Below are positions 1 through 64,000 of a DNA stretch of 64,000 nucleotides, in pieces. The DNA is from Ulota crispa (Eukaryota > Streptophyta > Bryopsida > Orthotrichales > Orthotrichaceae). A program made the position numbers and the translations under genes. The notes below the pieces were generated by a model. The model was not told where the DNA came from and did no database searches. It saw nothing but the letters and a program-made list of their open reading frames with translations. The stretch lies in contig OY987245.1 in assembly GCA_963920765.1 (NCBI GenBank), forward strand, positions 13,966,727 through 14,030,726, written 5' to 3'. The stretch's first letter is position 1. The number at the start of each line of letters is the position of its first letter.

Positions 1-458
1 AATGGGTTCTCAAATGGCCAACTTTTATTTTATTTTATTGAATTATTTTACTATTTTCTAAAAAGCAAGAAAGAAATTGGCTTTTTGTTGGTGATTTTGT
101 TTTGTCCATAACTTTTAGAATAAAAAATTTCTAGGTCTGAATTTTCACGAGTATGCTATTTTAAGTGCTTTACAAATTGTCCATATTTTATTTTATTTTT
201 TGAAAATATATTCCAAAAGCTTGGTAGTACTATTAGTACTACAAGTACTAAGGGTGTTTGAACAAAACAGTGAAGTGTTTCTTGCAACTACCCATAGCCA
301 TGGGTAGTGTTTGGTACTACTAATAGTCATATACATGGTTTTTTTTTTATAGAGCAACACACACCTAACAATCCTTGGCTCTTCTATTTAGATATTAAAA
401 AATCCTAAAGAAAAATCTTCAATCACGTATTTCGTTATCCAAGATTTCAAGCCAACTT
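1..458. other. AT-rich intergenic DNA, nothing recognised
   Basis: I see no gene, long inverted repeat or tandem array here. Short dyads built on AGTACTA near positions 220-330 are the only local structure. Confidence 0.5.
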
Positions 459-1347
459 TTAACCCCTAAATGCCTCAAGGTACTATTTTAGTTGAGGAAG
501 GCATTTTGGAAGTTCTTGAATTGGAATTGTGAGATCATTATTAAACATTGACAAAAAAGAACTGTATCACTAGGATCTTGAACTTCAAGGCTTTCAAATG
601 GTGTTGCCAAAAAAATTCTTAAAAAACAACACAGATGTCAAGATATTTGTGACTGAATGTGGATGAGTACAAACTTTCTAGCTTTTTTGGAGCTGCCCAA
701 AACTTGTTATGCAAATTAGCAACTTTTGAGTACAAAATTGGAAAACCACCACTTATGATGATTTAGTACTTGTTGTTACTTCAAAACTAATTACTCTCTT
801 CCAAAGCCATAATTGCAATTTTACAAATGAGCTTGCAATACAACGGTCAAAGAATTACCACCCAATTAAAAGAAAATGTTTAGCTCCAATTATTAATAAA
901 AAATCATTTTGGATGAAAGAATTTTGAATGGTGATTGAATTTTAATTTGTATACAAAAAGCATTACAAGTGAAATCAGTGCAAAGACACATTTAGATTTT
1001 GCTAGATGATGAAATTTTAGTAAAAGGGGCCTCATTGTACAAAACCCAAGAGAAATCTTCACTTTATTCTCAACTTGTTGCCCATCTTTCCAATGTGACA
1101 ACTTGTCATAGGCTCTTTAGTGACACTATTCATCACACTTTTTGATGCGCAAGAGACATGCTTGCAATTTCTCTTTCACCAAATACAATTGAAATGTGGT
1201 ATGGAAGAAATTCAAAGTGGATATTGAGGCTAACTTCAAAATGCAATTTCTCCAAAAAAAAATTTAAAAATCAAAATATTTGCATGCAACTAGGTTTCAA
1301 ATTTTCTTGGACACCCAAATTGGATGTCTCAGGCATTGAGGGGTTAA
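459..1347. mobile_element. TTAA-bounded non-autonomous element, family G copy 1
   Basis: The element starts TTAACCCCTAAATGCCTCAA and ends with the imperfect complement GGCATTGAGGGGTTAA, so it has short terminal inverted repeats and TTAA at both edges. It has no convincing coding capacity. Its interior matches the flanks of the CACTA insertion at 36,661-39,485, so it is an uninterrupted paralogue of the copy at 36,353-40,355. TTAA with CCC-starting ends is the piggyBac pattern; that superfamily assignment is inference. Confidence 0.75.
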
Positions 1348-1448
1348 AAACCTAACATTTCAATCTTTCAAAGCGAAAGTTCCAATATTGACACCCCTCA
1401 ACCTAAATTTATCAATATTATGAATCAAGTCCATCCACTTTCTAAGAA

Positions 1449-1600
1449 CCTCCTCCCATGTTGAGCCGATGGCGGTGGAACTAATTTTACTTGACCAATA
1501 ATTGGTCAGATCAGGTTCCAGTTTTCTGGAACCCCGATCTGACCAATTATCGGCCAGATAAAAATAGCTACACCCCCACCGGCTGAGCATGGAAGGAGGC
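1449..1600. mobile_element. Hairpin MITE, about 150 bp
   Basis: The left arm (CCTCCTCCCATG) and right arm (CATGGAAGGAGG) pair almost along the whole length and meet at a loop of a few bases near 1,525, where CCAG and CTGG face each other. A second copy of the family, split by another insertion, lies at 28,175-29,264. No coding capacity. Confidence 0.7.
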
Positions 1601-2306
1601 CCTAATTGTCTATACAAAATGCTCGGTTGACCTTACCAAAGGGACATGCCCAAGACACAAGGCAAAAACTCATGTACTCTTAGAAACATGGGGTTCATTG
1701 TCCATCCTGCCCTTGGTCTAAAATGCATCATACAAAATTACAAACCGGCAAATCTTTCATTTTCGTACCCCCTTATAAGTAGCCCCCAGTCTAAATAACT
1801 TGTCAGTGTTGGAGCAGGATAAGTACAAGCATTCCATAAACGTGAGTGTGGTACCAAGCACTTATGCTATCCCATCCTCTGTAATAAATTTGTGGACAAA
1901 AACGTTATCTTCTTTTTTGAATTGTCCAAGCACTGATTCCTGAGTTTTGCAACAACGATGACAAGTAAATTCTCTAAAAACTGAATGAAAACAGGATTTT
2001 CCCCTCAAGTTTTGAGAATTCAAAAAGTAATATAGAAGTTGAGAACATAAGAGCCTAAAGAGCTAGTAGTCAAGTGCCAGCTGGCACAGATTCTTCACAT
2101 TAGACCTAATTGTAGCTGAACGAACTGGCAAAATCGCCGGTTGAAATTTGAATTTATCTGATAAAAATTGGTCAGATTTTCAGAAACATTAAATTATAAG
2201 AAAAATATATAGGCAATATACAATGCATGCATTCAAAAAACTAGTTAAAAATGAGATTGGTCAGATTCTTACCAATGGAACTCAAAAATCTCCTCATATA
2301 TTGGTA
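1601..2306. other. Intergenic DNA, nothing recognised
   Basis: No gene or repeat structure supported. Short pieces around 2,160 and 2,250 (TTGGTCAGATT) resemble the arm of the neighbouring hairpin family and may be debris of it. Confidence 0.4.
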
Positions 2307-3219
2307 TTAACCCTTTAAGAGTCACGCACATTTTCTCAAAATCCACTAGAAACATGGGTGGTGAACTTAGATGTTTAGTTGGATCAAATATGGACCCAAC
2401 ATAAATAACTCAAGCATATGAATGGGGAGAACACCTTATTTATTGTGAACTATCAAGATTTCAACCAAATCTACGACTAAAGGTGAAATATTATAATGAT
2501 TGAGTGACTCATAGGTAAAAACTCTCTAGTTTGTCATGCTTGTGTGGTTTTGGATGTTAGTGCTTCATGTTGCACTTGGGAATGGTTTTATATTTTAGAA
2601 GGTATGGTTTCCCACTTTTCCAATAAGACTAATTTCACAAAAAAGTGGATAGAAATAGTAATCATAAGTGGTGTAGCTAAGTGGATAAAATGGGTCAAAA
2701 ATGCCACTTTATCTGCCACACTAAGATCATCCTAAAATGAATTTGAAAAATGCTATGGAAAATCCAATTGGTGAAAGCAATCAAGAATTGACCTAAAGTA
2801 TAGGATGACAAAGTTTAGAGATGAAATGATAGCACCATTTCAATGAATCTTCAAACATTGCAATTATACTACTACAATAGAGAGAAACAATATAAGTGTA
2901 CATCTTAAGAAATTTGATTTTTTTTAGGATTGTGCAATTAAAATGTGGCATTCTTTTCTAATACTTGATATATTGTATTGTTGCTTTGATCCATCTTTAA
3001 CAAAAAATGTACACGTATTTTGAGACCATACCATATAAAACACCATTATTTGTCAACTCACATACCTAATTCTAGTATTGTTTCTTAGTTGAGTACAAAA
3101 TTCTTGTGATCACATTTTTGATTCAACAACAAATTTCAGATTGCTAATTCATTTTATTTTGTAAGTCATAAACCACTCTTTTCAACCAAAATATTGTTGT
3201 GTGGTCGTTAAAGGGTTAA
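2307..3219. mobile_element. TTAA-bounded element, family I
   Basis: The left end TTAACCCTTTAAGAGTCACG and the right end (reverse complement TTAACCCTTTAACGACCAC) form a terminal inverted repeat bounded by TTAA. It is 913 bp and non-coding. The ends differ from the CCCCTAAA families but follow the same TTAA-CCC rule. Confidence 0.6.
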
Positions 3220-3412
3220 AGTAGAAAGGGATCATGTATCAAAAAGCACATTTTATTAACAAATCATGATAAGTACATACTCATTGGAGAGTGTTCAACA
3301 GTTATTTATATTATGTTCAACTATAAGACATTGAAAATTAGAAAATCTACCAAAATTACTTGGCTTCTTACACCTTCAATATACTAGATCTATTCTTATT
3401 CATTATAAATAC

Positions 3413-4079
3413 TTAACCCCTAAAGGCTCAAGCCCTTTTTTTGTGTGAAAGTCATAGAAAACTGTTGCTTTTGGGGAAATGAGTAGAAAGGTAGGAATTT
3501 TTTTTTTTGGAAATCCAACCGTAGGATCTTGCCTTGGACTATGGGATGTACTTGTGGGAAAATATCAGCTCATTTCAAATGGCAAAGACTGAGATATCAA
3601 CATTTGAAGTGAAGAAAAAAAGTTATTTTCCTGTTGCCTGAAATTTTTAGAAGCCTTTAACCACTCTTATAGCAAAAAAATTGCTCTACACAAAGTTCAG
3701 ATCTATTTTATTTGAGTAGAAGACCAAGTTAGGTATGTGTGGGAGAATTTTCAAATGAATTGGAGGTGTGTAACATACTTCAAAAAATATTTCAATATCA
3801 GAAGGTCTTGAAATTTGCAAGTACACTAGGCAAAATTAAAGGATTCATGTAAAATTTGGGATTTTGAATTACAATAATATAAAAAATGAAAGGCAAGGGC
3901 TCTTATCCCACTAAAACTAGTGAAAAAAATAAACTAGAAAAAAACCCACAAACGACTTAAAAAATGAAAGTTCCAAATTTTATAAGGGATAAAAGGAATA
4001 GCGGTTTGGGAGTCTCGTATGTACCTGCAAACTAAAACTTCTCACTCATTAATCAAAATGGAATGATTCAAAGCTTCCC

Positions 4080-4136
<57 letters not shown>

Positions 4137-4411
4137 CATACATATAAAGAACCAATTTCAGATTTTTATATTAACAAACATACAATTTTTAAAAAGTTTT
4201 TGGGCTGCCTGGTCTTCCCCATTTAAAAAAAAATCCATGCATAACTTTTTCAATAAATGTTGGAATGAAAAAAAATTAGATGCCCACTTAGATTTTTGAA
4301 TTCCCCACTTTCAATAAAAGTCTCAAAAAATCACACAAAATAATGTAACCATAGGTACATGGCCGAAATTCCATTTATCCCCCATGGGGACAATGATCCT
4401 TTACAAGTTAA
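3413..4411 (+). mobile_element. TTAA-bounded element, family B
   Basis: It starts TTAACCCCTAAAGGCTCAAG and ends with a degraded GGACAATGATCCTTTA..AGTTAA. The interior follows the family B order seen in eight further copies in this window: a segment about a TAGGATCTTGCCT motif, then AGAAGACCAAGTTAGGTA, then ATGCATAACTT near the right end. It contains a TA microsatellite at about 4,084-4,132. Length 999 bp against about 930-940 for other copies; the excess is largely the microsatellite. Non-coding. Confidence 0.8.
4084..4132. repeat. (TA)n microsatellite
   Basis: An uninterrupted run of alternating T and A of roughly 48 bases inside a family B element. Confidence 0.95.
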
Positions 4412-4578
4412 CTACTCCATGTAACGGTATGTTATTTGTTGGAGCTGCAAAGTCTTAGAGACAGATTTGGTTGCACAAACACAACAAACCACTATGATTA
4501 TCTATAGAGTTTATCTATGATAGTTTGGAAGACACTCGCTTCTACCACATCAAATTGAATTTGAAAGCCTCTGCTTAA

Positions 4579-4991
4579 TGTAGGTTGAGAGCAACTTCGA
4601 TAGTCAACTGCCGAATTTATATTTTTTGAGAAATTTTTGATTTGGCATCAAATTTAGTGCTTAGATAAAAATTAGGTATTTTCAAAGAAAATTGTTATTA
4701 TATGGCAAATCAACTAATTTTTTTTAGTAAACTCAAAACTTCTTCAAAGCATCTTTGACTTTCCAAAATTAGGCCTTGGTTTAGATTTGGTACATTGTTT
4801 GCAATAGATTAAGCCCTCCTATAATTAGCCATGACCTTCCAAAATTAGTTAGGCTTAATGACTTCTACAATGTTGGACAATCTCATTTTTTGTTTTATTT
4901 GATATCAGGTATTTTTGGAAAATAATTTACAGAGTTATTCATCTAAATTTTGTTAAAAATTATTTTATGTCAAATCTGCTCTCAACCTACA
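4579..4991. mobile_element. MITE with TGTAGGTTGAGAGC ends
   Basis: The 14-bp end TGTAGGTTGAGAGC recurs in inverted orientation at the right (GCTCTCAACCTACA), 413 bp apart. The interior is AT-rich and non-coding. The superfamily is not evident from the ends. Confidence 0.7.
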
Positions 4992-5163
4992 ATACTAACA
5001 ATACAAAAAAGTACTTGGTGCATGTCAACTTTACAATGAGAAATACAAAACACATTTAATAGTTGCAAGATATGTTGTTTTTGAAACAAGTGCTTAAAAA
5101 GTTCATATCAATAGTTTGAATTCAAGGAGATTTTATAGATAAGGGAACATAATCACAAAATAA

Positions 5164-5751
5164 TACTCCCACTATCCATCTAAAAAGCTCCAAATCAAAC
5201 ACATTTCTTGTGTCACTAAAAAACTCCCTTTTGCTAATTTCAAATGCTAAGAAAGCATTTGTTATGTTCAATGATCTCATGGGGGCAAGTTAAGCCATTA
5301 GAGAGCATTCCTCTCTTAGCAAGCTTGACCTTGCCCATATGAGGAGGTACTATTGTTGCTATAATATTTAAATCATCAATAATGAGGACCTGGCAACACA
5401 CACAAATATAGTACTTTTTGCATGGACTTTGGGTGCCCAAACAACAACATCTAAGCTAGAGATTTTGCATACATTTGGTAGATGGTACATTGAATGTAAA
5501 ATGTATGCGTTACTAGCACAAAAACTAAAATAATGAGGAGCTAGCAACATTCACAAACTATGCACAAATATGATACTTTTTGCATGGAATTTGAGTGCCA
5601 AAATAGCAACATTAAAACTGGAGATTTTGCATATATTTGATAGATGGTATATTGATTCTAGAATGCATGTGTCAATAGCCCAAAGACTAAAGACACATTT
5701 AATCCTTTGCAAGGGAGCTTTTTGGACGTTTTTAGACGGACATAGGGAGTA
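5164..5751. mobile_element. Stowaway-like MITE, copy 1
   Basis: It begins TACTCCCACTATCC and ends GGACATAGGGAGTA, giving inverted ends next to TA dinucleotides, the target of Tc1/mariner-type elements. The CTCCCT start matches the classical Stowaway end. The interior carries two related units of about 170 bp (around 5,390-5,545 and 5,560-5,700). The same units occur in opposite orientation in the copy at 6,831-7,414. Confidence 0.7.
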
Positions 5752-6830
5752 ATAAACATGGATATAATTTGAATGTAATTGCAAATAGGGACATATCCGC
5801 AATACTATTGTTGCCCTTTGATCATGCAGCTAAATATTGATCGTTTGCCATCCATTGTCAGTGGCTCACTGCCCATCAAGCAACCTCTAGTAAGTTTATA
5901 CTCAAGAAGTTCAAGAACCCCTCACCAATAGTACCACTTACACATGCATGCATTATGTCCCTTCTTATCACTCTCTCTTTGGCGCACTTCATTCTACATT
6001 ACAGTTCCCTATGCTCATCAGAACTGCGAGTACTGTGCCCCTATTTGTGATTATTTTGTGATTTTGTGCCCTTGCTTGCAATTCTATTACATCTAATGGT
6101 TGCATCCTAAAAAAAACATACACAAGTAAGGTTCGAAAAACAAAAGGTTATACCATTAAAGAAAGGGCAAGACCACTGGATAAACTCATGCACTCTGAAT
6201 CCAATGCTTGCTTGCCACCGCTACACAAAGAACCACCACCTTAAAGTGATCCCTACAGCCAAATATTCATCAACGTCCACTTAAATAAGCATTGTCAACG
6301 TCAACCATTACATACCTTGTGCTCCAATCAACAAAGTCAAGAGATCACAAATTTGCCATTTCCTTCCTCAAAGTGCCATATTTCAGGATTATGTTCGAGA
6401 TTAATTTCGTTTCTTTTAGTGAGATGCCTCATTTCCAATCCTTACATTTTGGTTGCAAACGAAACTCATAAAATTTAGTATGCCTGTTTGAGTTGCACGG
6501 CTAATCCTCATTCTATAGGGTTTATAACAGGATAAAGAAAAAGTACAACACTTGAGGTTAAAAACCTAATTTTGATGGTATCGAACACCAAACAAAATTT
6601 GCTGAGTTTGCAAGCAGCAAAAGGCTGGGAGTAGTTGAAAAAACATAAGCTTACCAGGCTCCGACCCAGCTCCATTCTTGCTGCGAGAGTGTTCATCATG
6701 GTTGTCATATTGGACCGCCTGTCCGTATGCTTGCTTGTACGACTGAAGTGCCCGATTGAGGTCATGGTTTGTGCAATGAAGTCAATTCACAGTTGATTTG
6801 AAAAAATGATACAAAATGACAAAAAAAACT
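5752..6830. other. Intergenic DNA, nothing recognised
   Basis: Mixed-composition DNA with no supported gene. Short open frames show no family resemblance and no splice-consistent extension. Confidence 0.4.
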
Positions 6831-7414
6831 TACTCCCTTTGTCCTATTATAAAACTCCAAAAAATTCTCCACAAGGGAATAACTATGTTTTTAGTCATTA
6901 TGTTAACGATAGATGCGTTCTAGAATCAATATACCACCTACCAAATGTCTCCAAAATCTCCAGTTTGTATGTTGCCATTTAGACACCTAAGTTCCATGTG
7001 AAAAGTACCATATTTGTGCATAGTTTGTGAAGGCTGTTGGCTCTTCTTATTTTAGTCTTTGTGCTAGTGACAAATGCACTCTAGAATCAATATACCACCC
7101 ACCAAATATGTGCAAAATGTCCAGCTTTGATGTTGCCATTTAGGCACCCAAATTTCATGCAAAAAGTGCCATATTTGTACATGTTGCAAGCTCCTCATTA
7201 TTGATGATATAAAGATTAGCAACAACAATGGTACCTCACATGGGCAAGGCCAAGCTTGTTAGGAGAGGAATGCTCCCAAATTGCTTAACTTGACCCTATG
7301 AGATCATTGGACATGACAAACACTTTTTCAACTATTCAAATTAGTAAAAGGGAGCTTTTTAGTGGGACAAGAACTATGCCTAATTTGGAGCTTTATATAG
7401 GGACAGAGGGAGTA
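6831..7414. mobile_element. Stowaway-like MITE, copy 2
   Basis: The left end TACTCCCTTTGTCC and right end GGACAGAGGGAGTA are inverted and flanked by TA. The interior is homologous, in reverse orientation, to the copy at 5,164-5,751, including the duplicated unit with the motif ATGTTGCCATTTAG. Confidence 0.75.
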
Positions 7415-8870
7415 CTTTGTACATGCTAGTGACACATTGTTGTCAACATGAAATCAAAACGTAAATTCAGAGCCATATTGTGTAATAAAAATGAAAAACA
7501 ATACTTTGATTTTTCCATTTTTAGGTCAAAAACCCTAAATTTGTCCTAAAAACACAAGAAGATAGACATGTTGATCCGTGCTATCTTTTTTGTGCATTTG
7601 CATGTGCTATTTGACAGCCAAAACTTGCCCAAAGTAACAACCATGGTGTTCAGTGACTAATATGCATGCTGCTATTACTGTGATTCTTAACTTTTTGACC
7701 TGTAAAATCTATGCTTCTATGTAATGATCAGTTGATCACGCTTTAAAGAAAATCACAAAAAGGCCTTAAGAGGGGCTTGTAGTTTGCCCAACCATCCTTT
7801 CTAAAATTCTTGAAACTGGGGCTTATTAGGTGAATTTTGAGGCTTAAATTAGCACTCAATTTCTATGAAGTTTACATAGCTTATCAACCTAGCCAGAATT
7901 CAATCTGATTTGATTTGCTAGTAAATGTAATACTGCAGATTCGAACGACAATGGTAAGAGCAATGCTTCATTAAATTTAGTGCATAATATTGTTAGTCTA
8001 GATACATTAATGCATCAGCCACCGTCATCTAATCTAGGTGTTCAACTTTACGGCCTTCCTAATTTCCATCCACCTGACCTACCTGATGGTTCTCTGCTTT
8101 GTGTGGCCTTCGTTCCTACTCTCGAGTTACCTAATTGTAACACAATTTATGTTGTTTTTATAATATAGTTTTGCAATGGAAAGCTCTTGAAAATGCGCTT
8201 CTACAGGTATAAACGTGCCTCGTAGTTCAAAAAAGGAAGACCAATCAACGCCTTCCAAGTTTGCTTGAGAGAGGATGGTAAGTAGAAGATACACAATGTG
8301 GAAAACATAGAGCGAATGACAATGATGACACAGAAAAAAGAGTCTTCTCAACACTTCAAATTCTTTCTCATCAGTTTGGTATTCTTTGAGGAATATCATT
8401 GCAAGTTTTAACCTTGTTTGCGTTTCAAAAAAAATTGGACTCTTAAGCTTCAAAATATGTAGAAAAAAAAATCTTAAAGAAATTCCCCCCAAGGTCGTAT
8501 GCTAATTCTCAATGGATATGTTGGTTAAGCTATTGTTTGAGACTAACGTACAAATTTGCAATAAATAGTTGCAACTATCAATATTTAACATGAAAGATCC
8601 AAATTGAATTAAAAAATGAAGATTGATCATTGAGACCTCTACAACATGTTTAATCTTATAAATTACAGCAAACTTTTAAGAAAAAAGTTAATTTTACTAA
8701 TGATTATTTTTAAAAAAATCAGTTTTTTTCTAACAAGATGTACAGGTCTCATGGCCAACCTCCATTTCCTAACTCTACTTGGAGCTTTCATGTTATTAAT
8801 CGATGTATTGCATCAAATTCCCACAAACGGTACGTTGTTCCCAAATAATGCCTCTACCAACATCCCATGA
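7415..8870. other. Intergenic DNA with possible degenerate coding patches
   Basis: No gene is supported. On the minus strand around 8,170-8,280 a patch reads GVDWSSFFELRGTFIPVE and is preceded by a pyrimidine-rich, acceptor-like stretch; around 8,340-8,420 a second patch reads KEYQTDEKEFEVLRR. They could be exon remnants, but I recognise no family. Confidence 0.25.
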
Positions 8871-9999
8871 TTGTGGATATGTGGCAGCGCTCAAAGTGCG
8901 CTCAAGCTTGACCAATTCCTGCACACCCAACACCGACGTCATGGATTCTCAAGTCTGGTAAATGGCCTGGTGGTAACTGAACTAAATCAAAATACTTTCA
9001 ATCAAGTTCGGTGCTAAATCTTCATGTCTTGCAGATTTTCCGAACGACATTCTAGACACATTCTTAGATTTATCCATGGTGTTCAGAGTCAATATTGGAA
9101 TTAGGCTGACACGAAAGCTCTACTAAGCAGGAGCAAGACCCTGTACATGTCAGGGTCACTTCTGTGATGGCACAAATCACAATATTGCTAATGCAAGTAC
9201 CAAAATGTTGTTCAGACTTTTCAAACTCCCAAAACGGCAGTGATCTCTTAGGCATCCACCTTCGGAGAAAGGTGAGGTAGAATGACCCCTCAATAATGAC
9301 TTTGAAAGGACAAAGGACAACAAGGATGTCATTTGGTTCAAGACATTGACACCACGGGCGTTAAATTTTGATGTCAATGCTGGGTGTCATTGCAACCCAG
9401 CCTTTCGACTTACACCAATGTTGTGCCTAGTTTCTGTTTCGACACTGCAAGGTTGCTTGCTTGACATTTGACAGACATGCGACATCTATAATATAACTTG
9501 CATGCTGCATACAAACACGATTTCTTAGGCCACCCGCCACCCTGATCCTAGTCAGATGACAACATTTGTCCGGTCTCGTTCAAGGAAGCGTTTCGTCTTG
9601 CAAAAGTTATTGACGCAACAAGTACCACAGACAGGCAATGACTTTTAGAAACCACTCTTTAGCTCATGGCAGTTTTTGCAGCCTTTCTGTTACCAGGAAA
9701 TGAATGCTTCTGGAAGTCATTACTTTGAGCGAACCGAGATGGCAGTAGTATCACACCCCGCACCACATGAATGAGCTTCGGTTAAACTAAGTTAGATCAT
9801 GGAAGGAGACTAGCTAGGTCACACAATCAAAAACACAGAAGCTGTTCAAAATTCCATATACGCCGACGCAGTCAAGGACCTTCAGATGAGTCATTCTCTG
9901 ATGAAGTTGCTAACTTGTCGAACAGCCAAAGATAGAAGCAGGCACCCTTCGTATTTCCCATGTACCAGTCATCAAACCTGATTTCACCACAATTTAGAT
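8871..9999. other. GC-richer intergenic DNA, nothing recognised
   Basis: GC content rises compared with the surrounding repeat DNA, which may mark host unique sequence near a gene. On the minus strand, about 9,870-9,975 has an open stretch reading FDDWYMGNTKGACFYLW that could be a continuation of the exon at 10,000-10,344. The intervening stretch of about 45 nt is short for a plant intron and the phases do not fit. Confidence 0.3.
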
Positions 10000-10344
10000 T
10001 TAGTACGAAGCAGGGTACTTACCTAGCTTGGATACGAGGGTGACAACAAGTCCATCATTCCTGACAACCAGACAATCATTCTCAAACAGGTGATTGTGCT
10101 GGCCGCATCCCAAGCTCTGTCTTGCTATAGCAGAACGCTTGATAGTTTGCACCCCCTGATAGAACTTATCCCTGGGACGGTTGCACATTCTCCCAGCGTC
10201 TGCTGCGGACCAGTCAAAGATTCCCACGCAACGAGCATATACGCTTACGCAGAGTTCAGGAAATTCCAGGCGCCCTGTTGCTCGCAAATTCATTGCTGTG
10301 AAGCATAAAGGCATGACCGCCGCGAGCGAACTGTCCAACACCAT
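10000..10344 (-). CDS. Possible exon of an unrecognised protein
   Basis: This is the longest open frame in a GC-richer patch, 114 codons from a Met. The protein holds the segments ELCVSVYARCVGIFDWS and GRMCNRPRDKFYQGVQ, has mixed composition and does not look like repeat translation. It is followed, after the codons for SKL, by a strong donor-like GGTAAGT on the minus strand, so the true exon may end near 10,020. I do not recognise the family. No clear upstream or downstream exon could be joined in frame, and no promoter or polyadenylation signal was identified. It may be a remnant or a chance frame. Confidence 0.3.
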   Translation of the reverse strand: MVLDSSLAAVMPLCFTAMNLRATGRLEFPELCVSVYARCVGIFDWSAADAGRMCNRPRDKFYQGVQTIKRSAIARQSLGCGQHNHLFENDCLVVRNDGLVVTLVSKLGKYPASY

Positions 10345-12800
10345 ATTATATAATCTGGCAAAAAGGGAGGTACCATTTTGTACTCCACCTTAAACCCAAA
10401 AGTTCCCTTAAACCCAAAAAGTTACCTTAAAGTATCAGATTCAGTCTGAACTACTAAGAACTTTTCCTCTCAAATTCTTCCTCTTAGATGAGGACACATG
10501 TACCAAAAAAACGCTAGAGCTCAATTTTAGGTGATCACGTAGAACCTTCAAAAGTCCCAAAAATACCCTTTTACACAGATTACATAATATGGTGTTGTCG
10601 GCTTCTGGTGTACCGGTTCAGCTCCAGCCGATCGGTAGATCGAACAGGTTGTGGAACTTGACTGTGGGAAGATCATGCAATGGGTACCGTCGCATCTGGC
10701 TGGGTGATGCGAGTGATACCTTAAGCTACAGTAGGTGATGCGGGTGATACCACAAGCCCGGAGTGCCAATTCGAGCAAATTCTAAAAGACAAGCTGAGCT
10801 GGAAACTCAGAATCTGCTTCAGCTGCACTAAATATTGCATTTAGATTGCCCCACATTAATTTCTTGACATATGAATACTTAATCCTTAAATGCCTTAGCG
10901 ACGGGATCTTGTTGTTAGGGATCACAAACTGATTTCACTTATGCTTTTGATTTGTACTGTGAAAACAATTGTGACTGGTCTTCATTAACAAAGAAGGTGA
11001 TCCTTTTACAAATCCTACGGTCACTTTTTCTGGTTGTAATTTCAAGCTTTGGTGCATTCAACCCCACAATTTCTCCTAAACCCTAAAACAACTCCGGGCT
11101 CTCCGGAGTTAAGCTTACTGATCAATAATTGCTGCAATAAACAAATTTTCAAGTGCCTAGCCACAATAATAAAGCTGGGTCAGAAAAACAAACCAGCCAT
11201 GTCCAAGTCGTATACCATGTGAAACCCTATTGAATGGCCCTCCAAGCGGCCACTTTCCTAGGTAAGGCAACCTGGAGTAAAAGCCTGGAGCAGAATTTTA
11301 CTTTGTTTGATATTGGACGCCTCAAAACTACTGAAAATGAGTGAAAATTTGGATATTGTCACCAAATCTCTTTTGAATGAAGCAAATGAGAGCTCCTCCA
11401 TCTTCTCCCAAATGGCCAAATCCCCTCTTTTCCTTCACGTGGACTCAGGGTGGAAAAGCTCCAACGTTTTTACTAAATAGAAAAAGAAAAGTAAAAACCT
11501 GACTGTATTCTGTAGTTGTTCATTTTAATTTTAACAGGGTTAAGAAGAATTTTTGAATTCAATGTGAATTCAAAATTTTCAAACTCAACTTAAAGTGATA
11601 AATTAGGGGTAGTCGCAATTTCTTGGAGAATGAAAAGAGAATGGAGATTGAAAAGTTGTGAAGAGAAAAGAGGAGCCAATAGGAGCTCATTCTTTGTGAA
11701 GATGGTGTGACACCCCATTTGTTTGTTTTGGAGAATGAGAATGGGGAATGATTATCTACTTTTCAAAAGATGCAATAATTTTGAATAGATATCACACAAT
11801 CAACGATAAAAACAAGCACAACAAAGTGAAATGTGGGTTACAGGAGGCTCTTGCAAAATGCCCATTCTTCACCTTCAGAGGAGAAGAATGGGGTGGTGAG
11901 AAATTTTGCACACTAACCAAAACGGAAGCCCCGGCAACCAAGAACAAAGCCACACATTTGTGTTCTTATTCATCATAGGCGGCCAAGAATGTGCTGTGAC
12001 TACCCCTATTTCTAAATTTCAGCATTAAGGGGCTTCAAACTTAAACTTTTTCAGGTGACTGACTTGCGGATTCACGTCGGTGAATTCACTAGTGAATTGC
12101 AAGGTGACTCACCTCTGAACTTCACTCCTAACGTGATTCACGTGAGGAGTGAACTTCAGAAACTCACTTTCGTGGCTTTGTGGGACTTATTTACTTGCTT
12201 CCTCAAACCCCAAAACTTTTTTTGCAAAAACTTCCGCAAACTCACAGGTGCCTCAGACTTTGCGCATGCAAGGGAACAAAAACCATTCACTAGTGAGCGG
12301 AGATCCTGTGAGGTGAGAAGTTCAAAGTTCGAAAGCCAGATTTTATGTTTGAAGCCCTCTATTTTATCCACGAGAGACTTCTGAAAATTTTCACCCGAGA
12401 TCCACTTGGAAAAGGACGAGATTTGGAAACGAGAGGGTGGGGCACCGCGATTACTGAAAATACTCACCTCCGGATGGCTCCTACTGCCTGGCGGTGGAGG
12501 TAGGCCTCCTTTCGTGAACGGACCGCCCTGAAAAAGGTGGGTCTGTGTTTTACGAAATACCAACTGTGGCGACTGGCGAGTGTGGGAAACGCCGTGATTG
12601 TCGTGCGACGACACTCCAAAGACTCCAAACTCCCAAATGGGCGGAATTTCTTTCCTACAAGCAGGGTTCCTTTTTCTGGCAAAAATTTGTTAAAATCTTA
12701 CCTCAAAAGTTGTCTCTGGCTACCAATACGATAGAATTTTGGGTGAAAACGTGGATAAAATTGCCAGATCCTTCCTTCAGTAGAAACCCAAAATTAGCTT
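10345..12800. other. Intergenic DNA, no supported gene
   Basis: The stretch includes AT-rich parts and a GC-richer part at 12,050-12,750. A telomere-like AACCCTAAAACA motif lies near 11,089. The 152-codon minus-strand frame at 12,156-12,614 has no family resemblance. Short dyads around 12,060-12,150 (GTGAATTCAC and related) are notable but unassigned. Confidence 0.35.
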
Positions 12801-12802
12801 AT

Positions 12803-13159
12803 ACTCTCTCTGTCCCAAAATGATCTTCTTGTTGACCCTTATTTAGTGTCCCAAAATTATCTTCTTGTTGGAAGAGAAAGGGAGTTTGCAACACTTGCAC
12901 ATAGTCCAAAAGCATGGGCATGTTAGCCAATCTCATGCCATCAAGAGAGTGGCCACCGGTGCTCTTCAAAAATGCCTCAAAAATTCAAATTTCAAGCACT
13001 TTGAAACCACACTTTGAAAACTAATTTGAAACTCAAAATTTTAGAACAATAGGAGGACATTAAACTCTATTCATAGGTCAAAAATAATTTGAAATATGAT
13101 TCATTTTGAACTTAGTCTATAACATTTTGTGTAAGATCATTTTGGGATGGAGGGAGTAC
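12803..13159. mobile_element. Stowaway-like MITE, copy 3
   Basis: The left end TACTCTCTCTGTCCCAAAAT and the right end (reverse complement TACTCCCTCCATCCCAAAAT) are near-perfect inverted repeats of about 26 bp next to TA. This is the classical plant Stowaway end. The second motif CAAAATTATCTTCTTG repeats the first one internally at about 12,850. It is about 357 bp and non-coding. Confidence 0.85.
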
Positions 13160-13924
13160 TAGTTATTTTTTAGATGAATTTTCACTCGTCATTCATTCTT
13201 TCCAATTTTAGCCAAATTTCCGTACCTGTGTCCATTCTACGGTGCCGGCCGGTCTACCCTGCTGAAAACAAAAAGAAAACCCTGCCTTTGTGTCCCTCCA
13301 ACTAGGTCCATTTTGAGCGCGTCATGCTGGACTGCGGATGCTAACTTATTGCAGTTACCAACTACCAAGCATGGCGCTCCACGATGTCATAGAATATTTG
13401 CCCTCTTCGTAGTGCTGTTACTACTACACCATGAGTGCACCACAATAAATTAATATTTCATTATCTAATCCGAGTGCTACTCTGAATATTGTGTTTAGGT
13501 TGCCCCACACTAAGTTATTGACATTTTACAATATATAAATACTTATCGTTGGTATAGAAGTTTTCATTAGTAATTATTGAAGTAATTATCTTTTAATGGT
13601 TCTAGCAGCATGAAATCCTAAAAATCAGAGAGTTGTATGTGCCTCCAAGTGGCCAAACAAAGAGTCATGAGGTAACTTTTCAAGGTAAGACAACCCAATT
13701 GTTATTGCAACTTAAATGCAATATTTAGTGTAGCATATGTAGTACAGTACCTTGGTATAGTACGTAGGGAACTTCATCAAGACTTATGCAAGTTTTCAAA
13801 TGCGCACCATCTTGTGAACTTTGTTGATTTAAGGTAGACACACCCATTCCCTAGTGGTTCTCAATTCTATACCCTAAATTTGAAAGTTTCGCCATACACT
13901 ATTGAATCCAAAATGGAATAGTGA
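13160..13924. other. Intergenic DNA, nothing recognised
   Basis: No gene or repeat boundary supported. The composition is mixed. Confidence 0.4.
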
Positions 13925-14170
13925 ACTCTACTTGCACAAGCAAATCCTGCCACAGTGTCAACTGCTAAGCTAGTTTGAAAGGATTAGGATTGGGATTGTC
14001 AGGTACTGTTATAGAAACATATCCAAGCAGTATGAGCTCCTACTAAAATTATCTGTAATACTTATTTCCACATAAATGACGTTCCATCATAGCTTGTTGC
14101 AAGACGATTTTTTTCCTGAATTTTTCAGGACCTTGCCGGGTACCCTAAACCCTTGAACGCTCGGGAATGA
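13925..14170 (+). repeat. Dispersed repeat, copy 1 of 2
   Basis: This stretch matches 52,390-52,690 in the same orientation. Shared landmarks in order are AGCTAGTTTGA, GGATTGGGA, TAGCTTGTT and GTACCCTAAACCCTT. Similarity is moderate, so the copies are old. No ends or coding capacity were recognised. Confidence 0.55.
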
Positions 14171-14536
14171 GCATGCCTACCGATTTCGACTTGAACTGTT
14201 GATGCGTAAGCTTACGTCACCCATCCCAGATTCTTTGTGCGGACCATGAATCAGAGTGGTTGTTTTTGAAAGGTGCAACTCGTCCTTAGCGTTGGATTGT
14301 ATCCGGCGTCTACTGTTTGGTCATGCCAGGGCCACACGCAAAAGCCAGCCCGGTTGGAACGAATGAAGGCGTAAAATATATTTTTGAGAATTTTGGGGCA
14401 ATAATTTTCAAAAGTTTCCATGTGCTGGTTTATTAAATATAAACTCTCTGCTGTTTAAGGGCAGGAGTTCAGAAACGACAGATCATAAGAGTCGCCGGTT
14501 CGAAATGGAAGAAAATTATATTAAAATATTGAGGTT
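14171..14536. other. Intergenic DNA, nothing recognised
   Basis: Moderately GC-rich sequence with no supported gene and no visible repeat ends. Confidence 0.4.
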
Positions 14537-14927
14537 TAGAGCATTCCCACCCAGCTCCCTAAAACTGATGGCCTTCTGGGAAGAGGCCGGCCTACTCCCA
14601 AAAAAGAGTCCCACCCAACCCCACAAATGGATGATCTTTTGGAAAGGGTGACCCCAAAACTTGCCATGGCTTGAAAAATTGTTTTGTTTTCAAGTCACCT
14701 TCTTGGCCTTCAAAACCTAATGAGACAAGAGGCGCACCTTTCTCTTATACTTGATCTGCTCACAATTAGTTCTTTTTGAGCACAAAATAAAGGAGCCAAT
14801 GGGGGCCAAGGCTCCTTGGCCTCTTAACATGCCATGACAATGGCTGGCAACCTCCAAATCGGATGGCCCCTCCCATTTGCAAGCCAAAAGGTGGCTAATT
14901 TTTTGTGGCTAGGTGGTGATGCTCTTA
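14537..14927. mobile_element. MITE with GAGCATTCCCACC ends
   Basis: The left end TAGAGCATTCCCACCCAGC and the right end (reverse complement TAAGAGCATCACCACCTAGC) are inverted repeats. The 391-bp interior is non-coding. A related element sits at 19,111-19,418. GAGCAT(T/C) ends are common on plant non-autonomous elements, but I leave the superfamily open. Confidence 0.65.
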
Positions 14928-15010
14928 GTTTTACATGAAAAATAACGTGGGCAACCACTTGTTTACAAAATGTTGTTTTGTGTTGGTGTGAATTTGCTTG
15001 GCTAGTAGCA

Positions 15011-15713
15011 GGTGTCAAACCTGGCCATTTGGCACTTGATAACTTTGGCTCAGACCACCCCATAACTCAACCACTTTCATTAGTTATCAAGTATGGTAGC
15101 TTTATCACCCATCTCTAGAGTTGGTTGACAACTCTAACTAGTTATGGCCACTCTTTATAAAAGTTATCAAGTGACCTTGTAACTCTCTTCTAGCACATTA
15201 ACCTCCTCTCACTACTAAATCCTAAATTCAAATTTACGCAATTTTGTGATATTAAAGTGGTAGAATGTGATATTAAAGAGGGAGGGTGTGATATTAAAGA
15301 GGGAGGGTGTGATATTTTAGAGAGGGAGGTTGTGATATTAAAGATCAAGGGTGTGACATTAAAGAGGGAGCTTGTGACATTAAAGAGGGAGGGTGTGATA
15401 TCAAAGAGGTTAGTGTTACTACTATTTATACTACTAAAATTTCAATTACCTCTATAATGTCACACCCTCCCTCTTTAATGTCACACCCTCCCTCTTTAAT
15501 ATCACACCCTCCCTCTTCAATATCACACATCAATCTTTGCAACATTATCCCATGCGTATGTTATGAAGATTTATTGAAATTTTTATCAAGTAGTTTGTGA
15601 AGCTTTGCAAGGGTGATAACTTTGCAAAATTTGGTTCTGCCACTACTTTGTAACTTTAAGAAAAATCAAGATAGAATTATCCCAAAACCTTCAAAATGGC
15701 CAGGTTTGACACC
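15011..15713. mobile_element. Foldback element with internal tandem repeats
   Basis: The ends GGTGTCAAACCTGGCCATTT and its complement lie 703 bp apart. Inside, about eight copies of a 20-21 bp unit (GTGATATTAAAGAGGGAGG) run from about 15,247 to 15,415. About four copies in the opposite orientation (CACACCCTCCCTCTTTAAT) follow at about 15,455-15,530, so the centre folds on itself. A partial second copy (right third only) lies at 28,033-28,168 beside the plastid insertion. No credible coding frame: the open frame across the array is the repeat itself. Confidence 0.75.
15247..15530. repeat. Inverted pair of 20-bp tandem arrays
   Basis: Direct units GTGATATTAAAGAGGGAGG are followed, after about 40 bp, by the same unit inverted. 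Variation between units is mainly GATATT/GACATT. Confidence 0.9.
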
Positions 15714-15756
15714 CTCTAGTACAGTTGCAAATCCTGCATTGAACTGCAGAAACATA

Positions 15757-16077
15757 TAAGGTAAGAACACCCATAAGCGTCAGTGTCCCCGTAGGCCATA
15801 ACCGTCACCTCTGAAATCTTGGAAAATCTGTGGAAATGAATAGATGTAATTACAATAATGTACAACATGTGAACATGAAACCTTAGTGTTGGTTATGGGT
15901 GCAATGGTAGTTTTCTCTTTAAAAATTCACAACTTATTCTTACAGTATCCAAATAATGTGAAAATGCAAACTTCTTTTTTTTCTATTCCTAATAAGATCC
16001 TATAATTAGCTAGCTGTTTCTTAATACTCATCATGTTCAAAACCCTTAGATTGACATTTATGGGTGCTCATACCTTA
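15757..16077. mobile_element. TAAGGTA MITE, copy 1
   Basis: The left end TAAGGTAAGAACACCCATAA and the right end TATGGGTGCTCATACCTTA are inverted repeats. A second full copy (21,943-22,260) agrees throughout, for example at AATAGATGTAATTACAA and TTTAAAAATTCACAA. It is 321 bp and non-coding. Confidence 0.8.
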
Positions 16078-16879
16078 TGCAGAATATGTTCACCACATAT
16101 GCAATGAAATGCCAAAATGAGGCCCCCTTTACAATGGAGGCTAGCTATGGAGAGCAAAATTTCAACCAATGAAAACTACAAAAATTGAGAAGATCAAGTA
16201 ATGTTGCTTGGTGTTGAAATTTTTTTCCAACTGATATGAAAAAAAAAATGAGGTGAATAGCACTTTTGTCATTTGAGGCAATGAAAGTGCACAATTTTTG
16301 AGTCCCTTGAAATTTGCAACAAACCCGTTAAAAGAAGTAAGCTAGACTAAAATTTTAAGGACCACTTGATCTAAATCTTGTAGTCAATCAATAACATAAT
16401 CAATAACATATTTGTTGATTTTTTAAGAAACACCTCAAAAAACAAAACTTGATTTTGTGACCCCTCCTCACTTTACATTTCAACCAATGGTAGTTACCTC
16501 CAAAAGCCGTCCTTCCAAGAACAAGCCAGGGGCAGTGCTAGATTTTTTTCATAACTTCTGATTTCTTGTGAAAAGAGGGCCTAAGATAGTCGCCAGTTGT
16601 TATCTCCCTAGTCCACACTCACAATGAAATACAATTGGCAAAACTTTTATTAACCAATACGAAAGTATACTTTTGACCCATTGGAGGAAATTCCTACATA
16701 TACTTTCTTACTGATGTAAATTGAGGAAAATTTTCTTAACAAAAATTTGCTTAAATTTAACCTCGATTTCTTATTGGCGACCATAACATTAGAAAAATTG
16801 GGTGAAAAAATGAATGTAGTTGCCAAATCCTTCTCCAAAGAAGCATTAGGTTCCCTAATTTTTGGATGAAAGCTACTAA
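16078..16879. other. Intergenic DNA, nothing recognised
   Basis: AT-rich, no supported gene and no repeat boundary found. Confidence 0.4.
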
Positions 16880-17120
16880 TGCGATATTCATTAATTTGGG
16901 GGAAATTTGGATTATAGGACTTTTGAATTTTTCATTTCTACAGATTATTAGGTGATTTAGAGTGAATCTTATGATGATTTCTTCAAGACCTTACACCAAT
17001 GGTGAAATATCTTGAAGGAATTATCAAAAAGATCACTTTAAATTACCAAAATATTCTCACAAATGCAAAGTTTAATATCTCAACGTTTTGGGAAAGTGTT
17101 TTTCCCAAATCAACAAATAA
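16880..17120 (+). repeat. Dispersed repeat, uninterrupted copy
   Basis: It matches 57,655-57,863 and 58,126-58,205, where the second copy is split by a 261-bp MITE. Landmarks are GCGATATTCATTAATTTGGG, ATGATGATTTCTTCAAGACC and CTCACAAATGCAAA. No coding capacity. Confidence 0.6.
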
Positions 17121-17204
17121 TGTGTTTATTGATATTAGCATATGTTATGAATGTGTGCACATGTTGGCAATTCTAGAAAAATATCAAAAATACTCTTTAA
17201 TTCC

Positions 17205-17866
17205 TATGAATATCAAGTATACCCCTTAAAGATTTGAAATAGAAAAATACTCTTGGCTTTGTGTAGGAATATCAAATATGCCCCTTTTTATCTTTTAGAA
17301 TTTCATAAAAATCCATGGTTTTCTTGTGCCTCTTTATTGTAACTTCTTGTAAATACTAGAATGACAATGGGAAGTACTATGCAATCAATGCAATGACTTT
17401 GTTCATATTAGATTTACATGCAACACCCTATATAGAGCTTGAAGAGCTTGCTTCCAAGATTTGGCTTGCATTCAATTTGCATCTACTTTTTGTAATTTCC
17501 ACTATCATCCTAGTATTTAGAAAAAATTGCAATAAGTGGCAAAAGAAAACTAGGGGGCTTTATAATGTTCTCAAAAATAACCAAAGATACTTTCTATTTT
17601 ATATTCTTACTCAAACCAAAGCAAATTTAGATATTTCAAATAACTAAGAGTATATTTGATATTTCAAAGTAAATGAGGAGTGTATTTGGTATTTGAATTA
17701 ATTGAGGGGCTATTTTATATTTTCCCAAAAAACTAGGGATACTAATGATATCTTCAAAGATAATGAGGGGTAAATTTGATCTTGATGCACAAATTTAGGG
17801 ATATTATTGATATTTCAAATCTTTGAGGCGTACATTTGATATTTTGAAAGAATTGAGGAGTATTCT
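17205..17866. repeat. Foldback-type degenerate repeat
   Basis: Units of the form GAGGGGTATATTTGATATTT recur about six times on the right (17,645-17,865). Their complement (AATATCAAATATGCCCC) occurs about twice on the left (17,208-17,300). A related degenerate stretch lies inside the CACTA element at about 38,050-38,400. No coding capacity is evident. Confidence 0.45.
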
Positions 17867-18228
17867 TGAAACCCCTAAAGGTTTGTTGTCCCTCTAGGAG
17901 ACAAATGGGAATTTGGGCATGTACTTACAACAAAATTACTTTGTGTGATTTCTTGAAACTTTTATGGAAGATGGGGAATTCAAAGATTTGGATAGGCATC
18001 AAATTTTTTTCTTCATTCTGACATTTATTGAAGAAGTTATGCATGAATTTCTAGAAAATGGGCATGGGCGGGTAGCCCAAAAACGTCTTTAAAGATTGCA
18101 TTTAAAAAAATTTGAATTTCCCAACTTCCATAAAGGTTTCAAGAAATCACACAAAGTAGTTTAGTTGTAAGTACATGCACAAATTCCCATTTGTCCTTTG
18201 AGGGTCCACATAGGCCTTTAGGGGTTAA
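17867..18228. mobile_element. Palindromic derivative of TTAA family B
   Basis: Both halves are the right end of family B, facing outward: ACCCCTAAAGG..TGTCCC at the left and its complement ending GGGGTTAA at the right. The shared inner landmark CACACAAAGTAG occurs in each orientation. The arms are about 150 bp and the left third of family B is missing, so this is a hairpin element made from one end of the family. Confidence 0.7.
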
Positions 18229-18287
18229 TTCTATCCAAATCCACCCAAATTTCCTGGCCCGCTTGCACTGTGGGGTGCTTGCCACTC

Positions 18288-18661
18288 TAAGGTAGAAATA
18301 CCATAAACGGTTAAAATAAGGTACTTTAGCCTATAAGATATGGGGAATTTCTTGAGAAATTAAGCCCAATCTATGGAGAAACAAGGATAAGGAAGAGTGC
18401 AAAAAAATAAATAAAAATAATTACTCAAGAATGAATATTTTATGCAATATAAATGTGGATTTAGGGTTTGGACCAATTCCGGTTTCATAAGTGCACCTTA
18501 AACGGCTACCTCTAGAACCTTGTTCTGAAACAAGTTTGAATCAATCAAATGCGGAGAAAGAACATCTTTCTGAAAAAAAATTTAAAATCACCTCCTGTTG
18601 ATTTAAGAACAATCTACTTTGCCATTATCGGGCAGTAACCGTTTATGGTATTATTCCCTTA
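18288..18661. mobile_element. MITE with TAAGG..ATACCATAAACGG ends
   Basis: The left end TAAGGTAGAAATACCATAAA and right end (reverse complement TAAGGGAATAATACCATAAA) form inverted repeats of about 26 bp. The 374-bp interior is non-coding. The TAAGG start relates it to the elements at 15,757 and 21,943. Confidence 0.75.
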
Positions 18662-19092
18662 CCAGCGAAAATACAAAAGACAAACCCTGATGTAAACGTA
18701 TTGGAGCTTGGCCCAGTTTGTCGGCACATGGGAGAGCGCCCTTAGATTCTGGAGTTTTGAGAATCCTCGGAAACTGTGAATTTTTTTGTGGGTACTGCAT
18801 GGCGGTAAGTGCTAAGAGAGAACATAATTTTTTTACAGTAAGCTATGGAGGGTGAAACTGCAACTCCCTTGGCAAGTTTCGGCCTGGGTGCTATACAGTG
18901 GGCTATGGTTTGGCAGATCCACCGTCACCGCCCCAGAAAGGAATCACACCCCTGCCGCAATCATGGCATCACAAATGACTCCGCAACGATTGAGGAACGG
19001 CCTCGAAACTCCACCATATTAGGGGTCCCCTACTACACGAGCGTAGAAATTTTCAAGTCCTGTCGACTTTCTGGTGACACGCTTCTCTAAGA
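18662..19092. other. GC-richer intergenic DNA, nothing recognised
   Basis: Composition differs from the AT-rich repeats on both sides. No supported gene. Confidence 0.35.
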
Positions 19093-19790
19093 TTTCACCT
19101 AAACCTCCATGAGAGCATTTCCACCGCAGATGCAAGCACACACGCAATTGCGAGAGCAAGCAACATTACTTCGTTCCATGCACGCCAGAGTTCCAGATTT
19201 TCACGTTCACGCAACAGTTAACGCAACGTCTCAAAGGAAGACTATTCCCTTTCATTTTGCAGGGGTTTGCCAACTGCTTGCGCCTCAGTGGTTGCTTAGT
19301 GGTTGCCGGGTGGTGATGCGTGCATTGCGTTGTGCGCGTTCACAGAAAGATGGAACGGAACGCTCTCCAAAAGATTTTTTTGAGTTCCTGGTTATATTTA
19401 CGGGGTGGAGGTGCTCTGAGCACGTAAAATGTCTTCTGGCCCTAAAAAAGCATTTTGTATAATAGAAAAAAGTTGTTTTTCATTTTTTTTTTTTTTCCAA
19501 AGTGACTGTAAACACATGATCCATCATAGAAGGCAAATAACAATCTTATCAAATATACTCATATTTTTAGGTACCTCAAATTGTGAGAAAATTCAAAATC
19601 ACGGTGTTGGGTCCCAAGCTGCCCTTATTGCAATTTTCATGAGGTCAGCATGCACTGTTGACATTGGAAACTTTTAGAAGCAATACTATTGGTGCCCATC
19701 AACCAAAACATTGTTGATGTTACAATATAAATACTATTGAAGCTACAGTGTAGGCAAGCCAAGGCCACCCAACGGTCTTTTAAGGGTTAA
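19093..19790 (+). mobile_element. TTAA-type element, family C copy 1, with nested MITE
   Basis: A degraded left end (TTTCACCTAAACCTCCATGAG) and an intact right end (TTTTAAGGGTTAA) match family C copy 2 at 20,762-21,164. A 308-bp MITE (19,111-19,418) separates the CTCCATGAG start from the TGTCTTCTGGCC segment that is adjacent in copy 2. Non-coding. Confidence 0.65.
19111..19418. mobile_element. MITE nested in family C copy 1
   Basis: The ends GAGAGCATTTCCACCGCAG and CGGGGTGGAGGTGCTCTGAG are inverted and resemble the element at 14,537. Copy 2 of the host element gives the empty site. The interior is GC-richer than its host element. Confidence 0.6.
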
Positions 19791-19798
19791 TTGACATG

Positions 19799-20712
19799 TT
19801 AACCTCTAAAGGACCAAGCAATGTATTCACCAAAAACTCTCCAAAATTGCCATTTTTAGGGCATCAACCAAATTTGAAAATAAAAACATTTTTATGCATG
19901 TGTGACTATAGGATCTTATAGAAGAATAGTTTAATAAGATGTGGAAAAAATTTCAGAGTTTTCCTTGGCGTGGATTGGAAGTTAGAATGGTTTGAACATT
20001 CAAAAATGTCTTGTGAAAAATTGAGTAGCTACCCTTCAAAAGGTGAAATTCCTAAGGGAAAAAGGTCATGCGGGTGGTGCTTCTCTAAAGTCCTTATTCC
20101 ACTTAAGTAAAGTACATGTCAAAAAAGTTTCAAATCATTTGGAATTGTATAACATATGGAAAAAAATTAGTAAGTAAAAAGAAGTAGAAAATGATTCAAA
20201 ACACAAAATTGTTAAGAATTTAATTATGGAAATGAAAAACGCCAACCCCAATGGTCATAATGTTGTAACAAACAATCTACACCCTTTGGTACTTTTCCAA
20301 AATAATGAAAACTAAGTAAAATAAAGGACTTCAAAGTTTATTTCAGAGTAGAGAATTTATAACTGCCTGCAACCTAAAAATCCTCATAACTTTCATCTTG
20401 TAGATCAAAATGGAATGATTCAAAGCTTCCTACATCCACATAAATCTCCTAAACCAATCATTATTTTTTAAATTGAAAAAAGCAATTTTTAAAACCTGCC
20501 CGGGCTACTTGTCAAGTGAAAAAAACAACATATTAGGCCATAACTTTTTACTTATAACTTCAAATGTCATGAAATTTAGTGCATATGAAAGATAAACCTT
20601 GTCCCCACATTCTGTTAAAATTTTAGCCTAAAATATGAAAAGCTCCAATCACAAGTACCTGCTCAAAATAGCTATGTTGCTAAAATAGGGGATCTGGTTC
20701 TTTCGGGGTTAA
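19799..20712 (+). mobile_element. TTAA-bounded element, diverged family B
   Basis: It starts TTAACCTCTAAAGGACCAAG and ends TTCTTTCGGGGTTAA. Family B landmarks are present in order, including AAGGACTTCAAAGTTTATTT and ATGATTCAAAGCTTCCTAC. It is more diverged than the other B copies. Non-coding. Confidence 0.65.
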
Positions 20713-20761
20713 CTTATCAAGAAAGATTGTCTTTTGCATGAAATGTTGAAGGAAGAGGCGG

Positions 20762-21164
20762 TTAACCCCTAAACCTCCATGAGGACGTTTTTTGTCCTCT
20801 GGCCTTGAAAAAGCATTTTGTATAACAAAAAAAAGTTTTTTTTCATTTGTTTTTTTTTTCCAAAGTGACTGTAAACACACAATCCATTATAGAAGGCAAA
20901 TAACAATCTTATCAAATATACTCATATTTTTAGGTAATTCAACTTGTGAGAAAATTCAAATCCATGGTGTTAGGTCCCAAGCTGCCCTTATTGCAATTTT
21001 CATGAAGTCGACATGCACTATTAACTTTTGAAACTTTTAGAAGCAACACTATTGGTGCGTATCAATCAAAACAATGTTGAAGCTTCAATATAGACACTGT
21101 TGAAACAATGTTAAATCTATAGTATGGGCAGGCCATGGCCACCCACCAGACATTTAAGGGTTAA
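20762..21164 (+). mobile_element. TTAA-bounded element, family C copy 2
   Basis: It starts TTAACCCCTAAACCTCCATG and ends CATTTAAGGGTTAA. It is 403 bp and non-coding. The terminal TTAA is shared with the next element. Confidence 0.7.
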
Positions 21165-21616
21165 CACCTAAACGCCCAAGCCATTTTCACCAAAAAATTT
21201 GGTTTTTGGAAACCTTCAACTTTGGTGCTTCAAATTGCTATTACATGGAAAACAATGACCAACCTAGACAATGAAGGCAGCCACAACAAGGATTTAGGCC
21301 ATGCTTGAGATTTTGCCAGCAAATTTCCCGCTACCACAAAGCCCATGCAAGGAATCTTGTAAAGGGTATTGATGCGTTGCAACATGTAAAACACTCCTTG
21401 CCACCTCACCTTCAATGGCGGTCCATCCAATCTTGGCTCTTGAGGCACTTGTATAACAGTTGGCTTGCCTTACCATTTATCCACTTGCATGGACCACTTG
21501 ATTGCCTTGATAATTGTAGTTTATATCAAGGCCAAAAAGTTAAATCTAGTGCCTCAAAGGGGGCTTGTGAAATCATGTGAGGCCACTTCAAGGCCTCTTG
21601 GGCATTTAAGGATTAA
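21161..21616 (+). mobile_element. TTAA-bounded element, family D copy 1
   Basis: It starts TTAACACCTAAACGCCCAAG and ends CTTGGGCATTTAAGGATTAA, a 456-bp element with inverted ends. It shares TTAA at each edge with its neighbours. Open frames across the middle on both strands look like chance overlaps and have no family resemblance. Confidence 0.65.
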
Positions 21617-22312
21617 CTTCTAAACACCCAAAGGGACGAAAAATGTCCCTTCAATGCCCAAAAAGTACCCTACAAGATGGGAAAAAGTCTTTTTCATTTG
21701 ATTTTTTAGAAGCAATGATGGTCATGTGCTCCATCATGGAATGCCAAAATTAGACTCATGGAATATCCCCATATTTTTAAAACTCCAATTCATGAGAAGA
21801 TTCACAATAGTGTTAGATCCCATGATGCCCTTTTTGCAAATTTTGTGAGGGCAGCATCACCTAGCATGCACTATTGACTTTTGCAACTTTTGGTGACAAC
21901 ATTATATTGTGTGGGCACATGCCACACCATTGTAGAGTCCTCTAAGGTAGCAACACCCATTACCATCACTGTACCCAAAACCATCACCTCAAAAATCTTG
22001 GCAAAAATGTGGAAGTGAATAGATGTAATTACAAGGACGTTCAACATGTGAACATGAAACCTTAATATTGGTATTAGGTGCAATGGTAGTTTGCTCTTTA
22101 AAAATTCACAATTTACTCTCACAGTATTCAAATAATACATTTGAAAGTACAAATTCATTATTTTTCTCTTGTTGATAGGATCCTATAATTTGCTAGATGT
22201 TCATTAATACTCATCCTATTCAAAACCCTTAGTTTGACGGCTATGGGTGCTGCTACCTTAGAGCAATTGTACCAAGGTAGTTGTGAGGATCAACCAAGCG
22301 TTCAAGGATTAT
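21613..22312 (+). mobile_element. TTAA-type element, family C copy 3, with nested MITE
   Basis: It begins TTAACTTCTAAACACCCAAA and follows family C landmarks (CCCATGATGCCCTTTTTGCA corresponds to copy 2). It is interrupted by the TAAGGTA MITE at 21,943-22,260. Its right edge is degraded (GGATTATTTC). Confidence 0.55.
21943..22260. mobile_element. TAAGGTA MITE, copy 2
   Basis: Full-length relative of 15,757-16,077, with ends TAAGGTAGCAACACCCATTA and TATGGGTGCTGCTACCTTA. It is inserted in family C copy 3. A degraded right end of the same family is visible near 58,215-58,240. Confidence 0.8.
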
Positions 22313-22470
22313 TTCATGAGTGCCCAAGCCATTTTTGCAAAAAATAGGGTTTAGGGAGATTTGCAACTTTAATGCATTGTATCTTAATCATTTTGGATGA
22401 TTCACAAATTGTGACTGTTGAAAACAATGAAATACCTACTTAGAAAATGGCCTACAAGGTTTGGGAACAA
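22309..22470 (+). mobile_element. Family D copy 2, truncated
   Basis: After a degraded start, the sequence follows the beginning of family D (TGCCCAAGCCATTTTTGC, then a TTTAGGGAGATTTGCAACTTT segment). I could not find its right end, so it is partial. It repeats the C-D order of the preceding pair. Confidence 0.4.
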
Positions 22471-23087
22471 TTAACCATGGAAGATGGGAAATTATAACTT
22501 TTGATCAAATAACATGTGATGACAAAATCTCATTTTTTGTAGGAGTTGTTGTTTGTTGATGTCTACAAAATTCCAAAGACCTCTATTTCACTCCAATTTA
22601 TGTGAGCAATGAGATTAAAAATGAATACATACACTTGCAAATTATTGGAGGCCGCGCTTTATTGAATGTTAAATTTGAGGCTTTGAATTGTTGTTGTACA
22701 CAAAATAGGGACTGGCACAAATAGTGAGAGTTGCCATGACAAAAGTTTAGAACATGCTTGAACCCATGTCAACAACGCTAGATCATGGGCGGTGAGCAGT
22801 GAGCAATGAGCGGTGAGCAATAAAAGAGACTTCTTAGAGTGTAGGAGGAGAAATAAAATTTTCCTTAATTTGAGATTAGATGTTTTGAAACAACAAAAAA
22901 TTCCCTAAAACAACACGATTTTTCTCTAAAGTGCAATAATCATTTGAAAGAGGGGAGGATGTGAATGAAATAAATCAATGATATTCATTAGAGCCAATGA
23001 ATGAAAATTAATATGGATAAAAAGTGGCGGTCTAAGGTGGATGAAAAAATCCGTGATGGTTGTTTAGCATATTGAAATCAATGGACA

Positions 23088-24026
23088 TTAACCCCTAAAG
23101 GACCATTGTCCCTTTGGGGGACAAATGGGATTTCGGGCATGTACCTATGGCTAGACTACTTTGTGTGATTTTTTGAAACTTTTATTGAAGATGGGGAATT
23201 GAAAGATCTATGTGGGCATCTAATTTTTCCTTTATTCCAACATTTATTGAAGAAGTTATGCATGAATTTATGAAAATCAAGGGAGGTCGGGCAACCAAAA
23301 ACTTTTTTAAAAATAATGTTTTTTTAAAATAAAAATCTGAAATTCATTCTTTAGACAAATACATATGTGAGGAGCTTTTGATCATTCAATTTTGATTTTT
23401 GAGTGAAAAGTTTTAGTTTATGGGCATGCACGGGATTTCCATACCTCCATTCCTTTTGCCTTTGGTGCATTATTTTTTTGAGCTCTTTGTGAATTTGATT
23501 TTTGACTTCTTTTTTTCCCAAGTTTTAGTAGACTAAGATTCCTTGGTTTTCACCATTTGGATCAAAAGAATTCACATGTCTCAATTTTACATAAATCCTC
23601 CAATTTGGCCTAGTGTATATGCAAATTTCATGTCCTTACGGCATTGCAAGATTTTACAAAGTATGATCCACACCTCCAATTCATTTGGAAAATCTCCCAC
23701 ACTTACCTAACTTGGTCTTCTACATGGAAAAAATAAACCTCAACTTTGCGTAGAGCAATTTTGATTTAGGGGCAATTAAAGGCTTCTGGAATTTTTGGGC
23801 AGCAGGAAAAAAAACTTCTTTTCACTTCATATGTCAATATCTCACTCCTCTACATCTTGAATGAGATGATTTTTTTTTCCACAAGTACCTCCCATAGTCT
23901 AAGACAAGATCTTACGGTTGGATTTCCAAAAATAATTGTTTTTCCTACCTTTCTATTCATTCCCCCCAAAAGTGGCAGTTTTCAATAACTTTTGCTAAAA
24001 AAAGGGCTTGGCCCTTTAGGGGTTAA
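23088..24026 (-). mobile_element. TTAA-bounded element, family B (in left arm)
   Basis: This 939-bp copy starts TTAACCCCTAAAGGACCATT and ends GGCCCTTTAGGGGTTAA, reversed relative to the copy at 3,413. It is mirrored at 25,456-26,394, so it inserted before the inverted duplication formed. Non-coding. Confidence 0.85.
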
Positions 24027-24529
24027 GCAAATTATATCCATAAAAGACCTACATTTTTATAGCCATGGGCAATAATTGGTGCAATGATTTTGTAGATCAT
24101 GTATAGTACATTCAAGCATCTTACTTGATTATACATAAGTTTATTTATTTATTTGTTTATTTATTTATTTATTTCTAAAGATTCAATAGCCTAGTCCTGC
24201 CTAAATACGACATCCATGTTCCTCTAAAAGTAGAAAATTTTATTGAGATAAATTCTAATATTCCAAATAGCATATTATTTAGCATACGTAATACTTGCTC
24301 CCATATTGGAGATTTGAAATGACTATTAGAAAGTCAAATTTAAATGTCGTCAACAACGCATTTTCTAGAGAAAATTGAGGGTATGCTTGAGGGTGCAAAG
24401 GACTGGCCAAATCAGGTTCTTGCTTTGGACATTTGGAACTTGAATTCCTGAAGTCCAGTACGATGTTCAAATGTTACCAGAAGAAAAATATCAACATCTA
24501 CTAGGAGTTAAGAAAGTGAGGGATACGGC

Positions 24530-24729
24530 NNNNNNNNNNNNNNNNNNNNNNNNNNNNNNNNNNNNNNNNNNNNNNNNNNNNNNNNNNNNNNNNNNNNNNN
24601 NNNNNNNNNNNNNNNNNNNNNNNNNNNNNNNNNNNNNNNNNNNNNNNNNNNNNNNNNNNNNNNNNNNNNNNNNNNNNNNNNNNNNNNNNNNNNNNNNNNN
24701 NNNNNNNNNNNNNNNNNNNNNNNNNNNNN
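24530..24729. other. Assembly gap, 200 N
   Basis: Exactly 200 N, a typical placeholder length. ATACGGC occurs on both sides (24,523-24,529 and 24,730-24,736) but only once at the mirror position (GCCGTAT, 24,953-24,959). The true gap is therefore probably a 7-base overlap of two contigs rather than missing sequence. Confidence 0.9.
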
Positions 24730-24808
24730 ATACGGCTCTCAAACGCACTGGAAAAGGGCAATTTGGATTCTAATTGCCCCTCAATGGATGCACACTAAGG
24801 AAGAGAAA

Positions 24809-24880
24809 TAGTTTAAGAAATATTTGTAGAACTACTAACTCAAATACAAGTTATTAGTTTTGAAGAGAGTACTATAACCA
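24809..24880. other. Palindrome spacer (72 bp)
   Basis: Unpaired centre between the arms. It contains TTAGTTTTGAAGAGAGTA, whose complement resembles a motif in TTAA family G (TTCAAAACTAATTACTCTC near 780). Confidence 0.8.
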
Positions 24881-26704
24881 TTTCTCCTCCTTAGTGTGCA
24901 TCCATTGAGGGGCAATTAGAATCCAAATTGCCCTTTTCCAGTGCGTTTGAGAGCCGTATCCCTCACTTTCTTAACTCCTAGTAGATGTTGATATTTTTCT
25001 TCTGGTAACATTTGAACATCGTACTGGACTTCAGGAATTCAAGTTCCAAATGTCCAAAGCAAGAACCTGATTTGGCCAGTCCTTTGCACCCTCAAGCATA
25101 CCCTCAATTTTCTCTAGAAAATGCGTTGTTGACGACATTTAAATTTGACTTTCTAATAGTCATTTCAAATCTCCAATATGGGAGCAAGTATTACGTATGC
25201 TAAATAATATGCTATTTGGAATATTAGAATTTATCTCAATAAAATTTTCTACTTTTAGAGGAACATGGATGTCGTATTTAGGCAGGACTAGGCTATTGAA
25301 TCTTTAGAAATAAATAAATAAATAAACAAATAAATAAATAAACTTATGTATAATCAAGTAAGATGCTTGAATGTACTATACATGATCTACAAAATCATTG
25401 CACCAATTATTGCCCATGGCTATAAAAATGTAGGTCTTTTATGGATATAATTTGCTTAACCCCTAAAGGGCCAAGCCCTTTTTTTAGCAAAAGTTATTGA
25501 AAACTGCCACTTTTGGGGGGAATGAATAGAAAGGTAGGAAAAACAATTATTTTTGGAAATCCAACCGTAAGATCTTGTCTTAGACTATGGGAGGTACTTG
25601 TGGAAAAAAAAATCATCTCATTCAAGATGTAGAGGAGTGAGATATTGACATATGAAGTGAAAAGAAGTTTTTTTTCCTGCTGCCCAAAAATTCCAGAAGC
25701 CTTTAATTGCCCCTAAATCAAAATTGCTCTACGCAAAGTTGAGGTTTATTTTTTCCATGTAGAAGACCAAGTTAGGTAAGTGTGGGAGATTTTCCAAATG
25801 AATTGGAGGTGTGGATCATACTTTGTAAAATCTTGCAATGCCGTAAGGACATGAAATTTGCATATACACTAGGCCAAATTGGAGGATTTATGTAAAATTG
25901 AGACATGTGAATTCTTTTGATCCAAATGGTGAAAACCAAGGAATCTTAGTCTACTAAAACTTGGGAAAAAAAGAAGTCAAAAATCAAATTCACAAAGAGC
26001 TCAAAAAAATAATGCACCAAAGGCAAAAGGAATGGAGGTATGGAAATCCCGTGCATGCCCATAAACTAAAACTTTTCACTCAAAAATCAAAATTGAATGA
26101 TCAAAAGCTCCTCACATATGTATTTGTCTAAAGAATGAATTTCAGATTTTTATTTTAAAAAAACATTATTTTTAAAAAAGTTTTTGGTTGCCCGACCTCC
26201 CTTGATTTTCATAAATTCATGCATAACTTCTTCAATAAATGTTGGAATAAAGGAAAAATTAGATGCCCACATAGATCTTTCAATTCCCCATCTTCAATAA
26301 AAGTTTCAAAAAATCACACAAAGTAGTCTAGCCATAGGTACATGCCCGAAATCCCATTTGTCCCCCAAAGGGACAATGGTCCTTTAGGGGTTAATGTCCA
26401 TTGATTTCAATATGCTAAACAACCATCACGGATTTTTTCATCCACCTTAGACCGCCACTTTTTATCCATATTAATTTTCATTCATTGGCTCTAATGAATA
26501 TCATTGATTTATTTCATTCACATCCTCCCCTCTTTCAAATGATTATTGCACTTTAGAGAAAAATCGTGTTGTTTTAGGGAATTTTTTGTTGTTTCAAAAC
26601 ATCTAATCTCAAATTAAGGAAAATTTTATTTCTCCTCCTACACTCTAAGAAGTCTCTTTTATTGCTCACCGCTCATTGCTCACTGCTCACCGCTCACGAT
26701 CTAG
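24881..26704 (-). repeat. Right arm of giant palindrome
   Basis: Reverse complement of the left arm without net insertion or deletion outside the gap. It ends with GCTCACCGCTCACGATCTAG only six bases before the plastid insertion starts. Confidence 0.9.
25456..26394 (+). mobile_element. TTAA-bounded element, family B (in right arm)
   Basis: Mirror copy of 23,088-24,026 with identical length, 939 bp. It starts TTAACCCCTAAAGGGCCAAG and ends GGTCCTTTAGGGGTTAA. Confidence 0.85.
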
Positions 26705-26709
26705 TATCG

Positions 26710-27584
26710 TTGGTGTTTATGATACTTGGGCTCCTGGAGGGGGCGATGTAAGAAAAATTACAAGTCTCACTCTGAATCCTAGTGTTATATTTGGTTATTT
26801 ACTTAAATCCCCCTTTGGTGGAGAAGGATGGATTGTTGGTGTAGATAACTTAGAAGATATTATTGGAGGGCGTGTTTGGTTAGGTGCTATTTGCATTTTT
26901 GGTGGAATTTGGCATATTCTAACAAAACTGTTTGCTTGGGCTTGTCGTGCTCTTGTTTGGTCTGGAGAAGCTTATTTGTCTTATAGTCTTGCCGCAGTTG
27001 CCGATTTTGGTGTTACTGCTTGTTCTTTTGTTTGGTTTAATAACACTGGTTATCCAAGTGAATTTTATGGTCCTGTTGGACCAGAAGCTTCTCAAGCACA
27101 AGCCTTCACTTTCTTAGTTAAAGATCAACGGCTTGGAGCTAATGTAGGTTCTGCTCAAGGACCTACTGGTTTAGGTAAATATCTTATGCGTTCTCCAACT
27201 GGAGAAATTATCTTTGGAGGAGAAATGATGCGTTATTGGGATCTTCGTGCTCCATGGCTAGAACCTTTACGAGGTCCTAATGGATTAGATTTGAGTAAAT
27301 TGAAAAAAGATATTCAACCTTGGCAAGAATGACGTTTTGCAGAATATATGACTCACGCTCCATTATGTTCTTTAAATTTTGTAGGTGGCGTAGCTATTGA
27401 AATTAATGCAGTAAACTATGTTTCTCCACAAAGTTGGTTAGCTACTTCTCATTTTGTAATAGAATTTTTCTATTTTATAGGTCATTTATGGCATGTAGGA
27501 AGAGCACGTGCGGCTACAGCTGGATTTGAAAAAGGAATTGATCCTGATTTTGAGCTTGTTCTTTCCATGACACTTCTTAATTAA
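26710..27584 (+). pseudogene. psbC: Nuclear copy of plastid psbC (CP43), 5'-truncated
   Basis: The frame reads [17 protein letters not shown], then [38 protein letters not shown] and, at the end, AAGFEKGID followed by LSMTLLN. This is the C-terminal two thirds of CP43, the inner-antenna protein of photosystem II; the first 180 or so residues are missing. A TGA at 27,330-27,332 replaces the Arg after IQPWQE. Compared with the conserved land-plant protein as I remember it, many changes fit C-to-T (P to L, R to C, S to F, T to I, A to V). Others fit G-to-A (R to Q before SW, G to E before FFY, A to T in AAAAG). Changes on both strands suit decay by methylcytosine deamination after transfer to the nucleus. 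It cannot encode a working CP43. Confidence 0.93.
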
Positions 27585-27680
27585 TAATTAAAAAATAAAT
27601 AAATTATCAAAAATTTAAAATGGCTCGACTAAAAAAAAGTCAAGCCATTTTAACAAAATCTTAATGTTTCTCATAAAAAA

Positions 27681-27767
27681 GGAGAGAGAGGGATTCAAAC
27701 TCTCGATAGTTTTGAAAACTATGCTGGTTTTCAAGACCAGAGCCATCAACCACTCGGCCATCTCTCC
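27681..27767 (-). tRNA. trnS-UGA: Plastid-derived tRNA-Ser(UGA), in nuclear insertion
   Basis: On the minus strand the sequence starts GGAGAGATGGCCGAGTGG, has the anticodon loop CTTGAAA (anticodon TGA) and ends with the matching acceptor strand TCTCTCC. It is 87 nt with the long variable arm of serine tRNAs. It lies convergent to psbC as in plastid genomes. The T-loop reads TTTGAAT instead of TTCGAAT and the T-stem has an A-C mismatch, so it is probably a decayed copy. Confidence 0.93.
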
Positions 27768-27973
27768 TATTTTCTTTAAGTGAAAATAAAAAATAGTAAG
27801 GTCATTAATTATATAATAATAATTTTTTAAATATTGTTACATAAATGAAAAGTAAATGTTAAATTTTTAAATTAAAATTTTTTTTAAATGTTTTTGACTG
27901 AGTAAGTAAATAATTACTAGAAAAGGATTAACGGTATAATTTAACCTATTTTTCAACTTGGAGAATCACAACC

Positions 27974-27998
27974 ATGACTATTGCCTTTCAATTGGCTG
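27974..27998 (+). pseudogene. psbZ: psbZ start fragment (25 bp)
   Basis: ATG is followed by codons for TIAFQLA, the conserved start of PsbZ (Ycf9), and similarity then stops. The order psbC - trnS(UGA) - psbZ is the plastid order. This shows one continuous plastid segment was inserted and marks its right breakpoint at about 27,998. Confidence 0.85.
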
Positions 27999-28032
27999 AC
28001 CAGCATGAAGGACTTATGGAAGAGAAGCCACT

Positions 28033-28168
28033 AGAGTTATCTAGTGGTTTGTGAAGCTTTGCAAGGGTGATAACTTTGCAGATTGTAGTTCAGTCACCAT
28101 CCCATAACTTTTAGAAAATTTCCGGACAGAGTTATTCCAAACCATTAAAAAATTGAAGGTTTGACACC
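28033..28168 (+). mobile_element. Partial foldback element (right third)
   Basis: It matches 15,588-15,713, from TAGTTTGTGAAGCTTTGCAA through GGGTGATAACTTTGCA to GGTTTGACACC. The left portion and tandem arrays are absent. It begins about 35 bp after the plastid breakpoint. Confidence 0.7.
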
Positions 28169-28174
28169 CACTAC

Positions 28175-29264
28175 GGGCCTCCTTCCATGTGAGGGGTCAT
28201 CAATGAAGCTAAGTTAAAGCCCACTGATAATCGGTCAGATGGGTGTTCCAAAATCTGGAACCCCATCTGACCAATTATTGGTGGGCTTAACCCCTAAATG
28301 ACCATTGTCCCTTTGGGGGACAGGTTGAACTTTGGGCATGTACCTATGGCTAAACTACTTTTTGTGATTTTCTGAAACTTTTATTAAAAGTGGGGAATTC
28401 AAAGATCTATGTGGGCATCTAATTTTCTCTTCATTCCAACATTTGCTAAAGAAGTTATGCATGAATTTATTAAAATTAGGGGAGGACTGCCCATTTGGGC
28501 AGCCCATAAACTTCTTTAAAAATTACATTTTTTAATAATAAAATCTTGAAATTGGTTCTTTAAATTTTTTTATATGTGAGAAGCTTTGAATCATTCAATT
28601 TCAATCAATGACATGGAAGTTATGAGGAGTTTTTGTTTGCAAGCAGTTATGGAATGTCTACTATAAAATAAACTTTGAAGTCCTTTGTTTTATTCAATTT
28701 TCCATATTTTGGAAAAAAAATTATACCAAAAGAAGTAGATTGTTTATTACAACATTATAACTGTTGGGATTTGCATTTTTCATTTCAATAATTAAATTCT
28801 TAACAATTGAGTGTTTTGACTCATTCTCTATTTCTTTTTACTTACTATTTTTTCCCATGTGTTGTGTAGTTCCAATTGATTTGAAAATTCTCCCACATAT
28901 ACCTAACTTGATCTCCTACATGGAAAAAATAAAGCGCAATTTTGGATAGAGCAATTTTTTTGTTATAAGAGTGGTCAAAGGCTTTTGAAATTTTTTGGCA
29001 GCATGGAAAAAAACTTTTTTTTCACTTTAGATGTAAATATCTGACTCCTCACCATCTGGAATGAGCTGATTTGTTTTCCACAAGTACCTCTTCTAGTATG
29101 GGTCAAGATCCTATGGTTGAAATTCCCAAAAACAAAACACAAAACTCCTTTTTACTAAACCTCCTAAAAATGACAGTTTTTAATGATTTTCACAGAAAAA
29201 AGGGCTTGATCCTTTAGGAGTTAATTTAACTTCACCAATGACCCCCTCACATGGAAGGAGGCCT
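28175..29264. mobile_element. Hairpin MITE split by a TTAA element
   Basis: The arms GGGCCTCCTTCCATGTGAGG (28,175) and CATGGAAGGAGGCC (ending 29,264) pair, as do TCAGATGGGTGTTCC and its complement near the loop at 28,246. The right arm is interrupted by a family B element at 28,287-29,225. The family is the same as 1,449-1,600. Confidence 0.75.
28287..29225 (-). mobile_element. TTAA-bounded element, family B, nested in hairpin
   Basis: It starts TTAACCCCTAAATGACCATT and ends GATCCTTTAGGAGTTAA, 939 bp. The surrounding hairpin pairs again on both sides of it, so the insertion site and its flanking TTAA can be read directly. Confidence 0.85.
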
Positions 29265-29630
29265 TAACGACATTCAACAAACAAGACCTCAATCGGGCGC
29301 AAGCAACTGACGGGCAATTTGCCCAGTGTGACAACCACGAATTGGAGGAGATAAGAAACTTGAATAAATGAAGATTGCCTGATTCAAAGCTATGCTTTCC
29401 CATGTTTATCTCGGACAAATGTACATTCTCCATTGCCATCAGGGGCTCTTGGGGTTAAGCATCATCGCGCCTCGTCGTCCACGTCCCGTTCTCGCACACA
29501 TGCCGAAGCAACAGGCGTAACCGAATTTCTTTGGAAGAATCGGGATTGGGCGTCCTCCATCGCGCATAAGCCCACTGCACGTTACACCGGAAACCTTTTG
29601 ACAATCACCCCAACTTACCGGATTACCGGA

Positions 29631-32600
29631 ATGGCACTTCATGCGTCTTACAATTCGCCTCTGTTCCAGCCCTTTTCTATTTCCTGTCACCGGGTATGTA
29701 CAATAATCACAATCGCACTCTTTTACTAAGGATTGGACTTCATTTTCCTCCGTTGCTACTGATTTCGATTGTGGGTTAACTTAATTACAAAGCTTGAGCT
29801 GTGGTTGCATGGGCAGAATGGACCGAAACAGAGGATGGTGTGCCCACAGCGGGTAAAGCCTGGTGCGGTTGGAATTGGAGCAGCAGGTAAGATTCATACT
29901 GGCTGTAATCATCTAATGTAAATTGGCTTTATCACATTTTTGATAGCAATGTGGTTGTGTTTCTGTAGAAATATTTAATGGCGATTTTACTGTTAGATTA
30001 TGATGTTCGACAATGTACTTCTCGAGGTATAAAATTCATTTGACACAGCATGTAGCAGTAAATCTTTTATCCTTAAAACCCTAAACCACTAACAGAGTTA
30101 CTATGGTGCATGACACTTACAACCAACAACTCCTAATTCAAGTGGTTAGCCTAAGGCTTTGTCAGAAAAAAAAGGTTATCAAAAATTTGAGTCCACCAAG
30201 ATGAAGCTTAGGGTTTGTCCCGCTTGGTGGTGGAATTACTTTTGAGCTAATGAGTATATGTGTTGTGCTTTAGTATTTCTTGTTTGGCCCGCTTGGTGGT
30301 GGAATTACTTTTGAGCTAATGAGTATATGTGTTGTGCTTTAGTATTTCTTGTTTGGCCAATAGTTGTTGGTTATAAGTGTCATGCATAATAGTAAGGTTT
30401 TGAGATATGTGATATGTTCGCATGAGCTTCATGTGCATGGAATTGAAAAATAGATGAACCCTTACAGCCATACCTTATTCTAACCCAGAGGAGGAACTTG
30501 GGGTTTTTCACAGTTTTCTCTAGATTTCCAGAATTGGGAGCACGGCAACGAAAGCTTACATTGAATGCTGCCGAGGTCTTCACTCCACCACCTATCGATA
30601 ATGATTTGCATGTAAGAACACCTGCATATCAATCTCTTCTCATAGGAAAATTACGTTTTTGACAAATGGGTGTTTTAGGGTTTAGCGATTTTCTGAGTGG
30701 TTTGTGTGGTAGAGCAGGCAATCATAAGCGACATGGGAGCCGTGTTTTCTGAAGATGGTGCAGTGAAGACTTTTCAGAATGATAAGGAGGCACTTGCAGC
30801 TGCTGACTCTGGTGTAGCGGTGAAGCATCTCTGCCTCGGACTTTAGTAGATTTCTAAAAACCATGCCCTAATTTGTGATGCAGTTCTGTTGTGCAATACA
30901 GTTTGAAAATAAGCATGTACTCAGTGTTTAGAATCTTTTGGGGCATGCTAGATGCTAAGGCTTACCTTTTAAACTGAGTTTTGGGGATGTCATGTGATCT
31001 TGGAGCAGGTTGCTGAGATGTCTCACTTTGGAAGGATTCGAGGTATGCTGGTGCACCAATCAACTTTTTCATGTTTGAAGTTTTTGGTGATTAATATAAT
31101 TTTTATTATTTGGCATAGTAGTAATGTTTTTAGGGTTGTTTGTGTGCAGTTAGTGGAGACGATCGCATTCGTTTCCTTCATAATCAAAGCACTGCTGATT
31201 TTCAAAAGCTGAAAGATGGTCAGGTGTGTGGCATTCTTCATTTCTCTTTCTGAGGGAGTGTCCATGGTTAGCTTTGTGGTTGGATAAATGTTTGTCATGG
31301 TATTTGACTTTATGAGGATGGGAGGTACAGGGTTGTGACACAGTATTCGTTACATCTACAGGCAGGACCATCGATCTGGCCAGGGCATGGGTTATGGTGT
31401 GTACTTCCAACTTTCTGCTAAATACTACTGACACCTTGGATTTTATGTTTTTATGGACTCACTGTTCAAGAGTTTCAGATCCCTGCCTTAACAAGTTTTT
31501 TAGTAAGTTTTGGATGTCAGTAATAGGGAGGTGTGCAAATGGAGGTGGCAACTTTTGTAGGTGAATTATGGGAAGACCTCGCCATTCATGTCAATGTGAA
31601 GAAATTTGATTTAAATGTTTGGGATATTGGCATGTTACAAATAGGTGATCATAAGGAGACTTCCCTCCGTATCGTGGGGAGGTCTTCCTAAGAAATGCTT
31701 ATCTTGCCTCTCCTTGGTCAATCCCCTCATGCTGTCAATTAGTTCTTGAAACAAGCCGTGTTTACTGAAAACGGTTATGTTTTTGTTCGTCATACATATT
31801 ACGCTACATTATTGGCTCAAATGTGGAAGTAGGAATTCAAGTTTTATTTGTCTTCCTGCGTCGCAGAAAAAATCTGTTATTCTTTTTGTGTCGCCAAGTG
31901 AACGTCAATCGCTATGCACTCTTCTTAACAAGTTTGTTTACTAAACCTTTGTTTTCTTTACTGTAACGCCTTCTGTGTAGGAAACCTGTTATTTGTGTTT
32001 GGAGGAACCATTTTTTGTGGTTATGATATGTTTGGAAATGTTTGGAAATTGTGATTGCGAATAATAACGAGGAATGCAGGTACATATTTTTTTCTGACAA
32101 AGTGGAGGTGGAGGATATCACGGATAAAACATACTTTTTCTCCTTAGTGGGTCCTAAGTCCAATGAGGTGTGTGCCTCCAATCCTCACGATTTTTGCTTT
32201 ACTGGTGCTGAAGCATGTATATGACGAATTTTGCCTGCCTTGGTAACGACTGATTTGCCCTCAATCTTTAATCAGGTTCTGGACACCTTGGGACTTGGAG
32301 AATTAGTAGAAAAACCTTATGGTTCATTTGTGCATTACGCGGTCAGTGCTTCTTCCAACTTCATATTCTTTGTGTAGCATGTAATTAGTATGCCTTTCAT
32401 CAACTGGTTTTAAATGTTTTTTTAACCGAATGGCATCCTAGCTCTTGCTTAGAAAACACGTGTTGTGGCTGAAATTTCAGATTGAAGGTACACCGGTGAC
32501 AGTGGGAGTAGGAAGTGGCCTGGCAGGCCCAGGTTACTCGTTCATGCTCTCCATCGATACTGCTGGTATTGTATGGGAGGCAATTTTGAAAGCAGGAGCT

Positions 32601-33995
32601 GTTCCTATGGGTGCAGCCGCTTGGGAGCAATTACGGGTTTGGCATGGTAAACCCTAATTCTACATTATCTCAGGAAATCTAGACCCTCGATAGCCTTTGA
32701 TCCTTGGTCAATCTAGTACTTCAGTGGTTATATCTAGAATCCAATTCTGGTTCTGTTCTGAATATTTTGAGGAGAATTTCAGTTGTTTATTAGTGATTTT
32801 TCATTGCCTATCAATAACTTACAGTTGAGCGGCTTAACTGACAGCCTGAGTGTTGCTTAAGGTTTAACGTATATTATTTCCTTAGTACTAATTGGTCCAG
32901 AGTTACTTAAAAGTTGAATTTTATGCCATGATCTAGACAGCTAAGTATCCACCGTTTTGTACCCTACTTGTTACTGGCTTCACATGGAAGAAATCTGTTC
33001 AGTCTGCAAAATTGCAGAACGTGTACAAAGTTTTTGAGTGGCAGTGCCTCGTATGTTCATCATGCAGGACGACCTGCACCTGGAAGAGAACTCACTTCTG
33101 ATTACAATGCACTTGAGGCAGGACTCTGGGATACCATTTCCTTGACAAAAGGTAAGCGTCAAATTTTAAGAACTCCTAGTGTCTTAGATTTTAAAACTCC
33201 TATGCCTTATGGTTTCATTCAGAGCATATGACAAGTCATTGAAACATACGAAACTCTTGCTCTTGTTAGGAAGATCTCTTCCTCCACACCCTTAGGTTCA
33301 AGGCTGTAAACATATTTATATATATATTTGCATCACTTAATAGCCTGGTTTGCAAGGACCATGACATTGTGCTATTGGTTTGCCAAGTCGTTTTGTGATT
33401 GTGCCCTTTTTTCGGAAAAAATATCGTGTTGTTTCTTCTTTCTGAATGAGGAAGGGGTGTACTGCAGGATGTTACATAGGTCAAGAGACTATAGCAAGGC
33501 TTGTAACCTACGATGGTGTGAAGCAACAATTGTGGAGTGTGTACATGAATGGATTTGCTGAACCAGGAACAGGTGTCTCTTGTGATGGCGTCAAGGTATA
33601 TTCTAAGATTAACTCATTATATCCAAAATAGTTTAAAAGCGGTTGTTTTTGTGTTAAAAGCTGACTTGTTTAGCAAACTTCAAGGAATGTAACAAATATA
33701 TCATTAGAAAGAACATATATTCTAAAATATCGAACAACAGAAAATATGTTCTGAAAAGTACTATTTAGCTTTCTATTTTTTAGTGGACTTTCTTGCTGGA
33801 ACGTAGTGTGACGGCTCTTGGCAGGTGGGGAAGTTGACAAGTTGTGCGGAGGCAATGGAAGGGAGTGAGCACTCTCATGTAGGGCTAGCGTATATTCGCC
33901 GAAAAGCAGGTGGAGCAGGTCTTGTTGTTGACGTAGGAGGTGTATCAGGAAGAGTGGTGGAATCAAATTTTGTCAAATACGGACTTCCTCAGTGA
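29631..33995 (+). CDS. IBA57.2: Chloroplast folate-binding YgfZ/IBA57-like protein
   Basis: Fourteen exons join in frame to 424 codons: 29631-29693, 29817-29886, 30514-30611, 30718-30819, 31009-31042, 31150-31223, 31331-31396, 31867-31931, 32080-32167, 32276-32341, 32481-32646, 33068-33151, 33468-33595 and 33825-33995. All introns are GT-AG. The protein matches Arabidopsis At1g60990 in length (about 430 residues) and in order: SHFGRIRVSGDDR, FLHNQSTADF, CDTVFVTSTGRTIDLA, KYIFFSDKVEVEDIT, GRPAPGRELTSDYNALEAG. The family signature KGCYIGQE is present across exons 12-13. Members bind folate and support assembly or repair of iron-sulfur proteins; this plastid form is inferred from the homologue. 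The first two exons encode a Ser/Arg-containing leader starting MALHASYNSPLFQ, plausible as a transit peptide. The start and exons 2-3 are less certain than the rest. AATAAA follows at 34,025. No decay is seen. Confidence 0.93.
30098..30395. mobile_element. MITE in intron 2 of the IBA57-like gene
   Basis: The ends TTACTATGGTGCATGACACT and (reverse complement of the right) TTACTATTATGCATGACACT continue as inverted repeats for about 35 bp with few mismatches. The 298-bp element holds a perfect 69-bp tandem duplication. It lies wholly within the intron and leaves the splice sites intact. Confidence 0.7.
30219..30356. repeat. Tandem duplication, 2 x 69 bp
   Basis: Two adjacent copies start CCCGCTTGGTGGTGGAATTA at 30,219 and 30,288 and appear identical. 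They sit inside the intronic MITE. Confidence 0.95.
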
Positions 33996-35306
33996 TACCT
34001 GTCTTTGAAAGTAATGTTTCTAGTAATAAATTTGAGTTGAGGGTATTTAAACCCTTGTTACCAGCCGCCGCTTCTTTTTATTCGCACACTCGGTTTGGCT
34101 TGTTATCATCTGGATGATTAAACGTCTATGACCATTGATCTTTGTCTACTGTCTCTTCCACACTGGTCTTCGACCTCCCATTTTGAAGTACATACTGCGA
34201 TAAAAAATTCATTGCACGGATCTAATGGGATTGCCTTACAACTTCTATGGAACACAGACTGAACCTTATGCAACAATTCCTTATTCCAAAGGTACGAGGG
34301 AAAGGAGGTTTGGTGTTTTTTTTGGCAAGGAAGTATGTTAACTAGAAATATGCCGCACTGCCAATAATATCAATTAACATGGAATAAATCTGATTGATCG
34401 AGGTTCATGTTACTGATGTTAATCATTCTTGTCATGCTGCAAATCATTGTAATTATCCTCTACCTTGAATACTGATTCATTAACGGTAGGCGGTTTAGCT
34501 ACCCTCAAATAACTCTTTAATCCCAGCATCTCCTTAGAGTTGAAGTCGTGCTTTTTTCACGATTTAGAACGAGTCCATACAAAAGTCAACCGGCTGGCAA
34601 AAGTAACTAGACCTAAGTTTGTTGCACAAGGGTCATCTAGCAGAATAAGTTTTTCTAACTGAATTACGTGATTGTGCAGAATTTTAAGCAGCATTGAATT
34701 GAAGGAGGCTTGAGTGATTTGCAGAAGTGCCCCACAGACAACAAAATCTCAAATTGCAAACCAGCCAACGACTTGTACACAAGATCCTTGAAAAGAGCAT
34801 AACAAAAATGATTGCTTTCTTTGTAGAAACAGATAAAAGGACTAATGGTATATTCTAACCATACATCACTTGGTGGTATTCACGAAGGGCTGTGTGCATC
34901 CAAGGTTACAAAGAATGACAATCAAAAACAAGTTTCTCTCCCTTCCCAAGCTCATCAGTGACTTGAACACTCTACGTTTTTCAATATTGACCTGAAAGGT
35001 TTCATTCGACAGACACAGATTTTCAAGGGATAATTAAGAACACAACAATTTTCAGTAGAAACACAGTCTAAAACTCTGAATCTGGAAAAATCGCCCGTTC
35101 TTCGAAACAGTGACTGCATCTAGATATGCTCCGGTATCCACTCATTTTCAACTCCTCAGACATTGATAGGCCCTCGAAATCGGTCATATCCTCACGGGCT
35201 AGTTGTGTGGTCGCTTCAAGGTTATAAGAACTTTTCTTTGTTTTTCGCTTGACTCCTCACCGTTTTCCACCTTGTCTTCCTGCGCTCTACATGCTTAGAG
35301 ATGTAC
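33996..35306. other. Downstream flank of the IBA57-like gene
   Basis: Likely 3' untranslated sequence near 34,025, then intergenic DNA of moderate GC content. No further gene or repeat end is supported. Confidence 0.45.
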
Positions 35307-36183
35307 TGTACAGTCGGGTACAGGAAACATACGAACCCTAATTTGAGCTAGTCAGGTTTTTTTATTAAAAACATGTAGTATAAGTGGTCTACTTTGGTAG
35401 GAAAAAATATCATTGCATTTTTATGCAATATAAAGCAAGTATATCAAATTTCAGTTCCTAAAAACCAAAACTTCATTTTTGGTGAATGGTTTTGTAGGAA
35501 ATTCATGATTTTACATGATAATTTATTGAAAAATATTGGTGATGGATTTTTGAGATTTGATTCCATGGATATGTAGGAAGCATCTATATGCACATCTTCC
35601 ATGCTTAAAAAAACCCCCTCAAGTAACAAAACTTTACCAGCAAAAGATTTAATGAAACTTGTAATAGGCCCAAATTTTGTAAAACACATATTTTTCTATG
35701 AAAATCAAATTTTGTTGTTTGTCTCAAATATTGTAACTAATTTTGTATCTGTAAACATCATGTTTTGTTTACTTGATGAAAAGCTAGTTAAAAAACAAAA
35801 ATATGTATTTTACAAAATTTGGGCCTATTACAAGTTTCATTGAATTTTTGCTGGTAAAATTTTTGTTACTTGAGGGGGTTTTTTTAGCATGGAAGATGTG
35901 CATATAGATGCTTCCTACATATCCATGGAATCAAATCTCAAAAATCCATCACCAATATTTTTCAATAAATTATCATGTAAAATCATGAATTTTCTACAAA
36001 ACCATTCACCAAAAATGGAGTTTTGGTTTTTAGGAATTGAAATTTGGTATACTTGCTTTATATTGCATATGGATACAATGATATTTTTTCCTACCAAAAT
36101 GGCCCACTTATACTCCATGTCTTTATAAAAAAGCCTGACTAGCTCAAATTAGGGTTTGTATGTTTCTTGTACCCGACTGTACA
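35307..36183. mobile_element. Foldback element with about 390-bp arms
   Basis: The ends TGTACAGTCGGGTACAGGAA and TTCTTGTACCCGACTGTACA are inverted. The arms (35,307-35,700 and about 35,795-36,183) are closely similar along their length, for example at TCCATGGATATGTAGGAAGC. About 95 bp separates them. The open frames seen in both arms are mirror images of non-coding sequence. Confidence 0.85.
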
Positions 36184-36969
36184 ATACAATGGTGAACTGT
36201 AAAAGAAAGTTGAGTTGGAATGAAACATTGGACTCTACATAATCAGTTGATTTCTAAATTCTTTTTACTGCAAATTAAACATGAATACAAATTTGTGTTG
36301 TTGATAAGTAAGTACATCACTTATAATTGAAAGCTCCATAAGAAAATGAGACTTAACCCCTAAATGCCCAAGGGTGTTTTTCTTGTTTTTTGGAAGACAG
36401 TTTTGAAGTTTTTGAATTCTCTTTGTCAGGCTATTATCAAACATCATAACAAAATTGTAACCGTCGAAGTTGAAGCTTAAACTTCAAGGCTTTTAGATGG
36501 CTCTACCCAAAATTATTGCTCGGATTTTAAGATATTTGTGATTGAATGTGGATGAGTATGGATTTTTTTTGTTTTTTTTGGAGCCGCCCAAAATTTCTAA
36601 TGCAATTTGGCAACATTCGGATACAACATTGGGTAGCAAACACTTAGGATGCTTTAGAGTCACTAGTAGAAAATTCAGCACAAAATCAACAGAATTTCAA
36701 CCAAAAACTGTTGATTTTTTTTGTGAATTTGGTCAAGTTGATTTGGGTACTTTTCTGTTGATTTTTTGTTGATTATTTACAATTTTCTGTTAATTTGTTG
36801 TTGATTTCTATTACATATTTTATGTTGTTCAATTCTATTTCTTTTCATTTTTAAATTTTTTTTTCATAGAATTTGTTTTTATTTTACGAAAATGTGAACT
36901 TTTTAGGGGGATGGGCACCTGCCCAAACTCCCAGGCAGCTGCCCAAACTTTTGGGCAGTTGCCCGAACT

Positions 36970-37065
36970 CTCGGGTAGCTGCTGGTAGCGAGGTTTGAAC
37001 CCTCCACCTCTCTTCTCACACTCCACAACCTTAGCACATTCTCTAAACCACTAGAAAATTTGCAA
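36970..37065 (-). repeat. tRNA-like (SINE-head-like) sequence
   Basis: On the minus strand, a TAGTGGTTTAGAG segment is followed about 45 nt later by GAGGGTTCAAACCTCG, resembling the A and B boxes of a tRNA promoter. A complete cloverleaf is not evident. It could be a SINE head or a decayed tRNA inside the CACTA element. Confidence 0.3.
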
Positions 37066-37573
37066 ATGCACATGCATACATTAGTATCTTGATTCTATTT
37101 GTACATTAAATGTTCATGTCTTTAGTAATCCAGTAGACTTTGGAGGCTATTTCCGCCCATTAAAAGACTTTTTTCAAAAAACTTAAAACTAAGAAAAGTT
37201 GGTACATGTATTTTACTTTCACCTCCAACAACTTTTTTTGGATTTCAATCTTTTTATCAAAAGTTATAAGCTAAAATCAGAGAAGGTGTTTAGAAATTTT
37301 AAATAAAATGTTTATTTCCATCCTTTTGAGTTTGTTTATAAATTTTTTTAGAATTCACAAATCTCATAAGGATTGTTGCAGGCAAAGGTTGAATTCATTA
37401 ATAAATATTATTTAGTGCTAGTTTTTTTGTAAAAAGAACCTTATTTTGTTAAAATAGCCTCCATAGTTTGATAGCTTCAAATAACATGAAGTCGTGAAAG
37501 TTACAAAATTAAAACCTTGCAATTATAAAATCAAAATTCTATTGACTTTTGAATAGTTTTGGATATTTTGTAA

Positions 37574-37985
37574 GGGCATTAATATGTGAACCACACCCTT
37601 TGAACTACTGTACCACACCCTCGGGGTAAATTTTAGATTTCTACCATCAAAAATTTGAGTTTGAGAATTTTGAATTCAAATTTGGACTTAGAGACCATGG
37701 TATTGTCTAGGACCATAAAAAAAGTTGCAATTCAACAACACCCAATGGGGGGGGAGCTTATCTTTTTTTACAAATAAAAGTAAAATTAACAATTTTCTCC
37801 CTAACTAAACTTTTTCATTGGGTGTTGTTGAATTGCAACTTTTTTTATGGTTCTAGACAATACCATGGTCTCTAAGTCCTAATCTGAATTCAAAATTTTC
37901 AAATTTAGCTTTTGATGGTAGAAATTTAAAATTTACCTCATGGTGTGGTATAGTAATTGGAAGTGTGGTACACATATCAATTCCC
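37574..37985. mobile_element. Hairpin element nested in CACTA
   Basis: Arms of about 175-190 bp pair through CCATGGTATTGTCTAG/CTAGACAATACCATGG and CAACACCCAATG/CATTGGGTGTTG, with a central spacer of about 65 bp. Outer ends pair as GGGCATTAATATGTG and its imperfect complement. Non-coding. Confidence 0.8.
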
Positions 37986-38799
37986 ATCTTTTAAAGCTTA
38001 TAAAAATATTTTATAAGAATGTTTTTTTTTAATTCATTTGGTTAGTAATAGAAGGAAAATTACTAAAAATACCCTTTAAGTCTTTCAAAATATCAAGTTT
38101 ACGCCGAAAATATGTGAAACATAAAAAATAGTCCTTATTTTTTGTAGGAATATCAATTATACTCCTATTATTTTGGAAAATTAATAAAAAAACTCTTCTA
38201 TTTTGAAATGTTAAATATATCCTTGTGTTATTTGAAATGTAAAAATCACCTTTGGTTTCTTGTAAGAATTTGCATTAAACTATACACTTGATTATCATGT
38301 AACACAAAGATATTTTTGGTACTTTTAATCCTTAAGGGACATTTATGATTTCTTCAAAGAATTGAGGAGCATCTTTTATATTTGTTTGTAAAGAAATTTT
38401 GGTATTTAAAACAACAAAATGTTGTACTTTTTATATAAATTTTTGTTGAATTAGTGAAGTTGTGTCCAAAAGTGTCCAGATCAACAGAAGACTATTAATT
38501 TTTTTGTTATTATGGTCATGTGTTTACTTGACTTTAAAGGCTGCTAATTTTAAATCTTACCAAATTGTGAAAAGTAAAGAAAATAAAACCAGTCAATGTA
38601 CACTCAAACTTCTAAAAGATCCTTTTTTTTTGAAAACTTCTTTTATTTTTTAAAACTTCAAAAAAATTTAATGAGGTCCAAAAAGGTTTTAGAAAGATTT
38701 CAAAAACAAACCTAAACTATTGTAATAGTTTTTTTGAAAGTATTTTGATGATTTACAAAAAGATTCTTGAAGGACTCTAATTCAGTCTAAGAGATTTTA

Positions 38800-39340
38800 T
38801 TTCTATAAGTATTTTGAAGTACTTTAACAAATTTCATAAAGATTTTAAAAAGATTCTCAAAGATTCCAAAAAGGTTCTTAAAAATTCTTGGAGATTTTCA
38901 AAGATTTTTTGAATTTCAAAAAAGATTCTCAAAAGATTCCCAAAGATTCTCAAAGATTCTCAATTGTTCTCAAACATTTTCAAAGATTCCAAAATACTTG
39001 AAAAGATTTCCAAAGATTCCTAAAAGATTCTCAAAGATTCTCAAAGATTTCTAAAGATTCTTGAAGATTCCAAAGAGATTCTCAAAGATTCTCAAAGATT
39101 CTCAATTGTTCTCAAACATTCTCAAAGATTCCAAAAAAACTTGAAAAGATTCCAAAAGATTTCCAAAGATTCATGAAGATTCCTAAAAGATTCTCAAAGA
39201 TTCTAAAATCTCAAAAAGATTCTTAAATATTCTTAAAAATCCTGAAAAGATTCTCAATGATTCCCAAAAGATTCTTGAAGATTCTTAAAGATTCACAAAA
39301 AATTCCCAAAAGATCTTCAAAAGATTCCAAAATTTCTGTG
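38800..39340. repeat. Degenerate CAAAGATTCT tandem array
   Basis: Dozens of variants of TCTCAAAGATTC and CCAAAAGATTC run head to tail. Longer blocks recur, such as AAAGATTCTCAATTGTTCTC at about 38,950 and 39,095. The array is subterminal in the CACTA element. Confidence 0.85.
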
Positions 39341-40355
39341 GATTTAGATAATGGTGTCCAAATCAACAGAACGTATTTAGTTTTTTACAGAATTTTGTTA
39401 AATTAGTCAATTAGCGTGGGCAAGTGCCCAAATCAACAAGAAACTGTTGGTTTTCTGTTGTTTTGGAAGGAGTTTTCTACTAGTGTGTTTATTGTTGTTA
39501 CTTCAAAACTAATGGGCCCCCTTCCAAATCCATGATCATAGTTTCACAAATGAGCCTGCAACGCAATTGTCAAAGCGCAACTACCTAATACAAATAAAAA
39601 ATTTAACTTCAATTATCAACCAAAAATTATTATGAATGAAAGAAAATTCAATAGTCAAAGTATTCCAATTTTTATAACAAAGACATTCCAAGTGAAATTA
39701 GTGCAAAAGCACTTTTAGATCTAATTGGATGATGATTTTTCAATGTGCGGTCTTCCATTGCCCAAAAGAGGATCTTGCCTTGCTTGAATAATGGGTTTGT
39801 GGAGACCCATTAATGTTCCCCAAGTTCCCAACAAAGTTCCCAATAGTGCATGATGTACATGTAGTTTCCTAGCAAATGAGAATTGAATCCAAAGGTCTAA
39901 TGTCATATCCAATTAGAGCTAGGTGTACCAAATTTGCCCTGGATTAAACTAATTTTGACATACTAGATGGTTTGTGCTAGCTATCTCTATGACTTCTCAT
40001 AGGTGGGAATTAGGCTAAATTTAGGGGTGTTGGTTTTAGCAATTGTGGGTCCTTGATGTTGTGTCTTTCCCCATTTTCAAAATGCTGCCCCTTCTAATGA
40101 CGAGGCAGCTTTTAAGAGGTTATTGTATGGTGCTATTAATTTTGCAGAAAAGTATGCTTGGACTTGAGCTTCTAAAAAAAATTGGAATATAGTTTGCAAA
40201 AATTTTCAATTGAATGATGACAGTAACTTTAGGGTGCAGCTTCTTGAAAAAATAAAAATCCAAAAAATAAAAATCTGCACTTTCAAGAAGTTCCCAAAAT
40301 TGCCCAATGTTTTTTTAGACACCAAAATTTAGTGCCTTGGGCATTTAGGGGCTAA

Positions 40356-41159
40356 AAAGTAGGTCATAATTCATAAAGTACTAAAGCTCCAGAATCACCA
40401 TTGCCATATTGGGAAGGTAAAAAAATCATTGGCAAAATACTGAAGAATGAAAAGAACAAAAAGTTTTTATAATCTTACAAATCTAAATACATAAACATAA
40501 ATACAAAACAGGAACTAGAACCAATATCCAATTTAACTGAATCAAACAACCTAAGGAAAAAGGCCTTAAAACATCATTACAAAGTAGAAGGAAATGATTA
40601 CTTCGAAATTGAACAACAAACACGAGTTCTTTGTTAATATTTAGTTGTGTTTTTAATCAAGCATATGGATCATGCAAAATGATTAAAAGGAAAACTTAAA
40701 AAAATTGCAAAATATTCTTGAGGAAATTATTTACTTACAAGACCATATAGGGAAAAGACATAAAAAGAAGATGAAAAACAACTTAATTTAATAATATATC
40801 AAGAAACCTATAAAAAGAAACCCAAAACACGTGCAAATGCAATGATATTTAATGAAAATACTATTACTTAAAGCATCCACTTGTTTGGTTCCTTCACCAC
40901 AAGCCACAATGACTATTTATGGTCCTTCCACTTGGCATTTATTGTGGATGTTGTTATTATGAATATGTAATCATTCCAAAGCAAACTAGTACAAATTTTT
41001 GTTATGAAAAGTTAAACATTCAAGTTTCTTTAGTTGGTTTGTGCAAACATCACTCTCTTAGTTTTTTTTTCTTCTCAAAACGATGTTAAATTAATTATTA
41101 TGATAGTTAACTAACTATAAAGACGCAACAATTTCTACTTTATGTCATAATCTGGCACT
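40356..41159. other. AT-rich intergenic DNA, nothing recognised
   Basis: No gene, repeat end or array supported. Confidence 0.4.
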
Positions 41160-41681
41160 TTAACCCCTAAGCTCTCAGTCGATCATTTTCTAGTCGTTGC
41201 CCGAGATGAATTTTTTTTTTTTTTTTTTTTTTTTGTAATAGGAAATCAAGTCTACTTTACAACCCAACTTGATTCATCTCAATCCAAGTTAAACTCCATC
41301 AAGGAGAATGTTTCAAAGACAAACACTTCAATATTTGCTAGTGTTGTAAAATCTACTATTTTGGGAAACTAATGATGTTCTCTCTTTTGAAAAGGTTGCA
41401 TTTTTGAAGTTTACAATAGAATGTCTATTTTTAACCAATCATACCAAATCTTAAAATATATGCATAATATTTGTAATTTTGGTGAATATTAAATGATAAA
41501 TGCCTCTAAATTCATTAAATAAAAATCCAAAACTTTTTTTTGAATGTTTAGCTATGCAAATAATTACTAAACATCATGATTCTTATTTTCTCTTTTGAAG
41601 CAAACTTCATCAAAGTTACATAAGTATTATTTTATGATACATTTGTGTTTTGCCCTTACCCCTTGGGCGTTTAGGGGTTAA
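41160..41681. mobile_element. TTAA-bounded element, family H
   Basis: It starts TTAACCCCTAAGCTCTCAGT and ends CTTGGGCGTTTAGGGGTTAA, 522 bp. A T-run of about 24 bases lies at about 41,212-41,235. The interior does not match the other families. Non-coding. Confidence 0.65.
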
Positions 41682-42109
41682 GGGGCTACAATAATAATAA
41701 AATGGAAAATTTAAGAAATATAAAATTGAAAATAGTTTCTAAAATCTCCAACACCCTTGTCTTTTTCATACTTCAGATAATGCACTAATTAGAGTACAAA
41801 AATGAAAAATTGTGGATTTTTGAAATTAGCTGTTTAGAGAGTAATTGTCAACATATAAATCCTGATAAAAATGAAAATTTCATTTTAACAACTTTTTCTA
41901 GCCATTTGAACTATTAGTTGAGTCCTTGTTCTTAAAATTGGGCCTTTAAAAAAATAAAAAAAAAATGAACGGATTTCACCAAAATTGTCCAATTTAGCTT
42001 ATACATGTGTAAACAATTGAATTAGTAGTGCTTAATGAGGTCTTCATAACATTGTGTAACTTTTAAATATGTTTTGTGTCAGAATCTTGGAGATCCCTTT
42101 CCAGGCTAC

Positions 42110-43037
42110 TTAACCCCTAAAAGCCCAAGCCCTTTTTTTTGTGAAAGTCATTGAAAATTGCCACTTTAGGAAGAATGAGTAGAAAGTAGGAAATAAAGTT
42201 TGAATTGCAAATTCAATTGCAGGATTTTGCCTTAGACTAGAAAAGGTACTTGTAAGAAAAAAATCAAGTCATTCTAGATGGAGAGGAGGTAGATACTTAC
42301 ATCTGAAGTGAAAAAGAAGGTTTTTTGATGTCCAAAACATTCAAAAGCCTTTAACCACTCTTACATGAAAAAAATTACTCTACACAAAGTTGAGGTTTAT
42401 TTTTTCCATGTAGAAGACCAAATTAGGTACATGTGAGAGAATTTTCAAATCAATTATAACTATACAACACAAGGAAAAAAATAGTAAGTAAAAAGAAGTA
42501 GAGAATGAGTCAAATCACTAAATTGTTGAGAATTTAATTATTGAAATGAAAAATGCAAATCTCGACAGTTATAATGTTGTAATAAGCAATCTACTTCCTA
42601 TAGTGTAGTTTTATTTTTCAAAATATTGAAAATTGTGGAAAATAAAAGACTTCAAAGTTTATTTTAGAGTAGAGGATTTGTAATTACCCACAAACTAAAA
42701 CATCTCAAAACTTTCATCTCATTTATCAAAATTGAATGATTCAAAGCTTCCTACATACAAAAAATCTAAAGAACCAATTTCAGATTTTAATTTTAAAAAA
42801 TACCATTATTAAAGAAGTTTTTGGGCTGCCCGGATTACCCTCCCTCCTCTGGGTTACAAAAATTCTTGCATAACTTCTTCATCAAATATCAATGATGAAA
42901 ATTAGATGCCCGCTTAGGTCTTGGAATTCCCCACCTTCAATAAAAGTTTTAAAAAATCACAAGAACTAGAATAGCTATAGGTACATGCCCAAAATCCATT
43001 TGTCCCCTTGGGGGACAATTGGGCCTTTAGGGGTTAA
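42110..43037 (+). mobile_element. TTAA-bounded element, family B
   Basis: It starts TTAACCCCTAAAAGCCCAAG and ends GGGCCTTTAGGGGTTAA, 928 bp, with all family B landmarks in order. Non-coding. Confidence 0.82.
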
Positions 43038-43369
43038 GTGGTTCCCAATTAAAAATAAAGAATTGGAATACACAATGGAGCAAATTTTAGAGGCAATGGA
43101 AAGCATGACAAAATGCAAAGGTATTCAATATTCAGAATAACTATGCAAAAGAATCCTCTACAATTCTATATGCAAATTATAAATGAATTTAGAAGTGCTT
43201 TTCTAACATATTCAGCAATGATTACAAAGTATATTTGTACTTTACAAAAGTATATTTTATCTTCTAAGATGGAAAAATTTACTAATGAAGAGCCCTTTCA
43301 TAGGTGTTTATGCCCCTTCATTGTAAAGGTTTGTCTGGTATGATGGAGATTTGAAGTTCTAATACCTTA

Positions 43370-43513
43370 GGGCTAGTTTTCACCAAGGCATTTTTCATTT
43401 GGCGACACCAACTTTTGTAGTCCAGTCAGAGGTCGTCCCTCTAAATTTTGAAAAACTTGCTTAGACTACAAAAGCCGGTGTTGCCAGAAGAAAAAAAATG
43501 CCCTGGTTTTCAC
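43370..43513. mobile_element. Small hairpin MITE
   Basis: GGCTAGTTTTCACCAAGGC at the left pairs with GCCCTGGTTTTCACTCC at the right. ACTTTTGTAGTC pairs with GACTACAAAAGC nearer the centre. It is about 144 bp and folds over nearly its whole length. Confidence 0.7.
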
Positions 43514-43584
43514 TCCAAGTCCCACTAAGTACACAAAATGTGATTGATTAGGAGGCCAAAAATTGGAACTTATAACATCACGTT

Positions 43585-43802
43585 ATGTCCCAAGTCCCAA
43601 TTTCCAAGCCCCAAGCGCCCAGCCCCAGTGTCCAAGCTCCATGCCCCAAGCCCCAAGCTCCGAATACCAAGTTCCAAGCCCAAAGCCCCAAGTTCCAAAT
43701 ACCAAGTTCCAAATACCAAGTTCCAAATACCAAGTTCCAAGCCCCGAGTTCCAAGCCCCAAGCCGCAAATGCCAAGTTCCAAGCCCCAAGTTCCAAGCCC
43801 CA
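43585..43802. repeat. Minisatellite of CCAAGTTCCAAG-type units
   Basis: Units of about 12 bp (CCAAGTTCCAAA, CCAAGCCCCAAG) are repeated over about 215 bp. The array is open in several frames on both strands and would give SSKPQVPS-like or LGTWYLEL-like peptides. That is a property of the repeat, not evidence of a gene. Confidence 0.9.
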
Positions 43803-44261
43803 TTTCATATAGCAATCAATGCAAGCACATTTTTCAAAATTTTGGCACGAAGAAAACGTGACTTGGCTCCAAGGGGTGGGTCTAGCAAATATTGCGAATT
43901 CAAATTCGGAGTCAAATCCAGGCCAGACTCCAGATAATACTTTGCAAAAATGCTGTGCGCGTTAATTGAATGTTTCTTACTGCTCTTTGGCAACCCTACG
44001 AAGTCAGAACCTGGCTATGACCTTGGACTTGGTACGCTTGGGACGTGGGATATGGTGTGAACGGTCATTTGTTGATGAATCATGGTATGAGGGGGTGGGG
44101 TGACTCTAACTTACCACATGACTACAGTGCCGGTACCAGAAGAAATTCTGGTAGGATCGAATCAATCCTACGCCGCGCACCCAGTCTGCAATTTGGGCCC
44201 AGTTGCGGCATCTCTGCCCAGTCCCGAGTCCCCACCATCTCAACTCCCTGGCAGCTTTTGG

Positions 44262-44578
44262 GAAAATTCCATGGATACCCCTGAAGTTTGCAATATTTGC
44301 ATAGATACCCCTGCTTTTCAGAAATTACACAAATACCATTGGATCAAAATTTGCAGGGGTTTTTTTGTTGTGCATGTCACTTACTCTTCCTTTGTGCACA
44401 AACTGTTTCTTTTTTGCTTCATTACATTCCCTTCTTCAACATTGGTCATGAAGGAAGTACAAGCACAACAAACAAATGCCTAAAAATCATGGTCCAAGGT
44501 TGTTTGTGTAATTTCTAAAAAAGTAAGGTTATTTATGTAAATATTGAAAACTTCAAGGGTATCCATGAAATTTTCCTT
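44262..44578. mobile_element. Foldback MITE with about 85-bp ends
   Basis: The left arm (ATTCCATGGATACCCCTGAA, AGAAATTACACAAATACC) and right arm (TTGTGTAATTTCTAAAAAAG, GGGTATCCATGAAATTTTCC) are inverted over about 85 bp. A solo right end of the same family sits at about 55,036-55,092. Confidence 0.75.
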
Positions 44579-46440
44579 TTTTTTGTACTTGTCAAGGTAG
44601 AGCAACCCGCACTCTAGACTACAAGTATGTAAGGAAAAATTAGGTAAAATTGGATAGAATGAATGAGGTGTGCACATTCATCCAATTTGTTTGAATAAGT
44701 TGCTTTCATCCAAATTTGGCAAACTGCATGTTTGTTTGAGGAGACATTTGGCAATTTCATCCACTTTTTCAGCTAAAATTCTTAGTGTACTAGTAGCTAG
44801 GGGCAGTTTGAGGTAAGATTTAGGCAAAAGGAAGAAAAAAAACCTACTCCTTGGCATTGTACCCTAATTTTAGCCCAAATTTTAGGTCAACTTGGACTCT
44901 TGTATTGTAAGGGCAGTTCACACTATGTCCCTAGTTCCATTGAAATTTGAAAATCTGATTAGGGTAAAGCCAAAAGTTGGGACTTGGTGCTTCATACTAG
45001 CTACGTCCCAAGTCCCACATCCCAATTGCTCACATGGCAACACTTTTTGAAAATTTTGGGGCCAAAGAAGGTGGGACTTCACCCAAGGACCCAACTTTCA
45101 ACCTAAACCCCACCAATATTTTTTGTATATAATATTTATGACTTTCCTTAGAACTTTTTTTTGCCCTCAATAACCTAACAAAGCTGGGATCTAGCATTGC
45201 TATAGGATTCACCTTGTTGCAAAGATGGAAGTGGGAAGTAAGATAGGAGGTTCATAAACTGACCATTTAAATCTACCTAACTCATCAATGATAGTAATAA
45301 ATATTTGAAGGAATATGTCACTTCATTCTTGGATAAGGAATACATTTAAAACATGGTTACTTTTAGAACCTAGGCAATATTCAGCTTGGGGGTCCAAAAA
45401 GGACTGTCTAATGAGAATTTCAAATTACTTCCTACCTTTTGCCATTGAATGCACCAATTTTCATGATTGTATTACTGCAAATTAAGTGGTTTCCAACAAG
45501 GTATATTTTGTACGTGTACACAATATTTATTTTTAAACCCAACAAAGAGGTCTTGCTTGTCCGGATTAGGTATTTTATGTTGGGAACGGAACACTCTCAC
45601 AATTCCATAAAAAGAAGAAAAAGAATGATCCGGACATGTAAATTAAGTTTATATATTCTCAAATTTGGTCCATAAGTGTAGGCTAAGGTATATAACAAAT
45701 ATCCAAACATGTAAAGGGCGATGCAATAATAGGTATTGAACCATCAATTATCAAATGTTAAAATTTTGAGTTTTTTTTACACCCCCCTAAGTTGTAGTTA
45801 AATATATCAAATGGAAGTTTTCTTTTTCAAAATATGATCTACATGGTTGTATAAAGGTATCCATTATGTCAAAGTGTAATATATTATGTTAAATCAATTC
45901 TTTTAGTTATAGTGTGAAATAGTCCATAAAAGACTTTAGAAAGAACATATTCCATCTAGAAGACATACAAGTATTAAAAGTAGTTGGAAGTATCATCATT
46001 GCTTGGAGAAGAAAATGATGGCAATGAAGAAATAGGAGAAAAGAAAGAAAAAAGAAAAAAATGAAAGGAAAGAAAATGATTATAACCAATGAAAAGCTCA
46101 CAAGTGCATGCCACAAGTAAAGAAGTGCTTCTTATTTTGAATTACATTGGTATGATGGCTTTGGAAGGAGGAAGAAGTGGAGGGATAGAGGGAAGTGGAT
46201 GGCCAAGTCACTTCTTGACCTACTTATCATATTTTCAACAATTCCAAGATGAAAGTTTTGAAATTGATACCACAAAGAGCTTTTCATTTGAGTATCAATT
46301 TTAGGCTAAATTTTTAAAGTTCAAGTGGTTGCATCTTCTTTCCAAGCTTTGTGATTGCAAGGTCATTTTTGTTTTTATACCCTTTATTTGAAACAATCAT
46401 TTTTGTCCATGCTTCATTTCAAAGTTTTTGCAATGTTTGT
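44579..46440. other. AT-rich intergenic DNA, nothing recognised
   Basis: No gene supported. A stretch near 44,905-44,930 (AAGGGCAGTTCACACTA) resembles the flank of the hairpin at 62,115. A purine-rich tract lies at 46,010-46,080. Confidence 0.4.
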
Positions 46441-46448
46441 GGGTTCAT

Positions 46449-46484
46449 GGGTTTAGGGTTTAGAGTTTAGGGTTCAAGGTTTAA
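46449..46484. repeat. Short degenerate telomere-type repeat
   Basis: GGGTTTAGGGTTTAGAGTTTAGGGTT is a run of about four TTTAGGG-like heptamers, the plant telomere unit. It is too short and degenerate to be a chromosome end and is read as an interstitial tract. Confidence 0.7.
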
Positions 46485-46950
46485 GACAAGTAATATCACA
46501 AATTTACATGATTTGAGTACTTTATAATTTTCAAGGTTTAAATCTTTATTAGTAATTTGAAACTAAAAGATAAATTTTAGACATTTTTGTTTTGTTAGTT
46601 TGAATTTATACCATTTCATTTAAGATACATAATTTTAGAAGGTTTCAAGTCATTAAACTATAAAATGACTTCTACAATTTAGAGAACTTCTAGTAAATTA
46701 TTCATAAATTAAAACATCAAAATCAAAACTCACCGGAAACTAAGGTAGTTGAAATGAACATTGTAATGTGATTTTTCAGCTGTTGAATTTACATAAATAG
46801 GTGTTTTATAAAATCACACAATTGCAATACACATTGATGTTTGACATTGCTAGATTCAAGAAATAAGGTTGTCCATATATTTTACACATCAAACCAAAAT
46901 CAAACAAATTGAAATTTCTAGCAAAAAATTTGATGCCATGATAGACGCGA

Positions 46951-48048
46951 GACATTAAACTGGGCAATGGAAGTGGGCCCCATCCAATGTGGTCTCGCCT
47001 GTCAGGCCGTGACTTGGCCCCGCTCTCAAGCCCCGCGTGCCTACAAAAAATTCTTCCCTCCCTTGCCCACGCATCCACAAAACTCACCTCTACGGAGCAC
47101 AACGACGATTTCCGAGAATTTTGTGTCAATGCCTACTCATGAAAGTCAACGGAGGCCTCTTCGGAGAGCTAGTTTAAGATGGCGCACTTGTGTGAAAACG
47201 CATGTTGGGGCGCTCGCCGATGTGCACAGAAAAACGCGTGGAGGCTTCATGTTTACTGGGGTTTAGGGGCTTGCCTTTGTGTGGAGAGGGATCACGCGCC
47301 CCTCTATGCACCGGTGTGAAGAGCGAATGAGCAAAGGGTTTTTAAAGAGATTTGGGGTTTTAGGTTTAGGGTTCTTTGCGGCATCATGCCCCACGTGCCA
47401 ATGTGAATTGAGTTTGCCCTCTTTGCAACATTGACATGACGGCTTTCTCGGAACAGAATTTGACTTCAGGCATTCAAAGTTTTGCTTGGTTTTTGGTTTT
47501 GCAATAACTATACTACTCACCTACTTCTGAGATTACAACAATTTTAGGGTTTAGAGTTTAGGGTGCAGGAATTCTTGGCTACTTGTTGTTGTTCACAATC
47601 CAAGCTTGTGTTTAGTAGTTTTCTTGAGTTTAGTTCAATGTCCAACTCTAGATTGCTTGTCATGAAGTAGTTTTGCTCCCTTTTAGGCCTTTTTCCTTCA
47701 ATTTGAATTTGCAAGTTGATGTTGATCACAAACCTAGCTATTTTTTCTTGTTTTGTTAAGTATGATTTAGTTTTCATCTCTAAATTGCTTGTTGTGAAGC
47801 ATTATTTATGTCATTTTTCTTCATTTTGATTTTGCAGGACAATGCTTGAGGGTGTATATTGCAAGAAATTTGTGACATTTCAATCTTGTACATGTCACGC
47901 TAAACCTCTTCAATTGCTTTTTACTACTTTTAATTTTGCTTCAAGGTTTAGGTTCACATTCTTTGTCACAAAGTGTCTATGTTTTCTTATTTACTCATTG
48001 TATCAGTGCAAGACACTATAGTCATTCTAGTATAGAAATTGCATAATA
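46951..48048 (+). repeat. Left TIR of the Mutator-like element
   Basis: Its positions and the mirrored ones in the right TIR always sum to 99,049, from the outer GCAATGG to the inner TATTATGCAA, so there is no net insertion or deletion. Confidence 0.9.
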
Positions 48049-49189
48049 AACCTCTGCTACTAGCAATTTAACTTGTGATAATGAAATACTACATAAATTA
48101 GTATTTAGTGAGTACAAACTTCACATTTAGGTATGCAAAATGTCAATGGAAGAAGAACATAGAAATCTAAGGCTTTGGTTTTCTATTTTGTATTGGTGCA
48201 TCATGTTATTTGGTAACTAAATTGTGAGTCAATAGTCCTGAATATTTATTGTGAACGATCACGTTTCTACATACGTCATTGATTATGATGACGTGCAGTT
48301 CACATAGGGAGTGTTTACAGGTGAGAAATGATTGACATCTGTAGTATAGTTAGGATGATTAAGATGGATTGGGGAGGATTTTCTTAAAGGGCTGAAGGGG
48401 TCAAAAAAGCAAAACACATGTAGTACATCATATAATGAAGAACATATTGAAGTGCTCATGCATATGTTTTTAATATGTTAGCAAGAAAGACAATTATTGT
48501 TTACATAAGTTAGTGAAGATTCTTAGCACTTTACAGAATGTTGGTGATGCAAGCATATGTACTAAAATGGAGAAATATGTTGATAAAAGAATCTAGAATT
48601 GCAGACATTCTTAATGCAGCACGCAATGGACTGCAATCTATCATGTTCTAGATACAAAGAGGATTACAATAAGAGAGGATGTCACTTCCATCCCTTTCCA
48701 CATTTATGCTCTAAAAATCTATGGTACCGCTTCAAAGATTTATCACCAGGTAATTCCAGGAGAAGACGTAGACATGCAGGGTGTTCTACACCAAGTGCAC
48801 CTCGAGCAAGTATGGAATTATGCTTTCCTTGGGTCATCTTCAAATCAAATATGAAATGGTTGAATAGTTGGGGATGTTCCTCAACCGTGTGAACAATGTC
48901 TTTGCAGAGCTTTCCCACAATAGTCTTCAGGTCCTGCTTTTGTTGAGTACTCTTTAGCTCACCAACGTCAACTGCGCCTTCTTCAAGAGGTTCTACATTG
49001 GAATACTCTAGGCCATAACCGACATTATCTTGCTAGCAAATTTGAGAAGTCTCTGCTTAGCTACTTACTTTGGAAAAAGATTGTGACAAAGGCAGGACCT
49101 TGTTGACACCTTCTAAGGAACCTACTTCCTACATAATGAGTCCTTCACTTAAATCCAAATAGAGGAGGCAAAATACCTTCATAATTGTG

Positions 49190-50774
49190 TGCTTGCAGAT
49201 CAGAGCTTGTAAACCTCACAGGCAATCACACTGTGCCCACTTTGAGTTTGGACTGTGGATTGTCCATACTTGGGGCCGATGGTCTTCACCCTCCGGAAAT
49301 AAGCAAACGGCGCAATCAGGAATTCCTCTTGTTTGAACATTTGTGGTTGCCTCTATGTGTTCATGAGCAATATTTTGCACGAACCCAAACAACTTCCACT
49401 ACACTGCATACTAGTAGTAAGTGGCTACGTCTCCAATTAGATGATAAACAAGCTAGTCTAATCTTTTTCCATCCAAAAATTGACGCGAACTCTTCAAAAT
49501 ATTCTTCAAGTTCCAATAGTAACTCTCAATCATTACATTCGTGTTTTGTCTTGCGTGAAGAATCTTCTATTACAGACACACCACATGCTAGCCTTGGTCG
49601 ACCACTATTCTTTAAAGTATTTAGCAAAAACAGCAATAGCAGAACAATCTTCTAGTGCCATCTGCAGCTGTTTCCTAGCCCATTGAACATGGTTGTCTTC
49701 AATACCAAGACCTTTACCGTACATGATGTTCCCTAATGCTTGCAATACACAATAACGTTCTGTGCCACGTGGAATTTTCTTGATTGCATTTTTGCACCAG
49801 AGCTTCTGTACATGCCACAAGCACAAAAAGATGTTACTCCTAGGCCAAAGTTTCCTATTTGCAAGAAAAGAACATGACATAGATGTACAAGTTTGTATTA
49901 TAGTGTAGCAGTACCTTTATTGAATGAAAAGTATTATGTCAATCACGTTATAACACTTCTTGAAATGATCTAAAACCACTATAGGATGCTATAACTAATG
50001 TTGGAAACATGGGAGGCAAAATTGCTTAAGAAGTGAACCAAAAATTGTACACGCAAGTGCAAATTTTGCAGAGACATTTGATGAAGTCTCACCTCAGCAC
50101 ATTTATTTCTGCTTGAGCATTGTTGACTATGATCGACGAAGGTGTCCAACCGGCACAGACCGCTTTTGCTATCTTTTGCAACTCCAATAGAAAAAATGGC
50201 AACTCTTTCTCAAAATGCAACAGGGATATCAATCCTCCATTTGTCAAAGACCATCACTGTATACAGTGGGTATTGTACATGAAATATAAATTAGTTTGCA
50301 AGCAAACTATACTAGGGCCCTTGTTCTAGCAGGGCATGTGTTCAGAATTTGAAAAAATGTTCTACAATACAATACCATAGTTTCTAAAGTACCAAAAGTA
50401 GCGTCGAAGGACAATGCGCTATTGTGGCCAAATTGAAAGAGCATATAAAGCTGCCAAGGTGTTTGTACCTCCAATGTAAAAGGTATATTATCCTGCCTCA
50501 TATCATTTAGATCCAACATCATGTGTTCTTTGTAGTAGAATACAAAATCTGGATTTTCATCCACCGACATTTTCACACTCTTTGGATCACTCAAATGCTT
50601 TTGCCATAATGCCTCATGGAGAGTCTTGGCCAAATTTCTACCATCTTGTGGCTGAAAGAACGTGTTGCGCATGACACATCTACTCTTCAAGGACACATCC
50701 TTCACAATTGCTTTGTGTTGCATCATACTTTGAGATGGAGATAACTCCATCCATAGCAAAATAGGAAGGCCCAA
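49190..50774 (-). pseudogene. Decayed MULE-type transposase
   Basis: Reading the minus strand from 50,774 downward, the family landmarks appear in order. They are TLEVQTPWQLYMLFQFGHN and ALSFDATFGTLE (first catalytic Asp region), TVMVFDKWRIDIPVAF, then SIIVNNAQAEINVL, where the second Asp of VDNAQAE is replaced by Asn. FLCLWHVQKLWCKNA lies within 49,605-49,880, followed by a KAxMW..-like segment and GDVATYY..MQCSG. The frame is broken by several stops and shifts between 50,307 and 49,190. A SWIM zinc finger would be expected last; only a weak Cys-rich trace (QCDCL) is visible near 49,210. The copy cannot make an active enzyme. Confidence 0.75.
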
Positions 50775-51000
50775 TGCACATTCACTTCAGAGAAACAAAA
50801 AATCAGGTTGGAAGGTATTTACATCATAGATTTGGAAGTGACAAGCAAAAAAAGTATGGTACACTAACATTTGCTAATCTTAGAATAAAGCATTGAATAT
50901 TCCCACATGATGATACAAAAAAACTTTGTCCACAAGCAAAGCACTTGATTTTGTCCAATCATCTCTACCCAAAAGCAATATGTAGGATACAATTGCACCA

Positions 51001-52098
51001 TATTATGCAACTTCTGTACTAGAATGACTATAGTGTCTTGCACTGATACAATGAGTAAATAAGAAAACATAGACACTTTGTGACAAAGAATGTGAACCTA
51101 AACCTTGAAGCAAAATTAAAAGTAGTAAAAAGCAATTGAAGAGGTTTAGCGTGACATGTACAAGATTGAAATGTCACAAATTTCTTGCAATATACACCCT
51201 CAAGCATTGTCCTGCAAAATCAAAATGAAGAAAAATGACATAAATAATGCTTCACAACAAGCAATTTAGAGATGAAAACTAAATCATACTTAACAAAACA
51301 AGAAAAAATAGCTAGGTTTGTGATCAACATCAACTTGCAAATTCAAATTGAAGGAAAAAGGCCTAAAAGGGAGCAAAACTACTTCATGACAAGCAATCTA
51401 GAGTTGGACATTGAACTAAACTCAAGAAAACTACTAAACACAAGCTTGGATTGTGAACAACAACAAGTAGCCAAGAATTCCTGCACCCTAAACTCTAAAC
51501 CCTAAAATTGTTGTAATCTCAGAAGTAGGTGAGTAGTATAGTTATTGCAAAACCAAAAACCAAGCAAAACTTTGAATGCCTGAAGTCAAATTCTGTTCCG
51601 AGAAAGCCGTCATGTCAATGTTGCAAAGAGGGCAAACTCAATTCACATTGGCACGTGGGGCATGATGCCGCAAAGAACCCTAAACCTAAAACCCCAAATC
51701 TCTTTAAAAACCCTTTGCTCATTCGCTCTTCACACCGGTGCATAGAGGGGCGCGTGATCCCTCTCCACACAAAGGCAAGCCCCTAAACCCCAGTAAACAT
51801 GAAGCCTCCACGCGTTTTTCTGTGCACATCGGCGAGCGCCCCAACATGCGTTTTCACACAAGTGCGCCATCTTAAACTAGCTCTCCGAAGAGGCCTCCGT
51901 TGACTTTCATGAGTAGGCATTGACACAAAATTCTCGGAAATCGTCGTTGTGCTCCGTAGAGGTGAGTTTTGTGGATGCGTGGGCAAGGGAGGGAAGAATT
52001 TTTTGTAGGCACGCGGGGCTTGAGAGTGGGGCCAAGTCACGGCCTGACAGGCGAGACCACATTGGATGGGGCCCACTTCCATTGCTCAATTTAACGTC
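51001..52098 (-). repeat. Right TIR of the Mutator-like element
   Basis: Reverse complement of 46,951-48,048. Visible differences include one in GCTCTCAAGCC versus ACTCTCAAGCC and several in the last 12 bases at the outer end. Confidence 0.9.
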
Positions 52099-52389
52099 CT
52101 GCATCGTAGAGTTCTTTTGGGTGGCAATTAGATGCCTGATTACCACCAAAGAAACGTGAGCTTCAAGCCTATAGAAAATGAAGGGGGAAAATTTTCAAAA
52201 TATGCTTGATTGGAATAATGAAATTGCACTGCAGTCTAGGCTTTCATAAAATTCTTACCAAGTTGAAAATTGATGCCAATCCTCTTAAAACTACTTGAGC
52301 ATTTTATAATTATTTGAAGTGTTACCCAATTCAATTTAATGCAATTTTTAAGTATTGATAATGGTTAATATTGGAATATTTTCAAAAAA

Positions 52390-52690
52390 TGTCAAGTGAA
52401 TGCCACTTGCACAAGGAAATCTTGCCACATGTCACTTTAGAAGCTAGTTTGAGAGGGTTGGGATTGGGACTGTCAAGCACATGTATAGGAACACATTCAA
52501 GTAATTTCAAGCGAAGTTGAGAGTTGCTAATAGGGACTCTATGAGCTGCAACTTTGTCCTTTATTATAAAAGAGTCCAAAATAAATTTTTTCACAAAAAT
52601 TACATTCCCTAGTAGCTTGTTAAAGTTTAACCCTATGAATATTTTTCCTCAATTTTCCTAGACCTTGTAGTACCCTAAACCCTTAAGCAC
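52390..52690 (+). repeat. Dispersed repeat, copy 2 of 2
   Basis: Matches 13,925-14,170. It ends where the TTAA element at 52,712 begins, about 20 bases after ACCCTAAACCCTTAAG. Confidence 0.55.
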
Positions 52691-52711
52691 TCCGTTATGG
52701 GGAAGGGTACC

Positions 52712-53641
52712 TTAACCCCTAAAGGACCGCACCCTTTTGCTGTGAAAATCACTAAAATTTGCCACTTCTAGGAGGTTTAGTAAAAGTAGATTATATGTTT
52801 TGTTTTTGGGAAATCCAACTGTAGGACCTTGCCCCATACTAGAAGAGGTTCTTGTGGGGAAAAAATTAGTTTATTCTAGACGAAGAGGAGTGAGTTATTT
52901 ACATCTAAAAACAAATACAAAGTTTTTTTCCATGCTGCCCAAAAATTTCAAAAGCCTTTGACTACTCTTATGACAAAAAAATTGCTCTACCCAAAGTTAC
53001 ACTTTTCTTTCCATGTAGGAGATCAAGTTAGGTATGTGTGGGAGAATTTTCAAATCAATGGGAACTATACAACACATGGGAAAAATTAGTAAGTAAAATG
53101 AAATAAAGAATGAGTCAAAACACTCAATATTTAAGAAAATATTTAGCGAAATGAAAAACGCAAATCCCAACGGTTAAAATCTTGTAATAAACAATCTACT
53201 TCCTTTTATTTAATTTGTTTTCGAGAATATTGAAAATTAAGTAAAATAAAGGACTTCAAAGTTTATTTTAGAGTAGAGAATCCACAACTGCCTGCAAACA
53301 AAAACTCCTCATAGCTTTCATCTCAATTGAGATTGAATGATTCAAAGCTTCTCATCTATAAAACAATCTAAAGAACTAATTTCAAACTCTATTTAAAAAA
53401 AATGTAATTTTAAAGAAGTTTTTGGGCTGCCCGGACAGGCAGTTCTCCCCAAATTTTGATAAATTCATGCATAACTTCTTCATCAAAAGTCGGAATGAAG
53501 AAAAAATTCAATGCCCACATAGATATTTGAATTCCCCACCTTTGGTAAAGTTTCAAAAAATCACACAAAGTAGTTTAACCATAGGTACATGCCCAAAGTC
53601 CAGCATGTCCCCTGAAGGGACAATGGTCCTTTAGGGATTAA
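52712..53641 (+). mobile_element. TTAA-bounded element, family B
   Basis: It starts TTAACCCCTAAAGGACCGCA and ends GGTCCTTTAGGGATTAA, 930 bp. The last TTAA is the first TTAA of the next element. Non-coding. Confidence 0.85.
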
Positions 53642-54283
53642 CCCCTAAATGCCCAAGGCCTTTCTAAACTTCTTGACATTTTCAAGAAAGTGAACAATCA
53701 ACCAACCTTTTCATAAATCTCATCAAGTTTTTATAAATTGTAACCATACAAATTTAAACTAGACATATTACAGATCACATGGAAAAAGAAACCACAACAA
53801 TATCACTTACATTTTGAAAGATTATAATGTTTGAACATGAGGGTGTTAAAACTGCAAAAGTGACTTGAAGTTTTCTAATCCTCATTTCACATGTCAAATC
53901 TAAAAAGTTGGTTACCAAAAAAATATGAGGTTTAAGGTCATTACATGTTTAACTTTAATCAATTTACGGCTTTCAAAATGTACCCCTATATTTTTTTAAA
54001 TGGATTTCTAATATGATTTTTTCTCCAAGCTCTAGTGTATTTGAGGCTCATTTTCAAGATCTTCCAACACTAGAAAACTCAAGATTGCAATGGAAACCCT
54101 TGTACAAAATCTTAAATAAAAAAATCATAAACATTCATTTTCAAAATCAGATTTTTGATGCTGAAAATAGACTTCAAAACAAACTTATGTTAACAAAAAT
54201 ACAATAATGATTTGATAAGATTTTATTGGTCTTCAAAATTTTCCAAACACCCAAATTGGGTGCCTTGGGCATTTAGGGGTTAA
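53638..54283 (+). mobile_element. TTAA-bounded element, family F copy 1
   Basis: It starts TTAACCCCTAAATGCCCAAG and ends CCTTGGGCATTTAGGGGTTAA, 646 bp, with perfect inverted ends of at least 20 bp. It is homologous to 58,828-59,491. Non-coding. Confidence 0.85.
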
Positions 54284-55186
54284 AGTGTGAAAAGAAATAG
54301 GAGATTCTTGGCCCGGTTCTCCTTGGCCCGGTTCTCCTTGGCCCGGTTCCTCCTTCCCGCGGCAATTCGTGCTTTTGTGCAGGTGCTTGCCGCGCTGAAA
54401 TCGTGTGTATGTTGTGGTGGTGGCGAGAGAGCAATTGGTAACAGCGAGTTCGATTATCTTGATCGTTGTCGAATTTTGGTGGCCTTGCTTGTTCAATTGG
54501 CTTGGCTACTCTGTTTCTTTGTCGGTGTTTATGTTGTGAAATTTGTGTTGGAGGAGACGTTTTGGTTGTTTTTCTTGTAATTGTCGCTCTCGATATTATT
54601 GTGCGCAAACTGAGAAAATCATGTAAAAGTGCAAGTAGGGTTTGCTCCTTTTTTTTTTGTCCCTTGTCACAATGTTGTTGTTGTGAGAAATTTTCTAAAC
54701 TGGTGTTTTAAAGTTCAACGTCCTGTATTATTGAACATCCTTATTACGAGAATCTATTTTCTGTTTGGACTTATCAGCACTTCTTAGCTTGCGGGTTTTC
54801 CCAATTTAAAATGGGGCCATCCATAACCTCAAATTTGGTGTTCATGGCGATTGTGTCACTATTTCCTTAATCAGCCACAAGAGGATTATATACTACAATC
54901 CTTCTCATCATTTTAAACCTGTGAAGACCAACTAAAATAAGACGTTCGGAGCTTTCTCAAGTTTTCAAAATGATTTGGCATTTTGTCAAACGCCTGAAAA
55001 TTTTGGTCCGAGTGTATTTTTTTTATTTTTGAAAAAGTAGGGGTAGGTATGTAAATATCGCAAACTTTAGGGGTATCCATGAAATTTTCCCTTCTTATAT
55101 GTAGATAGATAGCAGCACTTTCTAATTTTCATATTGACAAACGGTTGTGTGATGATCTGACTTGTGTTTGTTTCAAAATTTGATAG
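54284..55186. other. Intergenic DNA with short tandem repeat
   Basis: Three copies of a 15-bp unit (TTGGCCCGGTTCTCC) lie at about 54,308-54,350. A solo right end of the foldback MITE at 44,262 lies at about 55,036-55,092. The 97-codon plus-strand frame at 54,287 starts inside the repeat and the TTAA end and has no family resemblance. No earlier COP1 exons were found here. Confidence 0.45.
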
Positions 55187-55790
55187 GTTGGGTCAGCTGA
55201 CCACAACATCCATTACTTCGATTTTCGCAACGCAAGCATTCCATTGAGTGTTTTCAAGGGTCATCGAAAGGCTGTTTCTTACATGAAGTTTATATCGCCT
55301 TCTGAATTAGCCTTAGCATCTACCGACAGCACGCTTAGGCTCTGGGATGTGCAGAGAGACTGCTTGGTATGTTTCAATGCCCCCCTTCCACTTCAATCCC
55401 GTCTTTTCTTTCAGCCAAGGAAAGTGATTAAGAAATGGTTTTGAAAAGGTTGGAAAGTTTTGTTGCCATTCAAAAATATGAGTGGTGTATATTGGAAGTA
55501 ATAGTAGCATGGGGGAAGGGGATTGTCATTTTTCTAAGAGAATTTCATATTGTTTAACCATTAAAAACAACGAGCCTTGCTGTTTGCTTGTTGCATTCAT
55601 CTTGCTTTTACGGCCGACTTGACGAGGAATCGTAGTTGGACATGCTGATTTTGCAGGCTTTGATTTGTCTTGAGCCAGATTTTCTTCCTTCCATTTTCGT
55701 TGCTGTTAGACTTTTACGTTATCGTTCTACTTGATGGTTGAGGTTGCATGTTTTGTTGAGACTAATGATTGATGTTGTGTGTCTGGGCAG

Positions 55791-55944
55791 GTACCATCAC
55801 ACAGCGGCGGACACAATTGACAAGCTCTCGCCACAACAACTACAACACTGTGCTGCCACGCTTGGTGTCTTTATGTACAGCATTAATAATCTGCCAAACC
55901 TTTGCCCTTCTTACAAATTTATTTTAGCAATGATCCATTCCTGA
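55791..55944 (+). pseudogene. Terminal exon fragment, M28-peptidase-like
   Basis: A GGGCAG acceptor is followed by a frame reading YHHTAADTIDKLSPQQLQHC and GVFMYSINNLP, to a stop at 55,942-55,944. The HHT..DTID.LSP..L pattern resembles the C-terminal end of M28-type zinc exopeptidases, where the first His is a metal ligand. Assignment is from remembered family pattern only. No other peptidase exon is nearby. Confidence 0.45.
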
Positions 55945-56029
55945 GGTCTTTTATCCTTACCACTGTCATTTCTATGCAAATGTAGCTGCCAGTGCTTTGA
56001 GCTGATATTATTGGCATGTTTGGTGTAAA

Positions 56030-56121
56030 TCAGTGATGCTCGTGGTCGCGATACTGGAATAGTCGGTGAAAATCGAGAAGTTTCGTACAGCTGCCTCGTC
56101 GAGCCAAGTTTCATTGGGTCT
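56030..56121 (+). pseudogene. Possible exon piece before the unrecognised exon series
   Basis: After an ATCAG acceptor the frame reads DARGRDTGIVGENREVSYSC and LVEPSFIG. Whether it belongs with the peptidase-like piece, the following exon series or neither cannot be decided: its phase does not fit the next exon cleanly. Confidence 0.25.
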
Positions 56122-56280
56122 GTTTTCATCACTTCTCTCTAATACTTTCATTGTGCTTAGTGAGACGTATTAAAATCTGTTTTTTAACATCCTAAATAGA
56201 CGGCAACGTTAATGATTTGTGCTAGATAATGAAAAAATGGTATTATTGATTGACTAGTAGGTTACGTGACTAAATTTTCA

Positions 56281-57428
56281 GGGAACCTAAAGGCGTGGCA
56301 AAAGCTTGGGCGGAGTGTTTTCCAGTGTGTTTTCCTACCATATCAGCCAGCTAAACTTTACACGCACTGGAAGGAAACATATCAGAAATCAAGTACTTAC
56401 AAATACAAGGCTTTGAAGATTCAGAATGGAGAATTAGAGTTTTCGATTATTGCTAAGGTTGAGGGAGCCTCAGGTATTGAAGGGTCTACAAATGCATGGT
56501 TTTCTGGAGGATTCAAGATGGTTGACAGCTTACCTTCCCAGGTTTGATCCTACATTTGGTTTTCCTTCTGCTTTTTTTGACGTCCTTGTGAAGAGATTAA
56601 ATTGCCCAATTCTCTACGACTTCTTTGCTTAACCCTTGATGGGCGAGGCTACCAGAATACATAGTATGTATGCTGCTGTATAACTGGCATTTGCTATCAA
56701 TAAAAAGTTTTAATTTGGGATCTTGATTACCTCACTAGAACTGCATTGATATATTCTCCAACTTTTTTGTTGATCTCAAATATAGTAGAGGTGTGGATCC
56801 ATTCCAAATACAAGAAAAATACCCCGTATTGTATTGGTTGCAAAGGGCTGCCTCGTCCTTTAGGGGTTAAAATTTGGATCGGTTCTCTAACTTACAAATT
56901 TTGACCCCTCGCAGCTCACTCTTACATCAAAAGCAAGCTCACTCTTACAGCAAAAGCAAAAGAATGGGAATTTGTAGCACTTGGTTGGTTGCGTAAATCC
57001 AGGTGGGGATGCTCGTTTCGTGTGCGTGTCCTCTTGTAGTCAAAACGTCCGGGTTGCACGGTTATAGACTCTTCTTTGCAACTAGATAACCCTTCCATCC
57101 GACAAGTTTATCTGCCGGTCATTTTTTTTAACCATCCTCCCTGATGCTGAATTTGTACAGCCAAAGATCTCCGGAAAGCCAGAGGCCTTTAGCATTCAGC
57201 TCCAAAACCTTACAGCTGAAACCAACTGGCCTGGTGGGCGTGCACACTACAAGGTATTGAACTAGAAACTTAACACCACTTTAGTCAAGAATTTTTACAT
57301 TCCTCTCAAATTCATATTCAAAGTTCTTCTCTCTACAGTTATTAATGATGCTGTGTGTGTGCAGTTGAAGGATTTGGATGAGAGTCATTCCCTTACTGAC
57401 TCTCTGGTCATCAGATCCTCTCTGACAG
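56281..57428 (+). pseudogene. Unrecognised gene fragment, three in-frame exons
   Basis: Exons 56,281-56,541, 57,161-57,253 and 57,365-57,428 have canonical splice sites and compatible phases (0, 0, then 1 at the end). They encode about 140 residues, including NLKAWQKLGRSVFQCVFLPY, AKLYTHWKETYQKSSTYKYK, NAWFSGGFKMVDSLPS and PKISGKPEAFSIQLQNLTAE. I do not recognise the family. The coding sequence is undamaged in this part, but I see no start, no further exon and no terminal exon. It lies inside the stretch between the two COP1-like exons, and a 232-bp TTAA element sits in its first intron. Confidence 0.5.
56639..56870. mobile_element. Small TTAA-bounded element
   Basis: It starts TTAACCCTTGATGGGCGAGG and ends GCCTCGTCCTTTAGGGGTTAA, 232 bp, with inverted ends of about 21 bp. 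It lies between two exons of the unrecognised gene fragment. Non-coding. Confidence 0.7.
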
Positions 57429-57654
57429 GTAAACCCCTACCGGCGGTAATCGTAAACGTGTGATCTTCACAAATTAGCTAAGTTGCTAAAAACACTGCTA
57501 AAACTTCACATTTGGTATTCACACATTTTGTAGCTGTAAGCAAACTTTTGATTGAAGTTTTGCTGAAGTGAAGCCACAGTAGTGAACACTGCTTGCTCAC
57601 AACCTCTTTCTTCTTCGTTCCTTTGATGTTGACGAGGTAATAAGAAGAACCGCA

Positions 57655-58205
57655 TTCAACGCGATATTCGTTAATTTGGGAAAATATCCTGATTTGGGGA
57701 CTTCTAATTTTTTCATTTTTAAGATTTTTAGGCGTTCTGAGTGAACTTTATGATGATTTCTGCAAGACCTTAAATTAGTAATGAAACATCTTACATGAAT
57801 TATAAAAGAAATCACTTCAAATCATCTAAATACTCTCACAAATGTAAAATTTAGTATCTCCAAATTAACACCATATTAGGTAAATTGGGAACAATGGAGG
57901 GACTATTTTGTACTCCACCTTAATCCCACATACAGTTTTTTGTAAGGCATAGCTATTGCTTGAAGTTGTAGTTATCAAAATTCTTGTAGGCAATGACTGA
58001 TACTTCACAATTGTACAAAAGAATGCACACCTTTTTTTTAGTAATATGCTAAAATTTACATAATAACGGAAATAGTGAAAGTTCCTGAATGTACTTTTTC
58101 CCCAATTTACCTAATATGGTGTTAATTCAAATTCAATATCTCCAAAATTTGTTTTGGGAACGTACTTTTTCCAATTAATAAATATTGTGTACAACAGAAC
58201 CCTTC
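57655..58205 (+). repeat. Dispersed repeat interrupted by a MITE
   Basis: The parts 57,655-57,863 and 58,126-58,205 align consecutively with 16,880-17,120. Landmarks are GCGATATTCGTTAATTTGGG, ATGATGATTTCTGCAAGACC, then TTTTGGGAACG and AATAAATATTGTG. Confidence 0.6.
57865..58125. mobile_element. MITE with TTAACACCATATTAGG ends
   Basis: The end TTAACACCATATTAGGTAAA and its complement are perfect inverted repeats of at least 25 bp, 261 bp apart, again bounded by TTAA. The element interrupts the dispersed repeat 57,655-58,205. Non-coding. Confidence 0.8.
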
Positions 58206-58827
58206 ATTTGACGGTTATGGGTGCTTCTATCGTAGATGATCCAAACTGGAATATGTGTGAGATATGTGTTGTATGCTGCTTTTCAACGAACACTTGTTCT
58301 GGAAAGTAGGGCAGGTTTCTGGTGACTTGCTGCATGTACAATATATATTTAATCTATATTCAATGTACTTCCAATGGCTTGCTGAATATACAATAGGGAT
58401 ATTCACAAGTGGTCCCTTTTAGGTATGTTGAATAGTCTAGGGTTTAGGGTGCTAGTAGGACTGTCATCAGCTCATTTATTTTGTTTGCCAAATTACAACT
58501 ATCAACATTCCATTAGATAATGAATGGAGGAACTAGCCCAAATTGATTTCAAAAGGCTTTGGGAAATTTTAACGCATGAGAATTGTAGTGAGGATTGTAC
58601 TGAAAAGAGACATTTGGAAACCAGAAGTGCATCTAGTTGAAGTAAAGATATTACTACCAGTTCGTTTTTTCTTTTTTTTGTGCTAACATTGGAAATTCTA
58701 TTGTTGGTTACAGATACGTACCCTTAGAGGGCACATAAATGAGAAGAACTTCGTTCGTTTGACAGCCAACAACGAGTACATTGCTTTTGGCAGTGAATCC
58801 ACTGAAGTTTCTGTGTATCATAAGTAA

Positions 58828-59491
58828 TTAACCCCTAAATGCCCAAGGCACTTTTTGAGCTTATAGGCATTTGCTCTAAACTGAACAAAAAGCCAACATT
58901 TTGAAAAGTTATATCAATTTTATAAAAATTGTAATTGTACAAATTCATACTAGATATGTTGGATATGTTAGATATCACATAGGAAAATTAAACACAAGAA
59001 TACCACTTATGGATTGAAAGATTATAATGTTTGATTAAGAAGGTGTTAAAATTGCAACAATGACTTCAAGTCTTTCAATCCTCTTTTCACATGTCAAATT
59101 TAAAATGTTGGTCACCAAAAAAATATGAGGTTAAAGGGCATAACATATATAACTCCAATCTATTTACAGCTTTCCAAAACCCCTTTTACAATTTTTTTAA
59201 ATAAATTTCTAGTGTGAATTTTTCACCAAGATCTAGTATATTTGAAGCTCATTTTCATGAGCTCTCAACACTAAAAAAGTCAAGATTGCAATGGACACCC
59301 TTGCACAAAATCTTGAATAGAAAATTCACAATCAGTAATTCTCAAAATCAGATTTTTGATGCTAAAAATAGACTTCAAATATAATAGTTCTAAGATTAAA
59401 ATTCACTAAAAATAACAGCTTAGTTAGGTTTTATTGAACCTCAAAATATTGTTGGCACCAAAATGTGGTGCCTTGGGCATTTAGGGGTTAA
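58828..59491 (+). mobile_element. TTAA-bounded element, family F copy 2
   Basis: It starts TTAACCCCTAAATGCCCAAG and ends CTTGGGCATTTAGGGGTTAA, 664 bp. It abuts the COP1-like exon on its left and shares its right TTAA with the next element. Homologous to 53,638-54,283. Confidence 0.87.
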
Positions 59492-60426
59492 CCCCTAAAT
59501 GACCACGCCCTTTTTTTTTGCCAAAATCACTAAAAACTGCCACTTCTAGGAGGTTTAGAAAAATAGGATTTTGTGTTTTGTTTTTGGGAAATCCAACCGT
59601 AGGATCTTGACCTAGATTGGATTAGGTACTTGTGTGAAAAAAATCAGCTCATTTCAAATAGAGAGGAGTGAGATATTTACATCTTAAGTGAAAAAAAAAG
59701 TTTTTTTCCATGTTGCCCAAAAATTTCAAAAGCCTTTGACCACTCTTATAACAAAAAAATTACTCCACCTAGAGATGCGCTTTATTTTTTCTATATAGGA
59801 GATCAAGTTAGGTATGTGTGGGAGAATTTTCAAATCAATTGGAACTATACAACACATGGGAAAAAATAGTAAGTAAAAAGAAATAAAGAATGAGTCAAAA
59901 CACTAAATTTTTAAGAATCAAATTATGGAAACGAAAAATGCAAATCCCAATGGTGATAATGTTGTAATAAACAATCTTGTTCCTTTAGTTCAATTTTTTT
60001 TTCAAAATATTGAAAATTGAGTAAAATAAAGGACTTCAAAGTTTATTTTATAGTAGACATTCCATAACTGCTTGCAAACAAAAACTCCTCATAACTTTCA
60101 TCTCATTGATTGAAATTGAATGATTCAAAGCTTCTCACCTATTAAAAAATCTAAAGAACCAATTTCAGATTTGAGTTTAAAAAAAAGTAATTTTTAAAGA
60201 AGTTTTTGGGTTGCCCAGACAGGCAATCCACCCCAAATTTTTTGAAATTCATGCATAACTTCTTCGTCAAATGTCAAAATGAAGAAGAAATTTGATGCCC
60301 ATGTAGATCTTTGAATTCTCCACCTTTAATAAAAGATCTAGAAAATCACACAAAGTAGTTTAACCATAGGTACATGCCCAAAGTCCAACTTGTCCCTCAA
60401 AGGGACAATGGTCCTTTGGGGGTTAA
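59488..60426 (+). mobile_element. TTAA-bounded element, family B
   Basis: It starts TTAACCCCTAAATGACCACG and ends GGTCCTTTGGGGGTTAA, 939 bp, with all family landmarks. Non-coding. Confidence 0.87.
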
Positions 60427-60519
60427 CTAGTGCTTACTGCCGTGTTTGTTGACATTATGGAGGTGTTATGGTCATTATAGTGAACATTCAAGATTTGCTT
60501 TAGGGTTTGCTAAAAATGG

Positions 60520-61215
60520 GGCATCCTTGCATGATGAAAAAGGAGGTTGAGAGAGCTAGAGAGGCAAAGCGAGCTGAGCAAGTGCGTGAGAGAAATAGGA
60601 AAAACAGGGCAAATTATTGGAGGGCAAAAAGATTGAGATTGTGAGCACTAGAAAAGTTGCAACCGACCACTTCAGAACACAAGGATTTAGAACATGATAC
60701 TAGTAGTGAGGGGATTGATCAGTTTGTTGCCATCCAAGCACAAAGGCTTGCATACATTGTGCGTGAAATAACCAATGGTCAAGGTGTGGAATTTCAGAGA
60801 GCAGTATTATAGCATTTCTTGGAGCACCCTATAATGAAGCCAATTTTGCCATAGTATGTTGTTTAGCAAAGAGAGCTAGAGTTGTGTCAGGTTGTTTGCA
60901 ATGGGGTCTCTGAGGCTTGGTCTTCCCTCAAGTATACAGAAGGAAGGGATCACTTTCTTGCTAGGAGTGTGATTGAAGCAGCTGTCATATCTACCGGAGA
61001 CGACCAATGCATAGAGGCAGCATCTCGATGTGTTGGGCTTAACAAGCAAACGGTGAGTAGGGCGGTGATACGAAGGCGCTTGTTAGATGAGGGTGTAGAA
61101 GGAGAGGTATGGGCAAAAATAGACCAATAGAAGAGGAAGGATGCGCTTTCTCAATCCTTAAGTGATGTTGTGGTGGTGTGGTGGACGAATTAGACTAGAG
61201 TCAACCCTTCAAAGA
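60520..61215 (+). pseudogene. Decayed transposase-like gene fragment
   Basis: A frame from about 60,520 reads a basic segment (KKEVERAREAKRAEQVRERN), then, after stops, a stretch from 60,882 with HFLARSVIEAAVISTGDDQC, ASRCVGLNKQTVSRAVIRRR and, past a further stop, DVVVVWWTN and TRVNPSKKDVW. The WWT..TRV.P.KKDV pattern recalls a transposase-like family I associate with seed-free plants and algae; the exact superfamily is uncertain. Several in-frame stops show it is dead. No inverted ends were identified around it. Confidence 0.45.
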
Positions 61216-62114
61216 AGGATGTTTGGAAAAAAACGTGTTGGAGTGCAGAGATTCATTTACCATGCTGGTCATTGGCTTGAAGATAGCCAAGTGTGTTCTT
61301 CTTGAGAAACTTTATCAAAATTCTTCTTCTCTTTTTATTTCCGTTTATAGTGTCATTTACAAATTTGGGACCTTAAGAACAGTCTTAGATGTGGTTGTCT
61401 TCTTTAAATTTTAGTTCCAAGACCTTGTCCAAAATTTTGATCCTCAAACATGTCCAACATCAACTCCTTTGTTTGGATTCTAGTTTGGCTAGTTTGTATC
61501 TTACTTTAGTGATCCTTACAAAGGAGTTTGGACAAGGAAGTCTTTGTCAAAACTCCAATAGGTCGATTCCGGTTCTATGGACTTATTTGGAATTTGTGTT
61601 GCTCTGTGAGTCCGGACTTAAATACTAGATTGGAATGTTGGAATGCTTGACTAGAATATTGGAATGCCGGACTTAAATTCCTGAGTGCCGTATTTGAATT
61701 CCTAAATACCGGACTTGAATTCTTGAATGCTGGACTAGAATTCTTGAATGACAGACTAGAATTCTTGAATACTAGACTCTTTCTATCACCCTAGAAGATA
61801 ACTTTGTATAATCAATATGAAGGGTTCAGTATTGTAGTGAGTGGATTGTTGGGTAGTTGTTCTTTTAAAATTGATATGTGATTGTAATTAACCACTTTTG
61901 CTTGTATATTGTAGTTGGATTTTTATACGTCTTTTAAAGCAACGCTCAATCAATTGAAGGTCTCTTTTGTATGATTGTGTAGGCCTTAAGATATGTTCAT
62001 ACTTGGTGTTAAGAGTGGTAGTAGAGAAGGAATATTAAATACATTTGAATACACCTTTAGACTGCATTCATATTGCTCATACTTCTCCTAACATCAAATG
62101 TGAACATAATACCC
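61216..62114. other. Intergenic DNA with a 21-bp tandem array
   Basis: Apart from the tandem array at 61,628-61,778 no gene or element end is supported. Short open frames at 61,223-61,628 show no family resemblance. Confidence 0.4.
61628..61778. repeat. Tandem array, about 7 x 21 bp
   Basis: Units of the type TCTTGAATGCTGGACTAGAAT repeat about seven times with variation at the GCTGG/ACAG/GCCG position. Confidence 0.85.
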
Positions 62115-62331
62115 TTAAGGTAGTGTGTTCTAATTGCATTCATGCTCTAATGGCGTTCGGCTCTAAGAACAAGAGACATTATAGATTAAATATCTATGAT
62201 TGTCATTGATGAGTTAGGTGAGATTAGCTATAAAGCTAATCCCACCTAACTCATTAATGACAGTCATAGATATTTAATCTAAAATGTCTCTTGTTCCTAT
62301 AGCCAAACACAATTAGAACACACTACCTTAG
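62115..62331. mobile_element. Hairpin MITE, about 216 bp
   Basis: The arms begin TTAAGGTAGTGTGTTCTAAT and end ATTAGAACACACTACCTTA. Inner parts pair through GATTAAATATCTATGATTGT and CACCTAACTCATTAATGAC. The loop is about 15 bases near 62,222. The flank AGTGTGAACTGCCCCTTAC resembles sequence near 44,905. Confidence 0.8.
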
Positions 62332-63870
62332 TGTGAACTGCCCCTTACATCCCCTCAAAGATTACCATATTTGCATTACTCTGTTTCTCATCTCTACTAC
62401 TCTATTCCATTGTATGGTGCAGTACGCTACACAGATCATCCCCCTTCAGTTTTTAGTCGTGGCTTCTGACTATAGTGCCTTGTTCGGCGATGAACTCTGG
62501 TCGTCCCCAGTGCCCCATTTGTGCCCGGGCTCTTAAATTCATTTTTCATGTTTAGCTCCACTTGCTAGAATCGTGGATTGTAGGTCAAAAAAATTGCTAT
62601 CTACCTTGTATTTTGTAGAGGGCAAGTTGGAATAGTTTGGCGTTTTGTTTAGTATTTTGGCTAATTTTTTTTTCTTGGCTAGAAACTTTCGGCTACATGT
62701 CTTGTAAGTTATTGAGATATAAATGGCAACTATCAAGTTTTTTTTTAATATATTCTCCAACTATGTGAATTGGTGATGTCTAAAATCAATTTTCCACAAT
62801 TGTTTTATTTTTTTTAGTTATCATGTTGAACTTGGACATTTACAAAGTGTAAACTAACTATGTAAGTTGAAAATACATAGCTCAACAATGGCAATACAAC
62901 AAAAATTGAAGCAAGTGTAAATTTCTCATGCACATGATAGCTTCTAACACTAGTAATTCTCCAAGGGTCAAATTCATCTCACATCCCCAATGTTTGTGTA
63001 TACAAATGATATGATGCCAAATTTGCAATTCCCTTGTTTTTGCAAAATAAATTGGGCAAAAACTCATCAAGCAACAAGGTCTAATAAAGTTGCAATTCTG
63101 ATGAAGTTGACAATTACAATTGCTATCAAGAGCTACAAAAATGAGTACCCACATTTTACCCTTTTGATCCTACCAAGGGCAAAGTGGCACACAACTCCTA
63201 GCTTGAATGCAAAGTGAGGGATATCAAATGTGATTCCTAACTACTTAAAGTGTTTAGATCTAAGATTTCATTAACTACTAAGACACTTTTCAAATTGCAC
63301 CTCATCTCACAAGCAATTTTACATCTTTACATATTGAAATTGGCTATTTTTTGATTTTTTTGATTTTTTTTTACAGTAGACTTTTAGCTAAATTTTTGAA
63401 AAAATTTAGCCAGAAATGTTTGCGCTGATTCTGTGCCATTCTTCTGGATGCTTCGCAGTTCGCAGTATGCGCGTTTCGTCGGTAAGCAGCCGTGTTGCCA
63501 CTCGCGTCCGTCGTCCGTCTCCTCGCAACACCGTGTTGATTGTCTGCACAGACCCACTCGCTTTGATTTCCTGTCGCTGCCCTCACACACTTCCACTACT
63601 TTTGTTCACCCGTACATGCAAAACTGTCACTTTTCGGGTCAGTCTTCTAATCACTCACTGGGGGGACGGTGCTGCATTTGCAGGTGGAGACAGAGCTTTG
63701 GTGGTTGCGGACGTCTCTGGAAAAGTTGGAGTTGTTGTTTAGGTTTGTTGGGCTTGAATCTGCGTGTGTCAGGGGAAGTTCGCAGGATCGAGTGTGTTGT
63801 CGATCTAGAAAAGTGGCAGGATCTGCTCGGGCTCTGGTGGCGAAGTGAGTAAGTTAGTTAGCTAGTAGCG
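62332..63870. other. Intergenic DNA and promoter/leader region of the last gene
   Basis: AT-rich to about 63,400, then GC content rises sharply, consistent with a promoter and 5' leader for the gene starting at 63,871. The 139- and 108-codon plus-strand frames here lie in this GC-rich leader, overlap one another and show no family resemblance. Confidence 0.45.
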
Positions 63871-64000
63871 ATGGCGACGGATTCCGCGGAGGCGAAGATC
63901 GTGGTAGGGTTAGATTTCGGCACGACGTTTTCGGGGTACGCGTTCGCGCACAAGTCGAAGCCCAAGGAGATTTTCACCTTCTACAACTGGCCGCGTCCTG
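63871..64000 (+). CDS. HSP70-superfamily (HSPA12-like) protein, N-terminus only
   Basis: The frame from ATG at 63,871 reads MATDSAEAKIVVGLDFGTTF and SGYAFAHKSKPKEIF, then FYNWPRP, running off the window end. VGLDFGTTFSGYAF is the first phosphate-binding motif of the HSP70/actin ATPase fold. The Tyr-Ala-Phe after SG is typical of the divergent HSPA12-like branch rather than classical HSP70 (which has GTTYS.VGV). The start is chosen because it is the first Met before the motif, after the stops in GTGAGTAAGTTAGTTAGCTAG. The product would be an ATP-binding protein; function in plants is not established. GC content is much higher than the repeats upstream. Confidence 0.85.
   Translation, partial: MATDSAEAKIVVGLDFGTTFSGYAFAHKSKPKEIFTFYNWPRP

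Follow-up and report, generated by a model that had tools for sequence, protein, structure and literature searches.

Abundant TTAA-bounded elements in a moss genome are probable non-autonomous members of the piggyBac superfamily

The short TTAA-bounded elements that crowd the 64,000-nucleotide stretch of moss DNA analysed here (the window) are very probably old non-autonomous members of the piggyBac superfamily, MITE-like derivatives that arose by internal deletion. Their commonest type, about 940 bp long, sits at TTAA and has the same ends as longer elements carrying a DDE_Tnp_1_7 transposase gene, with 188-517 bp of adjoining subterminal sequence also in common. That the host is a plant, as the first-pass annotation had stated, is borne out by the LEAFY domain encoded in the genome, which is identical to that of the 4bhk structure at 104 of 106 residues and identifies a land plant and, more precisely, a moss.

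Seventeen paired elements of 242-999 bp follow the rule TTAA-CCC...GGG-TTAA recognized in the first-pass annotation, with an unmutated TTAA at 33 of the 34 ends and the exact 12-mer TTAACCCCTAAA at 19 of the 34 (Table 1). The window contains 20 copies of TTAACCCCTAAA, 12 of them forward and 8 reverse, compared to a mean of 0.03 and a maximum of 1 in 30 dinucleotide shuffles of the same sequence. The paired elements span 12,610 bp, or 19.7% of the window, and coverage reaches 26.0% when the long element at 36353-40355 is included, which agrees with the earlier estimate of about a quarter. The earlier count of at least 20 elements is somewhat too high: 23088-24026 and 25456-26394 represent a single insertion doubled by a 1,760-bp inverted repeat, 100% identical, that flanks a gap of 200 N and is probably an assembly join, so that 16 independent paired insertions remain, together with the long element and some unpaired ends. 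The description of the interiors as several unrelated families was likewise somewhat overstated, as the elements starting at 28287, 42110, 52712 and 59488 align with one another over their full length at 77-88%, and those starting at 3413 and 25456 do so at 73%.

Table 1. TTAA-bounded elements of the window. Edge support is given as the number of matches to other copies in the examined sequence that support the element edge.
Position	Element	Evidence and remarks
459..1347	TTAA-bounded element, 889 bp	Paired ends; left edge at TTAA in 3/4 matches, right in 0/4; parts common with 36353-40355
2307..3219	TTAA element, 913 bp, CCCTTTAA ends	Relative in L075 over 913/913 bases, 76%
3413..4411	940-bp type, 999 bp, decayed right end	73% full-length to 25456-26394; right end placed by homology
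17868..18228	Short palindromic derivative of 940-bp type, 361 bp	Inverted arms; left TTAA is GAAA; edges in 42/101 and 42/101 matches
19799..20712	TTAA element, 914 bp	Paired ends; left edge in 6/53 matches, right in 0/53
20762..21164	TTAA element, 403 bp, right TTAA common with 21161 element	L075 relative over 403/403 bases, 82%
21161..21616	TTAA element, 456 bp	Paired ends only; edge support in 0/7 matches
23088..24026	940-bp type	Among best window matches to transposase-bearing elements
25456..26394	Copy of 23088-24026 in inverted orientation, probably duplicated by an assembly join	100% inverted repeat
28287..29224	940-bp family copy	28 full-length matches with exact edges
36353..40355	Long element, 4,003 bp	Both ends carry CCCCTAAATGCCCAAGG; CTAA in place of TTAA on the right
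41160..41681	TTAA element, 522 bp	Paired ends; right edge in 1/2 matches
42110..43037	940-bp family copy	33 full-length matches
52712..53641	940-bp family copy, right TTAA common with 53638 element	30 full-length matches
53638..54283	650-bp family copy	5 full-length matches with exact edges
56629..56870	Short TTAA element, 242 bp	Paired ends; right edge in 2/6 matches
58828..59491	650-bp family copy, right TTAA common with 59488 element	2 full-length matches with exact edges
59488..60426	940-bp family copy, genome query	41 rows, comprising the query, 39 others at 87-90% and a 57-bp piece at 95%, with 40 of 10,212 first-look candidates scored

Edge support is weak for the elements starting at 459, 19799, 41160 and 56629 and absent for that at 21161. 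Most matches of the elements at 53638 (44/51) and 58828 (40/44) extend beyond an edge, an overrun that we attribute to the neighbouring element filling the 60-bp flank. About 2.8 kb of the interior of the long element is not found in its relative at 459-1347.

The earlier proposal that a piggyBac-type transposase drives these elements is supported by 120 matches to DDE_Tnp_1_7 (PF13843, piggyBac) in the genome, the best at 1.3e-73. The moss transposase shows matches to the piggyBac and piggyBat chains of known structure, and the second and third aspartates of its catalytic DDD triad align with those of piggyBat; the first is presumably that of TIDEMM, read by eye. With regard to the C-terminal cysteine-rich domain of the superfamily, cysteine pairs are seen by eye, and a piece of 85 residues gave no Pfam match. 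Stops are present in 110 of the 120 rows. Since piggyBac is mainly reported from animals, these genes could be suspected of being contaminating DNA, for example of animal origin. Their distribution over contigs C1 to C11, and the presence at two examined loci of palindromic repeats also found in the window, make such an origin extremely improbable. As the first-pass annotation had noted, no transposase lies in the window itself: 94 peptide pieces derived from 30 transposase loci gave 0 tblastn matches to it.

The flanks of these 30 loci, out of the 120 matches, were examined for element ends. Four loci (L025, L026, L034 and L038) carry an exact TTAACCCCTAAA end 1.6-1.8 kb downstream of the transposase domain, preceded by about 360 bp at 75-82% identity to the family consensus and by about 360-520 bp (maximum 517) in common with the commonest type of the window. 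In two cases the position of the end had been expected from alignments and was then found once further sequence was added (near 4346 and found at 4348 for L025; near 4278 and found at 4275 for L038). L026 is framed by both distinct ends of the 940-bp type, facing inward, in an element of 8,530 bp with a nested repeat inside, and it is the only locus in which the 188 bp of left end common with the 940-bp type were seen. A search for a DDE_Tnp_1_7 gene flanked by the ends of the small elements, as suggested beforehand, thus succeeded for the right end in four copies and for both ends in one. The TTAACCCCTAAA-type end was absent from the examined flanks of the other 26 loci, among which L009, L014 and L018 have other TTAACCC ends, and no end of any kind was visible in the flanks of 23 of the 30. 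The L009 lineage forms a delimited element of 5,027 bp with TTAACCC ends, matched end to end by L018, and the L014 lineage one of 5,102 bp on the plus strand, also with TTAACCC ends; terminal inverted repeats starting with CCC are present in the delimited elements. Both ends and the subterminal sequence are common to the L026 lineage and the 940-bp type only, and the TGCC-type families (459, 36353, 53638 and 58828) are tied to piggyBac by a short end motif only. Judged from sequence identity, the transposase copies found are relatives of the 940-bp family and not its exact parent, because they reach 75-82% at the ends whereas 30 copies of the family show a median of 94% identity to their own consensus.

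Insertion at TTAA also occurs outside piggyBac, in Kolobok and Sola3, and a TTAA duplication may formally also be read as TA followed by an ACCCC terminus. The small elements could then belong to another TTAA superfamily, or to a TA superfamily (Tc1/mariner, Stowaway-like), and their position next to piggyBac genes would be coincidental. We consider this very unlikely: at four piggyBac genes the same end with about 360-517 bp recurs on one and the same side, in each case 1.6-1.8 kb away, and the alignment of L026 and L034 extends through 715 columns to the end, reaching about 230-260 bp deeper than the homology of the small elements. Moreover, the four letters of TTAA are about equally conserved among the 30 copies of the 940-bp family, each being retained in 26-30 of them. 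The tetramer is intact on both sides in 21 of the 30, and the ten positions flanking each end show agreement in 8-13 copies. Among six empty sites inspected (17 further rows lay outside the sample), one shows exactly a single TTAA, and the other five a single diverged site with no extra duplication, four being one letter off and one gapped at the tetramer. Judged by the condition named in the first-pass annotation, empty sites that lack a single TTAA, these sites do not refute the piggyBac reading, though the five diverged tetramers speak against it.

The plant telomere unit is CCCTAAA, and this unit is included in CCCCTAAA, so that the ends could be thought to derive from telomeric repeats and not from a transposon. 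Such an origin was dropped, and is almost certainly incorrect, because related lineages show CCCTTCA, CCCTTGA or CCCTTTAA at the same place; multi-copy elements also have a single instance of the motif at either edge, and no tandem CCCTAAA arrays were present in the copies seen.

Under a piggyBac origin of the small elements, a DDD transposase would have bound the element ends in trans, excised the elements at TTAACCC and reinserted them at other TTAA sites. The result may have been a burst whose best copies now lie about 6% from the consensus, the transposase genes having presumably decayed for the most part since then. In L025, L034 and L038, the left end would be expected to start with TTAACCCCTAAAGGACC and to carry the 188-bp type sequence. 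This mechanism is already known, and the surprise is its abundance in a land plant, TTAACCCCTAAA occurring 30,972 times in the genome compared to 77 times for its reversed control. We lean slightly towards the view that, in this moss lineage, small DNA transposons came to have a leading source in piggyBac and not in the usual plant superfamilies. Several old lineages of the transposase would then have persisted, and their derivatives would occupy perhaps 7% of the genome, a rough extrapolation. If true, this would be a natural test of plant chromatin hosting an animal-type transposase.

Animal piggyBac-derived MITEs are similarly short and non-coding, with TTAA ends and subterminal sequence that also occur in longer relatives; the moss elements differ by their land-plant host and by a length of about 940 bp, long for a MITE. 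The plant Stowaway and Tourist MITEs also occur as thousands of short non-coding copies, but have a TA or TAA duplication and depend on other transposases. With piggyBac (PDB 6x67/6x68) and piggyBat (PDB 9c0f), the moss elements have in common the DDE_Tnp_1_7 transposase, the TTAA target and ends starting with CCC, and they differ by the moss host, the CCCCTAAA ends, the sizes of the three delimited elements, 5.0, 5.1 and 8.5 kb (the largest including the nested repeat), and the genome-wide number of end motifs.

The excerpted text of a 2022 review of land-plant transposons divides TIR elements into six superfamilies and nowhere uses the word piggyBac (PMC9033089), and an excerpt of a 2008 paper gives only five superfamilies as described in plants (PMC2528002). 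On the other hand, full novelty is limited, as some sources already name piggyBac for plants: an excerpted survey table counts it in all groups, land plants included (PMC4438587), a fern annotation lists 1,230 copies amounting to 0.00% of the genome (PMC6890710), and general statements to this effect appear in excerpts of three further papers (PMC8086355, PMC10813416, PMC10794571). No abundant piggyBac in a moss was reported in the titles and abstract openings searched, a scope that leaves subscription papers, preprints and Repbase outside. A moss with this many end motifs and transposase matches would widen the known plant abundance of the superfamily. It also provides a set of markers with which transposon bursts in mosses could be dated, as well as native plant piggyBac sequences, useful since insect piggyBac serves, according to an excerpted source, for marker excision in rice.

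As a separate observation, no insertion preference for existing ends is claimed here: perfect TTTAGGGGTTAACCCCTAAA junctions number 335 (0 for the control) against about 126 expected by chance in a rough estimate, a 2.7-fold excess for which clustering by region or duplications may be responsible.

Exact copies of the 12-mer TTAACCCCTAAA were found 20 times in the window (12 forward and 8 reverse); in 30 dinucleotide shuffles of the same DNA it appeared 0.03 times on average and never more than once. Left and right ends formed 17 pairs of 242-999 bp totalling 12,610 bp (19.7% of the window), and the addition of a long element, about 2.8 kb of which has no counterpart in its relative 459-1347, raised the coverage to 26.0%. 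TTAA was unmutated at 33 of the 34 paired ends, 19 of which carried the exact 12-mer. Two of the pairs are a single insertion doubled by a perfect inverted repeat flanking a 200-N gap, which looks like an assembly join duplicating one element. Support for the edges from other copies was strong for the 940-bp type, the commonest element of the window, and weak or absent for the elements starting at 459, 19799, 21161, 41160 and 56629. The coordinates of the features are collected in the table.

Coordinates of the elements, transposase loci and neighbouring features (C, contigs of the assembly; L, examined loci)
Feature	Location	Length	Remarks
Long element	window 36353-40355		17 bases match at both ends; right tetramer CTAA; additional to the 17 pairs
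L026 element	C9:12440860-12449389	8,530 bp	both ends of 940-bp type; palindromic repeat nested inside
L009 element		5,027 bp	starts TTAACCCCTCATCGCC, ends GGCAATGAAGGGTTAA
L014 element		5,102 bp	ends TTAACCCTTGACCGCC and TTAACCCTTCACCGCC
Inverted repeat	window 22770-26712	1,760 bp	100% identical; arms separated by 200 N (24530-24729) and 223 other bases
Palindromic repeat	window 35302-36188	~887 bp	recurs in other examined loci; nested in L026 transposase region
Palindromic repeat	window 37594-37986	~393 bp	recurs in other examined loci; nested in L034 transposase region
Adjoining elements	window 20762-21616, 52712-54283, 58828-60426		single common TTAA; also genome-wide (335 perfect end-to-end junctions)
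L078	C1:1179000-1183500		piggyBac-like gene as three open pieces; TTAACC motif absent from 4.5 kb; possibly domesticated or with introns
Opposite-strand transposase match pairs	C7:18203169/18223004, C2:36765124/36779670, C10:676128/785346		equal or near-equal scores, ~15-110 kb apart; possible inverted duplications or assembly duplicates
Plastid DNA	window 26649-27768		psbC piece and tRNA-Ser(UGA) in nuclear sequence
Rfam IsrR call	window 26696-26799		antisense to the psbC piece

Throughout the 274.8-Mb assembly, the 12-mer occurred 15,477 + 15,495 times and its reversed control 41 + 36 times; the window (C4:13966727-14030726) is about 2.8-fold richer than the genome average (20 per 64 kb versus 113 per Mb). 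If every 20 exact ends stand for 12,610 bp, as in the window, the 30,972 ends would correspond to about 19.5 Mb of elements, or 7% of the genome, which is a rough estimate and not a count. The 17-mer end TTAACCCCTAAAGGACC occurred 4,072 + 4,082 times (control, 0). Among the first 86 of 100 places listed for it, those listed afterwards being on the plus strand only, we found 17 neighbouring plus-minus pairs within 1.5 kb, 13 of them spaced 903-963 bp, and 2 neighbours in other orders that were also within 1.5 kb.

When the copy 59488-60426 was used as genome query, the best 40 of 10,212 first-look candidates were scored and gave 41 rows; apart from the query, 39 copies lay at 87-90% and a 57-bp piece at 95%. 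Alignment of 30 loci, the query included, yielded a consensus of 939 bp with both TTAA, to which the copies were 0.916-0.954 identical (median 0.936; pairwise median 0.891); since these are the best-scoring copies, the whole family is probably more diverged. Each TTAA letter was retained in 26-30 of the 30 copies and both tetramers were unmutated in 21, while the ten bases beyond each end agreed in 8-13. Judged from these sequences, the copies look like a star-like old burst.

The piggyBac transposase profile (PF13843, DDE_Tnp_1_7) gave at least 120 matches in the genome, all above cut-off (best, 1.3e-73), and none in 14 control genomes. Scoring covered 116 of 528 candidates, so the matches may in truth be more numerous; transposase copies are somewhat fewer than rows, a single gene being split over two rows in some cases. 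Stops lay within the matched stretch in 110 of the 120 rows. Four protein pieces from two loci, L026 and L034, matched the domain at 5.7e-22 to 1.8e-28, and the C-terminal piece of L026 had no match in the same search. One L026 piece matched chains of piggyBat (8.6e-8) and piggyBac (2.9e-5), and a second matched piggyBat at 0.0024. Catalytic aspartates 2 and 3 align with those of piggyBat; the first aspartate and a putative cysteine-rich tail were identified by visual inspection.

Some piggyBac genes in this genome carry TTAACCC ends, as seen at L009, L018 and L014. L009 and L018 are 90.5% identical over 5,029 columns, the left tetramer of L018 being TTCA. Moreover, L026 and L034 (C6) have in common a 715-column stretch (77%) downstream of the gene that ends exactly at TTAACCCCTAAAGG and, over the final 366-487 bp, resembles the 940-bp type at 73-79% identity. 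On the left side of L026, TTAACCCCTAAAGGACCGTTGTC and 188 bp are 82% identical to the other end of this type. Screening of 30 transposase loci (of the 120 matches) with the window elements pointed to L025 and L038 as further candidates, with homology running to the edge of the examined sequence; their ends, forecast from the alignments near 4346 and 4278, were found with the exact sequence at 4348 and 4275 after extension by 0.6 kb each. A second TTAACCC lies just beyond the L038 end. The first-pass annotation had called for a DDE_Tnp_1_7 gene framed by the ends of the window elements, and such a gene exists, with both ends at L026 and one at L025, L034 and L038. The 940-bp-type end was absent from the examined flanks, mostly 1.5 kb per side, of the other 26 loci, flanks that would miss more distant ends; all four ends found fall 1.6-1.8 kb past the domain.

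To compare occupied and empty sites, joined flanks of 96 candidate pairs were aligned with available DNA; 23 rows ran across the junction, in some cases within palindromic or self-similar repeats, and six were inspected. The single TTAA expected earlier was exact in one of them (L054 versus L004, where the empty relative reads CCCCC-TTAA-G and the alignment is 80% identical over 249 columns). The other five showed TCAA, TTAT, TTGA, TTTA or a gapped tetramer and lacked any additional duplication; L052 and L058, which are among the five, use the same window site.

The 940-bp type thus has ends and subterminal sequence in common with transposase-bearing relatives and sits at TTAA sites. Such elements would have been mobilised in trans by cut-and-paste, the small ones presumably arising by internal deletion, and decay may have followed later. 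None of the 30 transposase loci examined proved to be the exact source of the youngest copies. For the TGCC-type families (459, 36353, 53638 and 58828), the end motif is what suggests a tie to piggyBac.

The mechanism itself is the known piggyBac one, and the unusual part is its abundance in a moss. A review of land-plant transposons does not use the word piggyBac (PMC9033089); other papers give low-level annotation in a fern (PMC6890710), a survey table listing it for land plants too (PMC4438587) and general statements naming it for plants (PMC8086355, PMC10813416, PMC10794571).

The host is most likely a moss, and the ten contigs of 15.8-41.4 Mb together with C11 (at least 5.1 Mb) would be in keeping with a moss of n = 11. 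The genome encodes a LEAFY DNA-binding domain (PF17538), whose best chain was 4bhk_A at 244.7 bits, with identity at 104 of 106 residues; the four remaining chains scored no higher than 174 bits. The entry 4bhk is listed as FLORICAULA/LEAFY homolog 1, which we take to be the protein of the moss Physcomitrium.
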